Of a stretch of DNA of 44,262 nucleotides, positions 1 through 44,262 are shown one piece after another. The DNA is from Sphingomonas sp. (GTDB lineage: Bacteria; Pseudomonadota; Alphaproteobacteria; Sphingomonadales; Sphingomonadaceae). The stretch is from positions 1-44,262 of the forward strand of contig NZ_JANXNX010000042.1 of assembly GCF_025353885.1 (NCBI RefSeq). Reading direction: 5' to 3'. The notes under the pieces are model-generated. The model made no database searches. It was not told where the DNA came from and worked only from the letters and a program-made list of their open reading frames with translations. Numbering within the stretch: position 1 is the first letter of the stretch; each line of letters opens with the position of its first letter. The translations under genes and the position numbers were made by a program.

Positions 1-119
1 TCCTCTCCCAAAGGCACTTCCTCGGGCATCCAGTGGATCTGCTGCTGGCGTTTCCAAAATTCATAGGCCCAGGGGTATTCGAAGGGCTTATACTGGTTGC
101 GGGCTTCGGTGAGGGACAT
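1..119 (-). CDS. nrdB: Ribonucleoside-diphosphate reductase beta subunit, N-terminal part only (runs off window)
   Basis: The minus strand from 119 encodes a protein beginning MSLTEARNQYKPFEYPWAYE, followed by FWKRQQQIHWMPEEVPLGED. This matches the N-terminus of alphaproteobacterial class Ia R2 subunits, which carry the diiron-tyrosyl radical cofactor used by NrdA to reduce ribonucleotides to deoxyribonucleotides. The metal ligands lie outside the window. The visible N-terminus enters the R2 core directly, so no ATP-cone precedes it. The ATG at 119 is preceded by an AAAGGC Shine-Dalgarno-like site. nrdA lies upstream on the same strand, but the two are separated by about 360 bp holding an oppositely oriented DUF2171 gene. 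Confidence 0.88.
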   Translation of the reverse strand, partial: MSLTEARNQYKPFEYPWAYEFWKRQQQIHWMPEEVPLGE

Positions 120-155
120 GGTTTATGCCTTTAACAGAATAGAAATTGAGCGGGG

Positions 156-175
156 GCCCGAATAGGGATTCGGGC
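156..175. other. Perfect 8-bp hairpin between nrdB and the DUF2171 gene
   Basis: GCCCGAAT (156-163) and ATTCGGGC (168-175) are exact inverted repeats around a 4-nt AGGG spacer, lying in the short interval between the divergent starts of nrdB and the DUF2171 gene. There is no T-tract on either side, so a terminator is unlikely. It could be an operator palindrome or a leader structure. The function is unassigned. Confidence 0.4.
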
Positions 176-209
176 GTTGTGAGAGAGGAACCAACCAAAG
201 GAAAAAACG

Positions 210-452
210 ATGGCCGATCTTTCGCAAATTCAGGAACATGCCGAAGTCATTGGTGCCGACGGCGTCCATGTCGGTACGGTCGATCACGTCCAGGGCGACC
301 GGATCAAGCTGACGAAAAAGGACAGCGGGCAGGGCAGCCATGAGGGACATCACCATTATATCTCGGGCGGACTGGTCGCGGGCGTCGAAGACGGCAAGGT
401 GCGGTTAAGCGCCAATGCCGACGTCGCCGTGACGTTCGAAGAAGAAGAGTAA
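210..452 (+). CDS. DUF2171 domain-containing small protein
   Basis: An 80-residue acidic soluble protein with the layout of DUF2171 (PRC-barrel-like) proteins. An N-terminal segment asks for 'V-x-G-x-D-G-x-x-V-G-T-V-D', followed by D-R-I-K-L-T-K and the histidine-rich GSHEGHHHYI stretch at about residues 45-54, then a Glu-rich tail. The molecular function of the family is not established; members are common in sphingomonads and are sometimes linked to stress conditions. The start at 210 has a good AAAGGA site 8-9 nt upstream. The gene sits head-on between nrdA and nrdB, so any transcript reading from nrdA into nrdB is antisense to it. There is no signal peptide or membrane segment. Confidence 0.8.
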   Translation: MADLSQIQEHAEVIGADGVHVGTVDHVQGDRIKLTKKDSGQGSHEGHHHYISGGLVAGVEDGKVRLSANADVAVTFEEEE

Positions 453-464
453 GCCAGACCGACG

Positions 465-497
465 GCCTCGCGTGTCTGGATTACTGGCACGCGAGGC
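465..497. terminator. Hairpin at the convergent end of the DUF2171 gene and nrdA
   Basis: GCCTCGCGTG (465-474) pairs perfectly with CACGCGAGGC (488-497) across a 13-nt loop. The stem lies just after the DUF2171 stop and overlaps the last codons of nrdA. Neither side has a strong T-tract, so it may stall or protect 3' ends rather than be a classic intrinsic terminator. Confidence 0.4.
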
Positions 498-2400
498 ACT
501 CGTCATAGTCCTTCTCCGCCAGTTCGATGACGGGCAGGAGCACGGTGTTGTCCGCCTCCACGCCACCCGCAAAGCCAGCGCGCTGGATCGATTTCGAGCG
601 CAGGTAATAGAGCGACTTCACGCCCAGCTCCCAGGCGCGGAAGTGGAGCATCAGCAGGTCCCACTTCTCGACATCGGCGGGGATAAACAGATTGAGCGAC
701 TGCGCCTGATCGATATACGGCGTGCGATCGGCCGCCAGTTCCAGCAACCAGCGCTGGTCGATCTCGAAGCTGGTCTTGTAGGTGTCCTTCTCGTCCTGAC
801 TGAGGAAGTCGAGATGCTGGACCGAACCGGCCTGCTCGAGGATCGAGTTCCAGACAGCGTCGCTGTTCTTGGATTTTTCCGACAGCAATTTTTCCAGATA
901 CGGATTGCGGATCGAAAAGCTGCCCGACAGTGTCTTGTGGGTGTAGATGTTGGCCGGGATCGGTTCGATGCAGGCGCTCGTCCCGCCGCAGATGATGCTG
1001 ATCGACGCGGTCGGCGCGATCGCCATCTTGCAACTGAACCGCTCCATTACGCCACGGTCGGCGGCATCGGGACAGGGGCCACGCTCGGTCGCGAGCAGCA
1101 TCGATGCCTCGTTGGCGGCGGTGCTGATGTGGCGAAAGATCTTCAGGTTCCATGATTTCGCCATCGCGCCCTCGAACGCCAGATTGCGCGCCTGCAGGAA
1201 ACTGTGGAAACCCATGACGCCAAGGCCAACCGAACGCTCCCGCCCCGCCGAATATTTCGCGCGCGCCATTTCGGGCGGGGCGCGGTCGATATAATCGGTC
1301 AGGACGTTGTCGAGGAACCGCATGACGTCTTCTATAAAGACGCGATCGTCCTTCCACTCGTCCCAGGTTTCCAGATTGAGCGACGACAGGCAGCACACCG
1401 CCGTCCGGTCGTTGCCGAGATGATCGCGCCCGGTCGGCAGCGTGATTTCCGAACAAAGGTTCGACGTGCTGACCTTCAGGCCCAGTTCGCGATGATGGCG
1501 CGGCATGGCGCAATTCACGGTGTCGGCAAACACGATATACGGCTCGCCGGTGGCCAGCCGCGTCTCGACCAGCTTCTGGAACAGGCCGCGCGCGTCGACG
1601 GTCGCGCGGACGCTGCCGTCCTTGGGCGACAGGAGGTTCCATTCCTGGCCAGCGCGGACCGCTTCCATAAAGGCATCGGTCAGCAGCACGCCATGATGAA
1701 GGTTCAGCGCCTTGCGGTTGAAATCGCCCGATGCCTTGCGGATTTCAAGGAACTCTTCGATCTCGGGATGCGAGACGTCGAGGTAACAGGCCGCCGACCC
1801 GCGACGCAGCGATCCTTGCGAAATGGCCAGAGTCAGCGAATCCATGACGCGGACGAACGGAATGATGCCACTAGTCTTGCCGTTCAGACCGACCGGCTCG
1901 CCGATCCCACGCACCGCGCCCCAATAGGTGCCGATGCCGCCGCCGCGCGACGCCAGCCAGACGTTCTCGTTCCAGGTCTCGACGATCCCTTCGAGGCTGT
2001 CGGGAACCGAGTTCAGATAGCAGGAGATCGGCAGGCCGCGCCCGGTGCCGCCGTTGGACAGCACGGGCGTCGAGGGCATGAACCACAGTTTCGAGATATA
2101 ATCGTACAGTCGCTGGGCGTGGGCGGCATCGTCGGCATAGGCCGAGGCGACACGGACAAAAAGGTCTTGATAAGATTCACCTGGCAGCAGGTAGCGATCG
2201 GTCAGTGTCTCCTTGCCGAAGTCTGTCAGCAGGGCGTCGCGCGAATGATCGACGTCGACCGGATAGGCCTGCGGCATGATCGTGTGCGAATCGGTTTCAG
2301 GCCGACCCGCTTCCGATTTCGATGCGGCAACGACGGCCTCCATCAGATCGACATTCATATCCCGCATCGCTCCATCACCATCCCGAAAATCCATCGCCAT
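481..2400 (-). CDS. nrdA: Ribonucleoside-diphosphate reductase alpha subunit (class Ia/I), without ATP-cone
   Basis: A 639-aa catalytic R1 subunit that reduces NDPs to dNDPs in the cytoplasm together with NrdB. Visible family motifs are SNLCSEITLP (thiyl-radical Cys with the following Glu), AVCCLSSLNLE (the second active-site Cys), SLYYLRSKSIQ (the Tyr-Tyr pair of the radical transfer path) and a C-terminal DECLACQ with the redox-shuttle cysteines. The N-terminal ~90 residues do not contain the usual ATP-cone; the protein goes from a short variable tail directly into the R1 core, as in other short (~620-650 aa) alphaproteobacterial forms. Overall-activity control by dATP through this subunit is therefore unlikely. 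The start at 2400 is preceded by GGGGGCG, and ATG codons follow closely at residues 3 and 12, so the exact start could shift slightly. Two NrdR-like boxes lie about 150-195 bp upstream. Confidence 0.95.
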   Translation of the reverse strand: MAMDFRDGDGAMRDMNVDLMEAVVAASKSEAGRPETDSHTIMPQAYPVDVDHSRDALLTDFGKETLTDRYLLPGESYQDLFVRVASAYADDAAHAQRLYDYISKLWFMPSTPVLSNGGTGRGLPISCYLNSVPDSLEGIVETWNENVWLASRGGGIGTYWGAVRGIGEPVGLNGKTSGIIPFVRVMDSLTLAISQGSLRRGSAACYLDVSHPEIEEFLEIRKASGDFNRKALNLHHGVLLTDAFMEAVRAGQEWNLLSPKDGSVRATVDARGLFQKLVETRLATGEPYIVFADTVNCAMPRHHRELGLKVSTSNLCSEITLPTGRDHLGNDRTAVCCLSSLNLETWDEWKDDRVFIEDVMRFLDNVLTDYIDRAPPEMARAKYSAGRERSVGLGVMGFHSFLQARNLAFEGAMAKSWNLKIFRHISTAANEASMLLATERGPCPDAADRGVMERFSCKMAIAPTASISIICGGTSACIEPIPANIYTHKTLSGSFSIRNPYLEKLLSEKSKNSDAVWNSILEQAGSVQHLDFLSQDEKDTYKTSFEIDQRWLLELAADRTPYIDQAQSLNLFIPADVEKWDLLMLHFRAWELGVKSLYYLRSKSIQRAGFAGGVEADNTVLLPVIELAEKDYDECLACQ

Positions 2401-2784
2401 CGCCCCCAGTTGTTCCGTATTCGTTCGACTCGGAGGCGAACCTCCTTTTTAACACATCGCTGACGCCAGCGGGCATATCATTTCACGCAAAATGCGCTTT
2501 CCAGACAGACGCAGACCATCGGCCGCCAAAATGGCGTTGATCACCGTGACACTATCCATAGTATTACCCCCGGCCGAAGCCGCTCCATATAGTGCCTCAT
2601 CTGGAAATCTATGCAAGTCGGTAAATGGGTTGTTCACCACTCGGTTCGTCGCAATTTAGATTCGGCTGGGCGACGGGAAGGGCGATGCACATAAGCCGGG
2701 CGGGCGGCGTGGACGTGGCCTTGCTCCCGCGCTATCCGGGCCAAAAGGGCGCGCACCCAATTTGTCCGGCCAGAGGGCTCTTAC
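2401..2784. other. Intergenic region between divergent nrdA and fumarase genes
   Basis: This 384-bp interval between two divergent genes holds no convincing ORF. It must contain the promoters of both. The NrdR-like boxes occupy its middle, and the fumarase ribosome-binding site (AGAGGG) lies at its right end. A 63-codon minus-strand ORF across it overlaps the boxes and was not accepted. Confidence 0.6.
2549..2595 (-). promoter_or_regulatory. Tandem NrdR-box-like palindromes upstream of nrdA
   Basis: ACACTATCCATAGTAT (2549-2564) is an imperfect palindrome agreeing with about 12 of 16 positions of the NrdR box consensus (ACACWATATNTWGTGT as I remember it). CCGCTCCATATAGTGC (2580-2595) agrees with about 10 of 16. 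Their starts are 31 bp apart, three helical turns, which is the spacing typical of paired NrdR boxes in front of RNR genes. They lie 150-195 bp before the nrdA start. Inference: NrdR (not in the window) represses nrdA here. Confidence 0.6.
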
Positions 2785-4308
2785 ATGATCACCATCCGCG
2801 AATCCGATATCATCGAAAGCGTCGCCGACGCGCTGCAATATATCAGCTATTTTCACCCGATGGACTATATCCGGGCGCTGGGTGTTGCTTATGAGGCCGA
2901 ACAGGGCCCCGCCGCCAAGGACGCCATCGCGCAGATCCTGACCAACAGCCGCATGTGTGCCGAGGGTCACCGCCCGATCTGTCAGGACACCGGCATCGTC
3001 ACGGTCTTTGTCAAATGGGGGCAGGAATGTCGGCTCGAGTCCGCGCGGTCGCTGCAGGAGATCGTCGATGAGGGCGTCCGCCGCGCCTATCTGTTCCCCG
3101 AAAACAAGCTGCGCGCATCGATCGTCGCTGACCCCGCCTTCACGCGCGCGAACACCAAGGACAACACGCCCTCGGTCCTGAACGTCGAGATGGTGCCCGG
3201 CCATCACGTCGAAATCACCGTCGCGGCCAAGGGTGGCGGCAGCGAGAACAAGAGCAAGTTCGCCATGCTGAACCCCAGCGATTCCGTCGTCGACTGGGTG
3301 CTGGAGCAAATCCCGAAGATGGGCGCTGGCTGGTGCCCGCCGGGGATGCTCGGCATCGGGATCGGTGGCACTGCGGAAAAGGCGATGACGCTCGCCAAGG
3401 AATCGCTGATGGGCGATATCGACATGGCGCAGCTGAAACAGCGCGGCGCGCAGACCGATACCGAGCGGCTGCGGATCGAGATTTTCGATAAGGTTAACGC
3501 GTTGGGCATCGGCGCGCAGGGGCTTGGTGGCCTTGCAACGATCCTCGATGTGAAGATCGAAAGCTGGCCCACGCACGCTGCGTCCAAACCGGTTGCGATG
3601 ATTCCGAACTGCGCCGCCACGCGCCACGCGCATTTCCATCTCGACGGTTCGGGACCGGCGTTTCTGGAACCACCAAAGCTCAGCGACTGGCCCGATGTCG
3701 ACTGGAAGCCCGACAAGGCATCGAAACGCGTCAATCTCGACACGCTGACGCGCGAGGAGGTTGCTGGCTGGCAACCGGGCGACCGGCTGTTGCTGAACGG
3801 CAAGATGCTGACCGGACGCGATGCGGCGCACAAGCGTATCCAGGACATGCTTGCCAAGGGTGAGCCTTTGCCCGTCAGTTTTGCCGGTCGCGTGATTTAT
3901 TATGTCGGGCCGGTCGATCCGATCGCGGGCGAAGTGGTGGGACCGGCTGGTCCCACGACTGCGACGCGCATGGACAAGTTTACCGAAATGATGCTGGCGG
4001 AGACCGGGCTGATCGCGATGGTCGGCAAGGCCGAACGTGGCCCCACCGGCATCGCCGCGATCAGGAAGCACAAGGCCGCCTATCTGATGGCGGTCGGTGG
4101 GGCGGCCTACCTCGTTGCGCGGGCGATCAAGGCATCGACCGTCGTCGGGTTCGCCGACCTGGGCATGGAGGCGATCTATGAGTTCACGGTCGAGGACATG
4201 CCGGTGACGGTTGCGGTCGATGCCACCGGGGAAAGCGTCCACCAGACCGCGCCGCTGATCTGGCAGAAGAAGATTGCCGAGGAGCGATTGCTGGCCGAAA
4301 GCATTTGA
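2785..4308 (+). CDS. Fumarate hydratase, class I (iron-sulfur, homodimeric type)
   Basis: A 507-aa class I fumarase that interconverts fumarate and L-malate in the TCA cycle, with a [4Fe-4S] cluster acting as Lewis acid. Three cysteines fit the cluster ligands: C66 in RPICQDTG, C184 in AGWCPPGMLG and C276 in PNCAATRHAHFH. Their spacing resembles Cys105/224/318 of the E. coli FumA/FumB type. The C-terminal part carries the fumarase beta-domain (GRVIYYVGPVDP, TATRMDKFTEMM, GKAERGPTG). There is no signal peptide. The start at 2785 has AGAGGG about 8 nt upstream. An MBL-fold gene follows 43 bp downstream on the same strand. Class I fumarases are oxygen-sensitive, and many alphaproteobacteria also have a class II enzyme; none is seen here. 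Confidence 0.95.
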   Translation: MITIRESDIIESVADALQYISYFHPMDYIRALGVAYEAEQGPAAKDAIAQILTNSRMCAEGHRPICQDTGIVTVFVKWGQECRLESARSLQEIVDEGVRRAYLFPENKLRASIVADPAFTRANTKDNTPSVLNVEMVPGHHVEITVAAKGGGSENKSKFAMLNPSDSVVDWVLEQIPKMGAGWCPPGMLGIGIGGTAEKAMTLAKESLMGDIDMAQLKQRGAQTDTERLRIEIFDKVNALGIGAQGLGGLATILDVKIESWPTHAASKPVAMIPNCAATRHAHFHLDGSGPAFLEPPKLSDWPDVDWKPDKASKRVNLDTLTREEVAGWQPGDRLLLNGKMLTGRDAAHKRIQDMLAKGEPLPVSFAGRVIYYVGPVDPIAGEVVGPAGPTTATRMDKFTEMMLAETGLIAMVGKAERGPTGIAAIRKHKAAYLMAVGGAAYLVARAIKASTVVGFADLGMEAIYEFTVEDMPVTVAVDATGESVHQTAPLIWQKKIAEERLLAESI

Positions 4309-4351
4309 CCAGCAATCCGATATCCGTACAGCGCCCGCGACCAAAGGCAGA

Positions 4352-5536
4352 ATGAGACCCATGCGGCGCGCGATCGGACTGGCAGGACGGATAATGTTGT
4401 GGACGGTCGTGGTGCTTTGCGTCGCGATTGTCGTCCTGCCGCGCTTTCTGGATCGCATCTATTATACAGGGCCGGCATCGGCCCATTTCGATACCGCACG
4501 ATTTTTCAATCCGGACGGCGAGGACACGATCGCGATGCCCGCCGGGGGCAGCCGCACCAATTTCTTTGTCCGTTACTTTTTCCAGCAGGACGGTCGTCCC
4601 GCGTGGCCGACCAACGTCCCGATCACGCCGGGTAAACCTGCTGCCCGGGTCGCCGGGGAACGGATGGTCATCACCTGGATCGGCCATGCCACGATGCTGG
4701 TGCAGACCCAGGGACTGAACATCCTGACCGATCCCATCTGGGAGAATACGGCTGGCCCCTTTGGCGCGGGTCCAAAACGGGTCATGGACCCCGGCGTCCG
4801 CTTCGAGGATTTGCCAAAGATCGACCTCGTCCTGATCAGCCATGATCACTACGACCATATGAGCCTGCCGACGCTCCAGCGGCTCTGGGACCGCGACAAG
4901 CCACTGATCGTCACCAGCCTTGGTAATGATACGGTTATGTCCGGGGTAACGTCGGTGGCGCGCGACTGGGGTGGCCGGGTGAACGTGCGTCCGGGCATCG
5001 ATGTAATCGTGACGCGCAATCACCATTGGGGAACGCGCTTCATGGTCGATCGCAACCGCGCCTTGTGGTCGAGCTTCGTCGTGACCCTGCCGGGTGGCAA
5101 TTTGTTCTTTGCCGGCGACACGGGCTTTGGCGACGGCAAATGGCCGATGGAGGCCAGGGGCTATGGCCCGATCCGGCTGGCCTTGCTTCCCATCGGGGCG
5201 TTTCGCTTCGTCCCTGGACAGATGGGCATTGCCAGCCATGTCGGGCCGATCGATGCCGCCGAAGTGTTTGCGCGGCTGGGCGCATCGCGCGCGATGGCGA
5301 TTCACTGGGGGACGTTCCGCCTCAGCTATGAGGCTCGCGACACACCGCCCCGTTTGCTCGATGCGGTGATGAAATGCCGGACCGACATCGGCGGTGGCCG
5401 GGCATTCGTCGCGGTTCGGGCGGGTGCGCCAACCGAGGTAGGACCGTTGCTGGCCGATCCCCCCCCGACCGCGCCGGTCTCACGCGATCAAGTGGTTCGT
5501 TGTCTCGATACGCCGCAGGTGCGCGCACTGCGCTGA
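4352..5536 (+). CDS. MBL-fold metallo-hydrolase with N-terminal membrane anchor (NAPE-PLD/UlaG-like)
   Basis: A 394-aa protein with one N-terminal hydrophobic segment (about residues 10-30) and a metallo-beta-lactamase domain. SHDHYDH gives metal ligands H164, H166, D168 and H169. A further His pair lies in TRNHHWGTR, an Asp (D255) in FFAGDTGFGDG, and a late His in AIHWGTFR. The GHATMLVQ strand and the HWGT ending resemble the family that includes N-acylphosphatidylethanolamine phospholipase D and UlaG-like hydrolases. The substrate is unknown; a phospholipid or other envelope phosphoester is possible given the anchor. The start at 4352 is chosen because AAAGGC stands just upstream; upstream in-frame starts fall inside the fumarase gene. 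It is probably cotranscribed with the fumarase gene and ends 15 bp from the convergent amidase gene. Confidence 0.85.
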   Translation: MRPMRRAIGLAGRIMLWTVVVLCVAIVVLPRFLDRIYYTGPASAHFDTARFFNPDGEDTIAMPAGGSRTNFFVRYFFQQDGRPAWPTNVPITPGKPAARVAGERMVITWIGHATMLVQTQGLNILTDPIWENTAGPFGAGPKRVMDPGVRFEDLPKIDLVLISHDHYDHMSLPTLQRLWDRDKPLIVTSLGNDTVMSGVTSVARDWGGRVNVRPGIDVIVTRNHHWGTRFMVDRNRALWSSFVVTLPGGNLFFAGDTGFGDGKWPMEARGYGPIRLALLPIGAFRFVPGQMGIASHVGPIDAAEVFARLGASRAMAIHWGTFRLSYEARDTPPRLLDAVMKCRTDIGGGRAFVAVRAGAPTEVGPLLADPPPTAPVSRDQVVRCLDTPQVRALR

Positions 5537-5541
5537 GGCGT

Positions 5542-5565
5542 TACAGGCTGGTCAGCGCGCCAGCC
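5542..5565. terminator. Hairpin between the convergent MBL-hydrolase and amidase genes
   Basis: CAGGCTGG (5542-5549) pairs exactly with CCAGCCTG (5558-5565), overlapping the amidase stop region. The position between convergent genes suggests a shared transcription end, but there is no T-run. Confidence 0.4.
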
Positions 5566-6436
5566 TGCGCGCAAACTGGATATCGACGGCGCGACGCACC
5601 GCCCCCGCAATCGCCGCAAGTCCCATTGGCGACGTCAGCCGCGCGACGTCGATGGGGTTGGTGACATAGCCAACCTCGAACAGGACCGCCGGTGTGTCGG
5701 GTGCCTTCAGCACGGCAAAGCCCGCCATCCGGTGAAATTCGCCCCGGAATGGCACCGCACCCGTCGCCTCGCGCCGCAGGATGTCGGCAAAGCGCGACGA
5801 ATCGTTCATCGTTTCGCGCTGGGCCAGGTCGATCAGGATTGATGACACGTCCGATGCCTGTCCCGACAGGTTGACGCCGTTGATAATGTCGGCCTTGTTT
5901 TCGCGCGTAGCCAGGCGCGCCGCCGTGGTGTCGGACGCCACTTCGGACAAGGTATAGATGGTCGCGCCGGTGGCCCCGGTCATCGGCGCGCTGTCGGCAT
6001 GGATCGATATAAACAGGTCGGCCTTCAGCGCCCGGGCGATCTGGGCACGTTCCTGAAGGATCAGGAAGCGGTCGTCGTCGCGCGTCAGGGCAACCCGGAC
6101 GCGCCCGCCGCGGACCAGTTCATCGCGGATGGCGCGCGCAACCGCCAGGGTCAGGTCCTTTTCCCGGGTGGCATCGGTTGGCGAGACCGCTCCCGGATCA
6201 TGCCCGCCATGGCCCGCGTCGATCACCACCAGCGGACGGTCGCCACGACCCAGCACGACGGGGCGCGGCGGTCCTGCTTCGGGAGGGTCGAGGGGGATGG
6301 TCACACTGTAACGGCTGCGCGGAGGTCGGGCGTTGCGCGCGATCGGAACTTCATAGGGCCGCGCCGCCGCGCCACCGGTCACCGGCGCCGACAGGCCAAC
6401 CAGGGCCGCAATGATTGTCGCAACAGGCACTGGCAC
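5552..6436 (-). CDS. N-acetylmuramoyl-L-alanine amidase, periplasmic (Amidase_3 family)
   Basis: A 294-aa cell-wall amidase that cleaves the amide bond between N-acetylmuramic acid and the stem peptide L-alanine. A hydrophobic N-terminus (about 1-23) looks like a Sec signal peptide. Zinc ligands fit H76 (VIDAGHGGHDPG), E92 (TREKDLT) and H146 (FISIHADSA). The catalytic Glu is E254 in VLFEVGYVTN. There is no AMIN domain; a proline-rich linker (about 30-60) precedes the catalytic domain, so targeting differs from E. coli AmiC. Translation most likely starts at GTG 6436, with AAGG a few bases upstream. A similar amidase lies next to rne in many alphaproteobacteria; here one gene (glycosidase-like) intervenes. 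Confidence 0.92.
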   Translation of the reverse strand: MPVPVATIIAALVGLSAPVTGGAAARPYEVPIARNARPPRSRYSVTIPLDPPEAGPPRPVVLGRGDRPLVVIDAGHGGHDPGAVSPTDATREKDLTLAVARAIRDELVRGGRVRVALTRDDDRFLILQERAQIARALKADLFISIHADSAPMTGATGATIYTLSEVASDTTAARLATRENKADIINGVNLSGQASDVSSILIDLAQRETMNDSSRFADILRREATGAVPFRGEFHRMAGFAVLKAPDTPAVLFEVGYVTNPIDVARLTSPMGLAAIAGAVRRAVDIQFARRLAR

Positions 6437-6482
6437 TTCATGCCTTTTGGTCCGCGCGGGGTCCAGTGGTCATCGGCACCGG

Positions 6483-7367
6483 TCAGGGGCGCAGGATCCT
6501 GGCAATCGCCAGCGCGGCCTTTTTGGGTCGATAGTGCAGGTCGAACAGCCCGTAATGGTTGCCCAGGGCGGGATGGGCCGGATCACGGTCGGGATAGAAA
6601 TCGGACAGCTGATAAACGAACACCCGGCGAATGCCCGCCGCGACGGCGGCCCGGCACCCTGCGATCAGGAGTGCCGCCTGCCGCTCCTCGTTCATTTCTG
6701 ATGTGCTGTAGCCGAACTCGGTAAACTGGATGGGCTTGGTGGGGCTGGACGATTGCGCCACCCGGGCCTTCATGCGGGCGATCCGCGGTTCGAGTAACTC
6801 CCCATTGGGCGGGTAAGGATGGAAATTGAAGAAATCGGAAGCACTGTCCTGAAAGGCCAGGTCGGTGAAGGCTATGACCGGGAGATGGTGAAGCGGCGCG
6901 CTGGCGCGCACGGCGGCATACAGGTCCGACTGGAAGGCAACGGCAGCGGGCGAGCCGCTTAGTCCCTTGTACGGGAACGGGAAATTGTTGACTTCGTTCG
7001 GTCCCTCGATCGCTGCCAGGATACCGGGCCATTTGCGCTCGATGGCTTCGAGGGCAATGATCAGCGCCTTGATCGGACGACGCCCGCCAACCACTGCGGT
7101 CAGCCTGACGGTGCCTTGCATCGCGGGGACCAGGGTGGCGAGGATGGACGGCGGCAATACCGAGTCCCGGATGTGCCGCAAGCCAGTCAGCCGCAAGGCT
7201 TCGGCCACCTTCGCCGGTGGCTGTCCCTGGCCCATATGGGTATTCACGCCGAGCGTATCGGCATTAAGCGGCAGCGTTCCACTCGCTCGCGCTTCGCGAC
7301 ATAGCACCGAGGCCAACAGAGGTAAGGCGAGCAAGCCGGTGATCGACTCTCGACGGTTGATTCTCAT
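6483..7367 (-). CDS. Exported glycoside-hydrolase-like TIM-barrel protein
   Basis: A 294-aa protein with an N-terminal export signal that includes a twin-arginine-like NRRESITGLLALP segment. The rest looks like a small clan GH-A (beta/alpha)8 barrel. N124-E125 in EGPNEVNNF is the usual Asn-Glu acid/base pair at the end of strand 4, E217 in QFTEFGYS fits the strand-7 nucleophile, and FNFHPYP precedes it. These features suggest a retaining beta-glycosidase acting on an envelope or extracellular polysaccharide. No precise GH family can be assigned by eye (GH39-like is one option). It lies 46 bp upstream of the amidase gene on the same strand, so both may serve wall or capsule turnover. It is divergent from rne. 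Confidence 0.7.
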   Translation of the reverse strand: MRINRRESITGLLALPLLASVLCREARASGTLPLNADTLGVNTHMGQGQPPAKVAEALRLTGLRHIRDSVLPPSILATLVPAMQGTVRLTAVVGGRRPIKALIIALEAIERKWPGILAAIEGPNEVNNFPFPYKGLSGSPAAVAFQSDLYAAVRASAPLHHLPVIAFTDLAFQDSASDFFNFHPYPPNGELLEPRIARMKARVAQSSSPTKPIQFTEFGYSTSEMNEERQAALLIAGCRAAVAAGIRRVFVYQLSDFYPDRDPAHPALGNHYGLFDLHYRPKKAALAIARILRP

Positions 7368-7789
7368 AACGCCTCACCAAAGTGATCTGAAAACTATCGA
7401 GTTTAAAATAAACGATATTGCTGTGACGTCCGCGTTACACCGAACGCCACCTCGTTCGCTAAGCGAAATGACGCTATCCGCCGGCCTGGCTTGCTCCCTT
7501 ATAACAGGACTGCTACGACCTGTCGCACAACGGTTCGGGGGAACCCGTCCGAACTGTTATTACAGACCGCGTATGCCGATTCTCGGCCCGGTCACTCAGG
7601 TTGAAGCTCGCATGATGCATGGTTTTCCGCATGACCGCACCGCTTTTGAAGGCGCAGCGGCTTGCCGGATCGTGAACCCGGCGCACGTCGCCCGGCATGC
7701 AAAGCGAGCAGAGGCAATTTCCATTCCATCCAGCCGGACGGGCGAGGTGCGCGGGTTCGCAGCTTCGCTACCGTCCCGGAGACATTTAA
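7368..7789. other. Long leader/intergenic region upstream of rne
   Basis: This 422-bp interval separates the divergent glycosidase-like and rne genes. I see no protein gene. At about 7541-7563, ACGGTTCGG and CCGAACTGT form a 9-bp stem (one G-U pair) closing a loop with GGGAACCC, so the rne mRNA probably has a long structured 5' UTR. In other bacteria the rne 5' UTR mediates feedback by RNase E; whether that holds here cannot be seen. The rne ribosome-binding site (CGGAGA) is just before 7790. Confidence 0.5.
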
Positions 7790-10540
7790 ATGACAATGCG
7801 TATGCTAATCGATGCGCGCCACCGGGAAGAAACCCGTGTCGCGGTCGTTAAAGGTAACAACCGGATCGAAGAATTCGACTTCGAATCCGCCGAACATATC
7901 CAGCTCAAGGGTAATATCTACCTCGCCAAGGTAACCCGCGTCGAACCGTCGCTACAGGCCGCATTCATCGAATACGGTGGCAACCGTCATGGGTTCATGG
8001 CGTTCAGCGAAATCCATCCGGATTACTACCAGATCCCGAAGGAAGACCGCGAAGCCCTGCTGGCTGAGGAAGCCGAACATGCCGCCGAGGAAGAGCGCCT
8101 GCGGGGCGGCGATCACGACGATGACGATTATGCCGTCGACGGCGATCATGACGACGACCATGAACGCGGACAGCACGACGATGACCTGCCGCACGACGAG
8201 GAGGACGGTGATGTGCCGCGCCCTGTGCCGACCGGTCGGGGAGTCGATGAAAACGCTGCGGAGAATTTGCGCCAGAAGCGCATGAACCTGCGCCGTCGCT
8301 ACAAGATTCAGGACGTGATCCGCCGCCGCCAGGTGCTGCTGGTCCAGGTCGTGAAGGAAGAGCGCGGCAACAAGGGCGCGGCGCTGACGACCTATCTGTC
8401 GCTGGCCGGTCGCTACTGCGTGCTGATGCCAAACACGTCGCATGGCGGCGGGATCAGCCGGAAAATTTCCAACGTTGCCGACCGCAAGCGGTTGAAGACG
8501 ATCATGGCTGAACTGGACCTGCCCAAGACAATGGGCTGTATCGTGCGGACCGCCGGTCTGCAGCGGACCAAGATCGAGATCCGTCGCGACTTCGACTATC
8601 TTGCCCGTTTGTGGGACGAAATCCGCGAAAACACGCTCAAATCGGCAGCACCCGCGCTCGTCTATCAGGACAGTGACCTGATCAAGCGCGCGATCCGCGA
8701 CATCTACAACAAGGATATCGAGGAGGTCATCGTCGAGGGCGAGGAGGGATTCCGTCACGCCCGCGACTTCATGAAATTGCTGATGCCGACACACGCGCGG
8801 CGCGTGAAACCATATGCCGATGCGGTGCCGTTGTTCCAGCGCAACCATGTCGAGGAACAGCTGTCGGCAATGTACCAGCCGGTCGTCCAGCTGAAATCGG
8901 GTGGCTATCTGGTCATCAACCCGACCGAGGCTCTGGTTTCGATCGACATCAACTCCGGCCGTTCGACGCGCGAACACGGCATAGAGGCGACGGCGGTCGG
9001 CACCAACCTGGAAGCCGCGCATGAGATCGCACGCCAGTTGCGCTTGCGCGACATGGCCGGGCTGGTCGTCATCGATTTCATCGACATGGAGAACAACTCC
9101 AACGTCCGCAAGGTCGAGAAAGCCATGAAGATGGCGCTGTCCGATGACCGCGCCCGCATCCAGATCGGGCGAATTTCATCGTTCGGCCTGATGGAGATGA
9201 GCCGCCAGCGTCTGCGCACCGGTGTGCTGGAAGCATCGACGCGCCAGTGCCCGCATTGCGAAGGCACCGGGCTGGTCCGGACCGCTTCGTCGGCGGGCCT
9301 GTCCGCGCTTCGCATGCTGGAGGAAGAAGCCGGCAAGGGCCGCGCGACGATCTTCACCCTGCGCGCCAGCACGGAGGCGGCGTTCTACGTCCTCAACCGC
9401 AAGCGTTTCGAGATCAGCGAGATCGAGGAGCGCTTCGGCGTCCGTATCGAAGTGCTGCCCGACGGCGAGGTCGAGGGCGCACGGATGACGGTCGAGGCCA
9501 GTGGCCCGCCGCCCGCGCATCCGCCGCATTTCGAAATGCCGGTCTATGAAGAGGATCCCGAACTCGACCTGATCGAGGAAGAGGATGAGGAAGAGATCGA
9601 GGAAGCACCCCGTGGCGAGCGTTCCGAACGATCGGAACGCCCGCGCAATGCCGAGGGTGAAGGCGAGGGCGACGGTGAGCCGCGCCGCCGCCGCCGCCGC
9701 CGCGGCCGCCGCACCCGCCGCGATGGCGAGGAAGGCACGAACGGTGAAGCGGCCGAGCCCGAACTCGACGACAACGGCGAGCCCATCGAACGTGAAGCCG
9801 TGGCGCCGCGTGACGATATCGCCGAAGATGGCGAGGACAATGCCATTCCCGGCGAGACTATAGCGGATGGCGAAGAGCGTCGCAGTCGTCGTGGCCGTCG
9901 CGGTGGCCGTCGTCGCGGTCGCGGTCGTGGTGGTGAAAACGGCCAGGCGGTCGAAGGCGAAGGCAGCGAAGGCGAGCCGGGCACCGAAGGCCAGGGCTTT
10001 GCATCCAATGCCGACCCGGTGACCGAGCCCGTCCTTGGCGAAGCAGCCGACACGATCGAGGCTCCCGAAGTCGTCGAAGCGGCTCCCAAGCGCGCACGTC
10101 GCCGTCCTTCCAAGCGCGACGCGGAACCGCAAGCCGCTGCCCCCAGTGAACCGGTCCCCGAGATTGTCGAGGAACCTTCGGTAGCGCCGGTCACGGAAAA
10201 GCCCAAGCGGACACGTCGCGCAAAGGCGGCTCCGGCTGATGTCGCGGTCGCCGAAACGGAAGCGGCACCCGTACCCGCCGAAGTCGAAGCGGTCGAGCCA
10301 GCGGCCAAGCCCAAGCGCGCGAGCCGTGCCAAGGCCAAGGTTGCAGCCCCGGTCGAGGAAGCGGCAGCTATCGCCGACACCGCTCCGGAACCAACCGTTG
10401 CGGGCGTCGCGCAAACAGCATCCGCATCGCCGCAGACCAGTGCGCCTGCGGTCGAGTCGACAGTTGAGGACGGCAAGAACGGCGAGGACGAGCGACCGAA
10501 ACGTGGCTGGTGGCAGAGTACGTTCGGCGCGACCAAGTAA
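7790..10540 (+). CDS. rne: Ribonuclease E
   Basis: A 916-aa endoribonuclease that cleaves single-stranded AU-rich RNA and scaffolds the RNA degradosome. It has an N-terminal S1/RNase H-like region split by a strongly acidic His/Asp-rich insert (about 95-150), as in other alphaproteobacterial RNase E. Catalytic Asp residues are D386 (VSIDINSG) and D429 (VVIDFIDME), 43 apart as in the E. coli enzyme. The zinc-link is C487-PH-C490. From about residue 570 the protein is low-complexity: acidic stretches, two Arg-rich blocks (for example RRRRRRRGRRTRR) and Ala/Pro/Glu-rich repeats, likely disordered and RNA-binding. The end RPKRGWWQSTFG carries a Gly-Trp-Trp motif known in Caulobacter RNase E to bind PNPase. 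The start has GGAG upstream. Confidence 0.96.
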   Translation: MTMRMLIDARHREETRVAVVKGNNRIEEFDFESAEHIQLKGNIYLAKVTRVEPSLQAAFIEYGGNRHGFMAFSEIHPDYYQIPKEDREALLAEEAEHAAEEERLRGGDHDDDDYAVDGDHDDDHERGQHDDDLPHDEEDGDVPRPVPTGRGVDENAAENLRQKRMNLRRRYKIQDVIRRRQVLLVQVVKEERGNKGAALTTYLSLAGRYCVLMPNTSHGGGISRKISNVADRKRLKTIMAELDLPKTMGCIVRTAGLQRTKIEIRRDFDYLARLWDEIRENTLKSAAPALVYQDSDLIKRAIRDIYNKDIEEVIVEGEEGFRHARDFMKLLMPTHARRVKPYADAVPLFQRNHVEEQLSAMYQPVVQLKSGGYLVINPTEALVSIDINSGRSTREHGIEATAVGTNLEAAHEIARQLRLRDMAGLVVIDFIDMENNSNVRKVEKAMKMALSDDRARIQIGRISSFGLMEMSRQRLRTGVLEASTRQCPHCEGTGLVRTASSAGLSALRMLEEEAGKGRATIFTLRASTEAAFYVLNRKRFEISEIEERFGVRIEVLPDGEVEGARMTVEASGPPPAHPPHFEMPVYEEDPELDLIEEEDEEEIEEAPRGERSERSERPRNAEGEGEGDGEPRRRRRRRGRRTRRDGEEGTNGEAAEPELDDNGEPIEREAVAPRDDIAEDGEDNAIPGETIADGEERRSRRGRRGGRRRGRGRGGENGQAVEGEGSEGEPGTEGQGFASNADPVTEPVLGEAADTIEAPEVVEAAPKRARRRPSKRDAEPQAAAPSEPVPEIVEEPSVAPVTEKPKRTRRAKAAPADVAVAETEAAPVPAEVEAVEPAAKPKRASRAKAKVAAPVEEAAAIADTAPEPTVAGVAQTASASPQTSAPAVESTVEDGKNGEDERPKRGWWQSTFGATK

Positions 10541-10544
10541 CGGC

Positions 10545-10580
10545 CTGCCCGTTGCGCCAATGGGCGTGACGGGCAGTCTT
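10545..10580 (+). terminator. Terminator-like hairpin after rne
   Basis: Directly after the rne stop, CTGCCCGT (10545-10552) pairs with ACGGGCAG (10569-10576), with an inner CGCC/GGCG stem, and is followed by TCTTCC. The T-tract is poor but the stem is strong and well placed. It separates rne from the downstream metalloprotease gene. Confidence 0.55.
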
Positions 10581-10642
10581 CCAGACCGATGGGTAAGCCA
10601 GCTTCACCCTCGGTTCAGCGCAGCAGGGCGAAGGGCAACGGT

Positions 10643-11995
10643 ATGATCGATCGGTTCCTTCGCCGCGCCTTTGCCGCCGCACTGATGTTGACGCTGTCGG
10701 TGCAGCCCGCCGCGGCGCAATCGATCCTGCGCGACGCCGAAACCGAGGCATTGCTGCACGAGATGGCCGCGCCGTTGATCGAGGCAGCTGGACTGCCGGC
10801 GAAGAATGTCGACATCATCCTGATCGGCGATAATCAGATCAATGCCTTCGTCGCGGGCGGGCAGGTCGTCTACATCAACTCCGGCCTGCTGGCCGCCGCC
10901 GACAATGCCAACGAAGTCCAGGGCGTGATTTCTCATGAACTCGGCCATCTGGCGGCGGGCGATGTGTTGCGCGGGGCCGATGGCGCAAAAGTAGCGACCG
11001 GCATTACGATATTGTCGCTGATCTTGGGTGCGGCCGCCATCGCTGCGGGTGCGGGTGAAGCGGGCGCCGGGATATTCGCCGCCGGGCAACAGGCCGCAAT
11101 GGGCAAATATCTGTCATTCTCCCGAACGCAGGAATCGGCTGCGGACCAGTCGGGCCGCCGGTATCTGAGTGGAGCCGGGATCAGCGGCAAGGGCATGATC
11201 AGCTTTTTCAAAAAGCTGCAGGGGCAGGAATATCGCCTCGCGATCGAACAGGACAGCGCCTACGACCGCACCCATCCGCTAACCGGTGATCGCATCCAGG
11301 TCCTACAGGACGCGCTGGCCGCCGACAAGGCGTGGAACAAGCCCACCGACCCTGCCATCGAAGCGCGTTTCCAGCGGGTGAAGGCCAAGCTGTTCGGCTT
11401 TATCAATGAAGCACCCTTGGTGCTGCGCCGCTACCCAGAGACCGACCAGTCGATCGCAGGACATTATGCGCGCGCCTATGCCTATCACAAATCGGCCTAT
11501 CCTGACCGCGCCGTTGCCGAAGCCGATGCCTTGCTAACCGCGATCCCGCACGATCCGTATTTCGAGGAACTAAAGGGCCAGATCCTGCTGGAATCGGGTC
11601 GTCCCAACGACGCGCTGCCGGTGCTGCGCGATGCCGTGCAGCGGACCAATTTCCAGCCGCTGATCGCCGCGCTGTTCGGCCACGCGCTGATCGCCACCGA
11701 AAACCCCCGCAATTACGCGGAGGCCAAGTCGATCCTGAAATCGGCCATCGCGCGGGATAACCAGAACCCGTTTGCCTGGTATCAGCTTGGCGTCGTGTAC
11801 AGCCATGAGGGTGACAATGCGCGCGCCGCTCTGGCGACGGCCGAACGTTTCAATCTGGAGGGCAACCGCGTCGCGGCGCTTGCCCATGCAAAAATGGCGA
11901 TGATCGGAATACCGCCCGGATCGGCGGACTGGATTCGGGCGCAGGATATTGCGCTGGTATCGGACAATGGCGACCGCAAGAAGCGGAAGAAATGA
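10643..11995 (+). CDS. M48-family periplasmic metalloprotease with TPR region (BepA-like)
   Basis: A 450-aa protein with a Sec signal peptide (about 1-25, ending AAAQS) and an M48 peptidase domain. The zinc motif is H98-E99-LG-H102, and the third ligand is in QESAADQSG (E164). A hydrophobic Ala/Gly-rich segment lies at about 120-150. The C-terminal half (about 250-440) has tetratricopeptide-like helical repeats, as in E. coli BepA, which degrades or assists misfolded outer-membrane proteins. The start at 10643 is chosen for GAAGGG upstream and the proper signal peptide. The stop overlaps the start of the DsbA-like gene (ATGA), so the two are translationally coupled. A role in outer-membrane protein quality control is inferred. 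Confidence 0.9.
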   Translation: MIDRFLRRAFAAALMLTLSVQPAAAQSILRDAETEALLHEMAAPLIEAAGLPAKNVDIILIGDNQINAFVAGGQVVYINSGLLAAADNANEVQGVISHELGHLAAGDVLRGADGAKVATGITILSLILGAAAIAAGAGEAGAGIFAAGQQAAMGKYLSFSRTQESAADQSGRRYLSGAGISGKGMISFFKKLQGQEYRLAIEQDSAYDRTHPLTGDRIQVLQDALAADKAWNKPTDPAIEARFQRVKAKLFGFINEAPLVLRRYPETDQSIAGHYARAYAYHKSAYPDRAVAEADALLTAIPHDPYFEELKGQILLESGRPNDALPVLRDAVQRTNFQPLIAALFGHALIATENPRNYAEAKSILKSAIARDNQNPFAWYQLGVVYSHEGDNARAALATAERFNLEGNRVAALAHAKMAMIGIPPGSADWIRAQDIALVSDNGDRKKRKK

Positions 11996-12714
11996 AGAAC
12001 TGGAGTTACACGATCATGGTCGGATTTGCAGCATTGATCGCGGGCGCTGCGGCGACCGTTGCGGTCTCCTCAAACGCGCCGGTTTCGACGATGGACAAAG
12101 CCGCGATCGAGCGGGTCGTTCACGACTATATCCTCGCGCATCCAGAGATCCTGCCCGAGGCGATGGAGCGGATGCGCGATCGTGAGGTCGGCAAGGCCGT
12201 CGCGGCCAATCGATCGATTATCGAAACGCCGTTTGCTGGCGGGTGGGAGGGTTCCGCCACGCCCGACGTCACGCTTGTCGAATTTTTCGATTATGCCTGC
12301 GGATATTGCCGCGCGAGCATTCCCGTCATCGACCGATTGCTGAAGGAGGACCCGAAACTGCGGATCGTCTATCGCGAATTTCCGGTGCTCGGTCCCGACA
12401 GCGAAGCCGCAGCCAAGGCCAGTCTGGCGGCGGCCAAGGCAGGAAAATACGGATCGTTCCACCGCGCCCTGTTTGCCGAGGGTCGCCCCGAACCGCACAC
12501 CGTCGCCCGTGTGGCCAAGCAGCTTGGCATCGACCCGACCCAGGGCAATGGCCCGGATGCAACGCGCGAACTTGCCAACAACATGGAATTGCAGCGCGCG
12601 CTGAACTTGACCGGCACGCCCAGTTGGATCGTGGGCAACAAGGTCCTGTCGGGTGCGGTCGGCTATGATGTCTTGAAAGCGGCGGTCACCGAGGCACGTT
12701 CGCTTAAGCGTTAG
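11992..12714 (+). CDS. DsbA-family periplasmic thiol:disulfide oxidoreductase (Com1-like)
   Basis: A 240-aa exported protein with an N-terminal hydrophobic helix (about 8-27), a short helical extension of the ScsC/Com1 type (DYILAHPEILPEAMERM), and a thioredoxin-fold domain. The active site is C103-G-Y-C106, and the cis-proline loop TGTPSWIVG (P210) is present. It is predicted to introduce or isomerise disulfides in exported proteins. The 4-nt overlap with the M48 protease gene indicates one operon for envelope protein folding and quality control. It is convergent with the TIGR03032-type gene. Confidence 0.92.
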   Translation: MKNWSYTIMVGFAALIAGAAATVAVSSNAPVSTMDKAAIERVVHDYILAHPEILPEAMERMRDREVGKAVAANRSIIETPFAGGWEGSATPDVTLVEFFDYACGYCRASIPVIDRLLKEDPKLRIVYREFPVLGPDSEAAAKASLAAAKAGKYGSFHRALFAEGRPEPHTVARVAKQLGIDPTQGNGPDATRELANNMELQRALNLTGTPSWIVGNKVLSGAVGYDVLKAAVTEARSLKR

Positions 12715-12788
12715 CCTGTCAGGCTCAGTCGGGCACGGGCTAGGCGTTCGCCGCTAAACAGCGCTACAAGCCAGCGGACCGTGGGTGA

Positions 12789-13883
12789 CTAATTTTTGAA
12801 GTCGAAATCGTCTGACAGATCGGATTCAAAGCTAATCGTGCTTTCCAGCTCCAGCGTTGTTGGACCGAGCGACATGGGGCAGGCCGCATCGGGAATGATC
12901 GCGACATCGAACAATTCGCTGACCGCGCCATCAAGTTTGATCCATTCCACGATCTCGCCATGTCGCAAATTCACGACCATAATGCCGCACCATGGCTCCC
13001 CACCGCGCTTTGCGATCTCTCCCTGAAGCGGCAGATCTTTGAATGTGCCGTCGCGCGGCTTTGATGCGGTGACGATGGCATGATCATTATGGATTGTCAT
13101 GCCGCGCAGGAAGCCGGGGCAGAACGCGATATCTTCCTTTGAGCCGGTGTCGGAATCAATGCGCACGATCTGACCGCGACCTGAATCTAGGACATAGAGC
13201 TTGTCATCAACGAGGCGCGGACTATGCGGCATCGACAATTGATCGGTGACGATTTTGTTGTGGGCGACGTCAATCACCACGCCGCCCGACGCCCGGCGTT
13301 CGCGCCAGCCGGCAAGGGTATCGGTCTGACTCACGGCGGAAACATAACGAGGGACGCCATCGCTCATCGCGAGCCCGTTGAGGTGGCAGCGATCCTCGCC
13401 GACCAGCTTCGAGATAAAGTCGGGTTTCCATAAGGGGCGAAAGCTGTGCTGCCGATCAATAGTCGCAAGGCACGAATATTTGGTGTTGACGAAAATCAGG
13501 CGACCGGTGCGATCGACCCCCATTTCGTGAATATCGATGTCGCCTGTGGTGTGTGCTTCGCGCGGAATGAAAACGCGATCGAATTTTCCGTTACCCTTTT
13601 CACCGGGGCGAAGCATATTCTCAAGTCGCCAAATCTGGAAAAGCGAGCCGATGAAGAGGCGGTTACCGTCGTTGCACAATCCCATGGCACGCACATAATT
13701 CTGCTGGTTGAAAGATATCGCGCCATCGGGTTGAACGCCGACCAGGAAAAGCTGACCGGTTTGATACGACGTGAACGCCAGGCTCACGCGATTGGCGACC
13801 AACCACGACCCGAATGTTCGGGACACGGTAATTTCGGTCGCATTGGGATCCAGCGGCGTGTCTTGCCGCCCGACAGCTGACAT
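12789..13883 (-). CDS. TIGR03032/DUF4915-type beta-propeller-like protein
   Basis: A 364-aa soluble protein without signal peptide, resembling the TIGR03032 (DUF4915) family: an N-terminal SWLVANRVSLAFTSYQTGQL segment, HEMGVD, HLNGLAMSDG, GGVVIDV and SMPHSPR motifs spread like blades of a propeller. The family function is not known; members are often found near repeat-rich surface proteins or TPR/sulfotransferase genes. The ATG at 13883 lies only 1 nt from the T-run of the terminator of the upstream autotransporter gene. An in-frame TTG precedes it. Conserved sequence begins at about residue 20, so a much later start is not possible. No normal ribosome-binding site is seen other than the G-run in the hairpin arm itself. 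Confidence 0.75.
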   Translation of the reverse strand: MSAVGRQDTPLDPNATEITVSRTFGSWLVANRVSLAFTSYQTGQLFLVGVQPDGAISFNQQNYVRAMGLCNDGNRLFIGSLFQIWRLENMLRPGEKGNGKFDRVFIPREAHTTGDIDIHEMGVDRTGRLIFVNTKYSCLATIDRQHSFRPLWKPDFISKLVGEDRCHLNGLAMSDGVPRYVSAVSQTDTLAGWRERRASGGVVIDVAHNKIVTDQLSMPHSPRLVDDKLYVLDSGRGQIVRIDSDTGSKEDIAFCPGFLRGMTIHNDHAIVTASKPRDGTFKDLPLQGEIAKRGGEPWCGIMVVNLRHGEIVEWIKLDGAVSELFDVAIIPDAACPMSLGPTTLELESTISFESDLSDDFDFKN

Positions 13884-13884
13884 C

Positions 13885-13911
13885 AAAAGGCCCCCGCTTT
13901 CGCGGGGGCCT
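13885..13911 (-). terminator. Intrinsic terminator of the autotransporter gene
   Basis: On the minus strand a 10-bp GC-rich stem (13902-13911 with 13888-13897) closed by a GAAA tetraloop is followed by TTTT. It lies 27 bp after the autotransporter stop codon. It ends right at the start codon of the next gene, so that gene's start is directly shaped by this structure. Confidence 0.85.
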
Positions 13912-13938
13912 CCGATTCACAATTAACCGATTCGATCA

Positions 13939-16900
13939 TTAGAACTTGATACGCAGTCCCGCACGACCGCCGCCACCCCTATAATCGTCGCTATAGTTGC
14001 CGAAGCCTTCGACAAAGCCAGTGACACCGCCGGGCGTTGTGATGTTGAAGCCGATCTTGCCTTCGCCATAAGTGCCGATGCGATCATTTCCGTAGTTGAA
14101 GGTCGAACCATTTGACGTGAATTGCAGACCCCGTCGGCCCTTGAACTCATGAACGGCATTTCCCGATGCGTAAACCACGGCACGGTTGCCGCCCATTTCA
14201 AAGGCTGACCCGATGCGCAGGCCTGCCTTGCCACGAACACCATCCAACTTGTCAAAGTCGATCGTGGCGTTTGTAACGTTGGGCGAGTTCAAGTCGGTAC
14301 GCACATAGGCCACGCTGACGATCGGCTCCGCATAGAACGTATTCGACCCGAAGCGGATGCCTACTTCGCCCTGCGCACCATAGGATTTGCCGTGATAGCG
14401 GCTGCTGAAGTTAGCGACCGGACTCCTCGAATTGAGCCAGTAATAGTCGTACTTTGCAAGCGCATTCGCGAACACGTTGCCCGACACAAAGCTGGCATAC
14501 ACGCCACCGTTTACAACGTCATACGTCGTGCGATCGGCCGAGTTGCGGAAGCTGAGTTCCGAATTCGCGTAACCGCCGGTGACGCCGAACACAAAGGCGC
14601 TATCGCCCGATGCGCCGCCCAGATCGAGGCCGATCTGGCCGCCGAATGCGTCCTGCTTGTAGCTGGTGTCGACAGCGCGTGTGACACCGAACGCGGTGAA
14701 GTTTCGGTTGGTGTCCTTACGGGTTTGCGTCCCGCCGTACATGATCCCCCAGACCCTGCCACCGGCAACCGCAGTCTCTGGCCCAGCAGCCCATTTTGAA
14801 TCGCGCAACTCCGACATATGCGCCGACCACGCGTCTGCCGACTTATACCAGACATTTTGCGCTGCTTCGTTGATCTTCAGGGCGCGGAACAGCGCGTCCC
14901 CCGGCGTTCCGACCAGTGCAAAGCTGGTCACTCCTGCCGCAGTCGACGTTGCCAGCGAGTAGTTCACAAAGCCGATATTTTGAGACTGGGTGGCAAGGCT
15001 AAACGCCGTTGCCGAAGTCCCCGCACCGCCGGTTGCAATCACCAGCCCCTGATTCACTCCGGCGTTTGCGCTGCTCACATTGTTCAGCGTCACCAGTGTC
15101 GAACCCGTTGCTGCGCCATTGACGATCAGCCTGTCGCTCGTCCCCGCGCCGCCCGTAGAAACATCGACGCCCAAGGTGCTCGCCCCGCTGCCGGTAAAGG
15201 TGCCCGGCAAGGTAAGCGTGTCACCAGTATGGCCGTTGACCAGGCTGACCGTGCCGCTGTTGTTGAACGCTTCCAGACCAGTCAGCGTAACCCCGCCCGG
15301 TGTGGGTGCTGTAGGGAGGACGTTAAAGCGACCGCTGTTGTTAAACGTGTCGTTGCCAGCCCCAAAGTCCGACCCACTGGTTGCATTGAATGTGCCCGTG
15401 TTCGTCAGCGTGTCGTTACCACCCGAAAGCATGACTCGACCGTTGATACTGCCAGAGTTTGTTACCACCGCCGGGCCCCCAAGGGCGACGACTGCGGCAC
15501 CCGTTGGCCCGCCTGTAATCGTTCCGGCGTTCGTCAGCGAAGAACTTGTGGTGCCGTTCAGCACAATGCCGTTGACGCCGCCAGCGATAGAACCAGCAGA
15601 ACCGACCGTTGCCGTCGTTGTGTTGCCCGTCAGTACAACCGCGTCGCCGTTGGTCGCATTTACCGCGCCGTTGATGTTGCCTGTTGCCAGGCCGGTCGCT
15701 GTTACAACCACGGCGCGCGGCGTTACCGGCGTTCCGCCCGTTGTCGACGCTCCTCCCGTTGCAGTCACGTTGTTGACGGTCGCCGTGGCGTTCCCAGCGG
15801 TGCCGGTAACGGTGATGGCATCGCCGTTGGACGAGTACGCCTTGGTGCCCGCAGTCGAAACTGTCCCGGTAGAGACGACGACTGCATTGGCGCCGGTCGC
15901 AACGATGGCCTGCGAGTCATTTGCGGTCGTGCTCACATTGACCGCGTTGACGGTAGCCGTGCCCGTCGTCGCATAGGCGTAAATGCCGCGGGACGAGGCA
16001 CCGGCAGTTGTCACCGCCCCAGTCGTGCTGACGGTGGCGTTACCAGCGGTCGAATAAGCAAAAATGCCCGTGTTATCGACCGACTGCGTTTTGACGTTGG
16101 CGCCCGAGACAACGACATTGCCCGTTGCGATTGCCTGCACGCCGGTCCCGAAAGTGCTGTTGGAATTGACGGTCCCAAAGGTGGCATTAGCGCCAGTTCC
16201 GCCTTGGGCGACGATACCATTGGCGGCAAAGCCGGTGGTATTCACAGTGTTGGCGTTAACGGTCGCGGTTCCGTTTCGGGCCACCGCATACAAGCCGTTT
16301 GACTGGCCCGAGGTCGTAACGGTGCCGGTGCTCGTTATCACGACAGGACCGGTGCCATAACTCTGGGCGAAAATACCATTGGCGTTATTGCCGGTCGTTG
16401 TGACCGAGCCGGTCGAGACCGTAATTGGTCCGGTGTTCGAAACGGCCTGTACGCCGCTGGCGGAGTCTCCAGCGGTCGACAGCTTGCCCGCGGTTACAGT
16501 GATCGCACCGCTATCGGTGTTGGCAAAGATTGCCGAGCTGTTCGGAAAAAATCCGGGGCCGCCCCCCGCCAGGCCTGTGGTCGTGATATCGCCAACGTTG
16601 ATGGCAATCGGACCAGTGCCGCTCGCGGTGGCATCGATGCCGCGCGCATTTAACCCGCTTGTAGAGATTGCGCCATTGCCAGTGATAACGACGCCGGTGG
16701 TCCCCACGGCCACGATGCCCGTGGCGCCACGTGTAAATGCAGTGCCATCGCCCGTTGTTGCGATCGATCCGTTATTGGTGATTGTCGTGGTGCCACCACC
16801 GCTAACATTGATAGTGTTGGTCGCGGTGACATCAGCATTGGTCGTCAGGCTGAGGTCAGTGGCCGGGATATAGGTAATTCCACCCGGATAGGGATTGCCT

Positions 16901-17079
16901 GCTGCCGTGCAGATCACAGTGCCAGTCGTCGCCACGCCGCATTCGTCCGCTGCTTTCCCGGGCGAGGCTGCCATGGCGCTGGCTGCAAGCGCAAATCCCA
17001 CAGAGGTGCCGCGCAGCAGCGACCGACGGGAATAAGGGGTAGACGTGCTTTTGGCACTCATGCTGTAAATTGCGCGCAC
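13939..17079 (-). CDS. Autotransporter (type Va) with repetitive Gly/Thr-rich passenger
   Basis: A 1046-aa surface protein. The N-terminus has a twin-arginine-like SRRSLLRG before a hydrophobic stretch ending at about SPGKA (residue ~43). The passenger (about 45-790) is a beta-helix-type array of roughly 20-25 residue units rich in Thr, Gly, Ala and Asn, with recurring NGI-A, GTVTTTG and late GNDT-NSG elements. From about 790 to the end lies an autotransporter beta-barrel domain (WGIMYGGTQTRKD, GGQIGLDLGG, YAEPIVSVAYVRTD) ending in Phe after alternating hydrophobic residues. The start is taken as GTG 17079 because AGGAGAG is 6 nt upstream; ATG at 17061 is the alternative. It may act in adhesion or aggregation. 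No catalytic domain is visible. Confidence 0.9.
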   Translation of the reverse strand: MRAIYSMSAKSTSTPYSRRSLLRGTSVGFALAASAMAASPGKAADECGVATTGTVICTAAGNPYPGGITYIPATDLSLTTNADVTATNTINVSGGGTTTITNNGSIATTGDGTAFTRGATGIVAVGTTGVVITGNGAISTSGLNARGIDATASGTGPIAINVGDITTTGLAGGGPGFFPNSSAIFANTDSGAITVTAGKLSTAGDSASGVQAVSNTGPITVSTGSVTTTGNNANGIFAQSYGTGPVVITSTGTVTTSGQSNGLYAVARNGTATVNANTVNTTGFAANGIVAQGGTGANATFGTVNSNSTFGTGVQAIATGNVVVSGANVKTQSVDNTGIFAYSTAGNATVSTTGAVTTAGASSRGIYAYATTGTATVNAVNVSTTANDSQAIVATGANAVVVSTGTVSTAGTKAYSSNGDAITVTGTAGNATATVNNVTATGGASTTGGTPVTPRAVVVTATGLATGNINGAVNATNGDAVVLTGNTTTATVGSAGSIAGGVNGIVLNGTTSSSLTNAGTITGGPTGAAVVALGGPAVVTNSGSINGRVMLSGGNDTLTNTGTFNATSGSDFGAGNDTFNNSGRFNVLPTAPTPGGVTLTGLEAFNNSGTVSLVNGHTGDTLTLPGTFTGSGASTLGVDVSTGGAGTSDRLIVNGAATGSTLVTLNNVSSANAGVNQGLVIATGGAGTSATAFSLATQSQNIGFVNYSLATSTAAGVTSFALVGTPGDALFRALKINEAAQNVWYKSADAWSAHMSELRDSKWAAGPETAVAGGRVWGIMYGGTQTRKDTNRNFTAFGVTRAVDTSYKQDAFGGQIGLDLGGASGDSAFVFGVTGGYANSELSFRNSADRTTYDVVNGGVYASFVSGNVFANALAKYDYYWLNSRSPVANFSSRYHGKSYGAQGEVGIRFGSNTFYAEPIVSVAYVRTDLNSPNVTNATIDFDKLDGVRGKAGLRIGSAFEMGGNRAVVYASGNAVHEFKGRRGLQFTSNGSTFNYGNDRIGTYGEGKIGFNITTPGGVTGFVEGFGNYSDDYRGGGGRAGLRIKF

Positions 17080-17499
17080 TTGGACTCTCCTGAACCAAAC
17101 AGAATGTCCCCCCGGCGCCGCCAGTATCGCCGAACGAATGAATGCGCGACTAAATTATTTCTAGTTTCCGCACCCGAAATGAAGCATCTTTTGAAGAACT
17201 TGTTCGTATGGGCTTCCGTAATAGACTGGGGTCATATCGGTATGCCCCAACCGGGTCAGCGCAACCCGACTATTTTGACAGTCTGTGAAACTACCCAGCT
17301 CCGGGCGATGGGCATCGCGAACGGCTGACGCCTGCGTAAAAATGGTCGCTGAGTGACTGACGCGTGTCTGCGCGTCAGGCGTGGTTATTGAGCACCGCGG
17401 CTTCCGCAAGCGATCTAACAGGTCCTGGCCCCTGATGGGAAAGGCAGCGCGCGTTGGACCGGCCAGACACGCTTCGGGCCACGGTTCGCAGACAGTATA
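17080..17499. other. Gene-free interval between the autotransporter and metallophosphoesterase genes
   Basis: These 420 bp carry no ORF with recognisable protein features. They must hold the autotransporter promoter and the end of the upstream minus-strand transcript. One clear hairpin lies at 17357-17378 (listed separately). Nothing else was identified. Confidence 0.5.
17345..17378 (-). terminator. Possible terminator downstream of the metallophosphoesterase gene
   Basis: CTGACGCG (17357-17364) and CGCGTCAG (17371-17378) form a perfect 8-bp stem with a 6-nt loop. On the minus strand a T-run (ATTTTTAC) follows only after about a dozen bases. It is placed about 120 bp past the end of the phosphatase gene, so it may end the YncE-receptor-phosphatase transcript. 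Confidence 0.35.
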
Positions 17500-18438
17500 T
17501 CAAGCCCGGGCGATTACCGTTCGATACAAGCTCGCCCCGGCGTAATCACGAAACTCGACGCCCATGCCGCCTTTGTCCAGCGTAATGGCCGCAAACCCGG
17601 ACCGTGCGACACAAAACTTCGTGCCTGCAACCGGCTTGACCGGACGAACCTCCGACCCGGCACCACAGCCCAGATACGCGACACCGTTGTCGACGATATG
17701 CTGCAAGTCATGGTCGTGGCCGTTGATATACGCCTGGACGCCGTGCCGTTCCAGCAGCGGCTTGATCACCGCGACCATTTCCGGCGTGTCGCCATGACCG
17801 CTCCCGCCAGAACGTATCGTGTGGTGGCCGACGACTAATTTCCGCGACGCCCTGGACGCCGACAGTGCGCGGTCCAGCCAGGCGACCTGCGCCTCACTGT
17901 CCTGCGACGCAACGTTCCGGGCGATCTGGCTGTCGACTTTCGTGCGGTAGGAATGGACCAGCGGCGAGCTGTCGATCACGAACAGATCGGTATCGGGCAT
18001 ACCGATGTCGGCCCCGCGCAGGACGTGATAGCGGCTCGGCATTTTCCAGCGCCGACTGCGCTTTGCATAGTCGAGTTGCGCCTGCGGGTTGCCGCGATAG
18101 TCATGATTGCCGAGCGCAACGTGCCATGGAACCTGCAACGCCGGATCGGTGTAGATATCCTCGAACGATGTCTGCCATTGCCGATCGTTCGCTGACTGCA
18201 CGCCGTTTTCGTAGAAATTATCGCCGACCGACAGGACGAAGCGTGCTTTTAATTCATGGGCGGCCTTGCCCATTGCCATGGCGACATCGCGCTGATGCTG
18301 CGCGCCGTCGCGGCCCCAGTCGCCGACGACCAGAAAGCTGGGTGATGCCGCCGTGGCCGCTTGGGCAAAAGGTGCCGCGGCCGCTACGACAGCCATCCCG
18401 CCGATGACGGTGCGGCGATTCACTGGACGGTCGAACAT
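17500..18438 (-). CDS. Tat-exported metallophosphoesterase, purple-acid-phosphatase-like
   Basis: A 312-aa calcineurin-like phosphoesterase close to small (mammalian TRAP-type) purple acid phosphatases. Dimetal-site motifs are GDWG (D40), GDNFYENG (D73, Y76), GNHDY (N111, H112), VGHHTIRSGG and GHDHDLQH. The Tyr in the GDxxY motif is the residue that gives purple acid phosphatases their colour. The N-terminus NRRTVIGG plus an Ala-rich hydrophobic stretch is a twin-arginine signal, fitting export of a folded metalloenzyme. Start 18438 has AGAGGGG 8 nt upstream; a GTG 9 nt earlier lies inside that site. The gene is 17 bp downstream of the TonB receptor gene, suggesting periplasmic release of phosphate from a phosphoester the receptor imports. 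Confidence 0.9.
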   Translation of the reverse strand: MFDRPVNRRTVIGGMAVVAAAAPFAQAATAASPSFLVVGDWGRDGAQHQRDVAMAMGKAAHELKARFVLSVGDNFYENGVQSANDRQWQTSFEDIYTDPALQVPWHVALGNHDYRGNPQAQLDYAKRSRRWKMPSRYHVLRGADIGMPDTDLFVIDSSPLVHSYRTKVDSQIARNVASQDSEAQVAWLDRALSASRASRKLVVGHHTIRSGGSGHGDTPEMVAVIKPLLERHGVQAYINGHDHDLQHIVDNGVAYLGCGAGSEVRPVKPVAGTKFCVARSGFAAITLDKGGMGVEFRDYAGASLYRTVIARA

Positions 18439-18455
18439 GGCAGGCACCCCTCTGG

Positions 18456-21005
18456 TCAGAACTTGAACTTCACGCCCGCCTCATAAGTCTGGTCGTAGAA
18501 CTCGCGCTGAATCGGTCGGTCAGGGCTTCCTTCGTAAAGCCGCAATGGCGCATTCGTCAGGTTCTTTGCATTGAAATAAACCCGGACGTTGCGCGTGATG
18601 TCGAGCGACGACGTGAAATCCAGCGTGGTGCGCGGGCTTTGATAAACATCGAACCGCGCCTCGTCGCCGATGCCGAACAGGCTCAATCCGACATATTGCG
18701 CGGCGAGGCGAAGCTCGACACCATGCGCCTCATACAGGGCGGCGGCATTCCAGGTGTATTTCGATGAAGCGGGCAACCGCCGTCTTTCACCCGTTCGCAA
18801 TTCGACTTCGCTGTCCACATAGGTTGCGTTGCCGTCGAACCCGAACCCATCGAAGGGCGCCGGCAGGAACGAGAATTTCTGGGTGTAGGCGACCTCGATT
18901 CCCCGCGCATGGGCCTTGGGAACGTTTTCATAGGAGTTGATTGTGATCGGGCTCGACGGGTTGGGCAGCAACGGATCCGACGCAGCTGGTTGCCTGCGTG
19001 CGACGATGTAATTCTTGAACTCCTTGTCGAACAGGCCAACCGACACGATGCCCGAATGTGGCAGGTAAAGCTCAAGCGCTAAATCGTAATTGTCGCCGGT
19101 CGTGGGCTGCAAGTCCGGATTGCCACGCGTAATGATGTTGTTGTCGGTATCGACGTTGACCGGTTTGGCGACCTGCGCGAACCCGGGGCGACCGATCCCC
19201 GTCGAATATGTGGCCCGGGCCAGCAACTTCGGGGATATGTCATAGCGCAACTGTACGGTCGGAAAGGTGTTGATGTAATTGCGCTTGCGTGTTCGGATGT
19301 CCGCTGTGTCGCCATTGCCAACGGCGTCGGCCGTGTATCGCGCATCGGTCCATTCGACCCGGACACCCGCCAGCGCGCCGAATTTCCCGGCGGTCAACGT
19401 GTACATTCCGTACGTTGCGTAAATGTCTTCGGTCGCTCTGAAATAACCGGTGTAGTCGGGAACCAGGCCACTGGTGGGCGATGAATTCGCCAGATTGCGA
19501 ATCGCACCGACGTCGATCTGCGGGCCATTGGTGTAATGATTGTCATAGAAATTGGTGATTGCCGGGCTCGAAACCGTGGCAAGGTTGACGGCGGGCGAAA
19601 CGAAACTCTGGGCGAAGGGCAGGTCGGTCTTGGTCCGCGTGCGAACCTCGCCACCGAACTGGATGCGGCCCTCGGTCGATCCGAAGTGCGTTTCGAGCGT
19701 GCCGTTCGCGGCGTAGGACCATTCCTTGTCCACGGCGCGTTCGGTGAAGTTTTTCAGTCCGCCCGGGCCCGCTTTCTGCGTGTACAGCGCAGCGTTGTTC
19801 GGGTCGGTGCCGTCGGTGATAGCGATCTTTGGAAAGTCGGGATTGGTGATATTGTCATAGGTAACCGCAACGCCGGTGGGGCCTGCGAAATTCGTCAAGT
19901 AATTCTGATTCACAAAGAATGTCGCCCGCGAATAGGCGGCGTGGTAATCGAGGTTGAAGTCGCCGAACCGGTCGTGTCCGCCAACGACATAGACCTGGTT
20001 GCGATGCGTTTCCTTTTCGTCGGTACCCTTGATCGACAGGTCGGACAGCGCGGTAAACCCGTTCGGATTGGCGGGATCGGCCAGCGGTGACCCATCGAGA
20101 TTGTCGAAGGTAAGCCGGTTCTTGCGGACTGATTCGACGTAACCCGCGATCGAAGCGCGCAGATAAATCTGATGATCGTCGTTCGGCGTGAAAGCGAACT
20201 CGCCGCCATAGCCGAACCGACGACGATGATAGTCGTAACGGCGCAACTGGATGTCGGCGAACGCCTTGTTGACCTGCTGCGCGCTGAACGGCTTGCCCGA
20301 CGTCGCAGTCAACGTGTCGTCGTTGATATAGTCGGCCTCGACATCGTCGAACCCGCGCTTGTCGTCGCGGCGCGATCCGGTCAGCACGAACGAGAACGGC
20401 TTGTTGTCGCCGCCGAAGCGCGCGCCCACCGCAAGATCGAGGTTCAACGGGCCGCCATGCTTGTGCGCCGGTTCATAGCCATAGCCGATCGCGCCCTCGG
20501 CGAACGGGTGCTCGACGTGCGCCGCTGATCGCGGGGTGAGTTCGATCGAGCCGCCCAGTCCCTCGGCGTCGTGATTGGGCATACCGGTCTTGCTGACGAT
20601 GATGCCGTCGATGGCGCCGGTCGGGATCGTGTCGAATTCGACCGCGCGTCCGCTGCCAAAGATCGTGCCGCCGGGATTGGTATTGAGCAACACGACGCCG
20701 CCATAGGTCGCGCCGTTCAGATTGCCGTCGATGCCGCGAATGTTGACAAAGCGGCCCTCGCCGGTGTCGCTGGACAGTGAAATGCCGGGAATGCGGCTCA
20801 GCGATTCAGCGGCGTTGAAATCGGGATATTTGGCGATTGCCTCCGCCGACTGCACATTGATCAGATTCGGAGCCAGTTTTTGCTTTGCGCGCGCCTGTTC
20901 CTCCTCGCGCGGGGCGGTTACGACGATTTCAGGAGTCGGCGCTTCACTGGCGAATGCCGGCGAGCACAACACAGTCGAGACAAGCGCCAGAACACGGATT
21001 TTCAT
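18456..21005 (-). CDS. TonB-dependent outer-membrane receptor
   Basis: An 849-aa receptor: Sec signal (about 1-20), TonB box EIVVTAP at 26-32, plug domain (about 45-170, with NIRGIDGNLNGATYGGVVLL and GAIDGIIVSKTG), and a 22-strand barrel ending EAGVKFKF with terminal Phe. It has no N-terminal STN domain, so it does not signal through FecR. It is of the large sphingomonad/Caulobacter class with the barrel motif ATYSTGIGRPGF. The substrate is unknown; the adjacent phosphatase suggests an organic phosphate, but this is inference. The start is ATG 21005 with GGGGTG 9 nt upstream; GTG 21017 is an alternative. It lies 121 bp after the YncE-like gene on the same strand. Confidence 0.93.
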   Translation of the reverse strand: MKIRVLALVSTVLCSPAFASEAPTPEIVVTAPREEEQARAKQKLAPNLINVQSAEAIAKYPDFNAAESLSRIPGISLSSDTGEGRFVNIRGIDGNLNGATYGGVVLLNTNPGGTIFGSGRAVEFDTIPTGAIDGIIVSKTGMPNHDAEGLGGSIELTPRSAAHVEHPFAEGAIGYGYEPAHKHGGPLNLDLAVGARFGGDNKPFSFVLTGSRRDDKRGFDDVEADYINDDTLTATSGKPFSAQQVNKAFADIQLRRYDYHRRRFGYGGEFAFTPNDDHQIYLRASIAGYVESVRKNRLTFDNLDGSPLADPANPNGFTALSDLSIKGTDEKETHRNQVYVVGGHDRFGDFNLDYHAAYSRATFFVNQNYLTNFAGPTGVAVTYDNITNPDFPKIAITDGTDPNNAALYTQKAGPGGLKNFTERAVDKEWSYAANGTLETHFGSTEGRIQFGGEVRTRTKTDLPFAQSFVSPAVNLATVSSPAITNFYDNHYTNGPQIDVGAIRNLANSSPTSGLVPDYTGYFRATEDIYATYGMYTLTAGKFGALAGVRVEWTDARYTADAVGNGDTADIRTRKRNYINTFPTVQLRYDISPKLLARATYSTGIGRPGFAQVAKPVNVDTDNNIITRGNPDLQPTTGDNYDLALELYLPHSGIVSVGLFDKEFKNYIVARRQPAASDPLLPNPSSPITINSYENVPKAHARGIEVAYTQKFSFLPAPFDGFGFDGNATYVDSEVELRTGERRRLPASSKYTWNAAALYEAHGVELRLAAQYVGLSLFGIGDEARFDVYQSPRTTLDFTSSLDITRNVRVYFNAKNLTNAPLRLYEGSPDRPIQREFYDQTYEAGVKFKF

Positions 21006-21138
21006 TTTGGTAAACACCCCGGTTTTCGATCCGTGGCATCTTCATGATGCCTCCGATTGCCGCGTGATGCTGCCCATTTATGACGGGTTGGAGACTATGC
21101 TGGCCATTCGGGTGAAGGTTGGGAAGATACAATGTTGG

Positions 21139-22149
21139 TCATCGCCGCGACACAACTGCCACGTGAAATGACCCCGCGATTGCCGCTGGTCGCGCGCCCG
21201 GCGTCGCTGGCGGGGAGAAGCGTGCTGTCGGCAGGTAGAGCGTCCCGTCCGCAGGATCGATCGCCCCCGTCCGCGCACCGGTTTCGGACTTTGCCGTAGC
21301 CACGACCTTGGCGCCACCGACAGCATCGAGCGCAACGATGCTCAGCGTTCCGTCCCGGCCGCACGGGATGATCGCGGTTCGTCGCACGGTGTCCATGATG
21401 ACAGCATCGGGGCCGCTGCCGATCGCCAGCAACTTCACCAGTTTGTGCGAACGCGCGTCCACGACGGCGGCCTTGCCATTGGCGCAGGCGCTGATCAACT
21501 GCCCGGTCCGGTCGTCATAGCCCAGTCCGGACGGTCCGGTGCAGCCGGGCAGGGCGGTGGTCGCGCTGACCTTGCCGCTCGTCAGGTCGGCGCTTTCGAT
21601 CTCGTTCAGATCCTCGTTATTCACATACAGCATGTTGTTGCGCCCAAGAACGCCGAATTCCAGACCGGGCTTCAGCATGATCGTCCTGACAACCTTGCGC
21701 GCCGCCACATCGATTAGCGAAACCGTCCCGTCCTTGGCATTCATGACCACGGCCCTGCCGCTGGCGGCGTCGTAGAAGGCGGCGTCGGGATCGGACCCGA
21801 CCGCGAACCGGGCCAGTTCATGACCGTCACCGGTCGCCAGCAATCGCACGCTGTTGTCGTGCGCGCTGGTGACGAGCAATTCCGCCTTGCCGGGGATCGG
21901 TACGACGGCGTGCGCCTTGGCGATTGCACCGAACGACCGCACCCTCCTGGTCGCCAGATCGACTGCGGTCACGACATTGCCGTGCGCGATGTAAAGCTGC
22001 CGCGCGGCCCCATCGATGCTGGCATAATCCCAACCGCCATCGGGTCCGGCGATCGATCCGGAGACAGCATAGGGTGGCACCGGTCCGGCCCCGATCAGCG
22101 CGAGGGCCGCAGCGGAAACGAACAGGGTTTTGAAGGTGGCGTGCAGCAT
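21139..22149 (-). CDS. YncE-like periplasmic seven-bladed beta-propeller protein
   Basis: A 336-aa exported protein. The signal peptide (about 1-22, LFVSAAALALIGAGPVPP) is followed by YVTN/NHL-type propeller repeats: IDGAARQLYIAHGNVVTAVD, VPIPGKAELLVTSAHDNSV, YDAASGRAVVMNAKDGTVS, GYDDRTGQLISACANGKAAV and IDPADGTLYLPTA. E. coli YncE is a periplasmic propeller of uncertain role, linked to iron/TonB conditions. Here it precedes a TonB receptor and phosphatase, so it may be a substrate-binding or scaffold partner. Start 22149 gives a proper signal peptide; the longer frame upstream has an implausible N-terminus. It is divergent from the response-regulator gene. Confidence 0.85.
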   Translation of the reverse strand: MLHATFKTLFVSAAALALIGAGPVPPYAVSGSIAGPDGGWDYASIDGAARQLYIAHGNVVTAVDLATRRVRSFGAIAKAHAVVPIPGKAELLVTSAHDNSVRLLATGDGHELARFAVGSDPDAAFYDAASGRAVVMNAKDGTVSLIDVAARKVVRTIMLKPGLEFGVLGRNNMLYVNNEDLNEIESADLTSGKVSATTALPGCTGPSGLGYDDRTGQLISACANGKAAVVDARSHKLVKLLAIGSGPDAVIMDTVRRTAIIPCGRDGTLSIVALDAVGGAKVVATAKSETGARTGAIDPADGTLYLPTARFSPPATPGARPAAIAGSFHVAVVSRR

Positions 22150-22224
22150 GGACAAGACCCGATTCGTTTGGAGATGGGTCTTCAGAGTGGCGGCACGACC
22201 GCCAGGAGGCCAGCGGCTTTGCAA

Positions 22225-22237
22225 GACATTGGGAAAA
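22225..22237. promoter_or_regulatory. CATTGG-containing motif between YncE-like and response-regulator genes
   Basis: GACATTGGGAAAA shares the octamer GACATTGG with the palindromic site at 24372-24391 in front of the efflux operon. Both lie in the likely control regions of genes flanking the two-component system. It could be a half-site for the response regulator. This is inference from two occurrences only. Confidence 0.3.
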
Positions 22238-22298
22238 TTTATAACTACATCCGCCCGTCTCCGCTATCGCTGAGGCAACGATCAGGGCTTCGAAAATA

Positions 22299-22976
22299 AT
22301 GCGCGTGCTGTTGGCCGAGGATGATGCTGAAACGACCGATCTGGTCACGCACGCGCTGGAACGGCTGGGCCATGTCGTGACCGCGGTGGGCACGGGCGGC
22401 GACGCGCTCCACGCCGGAGTTGCCGGAGCTTTCGACGTGATCGTGCTCGACCGGATGCTGCCCGGTATCGCGGGCGTGGACGTGCTCAAGCGGTGGCGCG
22501 CGGCGGGCGTTCATACGCCGGTCCTGATGCTGACCGCGCTCGGGGGTATCGCCGACCGGGTTGGCGGGCTGGAGGCGGGGGCCGACGATTATCTGGTCAA
22601 ACCCTTTGCCACCGTCGAACTGGCGGCGCGCCTGACCGCGCTGCAACGCCGCCCGGTGATCGCCGATCTGCCCACCCGGCTCCAGGTCGGCGCCATCACC
22701 CTCGATCTGCTGAAACGGGAGGTCAGGCGGGAACACCGCGAAGTCCATCTGCAACCGCGCGAGTTCGCATTGCTGGAACAACTCATGCGCCACGCGGGCG
22801 AAGTCGTCACGCGTTCGATGTTTCTGGAACGCATCTGGGGTTTCCATTTCGACCCCCAAACCAACATCGTCGAAAGCCACCTCAGCCGCCTCCGGTCCAA
22901 GCTAAAGGACGGCTTCACCTGCGATCCGATCGAAACCCTGCGCGGCGTCGGCTATCGAATGCGCAACGATGCCTGA
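22299..22976 (+). CDS. OmpR/PhoB-family response regulator
   Basis: A 225-aa regulator. The receiver domain (1-115) has acidic pocket D8-D9, phosphoacceptor D51 (IVLDRMLPG), a Thr in LMLTALGG and Lys in DYLVKPF. The DNA-binding winged helix (about 130-222) has LQPREFALLEQLMRHAGEVV and ESHLSRLRSKL. Its stop overlaps the kinase start by 8 bp. Being divergent from the YncE-receptor-phosphatase genes and upstream of the efflux genes, it is the obvious candidate to regulate both sides. Confidence 0.96.
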   Translation: MRVLLAEDDAETTDLVTHALERLGHVVTAVGTGGDALHAGVAGAFDVIVLDRMLPGIAGVDVLKRWRAAGVHTPVLMLTALGGIADRVGGLEAGADDYLVKPFATVELAARLTALQRRPVIADLPTRLQVGAITLDLLKREVRREHREVHLQPREFALLEQLMRHAGEVVTRSMFLERIWGFHFDPQTNIVESHLSRLRSKLKDGFTCDPIETLRGVGYRMRNDA

Positions 22977-24342
22977 GTCCAGCGCCGCCTCCAGTGCCCG
23001 CGCCGCATCCAGTGCCGCCTACCGCATCGCCTTCACCTATTCCTGCGCCTTTGCTCTCGCCATTCTCGTGCTCGGCATTACGGTCTATTATGCGGCCGAT
23101 GCCCAGTTCCGCTATCAGCAGGACGTCGGCATCGCAGAGAGCAGCACGCTGCTGATGCGCGAATATCGGGAAGGCGGCATCGCCGATCTGCGCGAGGCCA
23201 TCACCAAGCGAGAAGGACGCGATGCCGACAGCAGTTACCATTATGCGCTGTTCGACCCGGCGGGCGTCCGCACCGGCGGCGCGCTCGATACTGCCCGCTC
23301 GGAACCCGGTCGCCGTGATCTGATCGTCAGGAGTGCTGACGGAACGAACCGCCCGGCACGGGCGCTCGTGACCCAGTTGCCGGGTGGATACCGCGTCGTG
23401 GTCGCCGCCGATCTGGCGGCGCTGGAGCGGATCGACCGGATCATCCTCGAACTGTTCACTGCTGCATTCCTGATCGTCGTCATCATGGGTATCGTCGGCG
23501 CATTGTTGCTCGGCAGCTATTTGCGCCGCCGCCTCGGCACGATCAGCAACACCGCACAGGCCATCATAGCGGGTGATCTCGACCAGCGCATTGCCGTCAG
23601 CAACCGCAATGACGAGTTCGACCGGCTCGGTTCGGCGCTGAACGCGATGCTCGACCGCATCGCCCGGCTGCTGGCAAACCTGCGCCAGGTGTCGAGCGAT
23701 GTCGCGCATGATTTGCGAACCCCACTGGCCCGACTGCGCGGCCAGATAGAGGGGGCGCTCGATGAAGATCAGGAGCCAGCCATCCTGCGCCGTTCGCTGA
23801 AAAACGCCCTGAAGCAAAGTGACGAACTCTTGTCGCTGTTCGCCGCGATCCTGCGCATCGCAGAGGTCGAATCGGGCGCGCTGGCCAGAAACTTCAGGGC
23901 CGTCGACCTTACCGAACTGGCAACCGACCTGCATGAATCTTATGCCCCCGCGGTGGCGGATCACGGTCGCGCGCTGAACAGCGCGATCCAGCCCGGCGTG
24001 ACTGTTTTCGGTGATCGCGAACTGATCGCTCAGGCTCTGATCAACCTGCTCGACAATGCCCAGCGCCATACGCTGCCCGGAACCCGCATCCTCATCTCTG
24101 CAAGAACAACCGGGCAACAGGTCGTCCTGTCGGTGTCCGACGATGGTCCGGGCGTCCCGGCGGACGACCACGCGCTGATCGTCCGTCGTTTTGCCCGGCT
24201 CGATACCAGCCGGACAAAGCCCGGTCATGGGCTGGGGCTCAATCTGGTGTCGGCCATCGCCGACGCGCATCGGGGGCATCTGTTGATCGAGGATAATGGC
24301 CCGGGCCTGTGCGTGTCGCTCCTGTTACCGGCGCACCCTTGA
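22969..24342 (+). CDS. Membrane histidine kinase (HAMP, HisKA)
   Basis: A 457-aa sensor kinase with TM1 at about 22-42, a periplasmic domain of about 120 residues without recognised family, TM2 at about 160-183, HAMP (about 184-236), and a HisKA H-box with H247 in VSSDVAHDLRTPLARL. The ATP-binding domain has N-box QALINLLDNAQRHT, DDGPGVP and GHGLGLNLV. The periplasmic sensor has no Met- or His-rich metal-binding cluster, so a copper-sensor role is not supported. It is translationally coupled to the response regulator. Confidence 0.95.
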   Translation: MPESSAASSARAASSAAYRIAFTYSCAFALAILVLGITVYYAADAQFRYQQDVGIAESSTLLMREYREGGIADLREAITKREGRDADSSYHYALFDPAGVRTGGALDTARSEPGRRDLIVRSADGTNRPARALVTQLPGGYRVVVAADLAALERIDRIILELFTAAFLIVVIMGIVGALLLGSYLRRRLGTISNTAQAIIAGDLDQRIAVSNRNDEFDRLGSALNAMLDRIARLLANLRQVSSDVAHDLRTPLARLRGQIEGALDEDQEPAILRRSLKNALKQSDELLSLFAAILRIAEVESGALARNFRAVDLTELATDLHESYAPAVADHGRALNSAIQPGVTVFGDRELIAQALINLLDNAQRHTLPGTRILISARTTGQQVVLSVSDDGPGVPADDHALIVRRFARLDTSRTKPGHGLGLNLVSAIADAHRGHLLIEDNGPGLCVSLLLPAHP

Positions 24343-24371
24343 TGCCCGGGTCCGGCCCGCCGGGGTGCGAC

Positions 24372-24444
24372 GACATTGGCTTACCCCAATGCCGGACGAC
24401 AACCCCGCTCGTAGGTTTGCGGATCGGACAGCTTACCCTAATGC
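24372..24444. promoter_or_regulatory. Candidate operator: inverted repeat and 13-bp direct repeat before the efflux operon
   Basis: In the gap between the kinase stop and the outer-membrane factor start, CATTGG (24374-24379) and CCAATG (24386-24391) form a perfect inverted repeat with a 6-nt spacer. CTTACCCCAATGC (24380-24392) recurs as CTTACCCTAATGC (24432-24444) with one mismatch, 52 bp away, about five helical turns. Such repeats fit a regulator-binding region for the RND operon. The flanking octamer GACATTGG also occurs at 22225. Confidence 0.4.
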
Positions 24445-24475
24445 GCTGGCAATGAGGGCACCCCGCGATCATCGG

Positions 24476-25825
24476 ATGGACCACCGGCCCGCGCTTGCCG
24501 GTCTGTGTGCGCTGTCGATTCTGTCGGGGTGCGCGACCTATTCATCGGTGCCGCTGCGCCAGCCCGAAACGGTTCTGTCCGCGCCCGATCGGGCAATCCT
24601 GTCCGCCGATGCGGCGAAAATCGACCGTCCGTGGCTGGTGCCGCAGCCGATTGACCTGGCGTCGCCATTGACCCCCAATGCGCTGGCCGTGATCGCAGTC
24701 CTCGAAAATCCGGATCTGAAGGCGTTGCGCACGAAATCGGGCGTGGGCGAAGCTCAGGCATTTGCCGCGCGTCTGCTGCCCGATCCGACCGTGCAACTCG
24801 GGTTCGACAAGCTGCTTTCGGGGCCCGACGTCTTCAACGGACTGTCCAGCCAGCTCGGGTTCGACCTCAACGCCTTGCGCACCGCGCGGTTGACACGCGA
24901 AAACGCCGCAGCAGCAAACCGGCAAGTGCGGCTCGACCTTGCCTGGGCCGAATGGCAGACGGCGGGGCAGGCGCGGTTGCAGGGCGCGCGCATCGTCGCG
25001 CTCGAAGCGCAGATTGGCATGGCCAGATTGACTGCCGCTTCTGCTGACCGTCTGTTACGCGCTGTACAGCGCGCGGCGGGGCGGGGCGATCTTTCGGCGA
25101 CCGATGTCGATGCCCGGCGGCTGGCCGCGCTCGACGCGGGCGACAAGCTGCGGACGGTCTCGCGCGACCTGACGACCGCGCGCGGTGACCTGAACAAGCT
25201 GCTGGGCCTGCCCCCCGAAACCGCGCTGCGGCTGGCGGTTGCGCCGCCGCCGCCGACCCCGCCCGCGACGCCGGTCCTGGTCGCGCACGCCATCGACCGT
25301 CGCCTCGATCTACAGGCGTTGCGCGCAGGATATGATGCCGCACAGGGCGATGTGCACCGGGCGATCCTGAACCAGTTTCCCAACCTGTCGCTGACGATCG
25401 CGGCGGCGCGCGACACCGCCGACAACAGGACGCTCGGTCCCCAGATCGGCTTTGCGTTGCCGCTGTGGAACCGCAACCGTGGCGGCATTGCCGTGGCACA
25501 GGCGACCCGGGCGCAGTTGCGCGCCGAATATGACGCGCGCCTGTTCCAGACCCGCGCGGAAATTGCGGCGGCGGTCGCGGCGCTTGCGACCCTGCGTGAC
25601 CAGCGGGCCGCGTTGCTGCGTGACCTGCCCTCCATCGAACGCCTCGCCGACGGCACGGCGCGGGCCGCTCGACGCGGCGATCTTGCTCCCGCAGTCGCAC
25701 AGACATCGGCGCAATCGCTGCGCGACCGCAGGACGACAGTGTTGCAACTCGACCAGCAGGCAGCCGAAGCGACCATCGCGCTCGAGCTTTTGTCAGGCGG
25801 TCCCAGTGAAGGATGGACGCAATGA
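24476..25825 (+). CDS. TolC/CusC-type outer-membrane efflux lipoprotein
   Basis: About 449 aa: a lipoprotein signal with lipobox LSGC (C19), then an outer-membrane-efflux-protein fold. The helical repeats contain LRTKSGVGEAQAFAARLLPD, LAWAEWQTAGQARLQGARIV and NKLLGLPPE, and in the second half IGFALPLWNRNRGGIAVAQA, the typical NPLFxRNRG-like motif of OMF proteins. It is expected to form the outer-membrane exit duct of the tripartite pump. ATG 24452 is an alternative start giving eight more residues. Its stop overlaps the start of the adaptor gene. Confidence 0.88.
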   Translation: MDHRPALAGLCALSILSGCATYSSVPLRQPETVLSAPDRAILSADAAKIDRPWLVPQPIDLASPLTPNALAVIAVLENPDLKALRTKSGVGEAQAFAARLLPDPTVQLGFDKLLSGPDVFNGLSSQLGFDLNALRTARLTRENAAAANRQVRLDLAWAEWQTAGQARLQGARIVALEAQIGMARLTAASADRLLRAVQRAAGRGDLSATDVDARRLAALDAGDKLRTVSRDLTTARGDLNKLLGLPPETALRLAVAPPPPTPPATPVLVAHAIDRRLDLQALRAGYDAAQGDVHRAILNQFPNLSLTIAAARDTADNRTLGPQIGFALPLWNRNRGGIAVAQATRAQLRAEYDARLFQTRAEIAAAVAALATLRDQRAALLRDLPSIERLADGTARAARRGDLAPAVAQTSAQSLRDRRTTVLQLDQQAAEATIALELLSGGPSEGWTQ

Positions 25826-26862
25826 AACTCTATCCGATACTCTTGCTACCCATGTTCGCGCTGACCGCGTGCGGGGAGGCCGAAGCACCGACAGCCGAGG
25901 TCGCGCCGACGGCAACGGTCAAGTCCGCTAGGGCATCGCTTGGGATCTCGGCTGGCGACCTGGCCGTCTATGGCGTGACAGAGGCGGGACCTGGCGGCGA
26001 GCAGTCGGTCGTTGCCGCGCGTGAAGCGATCCTCACTGCCATCCTCGCGCCGACCGGCACCGCCGTCCGTGCCGGGCAACCGATTGTCACCCTGCGCCCA
26101 AGTCCGACCGCCGCATTGGAACGTGCCAAGGCGTCGAGCGATGCCACACTGGCCAATGCCGCGCTGTCCCGCGCCCTGCGTTTGCGATCCGACGGGCTGG
26201 TCAGTGACGCCGATGTCGAAACCGCTCGCGCCGCTGTTCGTGCCGCCGTTGCGACCCAGGCGGCGACCGGCAGCGGTGGCAACGTCCTGCGCGCCCCTGC
26301 TGCGGGCACGGTCCAGGCGCTCAATGCCAGACCCGGCGACCAGATTGCGGCAGGCACGGCGGTTGCGTCGGTGGCCATAGCGGGAGAGCGTCGCGCCCGT
26401 TTCGGCGTCGATCCGGCAACCGCCGCGCGCATCCACCCCGGCCAGAGCATCAGGATCGACGGTCTCAGCGGTGGCGCAGCGACGACCGCCGCCACCGTCA
26501 CCGCAACCGTCGTCGGCGTCGATCCGGCGGTCGACGCAACCACGCGGCTGGCATCGGTGTTCGCACGACTGCCCGTCACCTTCGGCGTCGGAACGCCGTT
26601 GCGCGGCCATATCGCCATCGGAGGCCAGACGTCGGGAGTGACGATCCCCTATGCCGCGCTGCTCGACGATGGTGGCAAGAGTTTCGTGTTCGTCATCGAC
26701 CGGGGCGTCGCCAAACGACGCGACGTCGCGCCAGGCAACACTGCGGGCGACAGCGTTACCATCCTGACCGGTTTGAAAGAGGGCGAGCGCGTCGTCACCG
26801 AAGGGGGCACCGCGCTCGAGGATGGCATGAAAATACGCGAAGCCGGGTCGGCTGCCCGGTGA
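25822..26862 (+). CDS. RND efflux periplasmic adaptor (membrane fusion lipoprotein)
   Basis: A 346-aa adaptor protein with a lipoprotein signal, LTAC (C17). It has a short barrel-sandwich/lipoyl half (ILAPTGTAVRAGQPIVTL ... VLRAPAAGTVQALNARPGD) around a short alpha-hairpin, a beta-barrel domain, and a membrane-proximal region ending LKEGERVVTEGGTALEDGMK. No extra metal-binding domains or His/Met clusters are visible. Start 25822 gives an ATGA overlap with the upstream stop and has GAAGGA upstream. It links the inner-membrane pump to the outer-membrane factor. Confidence 0.9.
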   Translation: MKLYPILLLPMFALTACGEAEAPTAEVAPTATVKSARASLGISAGDLAVYGVTEAGPGGEQSVVAAREAILTAILAPTGTAVRAGQPIVTLRPSPTAALERAKASSDATLANAALSRALRLRSDGLVSDADVETARAAVRAAVATQAATGSGGNVLRAPAAGTVQALNARPGDQIAAGTAVASVAIAGERRARFGVDPATAARIHPGQSIRIDGLSGGAATTAATVTATVVGVDPAVDATTRLASVFARLPVTFGVGTPLRGHIAIGGQTSGVTIPYAALLDDGGKSFVFVIDRGVAKRRDVAPGNTAGDSVTILTGLKEGERVVTEGGTALEDGMKIREAGSAAR

Positions 26863-29800
26863 GGGAACTGATCCAGCGTCACAGCCGGTCGATCTGGCTG
26901 AGCGTCTTCCTTGTCACGCTGGCCGGACTGGTCGCCGCGACGCGGCTCCCCGTGACGCTGTTCCCGCATATCGACTATCCGCGCGTTGTCGTCGCCATTG
27001 ATGCCGGGGACCGCGATGCGACCCAGATGGCGACGCTCGTCACCCGGCCAGCCGAAATTGCGTCGCGCGCCATTCCTGGCGTCACCCAGATCCGCTCGGT
27101 CACCAGTCGCGGGTCGGCGGAGGTGTCTTTGACCTTTGGTTGGGGCGATGACATGGTCGCCGCCACGCTCGCCACGCAGGGCGCGCTGGCGGCGATCGTT
27201 CCCGACCTGCCCACCGGCACGCGATTTACCGTCCGCCGGTCCGATCCGACAATCTTTCCGGTCGTCGGCCTGTCGCTGACCTCGGCAAAACGTTCCGATA
27301 CCGAATTGGCGCAGGTGGCCCAGCTCCAGTTGCGGCCCATCCTGTCCACCGTGCCGGGTGTGGCAGGGGTCGATGTCATCGGCGGCTCCGCGCCCGAACT
27401 CGAAGTCGAAGTCGATCCGGTAAAGCTGCAAAGCCTTGGCCTGACGACAAGCGACGTCGCAACCGCGCTCGGTAGCGCCAACAGCGTCGCTGCCGTCGGT
27501 CGGATCGAGGATCGCCACCGGCTTTACCTCGCATTGGTCGAGAATCGCGTTGCCAATGAATCCGATATTGCTGCGATTCCGGTCAAATCGGGGGCCGCAG
27601 GCGGCGTCGTAACGATCGGGCAGGTGGCGACCATCCGCCGCGCCCCAGCCCCCGCTTGGACGAAGGTCACCTCGAACGGCACCCGCGCGGTACTGGTCAA
27701 CGTCCGCCAGACGCCCACCGCCGACGCCGTCGCGCTGGTCAAGGCCGTCGATGAACGGATCAAGGCGGCGGCACTTCCCGCAGACGTAAAGATCAGCGTC
27801 TTTTACGACCAGTCCGAACTGGTCACGGGCGCCGCCAATGCCGTCCGCGACGCCATCTTGCTGGGGGCGGCGCTGGCGGGAATCGTGCTGTTCGTGTTCC
27901 TGCGCAGTTGGCGGCTGATGGTCATCACCGCCTCGATGCTGCCCGCCGTCCTCGCTGCGACGTGTCTGATACTGTACATTTCTGGCATGAGTTTCAATAT
28001 GATGACTCTCGGCGGCATGGCGGCGGCTGTTGGACTTGTCGTCGATGACGCGGTCGTCATGCTCGAGCATCTGATGCGCCGCCTCCAGGGGCATCAACGT
28101 GATAATCTACCAACTTCGATGCTCGCCGCCGCCCGCGAAATGTCGAAGCCGCTGTTTGGCTCGACAATGGCCACCATCATCGTTTTCCTGCCCCTCGCCT
28201 TCATCACCGGGGTCACCGGCGGCTTCTTCAAGGCGCTGGCGATCACCATCGTTGCCGCCCTTGGCATTTCGCTCCTTTATGCCCGGTACGTCCTCCCCCT
28301 GATCGCCGACCGCTGGCTGACGCACAAGGATGCCGAGTCGGCTGAAAAGGCCGAGGGCTTCATGGGCGGCATCACCCGCCGCTACGAACGCGGCATCGAC
28401 CGCGCCCTGAAACGCCCCGCACTCTTTGCCGGCGTCGTCGCGGTGGTGATGATCGCGGTCGGTGGCTTGTCCTGGAGTCACGTCCAGTCGGGCTTCATGC
28501 CAAAGATGGACGAAGGCGGCTTCATCCTCGACTATAAGGCAAAGTCGGGTGCGGCGTTGACCGACACCGACCGGCTCTTGCGCCAGGTTGAAAAGATCAT
28601 CCGCGCCACGCCCGAGGTGGCCAGCTATTCCCGACGGACGGGCTTCCAGTTGGGGGGTGGCCTGACCGAAGCTGACGAGGGGGATATCTTCATTCGCCTC
28701 CACAATGGTCGTCGTCGTCACATCGAAGACGTCATGTCGGAAGTCCGCGACAAGGTGGCGGCGCAGGTCCCCGGCCTCCAGATCGAGACCGCACAATTGA
28801 TGGAAGACCTGATCGGCGACCTGACGGCAGTCCCGCAACCGATCGAGGTCAAGCTGTTCGGTGACGACGAGACGCAACTGGCAGGTGCCGCACAAAAGGT
28901 CGCCGACGGCATCGGCTCGATCAAGGGTATTGCAGAGGTCAACAATGGTCTTCGCGTCGCCGGCGACGCCGTGGTCATCACCGTCGACCGCGCGGCGGCT
29001 TCGCTCGCCGGCCTCGAGCCCGCCACCGTCGCAACGCAGGTCGGGTCGCAGGTCGACGGCGTCATCGCCACGCAGGTTCAGGCCGGTGAACAAGTGATCG
29101 ATGTGCGCGTGCGACTGCCGCAGGATCTCCGCCGCCGGGCCGATGCGCTCTCGTCGTTGACCTTGCGCGCGACCGACGGACGGATCGTCTCGCTCGGCTC
29201 CATCGCGAAAATCACCATCTCCGCTGGCCAGAAACAGATCACCCGCGAAGACCTGTCGCCGTTCATCCCGGTGACCGCGCGGCTTGACGGTCTCGATCTC
29301 GGCAGCGCCATAAGTGCGGTTCAGGCCAAGGTGGCTGCGCTGAAACTGCCCCCGTCGATCCGCGTCGAATATGGCGGGCTCTACCAGCAGCAGACCCAGT
29401 CGTTCCGCGACTTGACCACAGTGTTTGTCGCGGCGCTGTTGCTGGCGGCGCTGCTGTTGACCCTGTTGTTCGAGAAATGGGCATTTACTCTGGGGGTCAT
29501 CGGGACGGTGCTGGTGTCAGTCATGGCCGTCTTTGCCGGGCTGTGGGTGACCGGCACCGAACTCGATATCTCGGCGCTGATGGGGCTCACGATGGTCGTC
29601 GGCATGATCACTGAACTCGCCATTTTCTATCTGGCCGAACTCGATACCGAACACTCGCTCAGTGCCGAAAGCCTGATTGCGGCAGGGCGGGCACGGCTGC
29701 GCCCGATCCTTATGTCCGCCCTGATCGCGATCCTCACGCTGCTGCCGCTTGCGCTTGGAATCGGTCGCGGTTCGGGACTGCAAAAGCCCCTCGCCACCGC

Positions 29801-29903
29801 AATCATCTTCGGGCTGGCGGTTGGGGCGCCATTGATTGTAACCTTGTTGCCCATGCTCGTGCTGGTGATGACGCGAGGTCGAAAGGACGTCGTTGCCCGT
29901 TGA
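26859..29903 (+). CDS. RND efflux pump permease, intermediate between drug- and metal-type
   Basis: A 1014-aa inner-membrane pump with twelve predicted TMs in two halves, each with a large periplasmic loop. The TM4 region GGMAAAVGLVVDDAVVMLE carries D396-D397 as in drug pumps (AcrB), while TM10 GMITELAIF has Glu (E919) where AcrB has its proton-relay Lys and where, from memory, CusA has Glu. The family motif RLRPILM is present after TM10. It lacks an obvious methionine-rich pathway, so the substrate class is uncertain. It starts at GTG 26859, overlapping the adaptor stop (GTGA). The gene ends 15 bp before the sigma factor gene. Confidence 0.93.
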   Translation: MRELIQRHSRSIWLSVFLVTLAGLVAATRLPVTLFPHIDYPRVVVAIDAGDRDATQMATLVTRPAEIASRAIPGVTQIRSVTSRGSAEVSLTFGWGDDMVAATLATQGALAAIVPDLPTGTRFTVRRSDPTIFPVVGLSLTSAKRSDTELAQVAQLQLRPILSTVPGVAGVDVIGGSAPELEVEVDPVKLQSLGLTTSDVATALGSANSVAAVGRIEDRHRLYLALVENRVANESDIAAIPVKSGAAGGVVTIGQVATIRRAPAPAWTKVTSNGTRAVLVNVRQTPTADAVALVKAVDERIKAAALPADVKISVFYDQSELVTGAANAVRDAILLGAALAGIVLFVFLRSWRLMVITASMLPAVLAATCLILYISGMSFNMMTLGGMAAAVGLVVDDAVVMLEHLMRRLQGHQRDNLPTSMLAAAREMSKPLFGSTMATIIVFLPLAFITGVTGGFFKALAITIVAALGISLLYARYVLPLIADRWLTHKDAESAEKAEGFMGGITRRYERGIDRALKRPALFAGVVAVVMIAVGGLSWSHVQSGFMPKMDEGGFILDYKAKSGAALTDTDRLLRQVEKIIRATPEVASYSRRTGFQLGGGLTEADEGDIFIRLHNGRRRHIEDVMSEVRDKVAAQVPGLQIETAQLMEDLIGDLTAVPQPIEVKLFGDDETQLAGAAQKVADGIGSIKGIAEVNNGLRVAGDAVVITVDRAAASLAGLEPATVATQVGSQVDGVIATQVQAGEQVIDVRVRLPQDLRRRADALSSLTLRATDGRIVSLGSIAKITISAGQKQITREDLSPFIPVTARLDGLDLGSAISAVQAKVAALKLPPSIRVEYGGLYQQQTQSFRDLTTVFVAALLLAALLLTLLFEKWAFTLGVIGTVLVSVMAVFAGLWVTGTELDISALMGLTMVVGMITELAIFYLAELDTEHSLSAESLIAAGRARLRPILMSALIAILTLLPLALGIGRGSGLQKPLATAIIFGLAVGAPLIVTLLPMLVLVMTRGRKDVVAR

Positions 29904-29918
29904 TCGGCGGTTTGGAAG

Positions 29919-30482
29919 ATGAGTGCGGATGGATTGCTGGCTGTTCTATTGGGCGACCGCGCAATGCTGCTGCGGTTCCTGATGGCACGCGGCGCTTCGC
30001 CAGCGGAGAGCGAGGATATTCTGCAGGATATCTTTTTGAAACTCAGGACTGCGCAGATCGGCCCGATCGGCGAGCCAAAAGCCTATCTTTATCGAATGGC
30101 CCACAATCTGCTGAATGACAGGAGGCGCGCCGCGGCACGACAGGAAACCCGCGAAACGGCATGGGCCGCAACGCGCTTCGGGGAAGACGGGCAGTCGCTT
30201 GGCGCGGCTTCGGTCGAAGAACGCCTGATCCAGCGCGAACGGTTGAAAACGGTCGAAGTGACGCTGGCGCGGCTGCCCGAACGGACGTCGTTTATCCTGC
30301 GTCAGTATCGCGTCGAGGGGGTTTCACAAAAGGCGATCGCTGCAAATCTGGGGATTACGATCAGCGCGGTCGAAAAGCATTTGCAGCGCGCCTATCGCGC
30401 GATCCTCGACGTGCGCCGTCAGCTGGATGCGGATATCGACGATCCGCGGCGTCTTGGCACAAAGGGCGGCGACCGATCATGA
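29919..30482 (+). CDS. FecI-type ECF RNA polymerase sigma factor
   Basis: A 187-aa sigma-70 family protein with only regions 2 and 4. Region 2 has AESEDILQDIFLKLR and KAYLYRMAHNLLNDRRR; region 4 has LARLPERTSFILRQYRVEG and the helix-turn-helix QKAIAANLGITISAVEKHLQ. The order sigma - FecR - STN receptor is the signature of iron-citrate-type cell-surface signalling. It starts 15 bp after the RND pump gene, leaving little room for its own promoter, and its stop overlaps the FecR start. A start shortly downstream cannot be excluded, as the GGAAG site abuts the ATG. Confidence 0.93.
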   Translation: MSADGLLAVLLGDRAMLLRFLMARGASPAESEDILQDIFLKLRTAQIGPIGEPKAYLYRMAHNLLNDRRRAAARQETRETAWAATRFGEDGQSLGAASVEERLIQRERLKTVEVTLARLPERTSFILRQYRVEGVSQKAIAANLGITISAVEKHLQRAYRAILDVRRQLDADIDDPRRLGTKGGDRS

Positions 30483-31429
30483 GCAGGCAAGAAAAACCGA
30501 TGGATGCCGAAACGATCGAGGCGCAGGCGATTGCGTGGCATTTCTCACTTGCCGACGCTAACGCCGCTACCTGGGACGATTTCACGACATGGCTAGAGGC
30601 GGATCGTCGACATGCCCTCGCCTATGACCGGGTAATTGCTGCAGAATGCGACATCGATCATGCGTTGCCCACGCCTTTGGGCGCCGCGAACGACCATGAC
30701 ACCGGCAGGCCCTTTCGGTGGCGCTGGTCGGGCGCAGGCTTTGGCATAGCCGCTGCTGCTGCGATGGCGGTGCTTTATTCAGGGTTTGGAAGTTCCTATC
30801 CTGAACCTTTCGAGGTTGCCACGGGCCTGGGCCAGCAGCGGACCGTGAAACTTGCGGACGGCACGAAGATTGCTCTGAACGGGAGCAGCATGGTCACTCT
30901 GGATCGTCGTAATCCTCGCCTTGCCGTGTTGAAGTCGGGCGAAGCTGTTTTCACGGTGGTACACGATGACAAGGCACCGTTTATCGTGAACGTTGGAGGA
31001 GGCCGGATTGTCGATGTCGGGACCATATTCAACGTCGTTACCGTCGGCAAATCCGTGACGGTGACGGTGAAACAAGGAAGGGTCCGCTATACCTCGGGCG
31101 TAGCGGATGTCCCCCTGCAACGCGGACAGAGTTTGACAGACGCCGGTGGTAGCGACCCGATTGTGATCGGTAACAGGCATGTCGATGCAATCGCATCATG
31201 GCAAACGGGGCGGCTTGACTATGATCTGCAGCCGCTGGGTCTCGTATCTCAGGACGTCGCCCGCTATCTTGGTGTCCCCGTAACAATCGACGCCTCCCTC
31301 GCCGGAAGGCAATTCAGCGGCACGATCCAGATCGACCGGGATCGTCCCCGCTTTTTCGCGCGCCTCGCCAAGTTGCTGGGTGTAAAGGCGAGGCCAGATG
31401 GCAATGGTTGGAAGCTTACCGCGCAATAA
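30479..31429 (+). CDS. FecR-family anti-sigma factor
   Basis: A 316-aa single-pass membrane regulator. The cytoplasmic N-terminal domain (DUF4880-like, WDDFTTWLEADRRHALAYDR) binds the sigma factor. One TM lies at about 82-103. The periplasmic FecR domain has FEVATGLGQQRTVKLADGT, LNGSS and GGGRIVDVGTIFNV, and a C-terminal region resembles STN/DUF4974 (FSGTIQIDRDRPRFFARLAK). It relays ligand occupancy of the STN receptor to the sigma factor. The start at 30479 overlaps the sigma stop by 4 nt; much longer upstream frames lie inside the sigma gene. Confidence 0.93.
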   Translation: MSRQEKPMDAETIEAQAIAWHFSLADANAATWDDFTTWLEADRRHALAYDRVIAAECDIDHALPTPLGAANDHDTGRPFRWRWSGAGFGIAAAAAMAVLYSGFGSSYPEPFEVATGLGQQRTVKLADGTKIALNGSSMVTLDRRNPRLAVLKSGEAVFTVVHDDKAPFIVNVGGGRIVDVGTIFNVVTVGKSVTVTVKQGRVRYTSGVADVPLQRGQSLTDAGGSDPIVIGNRHVDAIASWQTGRLDYDLQPLGLVSQDVARYLGVPVTIDASLAGRQFSGTIQIDRDRPRFFARLAKLLGVKARPDGNGWKLTAQ

Positions 31430-31430
31430 T

Positions 31431-33773
31431 ATGCGCAACTGCTGTATTGCCCTGGCGGTGATCGGCGTGGCGGTGACGCCCGCGGCAGCGAAGACCAGAC
31501 CGGTATTCGACATTCCGGCGGGCAATGTGGGACGTGCCCTCGTCGAGTTTGGCAGGCAGGCCGGGTGGAACGTCGGAATGACCGACCCGGTGCTCGCGCG
31601 TCGCCCTTCGAACCGGGTCAAGGGTCGTCACAGGCCGGTCGAGGCGCTGCGTCTGCTGCTCCGATCGACGGGCGCGAATTTCATGATGCTGGATGACCAC
31701 AGCGCAAAAGTGTTTGCGGACGCCCTGCCGGCCCTGCGTCCAGCGCCGTTGTCGCGTCCGGCGGACGCGGGGCCAACTCCCGAAATCGTGGTTACCGCCA
31801 GTAAGCAACAGACCCCGCTCGCGCGGTATGCAGGAACGGTAAGAGTTGTCAGTTTAAGCGCGGCTTCGCCATCTTCCAGCACCGCGCAGGGAACTGCCAC
31901 TCTTGTCGCGCAGCTTCCCATGCTTTCATCGACCGAACTGGGCCCTGGACGTAACAAGGTCTTCATTCGCGGGATTGCCGACAGCAGCTTCAATGGCGCG
32001 TCGCAATCCACCGTGGGTCATTATCTTGGCGACGCAAGACTGACATTCAACGCGCCCGACCCCGATCTCAATCTGTACGACATGGATCGCGTCGAGGTTC
32101 TGGAAGGCCCACAGGGCACGCTTTATGGAACCGGTACGGTCGGCGGGATCATCCGGTTTGTGCCCAATCCTCCCGATATGGCCAACGTCAAGGGGTCGAT
32201 CACGACCGCGATCGATTACACGTCGAAAGGCGGCGGCGGGGGAGACGGCGGCGCCATGGTGAATGTGCCGCTGATGATCGACAGGTTGGCGATGCGGGTG
32301 GTGACCTATGGATCGATCGAGTCCGGCTATATCGACGACCCATCTCGCGGCCGATCGAACGTTAATCAAACGAAAACGAAGGGAGGACGGCTGGCATTGC
32401 GGTGGCAGCCTTCTCCGGACTGGACTGTGGATGGGGGGCTGGTGGTTCAGGACATCGCGTCCGCCGATGGGCAATATGTCATCGCGGGAGCACCCGACCT
32501 GACGCGTGTGACAAGGATTGCGCAACCGTTCGATAACGACTTTCGGTTGGGCTATATCACCCTGACGCACCATGCCGGTTCGATCTCGCTGACATCGACG
32601 ACTTCGATCGTCAGGCATGACATCGCGACGGTTTTTGACGCCACGCCGAACAATCCGGTAGCGCCCACGTCCCGCTATGACGAACAAAGTGATATCACTC
32701 TTATTGCACACGAAACCCGCGTTTCCGGCGCTACGGACACTCTGTCGTGGGTGGGGGGACTGGCGGGGCTTTACAACAAGAACCGGTTCACGACCGCGAT
32801 CGGCGGGCCATCCGCGTCGACGGTTTCCAACGGAGTCGAAAACCAGGTCGAACAGTTGGCCAGCTTTGGCCAACTCACCTATTGTCCGCATTGCAAGGTC
32901 GAATTTTCGGGGGGGGCGCGCGCAGAGGTAACCCGGTCCGAAGGGTCGCTTCTCTTACGAGCGCAGGGGGACGTCGCCGAACCCTCGCGGGTTGATATTC
33001 GCCTTTCGCCGTCATTGGGAATCGGCTGGCACGCGGGTGACAGGCTGCTGGTTTTCGGGCGTTTCCAGCAAGGTGCACGATCGGGCGGTCTGGCCGTCTC
33101 GCCTTTGGATAACCGCACCACTTCACAAAGGTTTCAAGCCGACACGTTGCGGGCTGTCGAATTGGGAGTGCGGGCCGGTGGCAGGGAGACGACCCATGCA
33201 TGGCTGAATGCCACGCTGTCGTATGCGCATTGGAACAACATCCAGGCCGACCTTATCGACAGCGCCGGGCTGATCTATACGACGAACCTTGGTGATGGCT
33301 ATGTCCTGGGGCTTGAAGCGCAGGGAGGGATATCGCCGCTGGCAAATTTGATTGTCGACGGCGCCCTTTTCATAAACTCAAGCGCGCTGTCGGACCCTGT
33401 GCCAGCATTTGACACATCGCGGGACCGCGATCTGCCCGACGTCGCGGCCACGGGAGTCCGACTTTCCGCAGCATATTCGATGCAACTCTCCCAAAGGGAC
33501 GCCATCGATTTTAGCGGCACGCTGCGCTATGTTGGCCCATCGAAACTCGGGATCGGCACACCGTTTGCGCTATCGCAAGGACGCTATCTGATGAGTTCGA
33601 TGGCCGTTAGTTATGCCGTCGACGACACCCGAATATCGCTGGGCATCGATAATCTCGGCGATGTTCGCGGCAATCGTTTTTCATTCGGCAATCCGTTCGG
33701 CTTTGCGGCCGGTGACCAGCGAACCCCGCTTCGGCCGCGTTCATTTCGGGTGGCGGTGAGCCGAAGCTTTTAG
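31431..33773 (+). CDS. TonB-dependent receptor with STN signalling domain (FecA-like)
   Basis: A 780-aa receptor with signal peptide 1-20, a secretin/TonB short N-terminal domain (about 25-95, FDIPAGNVGRALVEFGRQAG), TonB box EIVVTAS at 118-124, and a plug (about 130-250) with FIRGIADSSFNGASQSTVGH and DMDRVEVLEGPQGTLYGTGT. The barrel ends SFRVAVSRSF with terminal Phe. The STN domain contacts FecR when ligand binds, so this protein both imports and senses its ligand. The ligand is not evident; the plug belongs to a group common in sphingomonads rather than to FecA proper. Start 31431 is 1 nt after the FecR stop, implying translational coupling. Confidence 0.92.
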   Translation: MRNCCIALAVIGVAVTPAAAKTRPVFDIPAGNVGRALVEFGRQAGWNVGMTDPVLARRPSNRVKGRHRPVEALRLLLRSTGANFMMLDDHSAKVFADALPALRPAPLSRPADAGPTPEIVVTASKQQTPLARYAGTVRVVSLSAASPSSSTAQGTATLVAQLPMLSSTELGPGRNKVFIRGIADSSFNGASQSTVGHYLGDARLTFNAPDPDLNLYDMDRVEVLEGPQGTLYGTGTVGGIIRFVPNPPDMANVKGSITTAIDYTSKGGGGGDGGAMVNVPLMIDRLAMRVVTYGSIESGYIDDPSRGRSNVNQTKTKGGRLALRWQPSPDWTVDGGLVVQDIASADGQYVIAGAPDLTRVTRIAQPFDNDFRLGYITLTHHAGSISLTSTTSIVRHDIATVFDATPNNPVAPTSRYDEQSDITLIAHETRVSGATDTLSWVGGLAGLYNKNRFTTAIGGPSASTVSNGVENQVEQLASFGQLTYCPHCKVEFSGGARAEVTRSEGSLLLRAQGDVAEPSRVDIRLSPSLGIGWHAGDRLLVFGRFQQGARSGGLAVSPLDNRTTSQRFQADTLRAVELGVRAGGRETTHAWLNATLSYAHWNNIQADLIDSAGLIYTTNLGDGYVLGLEAQGGISPLANLIVDGALFINSSALSDPVPAFDTSRDRDLPDVAATGVRLSAAYSMQLSQRDAIDFSGTLRYVGPSKLGIGTPFALSQGRYLMSSMAVSYAVDDTRISLGIDNLGDVRGNRFSFGNPFGFAAGDQRTPLRPRSFRVAVSRSF

Positions 33774-34132
33774 CGTACAAAAATATCTCCATCGCCAGTG
33801 CGGGATTGCGTGAACGGCGACGTCTTCTGCAAAACACCATGCAGGATGAGTTATGCCAGCACGCCAGTCAGCCTTGGTTCCTACGGCGCACCCTGTTGCT
33901 ATCGCAACTTTAGACTGCCCGCCAAGGAACCAGTCATCCGCAAAACTATCGCAACGCGTTGGCAGGGCTGATGACCTGGGCTGTTTCCAGGCGTTCGGTC
34001 GGCTAATTGTGTGGGCGTCGCGAAACAGTTTTCAGTCCGGTTCTTAGCCGCCCTCAGGGCGAATAGACGTCTGCAAGAATGCAGCGTGTTAGAGTCGTCG
34101 GCTTTCGTGACAAACACGATCACGTCCCGCGC
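33774..34132. other. Gene-free interval after the STN receptor gene
   Basis: These 359 bp contain no ORF I can support. Small frames (for example ATG 33840, 24 codons) have no recognisable features. A small inverted repeat CGCCC-TCA-GGGCG lies near 34050 without a T-tract. The start of an A/T-rich stretch directly after the receptor stop may serve as the transcript end. Confidence 0.4.
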
Positions 34133-34525
34133 CTATGTCTTTCGGCTATCGAACGCGTGTCGCGCAGCTTCGATTTCGGTCAGATTTTCTCCGGCCCACA
34201 CCCAGACGCCACAGAATGCCTCGCCCAGGCTCAATCCAAGGTGCGTCAGCCGGTATTCGACTTTTGGCGGGATCACCGGGTGGATCGTCCGCACTACCAA
34301 GCCGTCGCGCTCCATTTGACGCAGCGTCTGCGTCAACATTTTCTGGCTAATGCCATCGACCCGTCGTCCGAGTTCGGTAAAGCGCAGCTCTTCGCCGTAT
34401 GCGAGTTCCTCGATCACGAGCATCGTCCATTTGTCGGCGACGCGGCCGATCAACTGCGTCACTAGCGCCTCGACCCGCGGATCGACTTCAACGGGGTGCG
34501 CCGGGGATGGCGGGGCTTTCGTCAT
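34133..34525 (-). CDS. HxlR-family transcriptional regulator
   Basis: A 130-aa MarR-like winged-helix repressor of the HxlR group: ADKWTMLVIEELAYGEELRF, GISQKMLTQTLRQMERDGLV, and the wing VPPKVEYRLTHLGLSL (the family's P-x-V-E-Y-x-L-T). HxlR proteins often sense reactive electrophiles or redox state and control the adjacent divergent oxidoreductase gene. It has no N-terminal Cys of the kind used in some redox-sensing members; one Cys lies in EAFCGVWVW near the C-terminus. It is divergent from the SDR gene across 106 bp. Confidence 0.94.
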   Translation of the reverse strand: MTKAPPSPAHPVEVDPRVEALVTQLIGRVADKWTMLVIEELAYGEELRFTELGRRVDGISQKMLTQTLRQMERDGLVVRTIHPVIPPKVEYRLTHLGLSLGEAFCGVWVWAGENLTEIEAARHAFDSRKT

Positions 34526-34631
34526 AGGCTCACTCTCTTTCGGGTAAGTATAAATCTTTCTGGTGCCTTCTTTCTGGACGCGAGTGTCGTCTTAAATGGA
34601 CTTCAGCAACCACACAATCAGGAGACGCGAC
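34526..34631. promoter_or_regulatory. Divergent promoter region of HxlR regulator and SDR gene
   Basis: The 106-bp interval holds both promoters. TTTCTGG occurs twice about 15 bp apart (near 34556 and 34570) as a direct repeat, a possible HxlR-binding element. AGGAGAC 5-6 nt before 34632 is the SDR ribosome-binding site. Confidence 0.4.
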
Positions 34632-35375
34632 ATGAAATCGACTGGAAACACGATCCTAATCACCGGCGGCGGGACCGGCATCGGTCGGGCACTGGCGCAC
34701 CGATTTTCCGACCAGGGCAACATCGTCATCGTGACCGGGCGAACGCAAGCATCACTCGACGAGGCAGTTGCTGGGCGCGACACGATGGTCGCCTACACGC
34801 TCGACATAACTGACGCAGATGCGATCCAGACCTTTGCGCAAGAAGTGGCCGAGCGGCACCCTGCGCTGAACGTGGTCATCAACAATGCCGGGATCATGCG
34901 GTTCGAAGATTTAACACAGGCCCACAACGGTGCCGATGCCGAAGCGACGGTGGTCACCAATCTGCTCGGCCCGATCCGGCTGACCGCAGCACTGACCGCG
35001 CAGCTCGTCGCCGCGGACGATGCAGTGATCGTCAACGTCACCTCAGGGCTGGCATTCGTGCCGCTGATATCGACGCCAACCTATAGCGCGACCAAGGCGG
35101 GGCTGCATTCTTATACGGTTTCGCTTCGTCATCAGCTTGATGGCAAGGTCGAGGTCATCGAGCTTGCGCCGCCCGCAGTCCAGACCGACCTCACGCCCGG
35201 GCAGGCAACCCGCGAAGGCTATCTGCCGCTGGACGACTATATCGATGAAGTGATGGCGCTTTTTGCTCAATCGCCGACTCCGACTGAGGTTCTGGTCGAG
35301 CGCGTGAAATTCCTGCGCAACGCCGAAGCCGAAGGGCGGTTCGAAGCGGCGCTGACGGCCGTCAACGCGCATTGA
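34632..35375 (+). CDS. Short-chain dehydrogenase/reductase (DltE-like classical SDR)
   Basis: A 247-aa NAD(P)-dependent oxidoreductase with a Rossmann fold. Nucleotide-binding TGGGTGIG is at 11-18, NNAG at 84-87, and the catalytic triad is Ser (VNVTSGL, S138), Y151 and K155 (YSATKAG). The C-terminal segment ELAPPAVQTDLTPGQ fits the DltE-like group. The substrate is unknown. Start 34632 is supported by AGGAG immediately upstream; longer in-frame upstream starts lack a site. It is probably repressed by the divergent HxlR protein. Confidence 0.93.
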   Translation: MKSTGNTILITGGGTGIGRALAHRFSDQGNIVIVTGRTQASLDEAVAGRDTMVAYTLDITDADAIQTFAQEVAERHPALNVVINNAGIMRFEDLTQAHNGADAEATVVTNLLGPIRLTAALTAQLVAADDAVIVNVTSGLAFVPLISTPTYSATKAGLHSYTVSLRHQLDGKVEVIELAPPAVQTDLTPGQATREGYLPLDDYIDEVMALFAQSPTPTEVLVERVKFLRNAEAEGRFEAALTAVNAH

Positions 35376-35424
35376 ATTGCGGCGGTGCTCCTTGCAGCTC
35401 AGCGTCGCGCACCGCCGCCACTCG

Positions 35425-35456
35425 CACACGCGGGATCCGAGAGCGTGTGGAATTTT
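35425..35456 (+). terminator. Intrinsic terminator after the SDR gene
   Basis: CACACGC (35425-35431) pairs with GCGTGTG (35443-35449), followed by GAATTTT. A second perfect 10-bp stem just upstream (GCGGCGGTGC 35379-35388 with GCACCGCCGC 35409-35418) may add to termination. Confidence 0.6.
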
Positions 35457-35574
35457 ACACGGGAAGGTGATGACTCTTGACGAAACGCTTGTCCGCTGCA
35501 GCGGCCCGTGCAGCTTCGTATACCATTTCGCCCTGCGCCACGTCTGCCATTGGGCCGCCCAACGGCAGCATCAT
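35455..35574 (-). CDS. Possible 39-aa small protein downstream of the LOV kinase gene
   Basis: A short frame starting at ATG 35574 encodes MMLPLGGPMADVAQGEMVYE followed by an Ala/Lys/His-rich tail. Codon third positions are GC-rich as in neighbouring genes, and the start lies 23 bp after the hybrid kinase stop on the same strand. No domain is recognised and the ribosome-binding site is weak, so it may be a remnant or not a gene. Confidence 0.25.
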   Translation of the reverse strand: MMLPLGGPMADVAQGEMVYEAARAAAADKRFVKSHHLPV

Positions 35575-35596
35575 CTCGGTGTGACGAAATATGATA

Positions 35597-37243
35597 TTAC
35601 GCGAGCGATTGACGGTCAGCAAACTTTTGCAAAACTCGAGACAGTTCTTCGATCGAATACGGCTTGTGGAGGAGCTCAAAGCCATGTGCTCCGCCTTGCG
35701 CTAGCACATCGCTGTAGCCGCTGGTGAGAATGATCGGCAGATGCGGATAAAGCCGCTGGATCTGCTGCCCCATTTCGATGCCAGACATGCCTGGCATCGC
35801 CACATCGGAAAACACTGCATCATATTCACCGACGCCCTCGGCCAGCTTGGCGAGTGCCGAAGCGGCGTTACTTGCCAGCGTGGTTTTATAGCCCAACTCG
35901 GTGAGTGCAGCAGTCGCGAATTCGCCCACTTGCGTGTTGTCCTCAACCACGAGGATGCATGACCCCTCTCCGATACCAGGCTTCTCTGCGATATAGGGAA
36001 TGGTTTGCGGATCGGCTGGCGTCTGAACAAGTGGCAAATACATTGTGAAGGTTGATCCTTCTCCTTGCACACTCTGCACCTGGATGTCCCCGCCCGACTG
36101 TTTGGCGAACCCGAAAACCTGACTCAGCCCCAATCCCGTGCCTTCACCCACGCCTTTGGTAGTGAAGAAAGGTTCAAAAATCTGGTCCAGCTTGTCGGCC
36201 AGAATACCCGCTCCCGTGTCGGTCAGGGCAACGGTGACAAATGGTCCTTTAACCCTGGAGTGCGCCCGAATTACGGGCATATCTGCGACAACATCGACCT
36301 TTATGGTAAGATTTCCCTGTGCTTTCATGGCATCGCGGGCGTTCACCGCCATGTTGACGATCGCGGTGTCGAACTGGCTGCGATCGGCGTAAACAAAACA
36401 AGGTTCGGCGCGCAAATCCAGTGCTATCTTGACCCGCGACCCCGTCAGTGTTCCGACCATGTCCCGAATTGCCCGCAGGCTTTCGACAGCGTCGAATAAT
36501 TCGGGTTGAAGCGCTTGCCGCCGCGAAAATGCGAGAAGCTGATTGGTCAGTTTGGTCGCACGATTGGCGGTATCGGCAATGGCGTCGATATAGCGCTGGC
36601 GCTTCTCATCCGAAAGATCGGGCAGTCGCAACAGTTCGGTCGAACCCCGAATGACGGTGAGCAGATTGTTGAAATCGTGCGCGACCCCGCCGGTAAGCTG
36701 ACCGACGGCCTCCATTTTTTGCGATTGGCGGCGTTGATCCTCGGCCACGAGGCGTTCGTTCAGCGACGCGGCAATACGTTCTTCGAGCGTGTTGTTGAGA
36801 TCGTGCAGATTTTGCTCGGCAAGCCGCGCAGCGGTATTGTCAAATTGTGAAGCAAAAAAATATATCAAATCACCGTTGTCATCGAAAACCGGTGACACAA
36901 ACAGCCTGTTCCAGAATTGTTCTCGGTCTTTTGTGTAATTCAGAATTTCAATTTCGATCGGCGAGCGCTGCGTGATCGCCTGACGAATTTTGGCGATGTT
37001 CTCCGGTTTCGTTTCTGGACCTTGTAGGAACCGGCAATTGCGCCCGAGAATTTCGGCACGTGCATACCCCGTCAGGCTGCAGAAGGCGTCATTGACGAAG
37101 ATGATCGGATTGTCGGTCTGGTTGGGGTCCGTGATAAGCATCGGCATACGGGTCGCACGCATGGCGGACGCAAACGGGTCCGAACTTTGTCCTGCCTGAC
37201 CAATTTCCGCTGCGATGCGACCCTGTTCGTAATTGTCTCTCAT
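35597..37243 (-). CDS. LOV-domain hybrid histidine kinase (predicted blue-light sensor)
   Basis: A 548-aa soluble kinase: LOV/PAS domain (about 25-140), coiled-coil linker (140-175), HisKA with H189 (GGVAHDFNNLLTVIRG), HATPase (N-box NMAVNARDA, G boxes TDTGAGI and GEGTGLGLSQV), and a C-terminal receiver with phosphoacceptor D480 (VFSDVAMPG). GRNCRFLQG contains the Cys (C70) that in LOV proteins forms the flavin adduct in blue light, and Q133 in FASQFD matches the conserved flavin-contacting Gln. NDAFCSLTGY and LNYTKDREQFWN also fit. The fused receiver may dampen or relay phosphoryl flow. It lies 56 bp downstream of a HWE kinase gene on the same strand. Confidence 0.93.
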   Translation of the reverse strand: MRDNYEQGRIAAEIGQAGQSSDPFASAMRATRMPMLITDPNQTDNPIIFVNDAFCSLTGYARAEILGRNCRFLQGPETKPENIAKIRQAITQRSPIEIEILNYTKDREQFWNRLFVSPVFDDNGDLIYFFASQFDNTAARLAEQNLHDLNNTLEERIAASLNERLVAEDQRRQSQKMEAVGQLTGGVAHDFNNLLTVIRGSTELLRLPDLSDEKRQRYIDAIADTANRATKLTNQLLAFSRRQALQPELFDAVESLRAIRDMVGTLTGSRVKIALDLRAEPCFVYADRSQFDTAIVNMAVNARDAMKAQGNLTIKVDVVADMPVIRAHSRVKGPFVTVALTDTGAGILADKLDQIFEPFFTTKGVGEGTGLGLSQVFGFAKQSGGDIQVQSVQGEGSTFTMYLPLVQTPADPQTIPYIAEKPGIGEGSCILVVEDNTQVGEFATAALTELGYKTTLASNAASALAKLAEGVGEYDAVFSDVAMPGMSGIEMGQQIQRLYPHLPIILTSGYSDVLAQGGAHGFELLHKPYSIEELSRVLQKFADRQSLA

Positions 37244-37270
37244 GTGCCCAATTTAACCGGCTGACTTGCA

Positions 37271-37301
37271 ACCTCGCAAGCCGCGAGGTGTTCAGCGGCT
37301 T
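37271..37301 (-). promoter_or_regulatory. Mutually exclusive hairpins between HWE and LOV kinase genes
   Basis: ACCTCGC/GCGAGGT (37271-37277 with 37283-37289) and AAGCCGC/GCGGCTT (37278-37284 with 37295-37301) overlap, so only one can form at a time. They fill the short gap between the two kinase genes. No T-run follows, so this may be an attenuator or processing site rather than a simple terminator. Confidence 0.35.
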
Positions 37302-38301
37302 ATAATGCTAGACGGGCTCGTTTGATCCGGAGCGTGACAATCAGACCACCCTCCGACCAATCGTAATCGATCGAGCCACCCAGTTGTCCGGTGACACTCC
37401 GTTTCACCAGCAAGCTGCCAAATCCCGCAGGGAATTCGGGCGTCTCGACAGCGGGGCCCCCACGTTCCAGCCAGGTGAGGATGATGTCATCGCTTTCTGT
37501 GACGCTGGAAACATCGAGCGTGCCGGTAGGCACGGATAGCGCGCCGTACTTCATCGAGTTCGTGGCGAGCTCGTGAATGATGAGCGCAATACCTGTGGCC
37601 GCCCCCTCTCCAACGCCGGTACGCTCAACCGCGACCCTTATCCGGCCTTTGAAAGCGCCTAGATCATCATAGGGGGCAAGTAGAATCGAAAGCAGATCAC
37701 CGAGCAATGCCGCAGCCCCTTGACTGACGGCGAGAGGTCGAACCAGATCATGCGCGCGGCCCAGCGCCGTTAGTCGCCCGGTCAACTCGTGCGCCATGTT
37801 CTCAATGCTCGTCGCTGATCGCGACGTGATCGTCGTGAGGCCCGATGCAATAGCGAGGAGGTTCTTGACACGGTGGCTCATCTCCCCGGCCAGGAGTTCG
37901 TTTCCTTCCTCGGCCTGTTTCCGACCTGTAACATCAAGAAAAATCCCGAACATCGTGCGGGCAACAATATCCGCGTCATCACCTTTCCCGCGTGCCGCAA
38001 TCCAGCGAACTTCCTCACCGATCATTATGCGGAAGTCTGTCTCGTAAGCTCCTAGAATTGCGCGCGTTGCGGCAAATGCGGCGCGAACCCGGTCGCGATC
38101 AGCCGGGTGGATGTGGGATGACAACTCCTCGAACGTAACCCTGTCGCTCCAGGGCATGCCCCATAACTCGTAACCACGCACGTCCATGGTCAGCAGGTCT
38201 GTGTCGACATTCCACGACCAGAGGGCAACGCCTGCTGCCGTTACCGCCAAACGAAGCTGCTCTGGTTGCCATTCGTGCGCTACAGGCAGGTCTGTGGTCA
38301 C
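37300..38301 (-). CDS. PAS-domain HWE-family histidine kinase
   Basis: A 333-aa soluble kinase. The PAS_3-type sensor domain (about 15-130, WSWNVDTDLLTMD ... FLDVTGRKQAEE) is followed by a HWE kinase core: H143 in GEMSHRVKNLLAI, HELATNSMKYGALS, and the W-x-E motif ILTWLERGG that names the family. HWE/HisKA2 kinases in alphaproteobacteria often feed the PhyR-EcfG general stress response or use single-domain regulators; that link is not shown here. The PAS domain lacks the LOV cysteine motif, so its signal is unknown. It starts at GTG 38301 with GAAAGA upstream, and the downstream LOV kinase probably shares its transcript. Confidence 0.92.
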   Translation of the reverse strand: MTTDLPVAHEWQPEQLRLAVTAAGVALWSWNVDTDLLTMDVRGYELWGMPWSDRVTFEELSSHIHPADRDRVRAAFAATRAILGAYETDFRIMIGEEVRWIAARGKGDDADIVARTMFGIFLDVTGRKQAEEGNELLAGEMSHRVKNLLAIASGLTTITSRSATSIENMAHELTGRLTALGRAHDLVRPLAVSQGAAALLGDLLSILLAPYDDLGAFKGRIRVAVERTGVGEGAATGIALIIHELATNSMKYGALSVPTGTLDVSSVTESDDIILTWLERGGPAVETPEFPAGFGSLLVKRSVTGQLGGSIDYDWSEGGLIVTLRIKRARLAL

Positions 38302-39090
38302 GTCATTCTTTCGTTAAATGCCTTCATCAGTTCCGGCGTCCCCCGGATTACGACGATCGTTGCACCAAATACCATGTATTTACAAAACGGCTGTTTTTTC
38401 GGCAGGATTTAGCCCGGCTTATATGTCGAACGAAACTGGGGTGCCCTACCCATTACCGTTCATACCTCCCGAGATTTACGAAACCGGTGAATTAGGGCTT
38501 AATGCTCTGCCGCGTCGCAAAGCAGTTTCGAAGCTCAGTTGCACGGTCAAGGCGATGATTAAGTCGGATACGCGTGCCGACGCTGCCGCTTCGCCGGCTC
38601 GGCAGCGGCGAGATGCTGGACACTCGACCCGTAAAGGGCTGACGCCGCCGCGGCAGCCCTGCATAAAGAAACCCCGTGAACAGAACCGGGCCGCTACCTT
38701 CCAAGGGCGCGGGCGCGTTTCGGCCATAAGCAACTAGTGTACTGCCTTGCCGCCTGTCCAGTCCGCCTATTGATACCAACGAAAATCAAAGCGAGTATCT
38801 GTCAACCACGTGCGCTGCAGTAAAGGACAACTGCTAAATCCTCGGCGCTCCAAGCGCCCCCTTTTCTACCCACTTCGTCGCGTCCAGACGGCTGGCCGAC
38901 AAAAAGCGGCCGTCAGGCCGCGTGAACGAATTGCTGAAGTTGGGGAGGGCGAAGAGCGTCCTGAACGATCGGCTTTGGGTCTCCGGCACCGCCGAACGCC
39001 TGTCGCAATTCGTAGGCTCGAGCTCGCTTTCTAGAGATATAGAAGCTTGCGGCAGTCGGCACGCCGGTGTGCAAACGACCAACATAAAGA
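38302..39090. other. Gene-poor region, nearly 800 bp, without a supported protein gene
   Basis: Several frames of 75-140 codons cross this stretch on both strands, but none has a recognisable domain, signal peptide or convincing start, and they contradict one another. Its left end must hold the promoter for the HWE kinase gene. A candidate small RNA with promoter and terminator is described separately at 38770-38866. The part near 38900-39050 might be eroded coding sequence, but no parent could be identified. Confidence 0.4.
38770..38866 (+). ncRNA. Candidate small RNA with promoter-like and terminator elements
   Basis: TTGATA (38770-38775) and GAGTAT (38793-38798), 17 bp apart, resemble a sigma-70 promoter. 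Downstream, GCAGT/ACTGC (38817-38821, 38830-38834) forms a short hairpin with AAAGGACA in the loop. GGCGCT-CCA-AGCGCC (38844-38858) followed by CCCCTTTTCT looks like an intrinsic terminator. A transcript of about 60 nt would start near 38805. The -10 match is weak, and no known RNA family is recognised. Confidence 0.3.
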
Positions 39091-39489
39091 TTACCGTACC
39101 CGCACCCAAGTCTGGCTTTTGCAGGCGAACCCGGCAGCCAAGCAACCTTCGCCGACCAATGTGTTGGCATCGATCTGTTCGATCGTGCCCGATACTGTCT
39201 GCCCAATATCTGGCACAAACACACTGCCGCTCCAACGGCCGCGTTCCTCTTCTATGAGATCGCGAAATAGCATAATCCCCAGCAGCGGGCCGCCCCCATT
39301 TGCACGCGCGTCGGACTCAGCTTGAGGGGATGCCCAGACTATCTTGCCGCACATTGCGCGCCCGCAATTTAGAAAAGCGACGCGAACCGACCTTTTCGGA
39401 TTTGTCCATACACCCTTTGGCACCGCGGCGGTTGCCACTACCGGAAACATTGACAGAACGGTGGCTGCCGCCATCATTGTAAACCGCAT
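39091..39489 (-). CDS. DUF2147 domain-containing exported protein
   Basis: A 132-aa secreted protein with signal peptide 1-21 (MAAATVLSMFPVVATAA) and the DUF2147 pattern: KGVWTNP, VRVAFLNCGRAMCGKIVWAS, and the GCLAAGFACKSQTWVRV ending. The conserved Cys pairs probably form disulfides. The family is widespread in proteobacterial periplasms with no known activity. In many members the glycine/tryptophan-rich end corresponds to a lipocalin-like beta structure. The start at 39489 is followed by MM, so a few codons are uncertain. Confidence 0.88.
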   Translation of the reverse strand: MRFTMMAAATVLSMFPVVATAAVPKGVWTNPKRSVRVAFLNCGRAMCGKIVWASPQAESDARANGGGPLLGIMLFRDLIEEERGRWSGSVFVPDIGQTVSGTIEQIDANTLVGEGCLAAGFACKSQTWVRVR

Positions 39490-39634
39490 CTTTTCACCCG
39501 TTCCTGAAGTTTTTTACAGCTTACACACAAAAAGATGATCCTCGGCTGAACAGAGAGAGTGTCATCCAAATTGAGCGGCTCCAACCACCTTGGTCTGCCG
39601 AAGTCTTGTATCCACCTCAGCGAAAGTACCCAGA

Positions 39635-40375
39635 TTGAAATCCGCTATCATCGGCACGGCTGGCTGGAGCATCCCTGCGAAAGATCGGGATGCGTTTCCC
39701 CCGACCGGTACTGCGCTGCAGCGCTATGGCCAGGTCCTCCGAGGTGTGGAGATTAATTCTTCATTCTATCGCCCGCACCGGGCGTCGACATGGGCCCGCT
39801 GGGCGGCAAACGTCCCCGATCATTTTCGCTTCAGCATCAAGGTGCCAAAGACGATCACGCATCAGGCAAAGCTGATCGACTGCGCGGCGCTCACAGACCA
39901 GTTCGTGGGTGATCTCGCGCCGCTCGGGGAAAAGCTTGCGGTGCTCCTCGTACAACTTCCGCCGAAACTCGGATTCAGTCCCTCAGTTGCAGCGGCGTTC
40001 TTCGCCGACCTGCGCGCGATGACCCGTGCTAGCATCGCCTGTGAGCCGCGCAACATCGGCTGGTTTGGCGCGGAGGCCGATGCTCTGCTTGGGCGTTGGG
40101 GCGTAGCGCGGGTGGCAGCCGATCCGGCGCTCGATGCCGCCGCCGCATTGCCGGGCGGCTGGCGCGGTCTCACTTACCGACGGCTTCACGGCTCGCCGCT
40201 AACGTATCGGTCCCCTTATTCGAATGAAGCGCTCGAGGCCGTCGCGCGCCTGATTGAGGAAGAAACCCGGAATGGAGCCGAAACATGGTGCATGTTTGAC
40301 AACACGTCCGGTTCCGCTGCGTTGGGAAACGCACTCGACCTTGCCAGCAAGCTTGCATCCCTGGTGAACCAATGA
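39635..40375 (+). CDS. DUF72 (YecE-family) TIM-barrel protein
   Basis: A 246-aa cytoplasmic protein with YecE/DUF72 hallmarks: IGTAGWSIP near the N-terminus, GVEINSSFYRPH, the FRFSIKVPKTITH core, LLVQLPPKLGF, EPRNIGWF, and CMFDNTSGSAALGNALDLA at the end. The biochemical role of the family is not established. No in-frame ATG occurs near the N-terminus; possible starts are TTG at 39635 (chosen, as conserved sequence begins right after it) or TTG at 39590. Neither has a strong Shine-Dalgarno site. It is convergent with the ferritin-like gene. Confidence 0.82.
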   Translation: MKSAIIGTAGWSIPAKDRDAFPPTGTALQRYGQVLRGVEINSSFYRPHRASTWARWAANVPDHFRFSIKVPKTITHQAKLIDCAALTDQFVGDLAPLGEKLAVLLVQLPPKLGFSPSVAAAFFADLRAMTRASIACEPRNIGWFGAEADALLGRWGVARVAADPALDAAAALPGGWRGLTYRRLHGSPLTYRSPYSNEALEAVARLIEEETRNGAETWCMFDNTSGSAALGNALDLASKLASLVNQ

Positions 40376-40400
40376 ACCGCCACGTTGTTGCCGCAGGTCG

Positions 40401-40420
40401 GCCCCTGTGACTAAAGGGGC
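40401..40420. terminator. Short hairpin between convergent DUF72 and ferritin-like genes
   Basis: GCCCCT (40401-40406) and AGGGGC (40415-40420) form a 6-bp stem followed on the plus strand by TTTG. It overlaps the ferritin-like stop codon and may end the DUF72 transcript. Confidence 0.4.
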
Positions 40421-41709
40421 TTTGAAAAGGCGCGCTCGATCTTATCGACTGCGGTCGGAAGCGAAGCCAGTTCTGGTACAACCGCCGCTGCCATGCGTGC
40501 GCCACCAAATAACTCGCGTAACCGCTCGCTGACCAGATGTTGCTCGGTAGTTCCGAACATCGGCTCGACGCTACGCAGCATTGTAAAAGTCATTCCGGCC
40601 GTGAGATCCTCGTTGCCGGTAGACGCGCGCATTTTCGTCAGTGCACTCGCCGCCGACCCCATTACGTGCATCAAGCCGAAGGCAGCATCGAGATACTTCG
40701 CCTGCCACGCTCCCGCCTCGCTGCCGCTTCGTCCGAAACTCTGGACGAGGCAGCGCAACAGCAAGCCATAGGCCGCGTTCGCGAAATCGAGCACACGTGC
40801 CGCCGCCGGTTCATCGACGAATAGCTTGCCATCCGGTTCGGGCGGACGACGCATCACTGGATTGTCCGCGACTGACCAGGCAGGGTCGAATGTCGGATCG
40901 CGTTCGACCAGCACCTGATATTCGCTCCGAACCGCCAGAAAACGTTGATAATGTGAATCTGCGCGGTCGCCGGGCGACCCTTCGCCCTGTTCGACTATGG
41001 TTTCGATCGCAGCAAGCGCGCTGGCCAGGTCACCAATCGTCGCGACACCCTCCAGGTCGATGACGTCGGGCCCAACCTGACCCGCTACCGGCCCGACAAA
41101 AAGCTCGGCTTCGCCGAGGCGCTTCACCGAAGCGACGAGGTTGACCCGCAATGCTTCATACAGGCGTCCGACCGTCAGGTAATCCTGCACGCTGGGCATC
41201 AAGCCATGATAAGCTTCTTCGCGATCATAGGCTTCGCCGTGCTCGAACCCTTCGCCATCTGGCAACTCCGTTCCCTGCGGCCGTTCAAGGAAGATTAAGT
41301 GGTCAAGCGTTTCAGGCGAGAAGCGCGTTAGCCGTACTGAGACGCCTGACGGGAAATAGCCCGGTGCGACGGGAAAATTCGGGCGCCCGAACCATGGCCT
41401 GCCGCCAATGGCAATCGTCAGATTGGCCACAAGCAAGAGGTGCACCATCTCGTCCATCGCAACCGATATGATGGCCTGGCGCCAGCGACCAAGGAGTGCT
41501 TGCGTGCCTAGCTCAAGCGACGGGTCATCCGTCCGCAGGCTAAACGCCGCAAAAAGGTAGCTGCACATTAAAGTGTGTTCGATCTCCGCGGCTTCAGCCA
41601 GCAGATGGAACAACTGCTCGCGTGGGCCGACGATGATATCGGGCTGGCTCGTATGGGACTCGTTCACGATGCGCGCATATTTCTGTCTGCCCTCCGCCAC
41701 GACCAGCAC
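40411..41709 (-). CDS. Ferritin-like diiron protein (PF12902/VioB-like group)
   Basis: A 432-aa protein whose N-terminal half has the ferritin-like pattern of the VioB/iminophenyl-pyruvate-dimer-synthase group: AAEIEHTLMCSYLFAAFSL and SVAMDEMVHLLLVANLTIAIGGRP. These give Glu, and Glu-x-x-His metal ligands typical of a diiron helix bundle, then the RPNFPVAPGYFPSGV segment. The C-terminal half (about 290-430) is helical with no recognised motif. Related enzymes couple indole- or phenyl-imine units in pigment or polyketide pathways, but no partner genes are present here. It probably starts at GTG 41709, though GTG codons at residues 4 and 15 are also possible. There is no signal peptide. Confidence 0.75.
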   Translation of the reverse strand: MLVVAEGRQKYARIVNESHTSQPDIIVGPREQLFHLLAEAAEIEHTLMCSYLFAAFSLRTDDPSLELGTQALLGRWRQAIISVAMDEMVHLLLVANLTIAIGGRPWFGRPNFPVAPGYFPSGVSVRLTRFSPETLDHLIFLERPQGTELPDGEGFEHGEAYDREEAYHGLMPSVQDYLTVGRLYEALRVNLVASVKRLGEAELFVGPVAGQVGPDVIDLEGVATIGDLASALAAIETIVEQGEGSPGDRADSHYQRFLAVRSEYQVLVERDPTFDPAWSVADNPVMRRPPEPDGKLFVDEPAAARVLDFANAAYGLLLRCLVQSFGRSGSEAGAWQAKYLDAAFGLMHVMGSAASALTKMRASTGNEDLTAGMTFTMLRSVEPMFGTTEQHLVSERLRELFGGARMAAAVVPELASLPTAVDKIERAFSKPL

Positions 41710-41886
41710 CCTTCATCAAAAATGTTCATAGGCTTATTTCATAAACCGATGAAGCAAGATCTGGATCGATGATCCTACAATTTTTCAATTTGGCGATTTA
41801 GGGCAGTCAGTATCGGCTGCTGTGCTCGCCGTCGGCCATGGTCGCGCGATAGCGCAGCGGCGAGGAGCGTGGGAGAAGGGCCTAGC

Positions 41887-42123
41887 TCAATCGTCGCCGG
41901 AACGGCCGATCCTATACGGTCCCGATCGCGTGGCCAGCGTCCGTCCCTTCCAGCTCAGCCGCACCCGCCCGTCGTGGACCAGCCCGTCGACCGCTGCGTG
42001 GACCGCGGGCATCGCGCCGCGCCAATCTGGCGCGATCGCGCGTGCCACTTCGCTCGGGCAGATCGTCGCATCCGGTGCGCGACGCGCTAGCAGGAGCAGC
42101 GTCGTGGCCATTGGATCTGTCAT
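41887..42123 (-). CDS. DUF3253 domain-containing small protein
   Basis: A 78-aa protein with the DUF3253 signature ATICPSEVARAIAPDWRG, then MPAVHAAVDGLVHDGRVRLS and GPYRIGR, a compact winged-helix-like fold. The function is unknown, and the family is common in alphaproteobacteria. The start is ambiguous: ATG 42123 is chosen, 42150 and 42111 are possible; conserved sequence begins after the last. It stands alone between the ferritin-like and membrane-protein genes. Confidence 0.8.
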   Translation of the reverse strand: MTDPMATTLLLLARRAPDATICPSEVARAIAPDWRGAMPAVHAAVDGLVHDGRVRLSWKGRTLATRSGPYRIGRSGDD

Positions 42124-42304
42124 ACAAAACAGGTCGGCCCTGCACGCCACTCGGTCAAGCCAAGAAAGGGGCTAGCTGACTTGTTCAGGCGGGTTAGCCG
42201 ACGCAATTGCGACCGACGGGCTTTGCGGCGGCGCGGACTAACCTGAATGAGCATCCGCTATCGGCGATCGCCAAGAGCGGAGTGAACGTCCATATATGGG
42301 TCTA

Positions 42305-43687
42305 CTAGGCCAACGCTCTTGTGATCACACCGGCCATGGCGAGGAAGCCCGCCGGCACGAAGGCGCACAACAGTCGCGATCGACTGATGCCCTTCACGTC
42401 ATCGAGCAGCAGGGCGGTCGCGATGAGTGCAGCGAGTTCGGTCCACAGGTGATAGCGAAGCTCGGCCGCGACGCTGAACACCAGATAGCCCCCGCCATAA
42501 AATAATGAGGACAACGCGATCGGCGAGATAAGCCTCGCGTTCGGCAGGCCCCAACTGGCAATATACACACCAAGCGCGAGCCCCATGAACACGATCGGCC
42601 AGCCGAGTGGTGTGTGCGCCGTAGCCATTGCGAGCGCGTCCAACGCATGCATCGACGGGTTGGGTGTAACGTGAAATCCCCAAGGGTTCGGTGCTGCCTG
42701 GTTGGGCACAGGGCGCTCGATCTCGTCGGGGAGCGGCAGGAGTCGTGTGTTAATCGCGAAGTGGTGCAGCCGATGCTCGGCATAGGCGACCGGATGCGCG
42801 AGCACTGCGCGCGCCCAGAACGGGTAGGGTCGGACCTGCAGCGGATCGACGCTGTCGTTCCACGCGGTGAAGCCAAGCGGGCATTCGGGATCGACCCAGT
42901 CCGAATAGCTGTCCCACTTGTTCGGCTGATAACAGCGATGGTTGACGCGGACGGGAGTGGCCACGTCCAGATCCTCGGGAAAGACGCTGACGCCGGCGTG
43001 CTCGGTGATGCCGCCCAGGTCGAAGATGATGAGCGACAGTTCGACGCCGCTGGGCTTGGCGCCGATTAATCTATTGGCGACCGGCATCGCAGCCAACAGC
43101 GCTGCAGTGGCGATCAGGCTAGTACCAAGCAACCGGGGCCAACTGCTCCACCACCAGCGAGGCAGGAGCGCGATCGACAGCGGCAGGCAGGCGGTAAAAG
43201 CGTTGAAGCGCAGCGTTGCCGCAACGATCAGCATCGCACCTGCCAGAACGCGCGAAGGGACACCTCCGCCACAGGCGAGTAAGCCGCTGGCGACGAGCAA
43301 GGTCCCCGTCATCAGAGAATCCTTGAGGATCATACCCGTCAGCGCAAGGCCGAGCGGCCAAAGCCCGCAGGCGAGCAGTGCCCAGGCCAGCGCGCTGCGT
43401 CGTCGTTGCCACGCGGTACTCGCAAGCAACAACAGACCTCCCCAGTATAGCGCCAGCTGCATCAGCAGCATGGACGGTGGGCCGGACTGAATGCTAATTA
43501 GCTGGCGCCAAACCCACTGCATTGCCGGCGGGTGCCAGTCGTCTATATCGCCGCTCAGCGCCTCGCCGTACTGGCGTACCGGGTCCCAGGTCATCAAGCC
43601 GGGCCAATAGGCCGACGCAGTCAGCGTCGCGGCGGCGACCGCCGCAAACGAAAGCAGCAGATAGCCGCGTCTGATATCGTTCCGCAT
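42305..43687 (-). CDS. Polytopic membrane protein of unknown function (GT-C-like topology)
   Basis: A 460-aa protein with about ten hydrophobic segments, an early extracytoplasmic loop SAYWPGLMTWDPVRQYGEAL and WHPPAMQWVWRQL, and a long loop (about 225-335) rich in Pro, Asp and Trp. A first loop with acidic residues followed by many TMs recalls GT-C-type glycosyltransferases or O-antigen-related membrane proteins (DUF6020-like). No catalytic motif can be fixed by eye. Start 43687 begins MRNDIRRGYLLLSFA, a normal positively charged N-terminus before TM1; a longer frame to 43744 has a less likely N-terminus. No operon partner is visible. Confidence 0.7.
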   Translation of the reverse strand: MRNDIRRGYLLLSFAAVAAATLTASAYWPGLMTWDPVRQYGEALSGDIDDWHPPAMQWVWRQLISIQSGPPSMLLMQLALYWGGLLLLASTAWQRRRSALAWALLACGLWPLGLALTGMILKDSLMTGTLLVASGLLACGGGVPSRVLAGAMLIVAATLRFNAFTACLPLSIALLPRWWWSSWPRLLGTSLIATAALLAAMPVANRLIGAKPSGVELSLIIFDLGGITEHAGVSVFPEDLDVATPVRVNHRCYQPNKWDSYSDWVDPECPLGFTAWNDSVDPLQVRPYPFWARAVLAHPVAYAEHRLHHFAINTRLLPLPDEIERPVPNQAAPNPWGFHVTPNPSMHALDALAMATAHTPLGWPIVFMGLALGVYIASWGLPNARLISPIALSSLFYGGGYLVFSVAAELRYHLWTELAALIATALLLDDVKGISRSRLLCAFVPAGFLAMAGVITRALA

Positions 43688-44004
43688 GCTTGATTCTTGA
43701 CCTGTCACGCTGCGAGAAGTCTGGCAGTCAGAGATCGCGGTCAAGCACTCGTTAATTCTACTTGCACCCGCAACAGCGGAAATCGCTCAAAGTTATAAAT
43801 GAAAAGACTGCCGCTTTCTATACGCGGCCGAGAACACTGACCATCTGTAAGTGGGTCCTTACGACAAAGCGCTGTCGCCCATAACCGCTCATTTACCCCT
43901 AGCGGCTAACCGCCTCGCAAGCGGGAATCTATAGCGTATCAATGTCTACTCCCTTCCCGCCGCAGTCGCGCTTAGCGCTGATAGGGAGGCTCAGGGGAAA
44001 CAAT
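43688..44004. other. Gene-free interval between the membrane protein and small-peptide genes
   Basis: These 317 bp are lower in GC than the neighbours and have no supported ORF. They must hold the promoters of both divergent genes. A small palindrome GCGG-CTAA-CCGC lies near 43900. Nothing else was recognised. Confidence 0.4.
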
Positions 44005-44142
44005 ATGATTATTTCCTTACTTGCTATCGCTTTACTCCAACAAACCCCACAGCAAGAGGCTGAACCGAAGGCGCATGAGAATCAACTCAAGGAATGGATC
44101 AAAGACCATCAAGCCGAACTAATACCAAGACTCTCTGATTAG
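44005..44142 (+). CDS. Small exported peptide, C-terminus probably replaced by IS end
   Basis: A 45-aa frame from ATG 44005, preceded by AGGGGAAAC, a good Shine-Dalgarno site. The N-terminus MIISLLAIALLQQTPQQ is a short signal or anchor, followed by a charged helix with KEWIKDHQAE. The last seven residues (LIPRLSD) are encoded from position 44120 on, where the IS630 terminus appears to begin, so the original gene was probably longer or ended differently. No family is recognised. Confidence 0.4.
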   Translation: MIISLLAIALLQQTPQQEAEPKAHENQLKEWIKDHQAELIPRLSD

Positions 44143-44262
44143 AACCGATGCGCCCAAGTTGGGAGCCCGAGGGACATGATTCGCCATGGTTGGTCGGTGA
44201 GGCGGTTCCAGGCGAAGCAGCAGTGATCGAGAATATCGTCGTAGGATTTGAAGACGCGGTTT
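44120..44262 (-). mobile_element. IS630-type insertion sequence, one end only
   Basis: The transposase fragment reaches the window edge, and its stop lies about 20 bp from a TA dinucleotide at 44120-44121 followed by ATACCAAGACTCTCTG. IS630-family elements insert at TA, and their termini often begin with a similar AATACCAA-like sequence close to the transposase stop. The other end and the inverted repeat are outside the window, so the exact boundary is inferred. Confidence 0.5.
44139..44262 (-). CDS. IS630-family transposase, C-terminal part only (runs off window)
   Basis: The minus strand encodes NRVFKSYDDILDHCCFAWNR, then LTDQPWRIMSLGLPTWAHRF and a stop. This is the characteristic C-terminal end of alphaproteobacterial IS630 transposases, downstream of the DDE catalytic domain, which is outside the window. 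Whether the element is intact cannot be judged. Confidence 0.85.
   Translation of the reverse strand, partial: NRVFKSYDDILDHCCFAWNRLTDQPWRIMSLGLPTWAHRF

Follow-up and report, generated by a model that had tools for sequence, protein, structure and literature searches.

A mosaic locus in Sphingomonas places TonB receptors, a putative purple acid phosphatase and an RND pump around one divergent promoter

Introduction

Eleven adjacent genes on a Sphingomonas contig raise the question of whether an efflux pump, two outer-membrane receptors, a phosphatase and two transmembrane signaling routes can belong to one system or have only come to lie side by side. The preliminary description of this DNA, a stretch of 44,262 nucleotides that we refer to as the window, read the genes as one unit around a divergent center and proposed that import of an organic phosphate or metal-chelating compound is balanced by efflux of the compound or its product. 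A literature search, judged by titles and abstract openings, found no description of such a cluster. Our analysis confirms the observation itself and partly supports its interpretation: the block is a mosaic built from three modules and is neither accidental nor a single fixed unit. Module 1 comprises a response regulator, a sensor kinase, an RND pump and a YncE-like propeller; module 2 a TonB receptor (TBDT1) and an exported phosphatase; and module 3 FecI, FecR and a signaling receptor (TBDT2).

Results

Gene content and layout

All eleven frames were confirmed on the strands first given for them, and Pfam, NCBIfam or PDB matches back the assignments, weakly in the case of the propeller. Three genes lie on the minus strand: the phosphatase (17500 to 18447, likely start 18438; PF00149, 60.8 bits), TBDT1 (18456 to 21017), a receptor of the TonB-Xanth-Caul subfamily (TIGR01782, 424.9 bits, cut-off 310), and the YncE-like secreted beta-propeller (21139 to 22149), whose start is M26 of a frame beginning at 22224. 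The propeller scored 27.0 bits against the 27.1-bit cut-off of PF21783 and 47.5 bits, below the cut-off, with TIGR03866, and it shares 26% identity with E. coli YncE over 122 aa.

On the plus strand, an OmpR/CusR-type response regulator (22299 to 22976; PF00072 and PF00486) is followed by a sensor histidine kinase (22969 to 24342; HAMP, HisKA and HATPase_c), a TolC-like outer-membrane factor with a lipoprotein leader (24452 to 25825, start possibly 24476; PF02321), an RND periplasmic adaptor (25813 to 26862; TIGR01730, 143.8 bits, cut-off 94.9) and the RND permease (26859 to 29903; PF00873, 662 bits). Module 3 then runs from a FecI-type ECF sigma factor (29919 to 30482; PF04542 and PF08281) through a FecR-type anti-sigma factor/transducer (30479 to 31429; PF04773, 55.3 bits, scored in the longer frame 30161 to 31429) to TBDT2, a TonB receptor with an N-terminal, STN-like signaling region (31431 to 33773, start near 31431; PF00593 and PF07715).

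The frames on this side had been described as overlapping or nearly touching. The overlap between kinase and outer-membrane factor proved to be a start-codon artifact: with the start revised from the lipoprotein leader and the frames of congeners, the TolC-like lipoprotein most likely begins at 24452 or 24476, 109 to 133 bp 3' of the kinase, and the called frames of two congeners leave gaps of 143 and 72 bp at this position. The close spacing does hold between RND permease and FecI, where the gap is 15 bp both in the window and in the congener G221, and FecR, as read from the sequence, starts at 30479 in an ATGA overlap with FecI. A terminator scan gave no match in the RND-FecI gap, the nearest lying at 29815 to 29831 within the pump gene; scans for sigma-70 promoters and terminators did no better than shuffled sequence (3 vs 3.6 and 8 vs 14.5).

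Recurrence of the modules

The block was to be regarded as an accidental neighborhood if its two halves rarely co-occurred in related genomes, and this is not what we observed. A TBDT1 match was present in 6 of 149 family genomes (E<=1e-150, own genome counted) and the pump in 16, and all six TBDT1 genomes have the pump (hypergeometric p = 6e-7). Sphingomonas koreensis S11.1Y has every part of the divergent layout, with RND, adaptor, outer-membrane factor, kinase and regulator on one side and YncE, TBDT1 and metallophosphatase on the other, the proteins being 48-73% identical. The layout is also present in Sphingomonas sp. NFR15, where the phosphatase match is partial, and in S. asaccharolytica, S. 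mali and one MAG, where the pump falls outside the visible stretch.

Within 8 kb of TBDT1, 80 loci yielded YncE in 53, a regulator-kinase pair in 28 and any RND homologue in 12, compared with 0, 1 and 0, respectively, around 40 control receptor stretches. This 80-locus tally contains doubled loci: L080 and L189 are taken as one genome from their equal hits, L066/L110, L052/L111 and L039/L071 are each the same locus counted twice, L114 and L115 share the name S. glacialis, and the hits of L078 and L079 are near-identical. The 68 loci lacking an RND homologue within 8 kb include many on short contigs, and the pumps of S. koreensis and NFR15 sit a little outside this radius. Around 20 other TonB-receptor stretches of the window's own genome, YncE, pump, FecI, FecR and the query phosphatases were found in none within 8 kb of the middle, and a weak regulator-kinase pair was found in one.

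Viewed from the pump, the association is looser. A regulator-kinase pair precedes the pump on the same strand at 11 of 28 pump loci, TBDT1 is near it at only three, and all parts are together in the window only, several of these loci being cut by contig ends. Given these counts, calling the eleven genes one unit overstates the case; what recurs together is modules 1 and 2.

Module 3 is a separate module that is common without the pump. FecI, FecR and a signaling receptor are adjacent, in the order known from FecIRA ferric-citrate signaling, which defines a FecIRA-type cell-surface signaling set. Unlike in that system, the receptor is not FecA (33 bits vs a cut-off of 1100). Residues 34-260 of TBDT2 align to FpvA and residues 12-101 to the FecA N-terminus; among Pfam models, no STN match was reported for it. 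The module stands directly behind the pump in the exact order in two congeners (one contig ends inside the receptor), and a TBDT2 relative lies within ~12 kb of the pump in 5 of 16 pump genomes vs 0.36% expected per genome. Twenty further TBDT2 relatives were sampled from the listed matches, leaving out four beside the pump and one beside YncE, among others.

Could independent mobile modules have come to stand side by side and been kept by chance? Such an origin would fit the occurrence of the full set at a single one of the 28 pump loci, the pump relatives found on plasmids and the insertion sequences found in two related loci. We nevertheless consider it very improbable, given that the layout recurs in several species, that a conserved box (below) is common to both sides and that TBDT2 relatives accompany the pump far above expectation.

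A box in the shared promoter

The divergent promoter contains a putative response-regulator box, ACATTGGGAA-N2-TTTATAA, at 22226 to 22244, a new element that is found again next to the regulators most closely related to this one. In its 17-bp form it has a single copy with 0 mismatches in the 2.76 Mb genome. Within a 700-bp upstream stretch, the box core was found at all five regulators that are >=70% identical (window counted), 6 of 13 at 58-70%, 4 of 24 at 50-58% and 0 of 29 below 50% identity, a tally that includes a few loci counted twice. It is missing at several regulators 58-67% identical, and in the congener G221 a substitute receptor and phosphatases were found to have no box of their own with up to four mismatches allowed. 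A looser 15-bp pattern, scanned with two mismatches, gave 22 matches vs 21.5 expected and was dropped; since this is chance level, we relied only on the exact or near-exact box.

The best NCBIfam match of the response regulator was cztR_silR_copR (206.7 bits, cut-off 279.2) and that of the kinase cztS_silS_copS (168.8 bits, cut-off 292.55), both heavy-metal types and both below cut-off. The regulator is 42% identical to CusR, and with its tripartite pump the locus resembles CusCFBA/CusRS and CzcCBA. In E. coli, unlike here, cusF stands between outer-membrane factor and adaptor; the window has no gene at that place.

A second parallel comes from Caulobacter crescentus, as described in two reports. 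UzcR, which responds to U, Zn and Cu and has the site CATTAC-N6-TTAA, has TonB receptors and multidrug pumps among its targets, and a phytase is under UrpRS control (PMC8963506); the acrAB-nodT promoter is likewise bound by UzcR (PMC12864828). Here too a two-component system stands with a TonB receptor, a pump and a phosphatase, and the window site, CATTGG-GAAAAT-TTAT, resembles the UzcR site in layout but differs in three letters. At E<=1e-45, two Caulobacteraceae genomes have 4 and 6 regulators, and no one of them could be singled out as UzcR. From this parallel one might suppose a general envelope-stress regulon, in which receptor and pump are co-induced and have no common substrate, as with UzcRS. 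The targets of UzcR and the like site architecture speak for this. We think it unlikely because the exact box is single-copy in the genome, unlike a dispersed regulon, and several species keep the genes in one physical cluster; UzcR, by contrast, is reported to bind genome-wide, whereas the window genes are gathered under one divergent promoter.

The RND pump

As judged by alignment and tree, the pump belongs to a separate, newly described RND clade with acidic residues at the CusA methionine columns. D558, E607 and D654 align to CusA M573, M623 and M672, which we take to be the methionine triad; among 18 clade members compared, Asp occupies two of the columns in 18/18 and Glu the other in 12/18. 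The triad is absent from the pump, as a full triad is from CzcA-type pumps. The pump scored 419.9 bits, below the 701.45-bit cut-off of the HME-RND model TIGR00914, and its clade grouped neither with AcrB/MdtB/MdtC nor with CusA/CzcA. TM4 carries the AcrB-type D-D pair, and the Lys of TM10 is replaced by Glu919, comparable to E939 of CusA; TM4 D-D and TM10 Lys are presumably the hallmark residues of HAE-RND pumps (AcrB/MdtBC). The pump thus resembles CusA in TM10 and departs from CusA/CzcA in its clade, in its D/E/D in place of the methionines and in the D-D of TM4. The regulator type, the UzcR-like promoter site and this acidic site lend support to the metal side of the earlier proposal.

The phosphatase and TBDT1

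The description of an exported phosphatase was kept and refined. Residues 33-314 align to the catalytic domain of solved tartrate-resistant acid phosphatases (TRAPs; best chain E 8e-48), phmmer E values against the human, pig and rat enzymes run from 8e-48 to 5e-46, and the leader is twin-arginine-like. The motifs GDWG, GDNFY, GNHD, GHH and GHDH are present in the window protein and in 5 of 5 aligned relatives; we take GDWG, GDNFY, GNH, GHH and GHDH to be the metal-ligand motifs of TRAP-type purple acid phosphatases. The alignments thus identify the enzyme as a predicted purple acid phosphatase of the TRAP, or mammalian, type, a new assignment. Related loci hold phosphatases of other folds: four Pfam families, which, going by Pfam clans, we take to represent three folds, adjoin TBDT1 relatives or occur in the locus of congeners.

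Phosphatase neighbors are not specific to TBDT1, and control receptors of the same subfamily often have them too. After removal of ten TBDT1 loci (near-duplicates or short contigs), 70 were left, and the first 40 of these gave 145 neighbor genes, of which 122 entered the Pfam count (four long frames and 19 genes of L121-L125 were left out). Phosphatases made up 20/122 genes, vs at most 8/79 at 20 control loci, two of which (L203 and L215) have a wrongly picked focal frame (p = 0.15), both tallies covering the 25 leading families, so that single-member families fall outside. An exemplar search found them at 28/80 TBDT1 loci vs 4/20 control loci (p = 0.15), a comparison biased toward TBDT1 since the queries were drawn from TBDT1, pump or related loci. 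In the own genome, the exemplars had no match at any of the 20 stretches taken from other TonB receptors. An after-the-fact cut to the 45 nearest loci (24/45 vs 4/20, p = 0.011) was given no weight. As the counts are not significant against controls, the phosphatase claim is weakened, and the phosphatase link is not treated as the strongest signal. The proposed organic-phosphate ligand keeps the several folds of phosphatase beside TBDT1 relatives in its favor and has the controls against it.

The pairing of TonB receptor and YncE-type propeller recalls pqqU(yncD)-yncE of E. coli, to which the window adds a phosphatase and a regulator pair; a PqqU/YncD identity for TBDT1 was dropped, as BLASTP gave no match to PqqU at E<=1e-3. 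Among Sphingomonadaceae TonB receptor-phytase pairs, a receptor gene on a leaf-isolate plasmid, whose product shares 28% identity with TBDT1, overlaps that of a phytase, but the 18 kb covered at this site has no annotated kinase, YncE or pump.

Discussion

The locus may scavenge organic phosphate with no metal role: TBDT1 and the phosphatase would feed on a phosphorylated organic molecule sensed by the kinase, and the pump would export either a cationic antimicrobial or the toxic organic residue of that molecule. The four phosphatase families, the AcrB-type D-D pair kept in TM4 and the PAP2 phosphatases near pump relatives without TBDT1 would suit this, but the heavy-metal type of the regulator pair's best family match (below cut-off as it is), the cluster of acidic residues where CusA has its metal site and the phosphatase neighbors of control receptors leave it doubtful.

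We tentatively favor, at somewhat short of an even chance, a two-component, probably metal-responsive stress-and-scavenging locus in which uptake of a phosphorylated ligand is coupled to cation efflux. The kinase would respond to a cue in the envelope, most likely a metal cation in excess or in chelated form, and phosphorylate the regulator; we infer this cue, as we do the ligand and the direction of benefit. The regulator would bind the box at 22226 between the divergent genes and activate its own operon and the pump rightward and YncE, TBDT1 and the purple acid phosphatase leftward. TBDT1 would then carry into the periplasm a phosphorylated ligand that perhaps binds metal, the phosphatase, exported by Tat, would take off the phosphate, and the pump would expel the released or co-imported cation. 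FecI-FecR-TBDT2, the separate ligand-sensing module behind the pump in the window and two congeners, may provide a second inducer. In a bolder form, which we regard as rather unlikely, one metal-sensing two-component system would link two steps, the TonB-dependent import of a metal-organophosphate complex and its dephosphorylation in the periplasm, to the export of the freed hard cation by a previously unrecognized RND clade with an acidic triad in place of the CusA methionines, the phosphatase being exchangeable among folds.

The locus is a small and testable example of phosphorus scavenging, TonB uptake and efflux that are apparently linked to a single regulator, and its promoter element and RND clade are both open to direct test. 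Should the pump transport hard cations, metal RND pumps would gain one more class; should it not, the locus would still illustrate the assembly of uptake and efflux modules on a conserved regulator.

Gene content of the block

All eleven genes claimed in the preliminary description are present between 17500 and 33773, as described, and family searches with the window proteins backed the assignments, that of the YncE propeller (21139–22149, minus strand) only at the cut-off. We corrected the starts of three genes: that of the TolC-like outer-membrane factor (OMF) to 24452 or 24476 as the most likely positions, rather than 24296; that of FecR to 30479; and that of TBDT2, the TonB receptor behind the pump, to near 31431. 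Consequently, the overlapping or near-touching frames described for the right side hold from the OMF through TBDT2 but not between the kinase and the OMF, which are separated by about 110–130 bp. The N-terminal stretch of TBDT2 aligns to FpvA and to the beginning of FecA, in line with its description as an STN receptor, although the Pfam search reported no STN model in it. To the left of the block, we observed a 1046-residue autotransporter-type protein (13939–17079) and a DUF4915 protein (12789–13886).

Recurrence of the divergent layout

We scanned a named genome collection for relatives of TBDT1, the TonB-Xanth-Caul subfamily receptor (18456–21017, minus strand), and viewed the best 80 of 115 loci. 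Sphingomonas koreensis S11.1Y has the complete layout, with pump-adaptor-OMF-kinase-regulator (64, 48, 56, 60 and 73% identity) opposite YncE-TBDT1-phosphatase (67, 67 and 61%), and an extra PepSY gene ahead of the regulator. The same layout is seen in Sphingomonas sp. NFR15, with only a partial phosphatase match and a PAP2 match nearby. In S. asaccharolytica, S. mali and one MAG, regulator and kinase stand opposite YncE-TBDT1-phosphatase, with the pump outside the view; in Hephaestia mangrovi, pump through regulator stand opposite TBDT1 (38% identical), with YncE reversed; and S. echinoides has TBDT1-phosphatase alone. Within 8 kb, YncE was found at 53 of these 80 best loci, regulator plus kinase at 28, and any RND homologue at 12 (some only 24–29% identical; in S. 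koreensis and NFR15 the pump lies outside this radius), compared to 0, 1 and 0 in the 40 stretches around control receptors (Fisher p = 4e-14, 2e-5 and 0.006, shared ancestry ignored).

Small PepSY proteins adjoin the regulator or the pump at L077 (7938–8228), L059 (3849–4169), L061 (16180–16707) and L073 (10333–10614). By exemplar search, PepSY lies within 6 of the best 80 of 115 TBDT1 loci, and none was seen in the window. Uranium binding has been reported for a PepSY protein (PMC8963506).

The TonB-receptor barrel family has 33 matches in the genome, two of them within the window. In stretches around 20 other receptors of this genome, no homologue of YncE, the pump, FecI, FecR or the query phosphatases lay within 8 kb of the midpoint, and one stretch had a weak regulator-kinase pair. 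In a sample of 149 family genomes, own genome counted, TBDT1 (E<=1e-150) is found in 6, the pump (E<=1e-250) in 16, and TBDT2 (E<=1e-80) in 58.

Searching from the RND permease (26859–29903, plus strand), we found the pump at E<=1e-300 in 28 of 397 genomes and viewed one stretch in each, several of which end at contig ends. Adaptor and OMF lie on the pump strand in 27 stretches; a regulator-kinase pair is upstream on the same strand in 11 and on either strand in 16. YncE is present in 9, TBDT1 in 3, FecI-FecR in 4, a TBDT2 relative in 5, and the phosphatase in 2 (one partial). The expectation that the two halves co-occur stands in that the pump is present in all six TBDT1 genomes of the family sample (p = 6e-7) and the divergent layout recurs, but the full gene set was visible only in the window among the 28 stretches, several being cut by contig ends.

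Two same-genus genomes, G327 and G221, have YncE opposite regulator-kinase-OMF-adaptor-pump-FecI-FecR-TBDT2 in exact order, at 65–92% identity, the G327 contig stopping inside TBDT2. Neither TBDT1 nor the purple acid phosphatase was seen in the stretches viewed of either; their YncE side carries a different TonB receptor and PAP2-family phosphatases, one in G327 and two in G221, the latter PhoC-like by best NCBIfam match, far under the cut-off. These PAP2-family phosphatases and their receptor neighbours (L178, 6025–7454, and L177, 6165–6893) lie where the window has the purple acid phosphatase and TBDT1. FecI-FecR was not seen behind the pump in congener G296, the contig of congener G090 ends 389 bases past the pump, and the search threshold yielded no pump match in two other sampled congeners.

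Pump relatives, 37–74% identical, also occur on plasmids (19 records, 4 typed conjugative) of Polymorphobacter, Sphingomonas, Sphingobium, Novosphingobium, Burkholderia-group and other hosts. A Polymorphobacter megasporae plasmid (L071, 12518–45864) carries three YncE-like propellers, three TonB receptors, two regulator-kinase pairs and the pump trio in ~33 kb, possibly an expanded module of this type.

The FecIR-TBDT2 module

The FecIR-TBDT2 set commonly stands by itself: FecI and FecR lie within 8 kb of all 20 sampled TBDT2 relatives, and YncE, RND and phosphatase homologues of none, in a sample that leaves out G067, where YncE adjoins FecI-FecR-TBDT2, and the sets already seen beside the pump. 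A TBDT2 relative lies within roughly 12 kb of the pump in 5 of the 16 pump genomes of the family sample, the five (the window, G117, G043, G123 and G027) representing four genera, compared to 0.36% expected per genome (binomial p about 3e-9, by genera 9e-8; approximate values that assume a mean genome size and take no account of common descent or fragment length). All of these showed FecI and FecR except G043, where the view stops within the receptor gene; in that genome the receptor is upstream of regulator-kinase-OMF-adaptor-pump on the same strand. Near TBDT1, FecIR sets are rarer (FecR at 4 and FecI at 2 of the best 80 loci within 8 kb; FecR at 1 of 20 controls). One Phenylobacterium MAG stretch holds a regulator pair, TBDT1, a phosphoesterase, YncE and FecI-FecR-TBDT2-like genes, and S. 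mali has a TBDT2-like receptor on a same-numbered contig ~11 kb from TBDT1.

Membrane proteins that look similar by eye lie near FecI-FecR-TBDT2-like sets at L063 (13639–14571), L065 (13546–14544) and L105 (15996–16946), with glycosyltransferase- or deacetylase-like genes nearby; the one tested had no Pfam match.

The phosphatase and its probable replacements

The exported phosphatase of the preliminary description (17500–18447, minus strand) is, by sequence, a mammalian TRAP-type purple acid phosphatase. Its phmmer matches include the TRAPs of human, pig and rat (E = 8e-48 to 5e-46), the best spanning residues 33–314; the five metal-ligand motifs are retained in it and in 5 of 5 relatives, and its leader contains a twin arginine. 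At E<=1e-20, it had no match in the 148 other genomes of the family sample.

Four Pfam phosphatase families stand beside TBDT1 relatives or at the congeners' locus: Metallophos (purple acid), PAP2, PF04185 and PF01663 (PhoY/PafA-like). Because PF04185 and PF01663 belong to one superfamily, these represent three folds. A phytase gene is overlapped by a more distant receptor. This looks like repeated replacement. Among 122 TBDT1-locus neighbour genes, Pfam gave PF04185 12, Metallophos 6 and PAP2 2, and among 79 neighbours of 20 other receptors of the same subfamily, phytase 3, Metallophos 3 and PhoD 2, with overlap possible. Enrichment was not significant either by these tallies (20/122 vs at most 8/79, p = 0.15, among the first 25 families) or by exemplar search (28/80 vs 4/20 loci, p = 0.15), so phosphatase partners are frequent throughout this receptor subfamily. 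The features that distinguish TBDT1 are the regulator pair, YncE and the pump.

The RND pump

The permease is a strong RND-family match that falls under both the CusA/CzcA and the multidrug subfamily cut-offs. A tree of 29 permeases places its clade apart from CusA/CzcA and AcrB/MdtBC (dividing-branch support 1.0). D558, E607 and D654 of the window permease align with M573, M623 and M672, the methionine triad of the CusA metal site. Among 18 clade members compared, the first and third columns are always Asp, whereas at the second 12 carry Glu, 4 His and 2 Arg or Lys. The corresponding residues are M, T, T in AcrB, T, S, T in MdtB and G, S, G in MdtC. They differ among four CzcA-like pumps (S A E; M E E; Q A E; G V H), and acidic residues at these columns are thus not unique to the clade. 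TM10 has Glu at the position of CusA E939/AcrB K940, and the AcrB-like Asp pair of TM4 is retained. Because identity to CusA and AcrB is ~24%, the alignment could be shifted locally, although three MAFFT runs with different sets agreed.

A putative regulator box in the divergent promoter

A putative regulator box, ACATTGGGAAAATTTATAA, lies at 22226–22244 between YncE and the regulator (22299–22976, plus strand). The only exact copy of its 17-bp form, ACATTGGGAANNTTTAT, in the 2.76 Mb genome is the 22226 site, the next best having two mismatches; at <=3 mismatches there are 18 genome sites, compared to 8 for the reversed control pattern. S. koreensis, Hephaestia and both congeners carry this box in the matching promoter (Hephaestia at two sites, one of lower quality); S. 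asaccharolytica, S. mali and G043 have shorter matches. At <=4 mismatches, block loci, among them the ones used to define the box, have 12 sites in 272 kb, other TBDT1 loci 11 in 1,228 kb, other pump loci 5 in 553 kb, and 60 control loci 1 in 1,126 kb.

The core ACATTGGGAA, with 22 occurrences in 3.4 Mb of loci, some entered twice, is present <=700 bp upstream of 5/5 regulators at >=70% identity (window included), 6/13 at 58–70%, 4/24 at 50–58% and 0/29 below 50%. This fall-off with regulator identity is the pattern expected of a self-regulated site; shared promoter ancestry would also contribute. According to a review (PMC8963506), the UzcR site of Caulobacter is CATTAC-N6-TTAA, compared to CATTGG-N6-TTAT in the window.

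Two copies of GCTTACCCYAATGC (24379–24392 and 24431–24444, 52 bp apart) were noticed by eye between the kinase and the likely OMF start; because the reverse complement resembles the CATTGGG core, they are a possible second, weaker regulator site. At L078 14808, a box-like site with four mismatches precedes a gene for a DUF347 membrane protein by 39 bp. Of the best 80 of 115 loci, 7 have a DUF347 match near TBDT1, so the DUF347 protein may belong to the regulon.

Relation to known regulation

Tentatively, we consider this a putative metal-type two-component locus with both sides driven from one box; the substrate assignment carries lower confidence than this. Our search of the open-licence literature for such a gene cluster found none comparable and, being made by cluster rather than by name, met no description of the pump clade or the box. 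Each part of the locus is of a known kind. In Caulobacter, one regulator is reported to target TonB receptor promoters together with an RND pump promoter, with zinc as an activating stress (PMC12864828), and another two-component pair is reported to control a phytase in response to uranium (PMC8963506). By analogy, the window would bring this Caulobacter regulatory logic together in one gene cluster.
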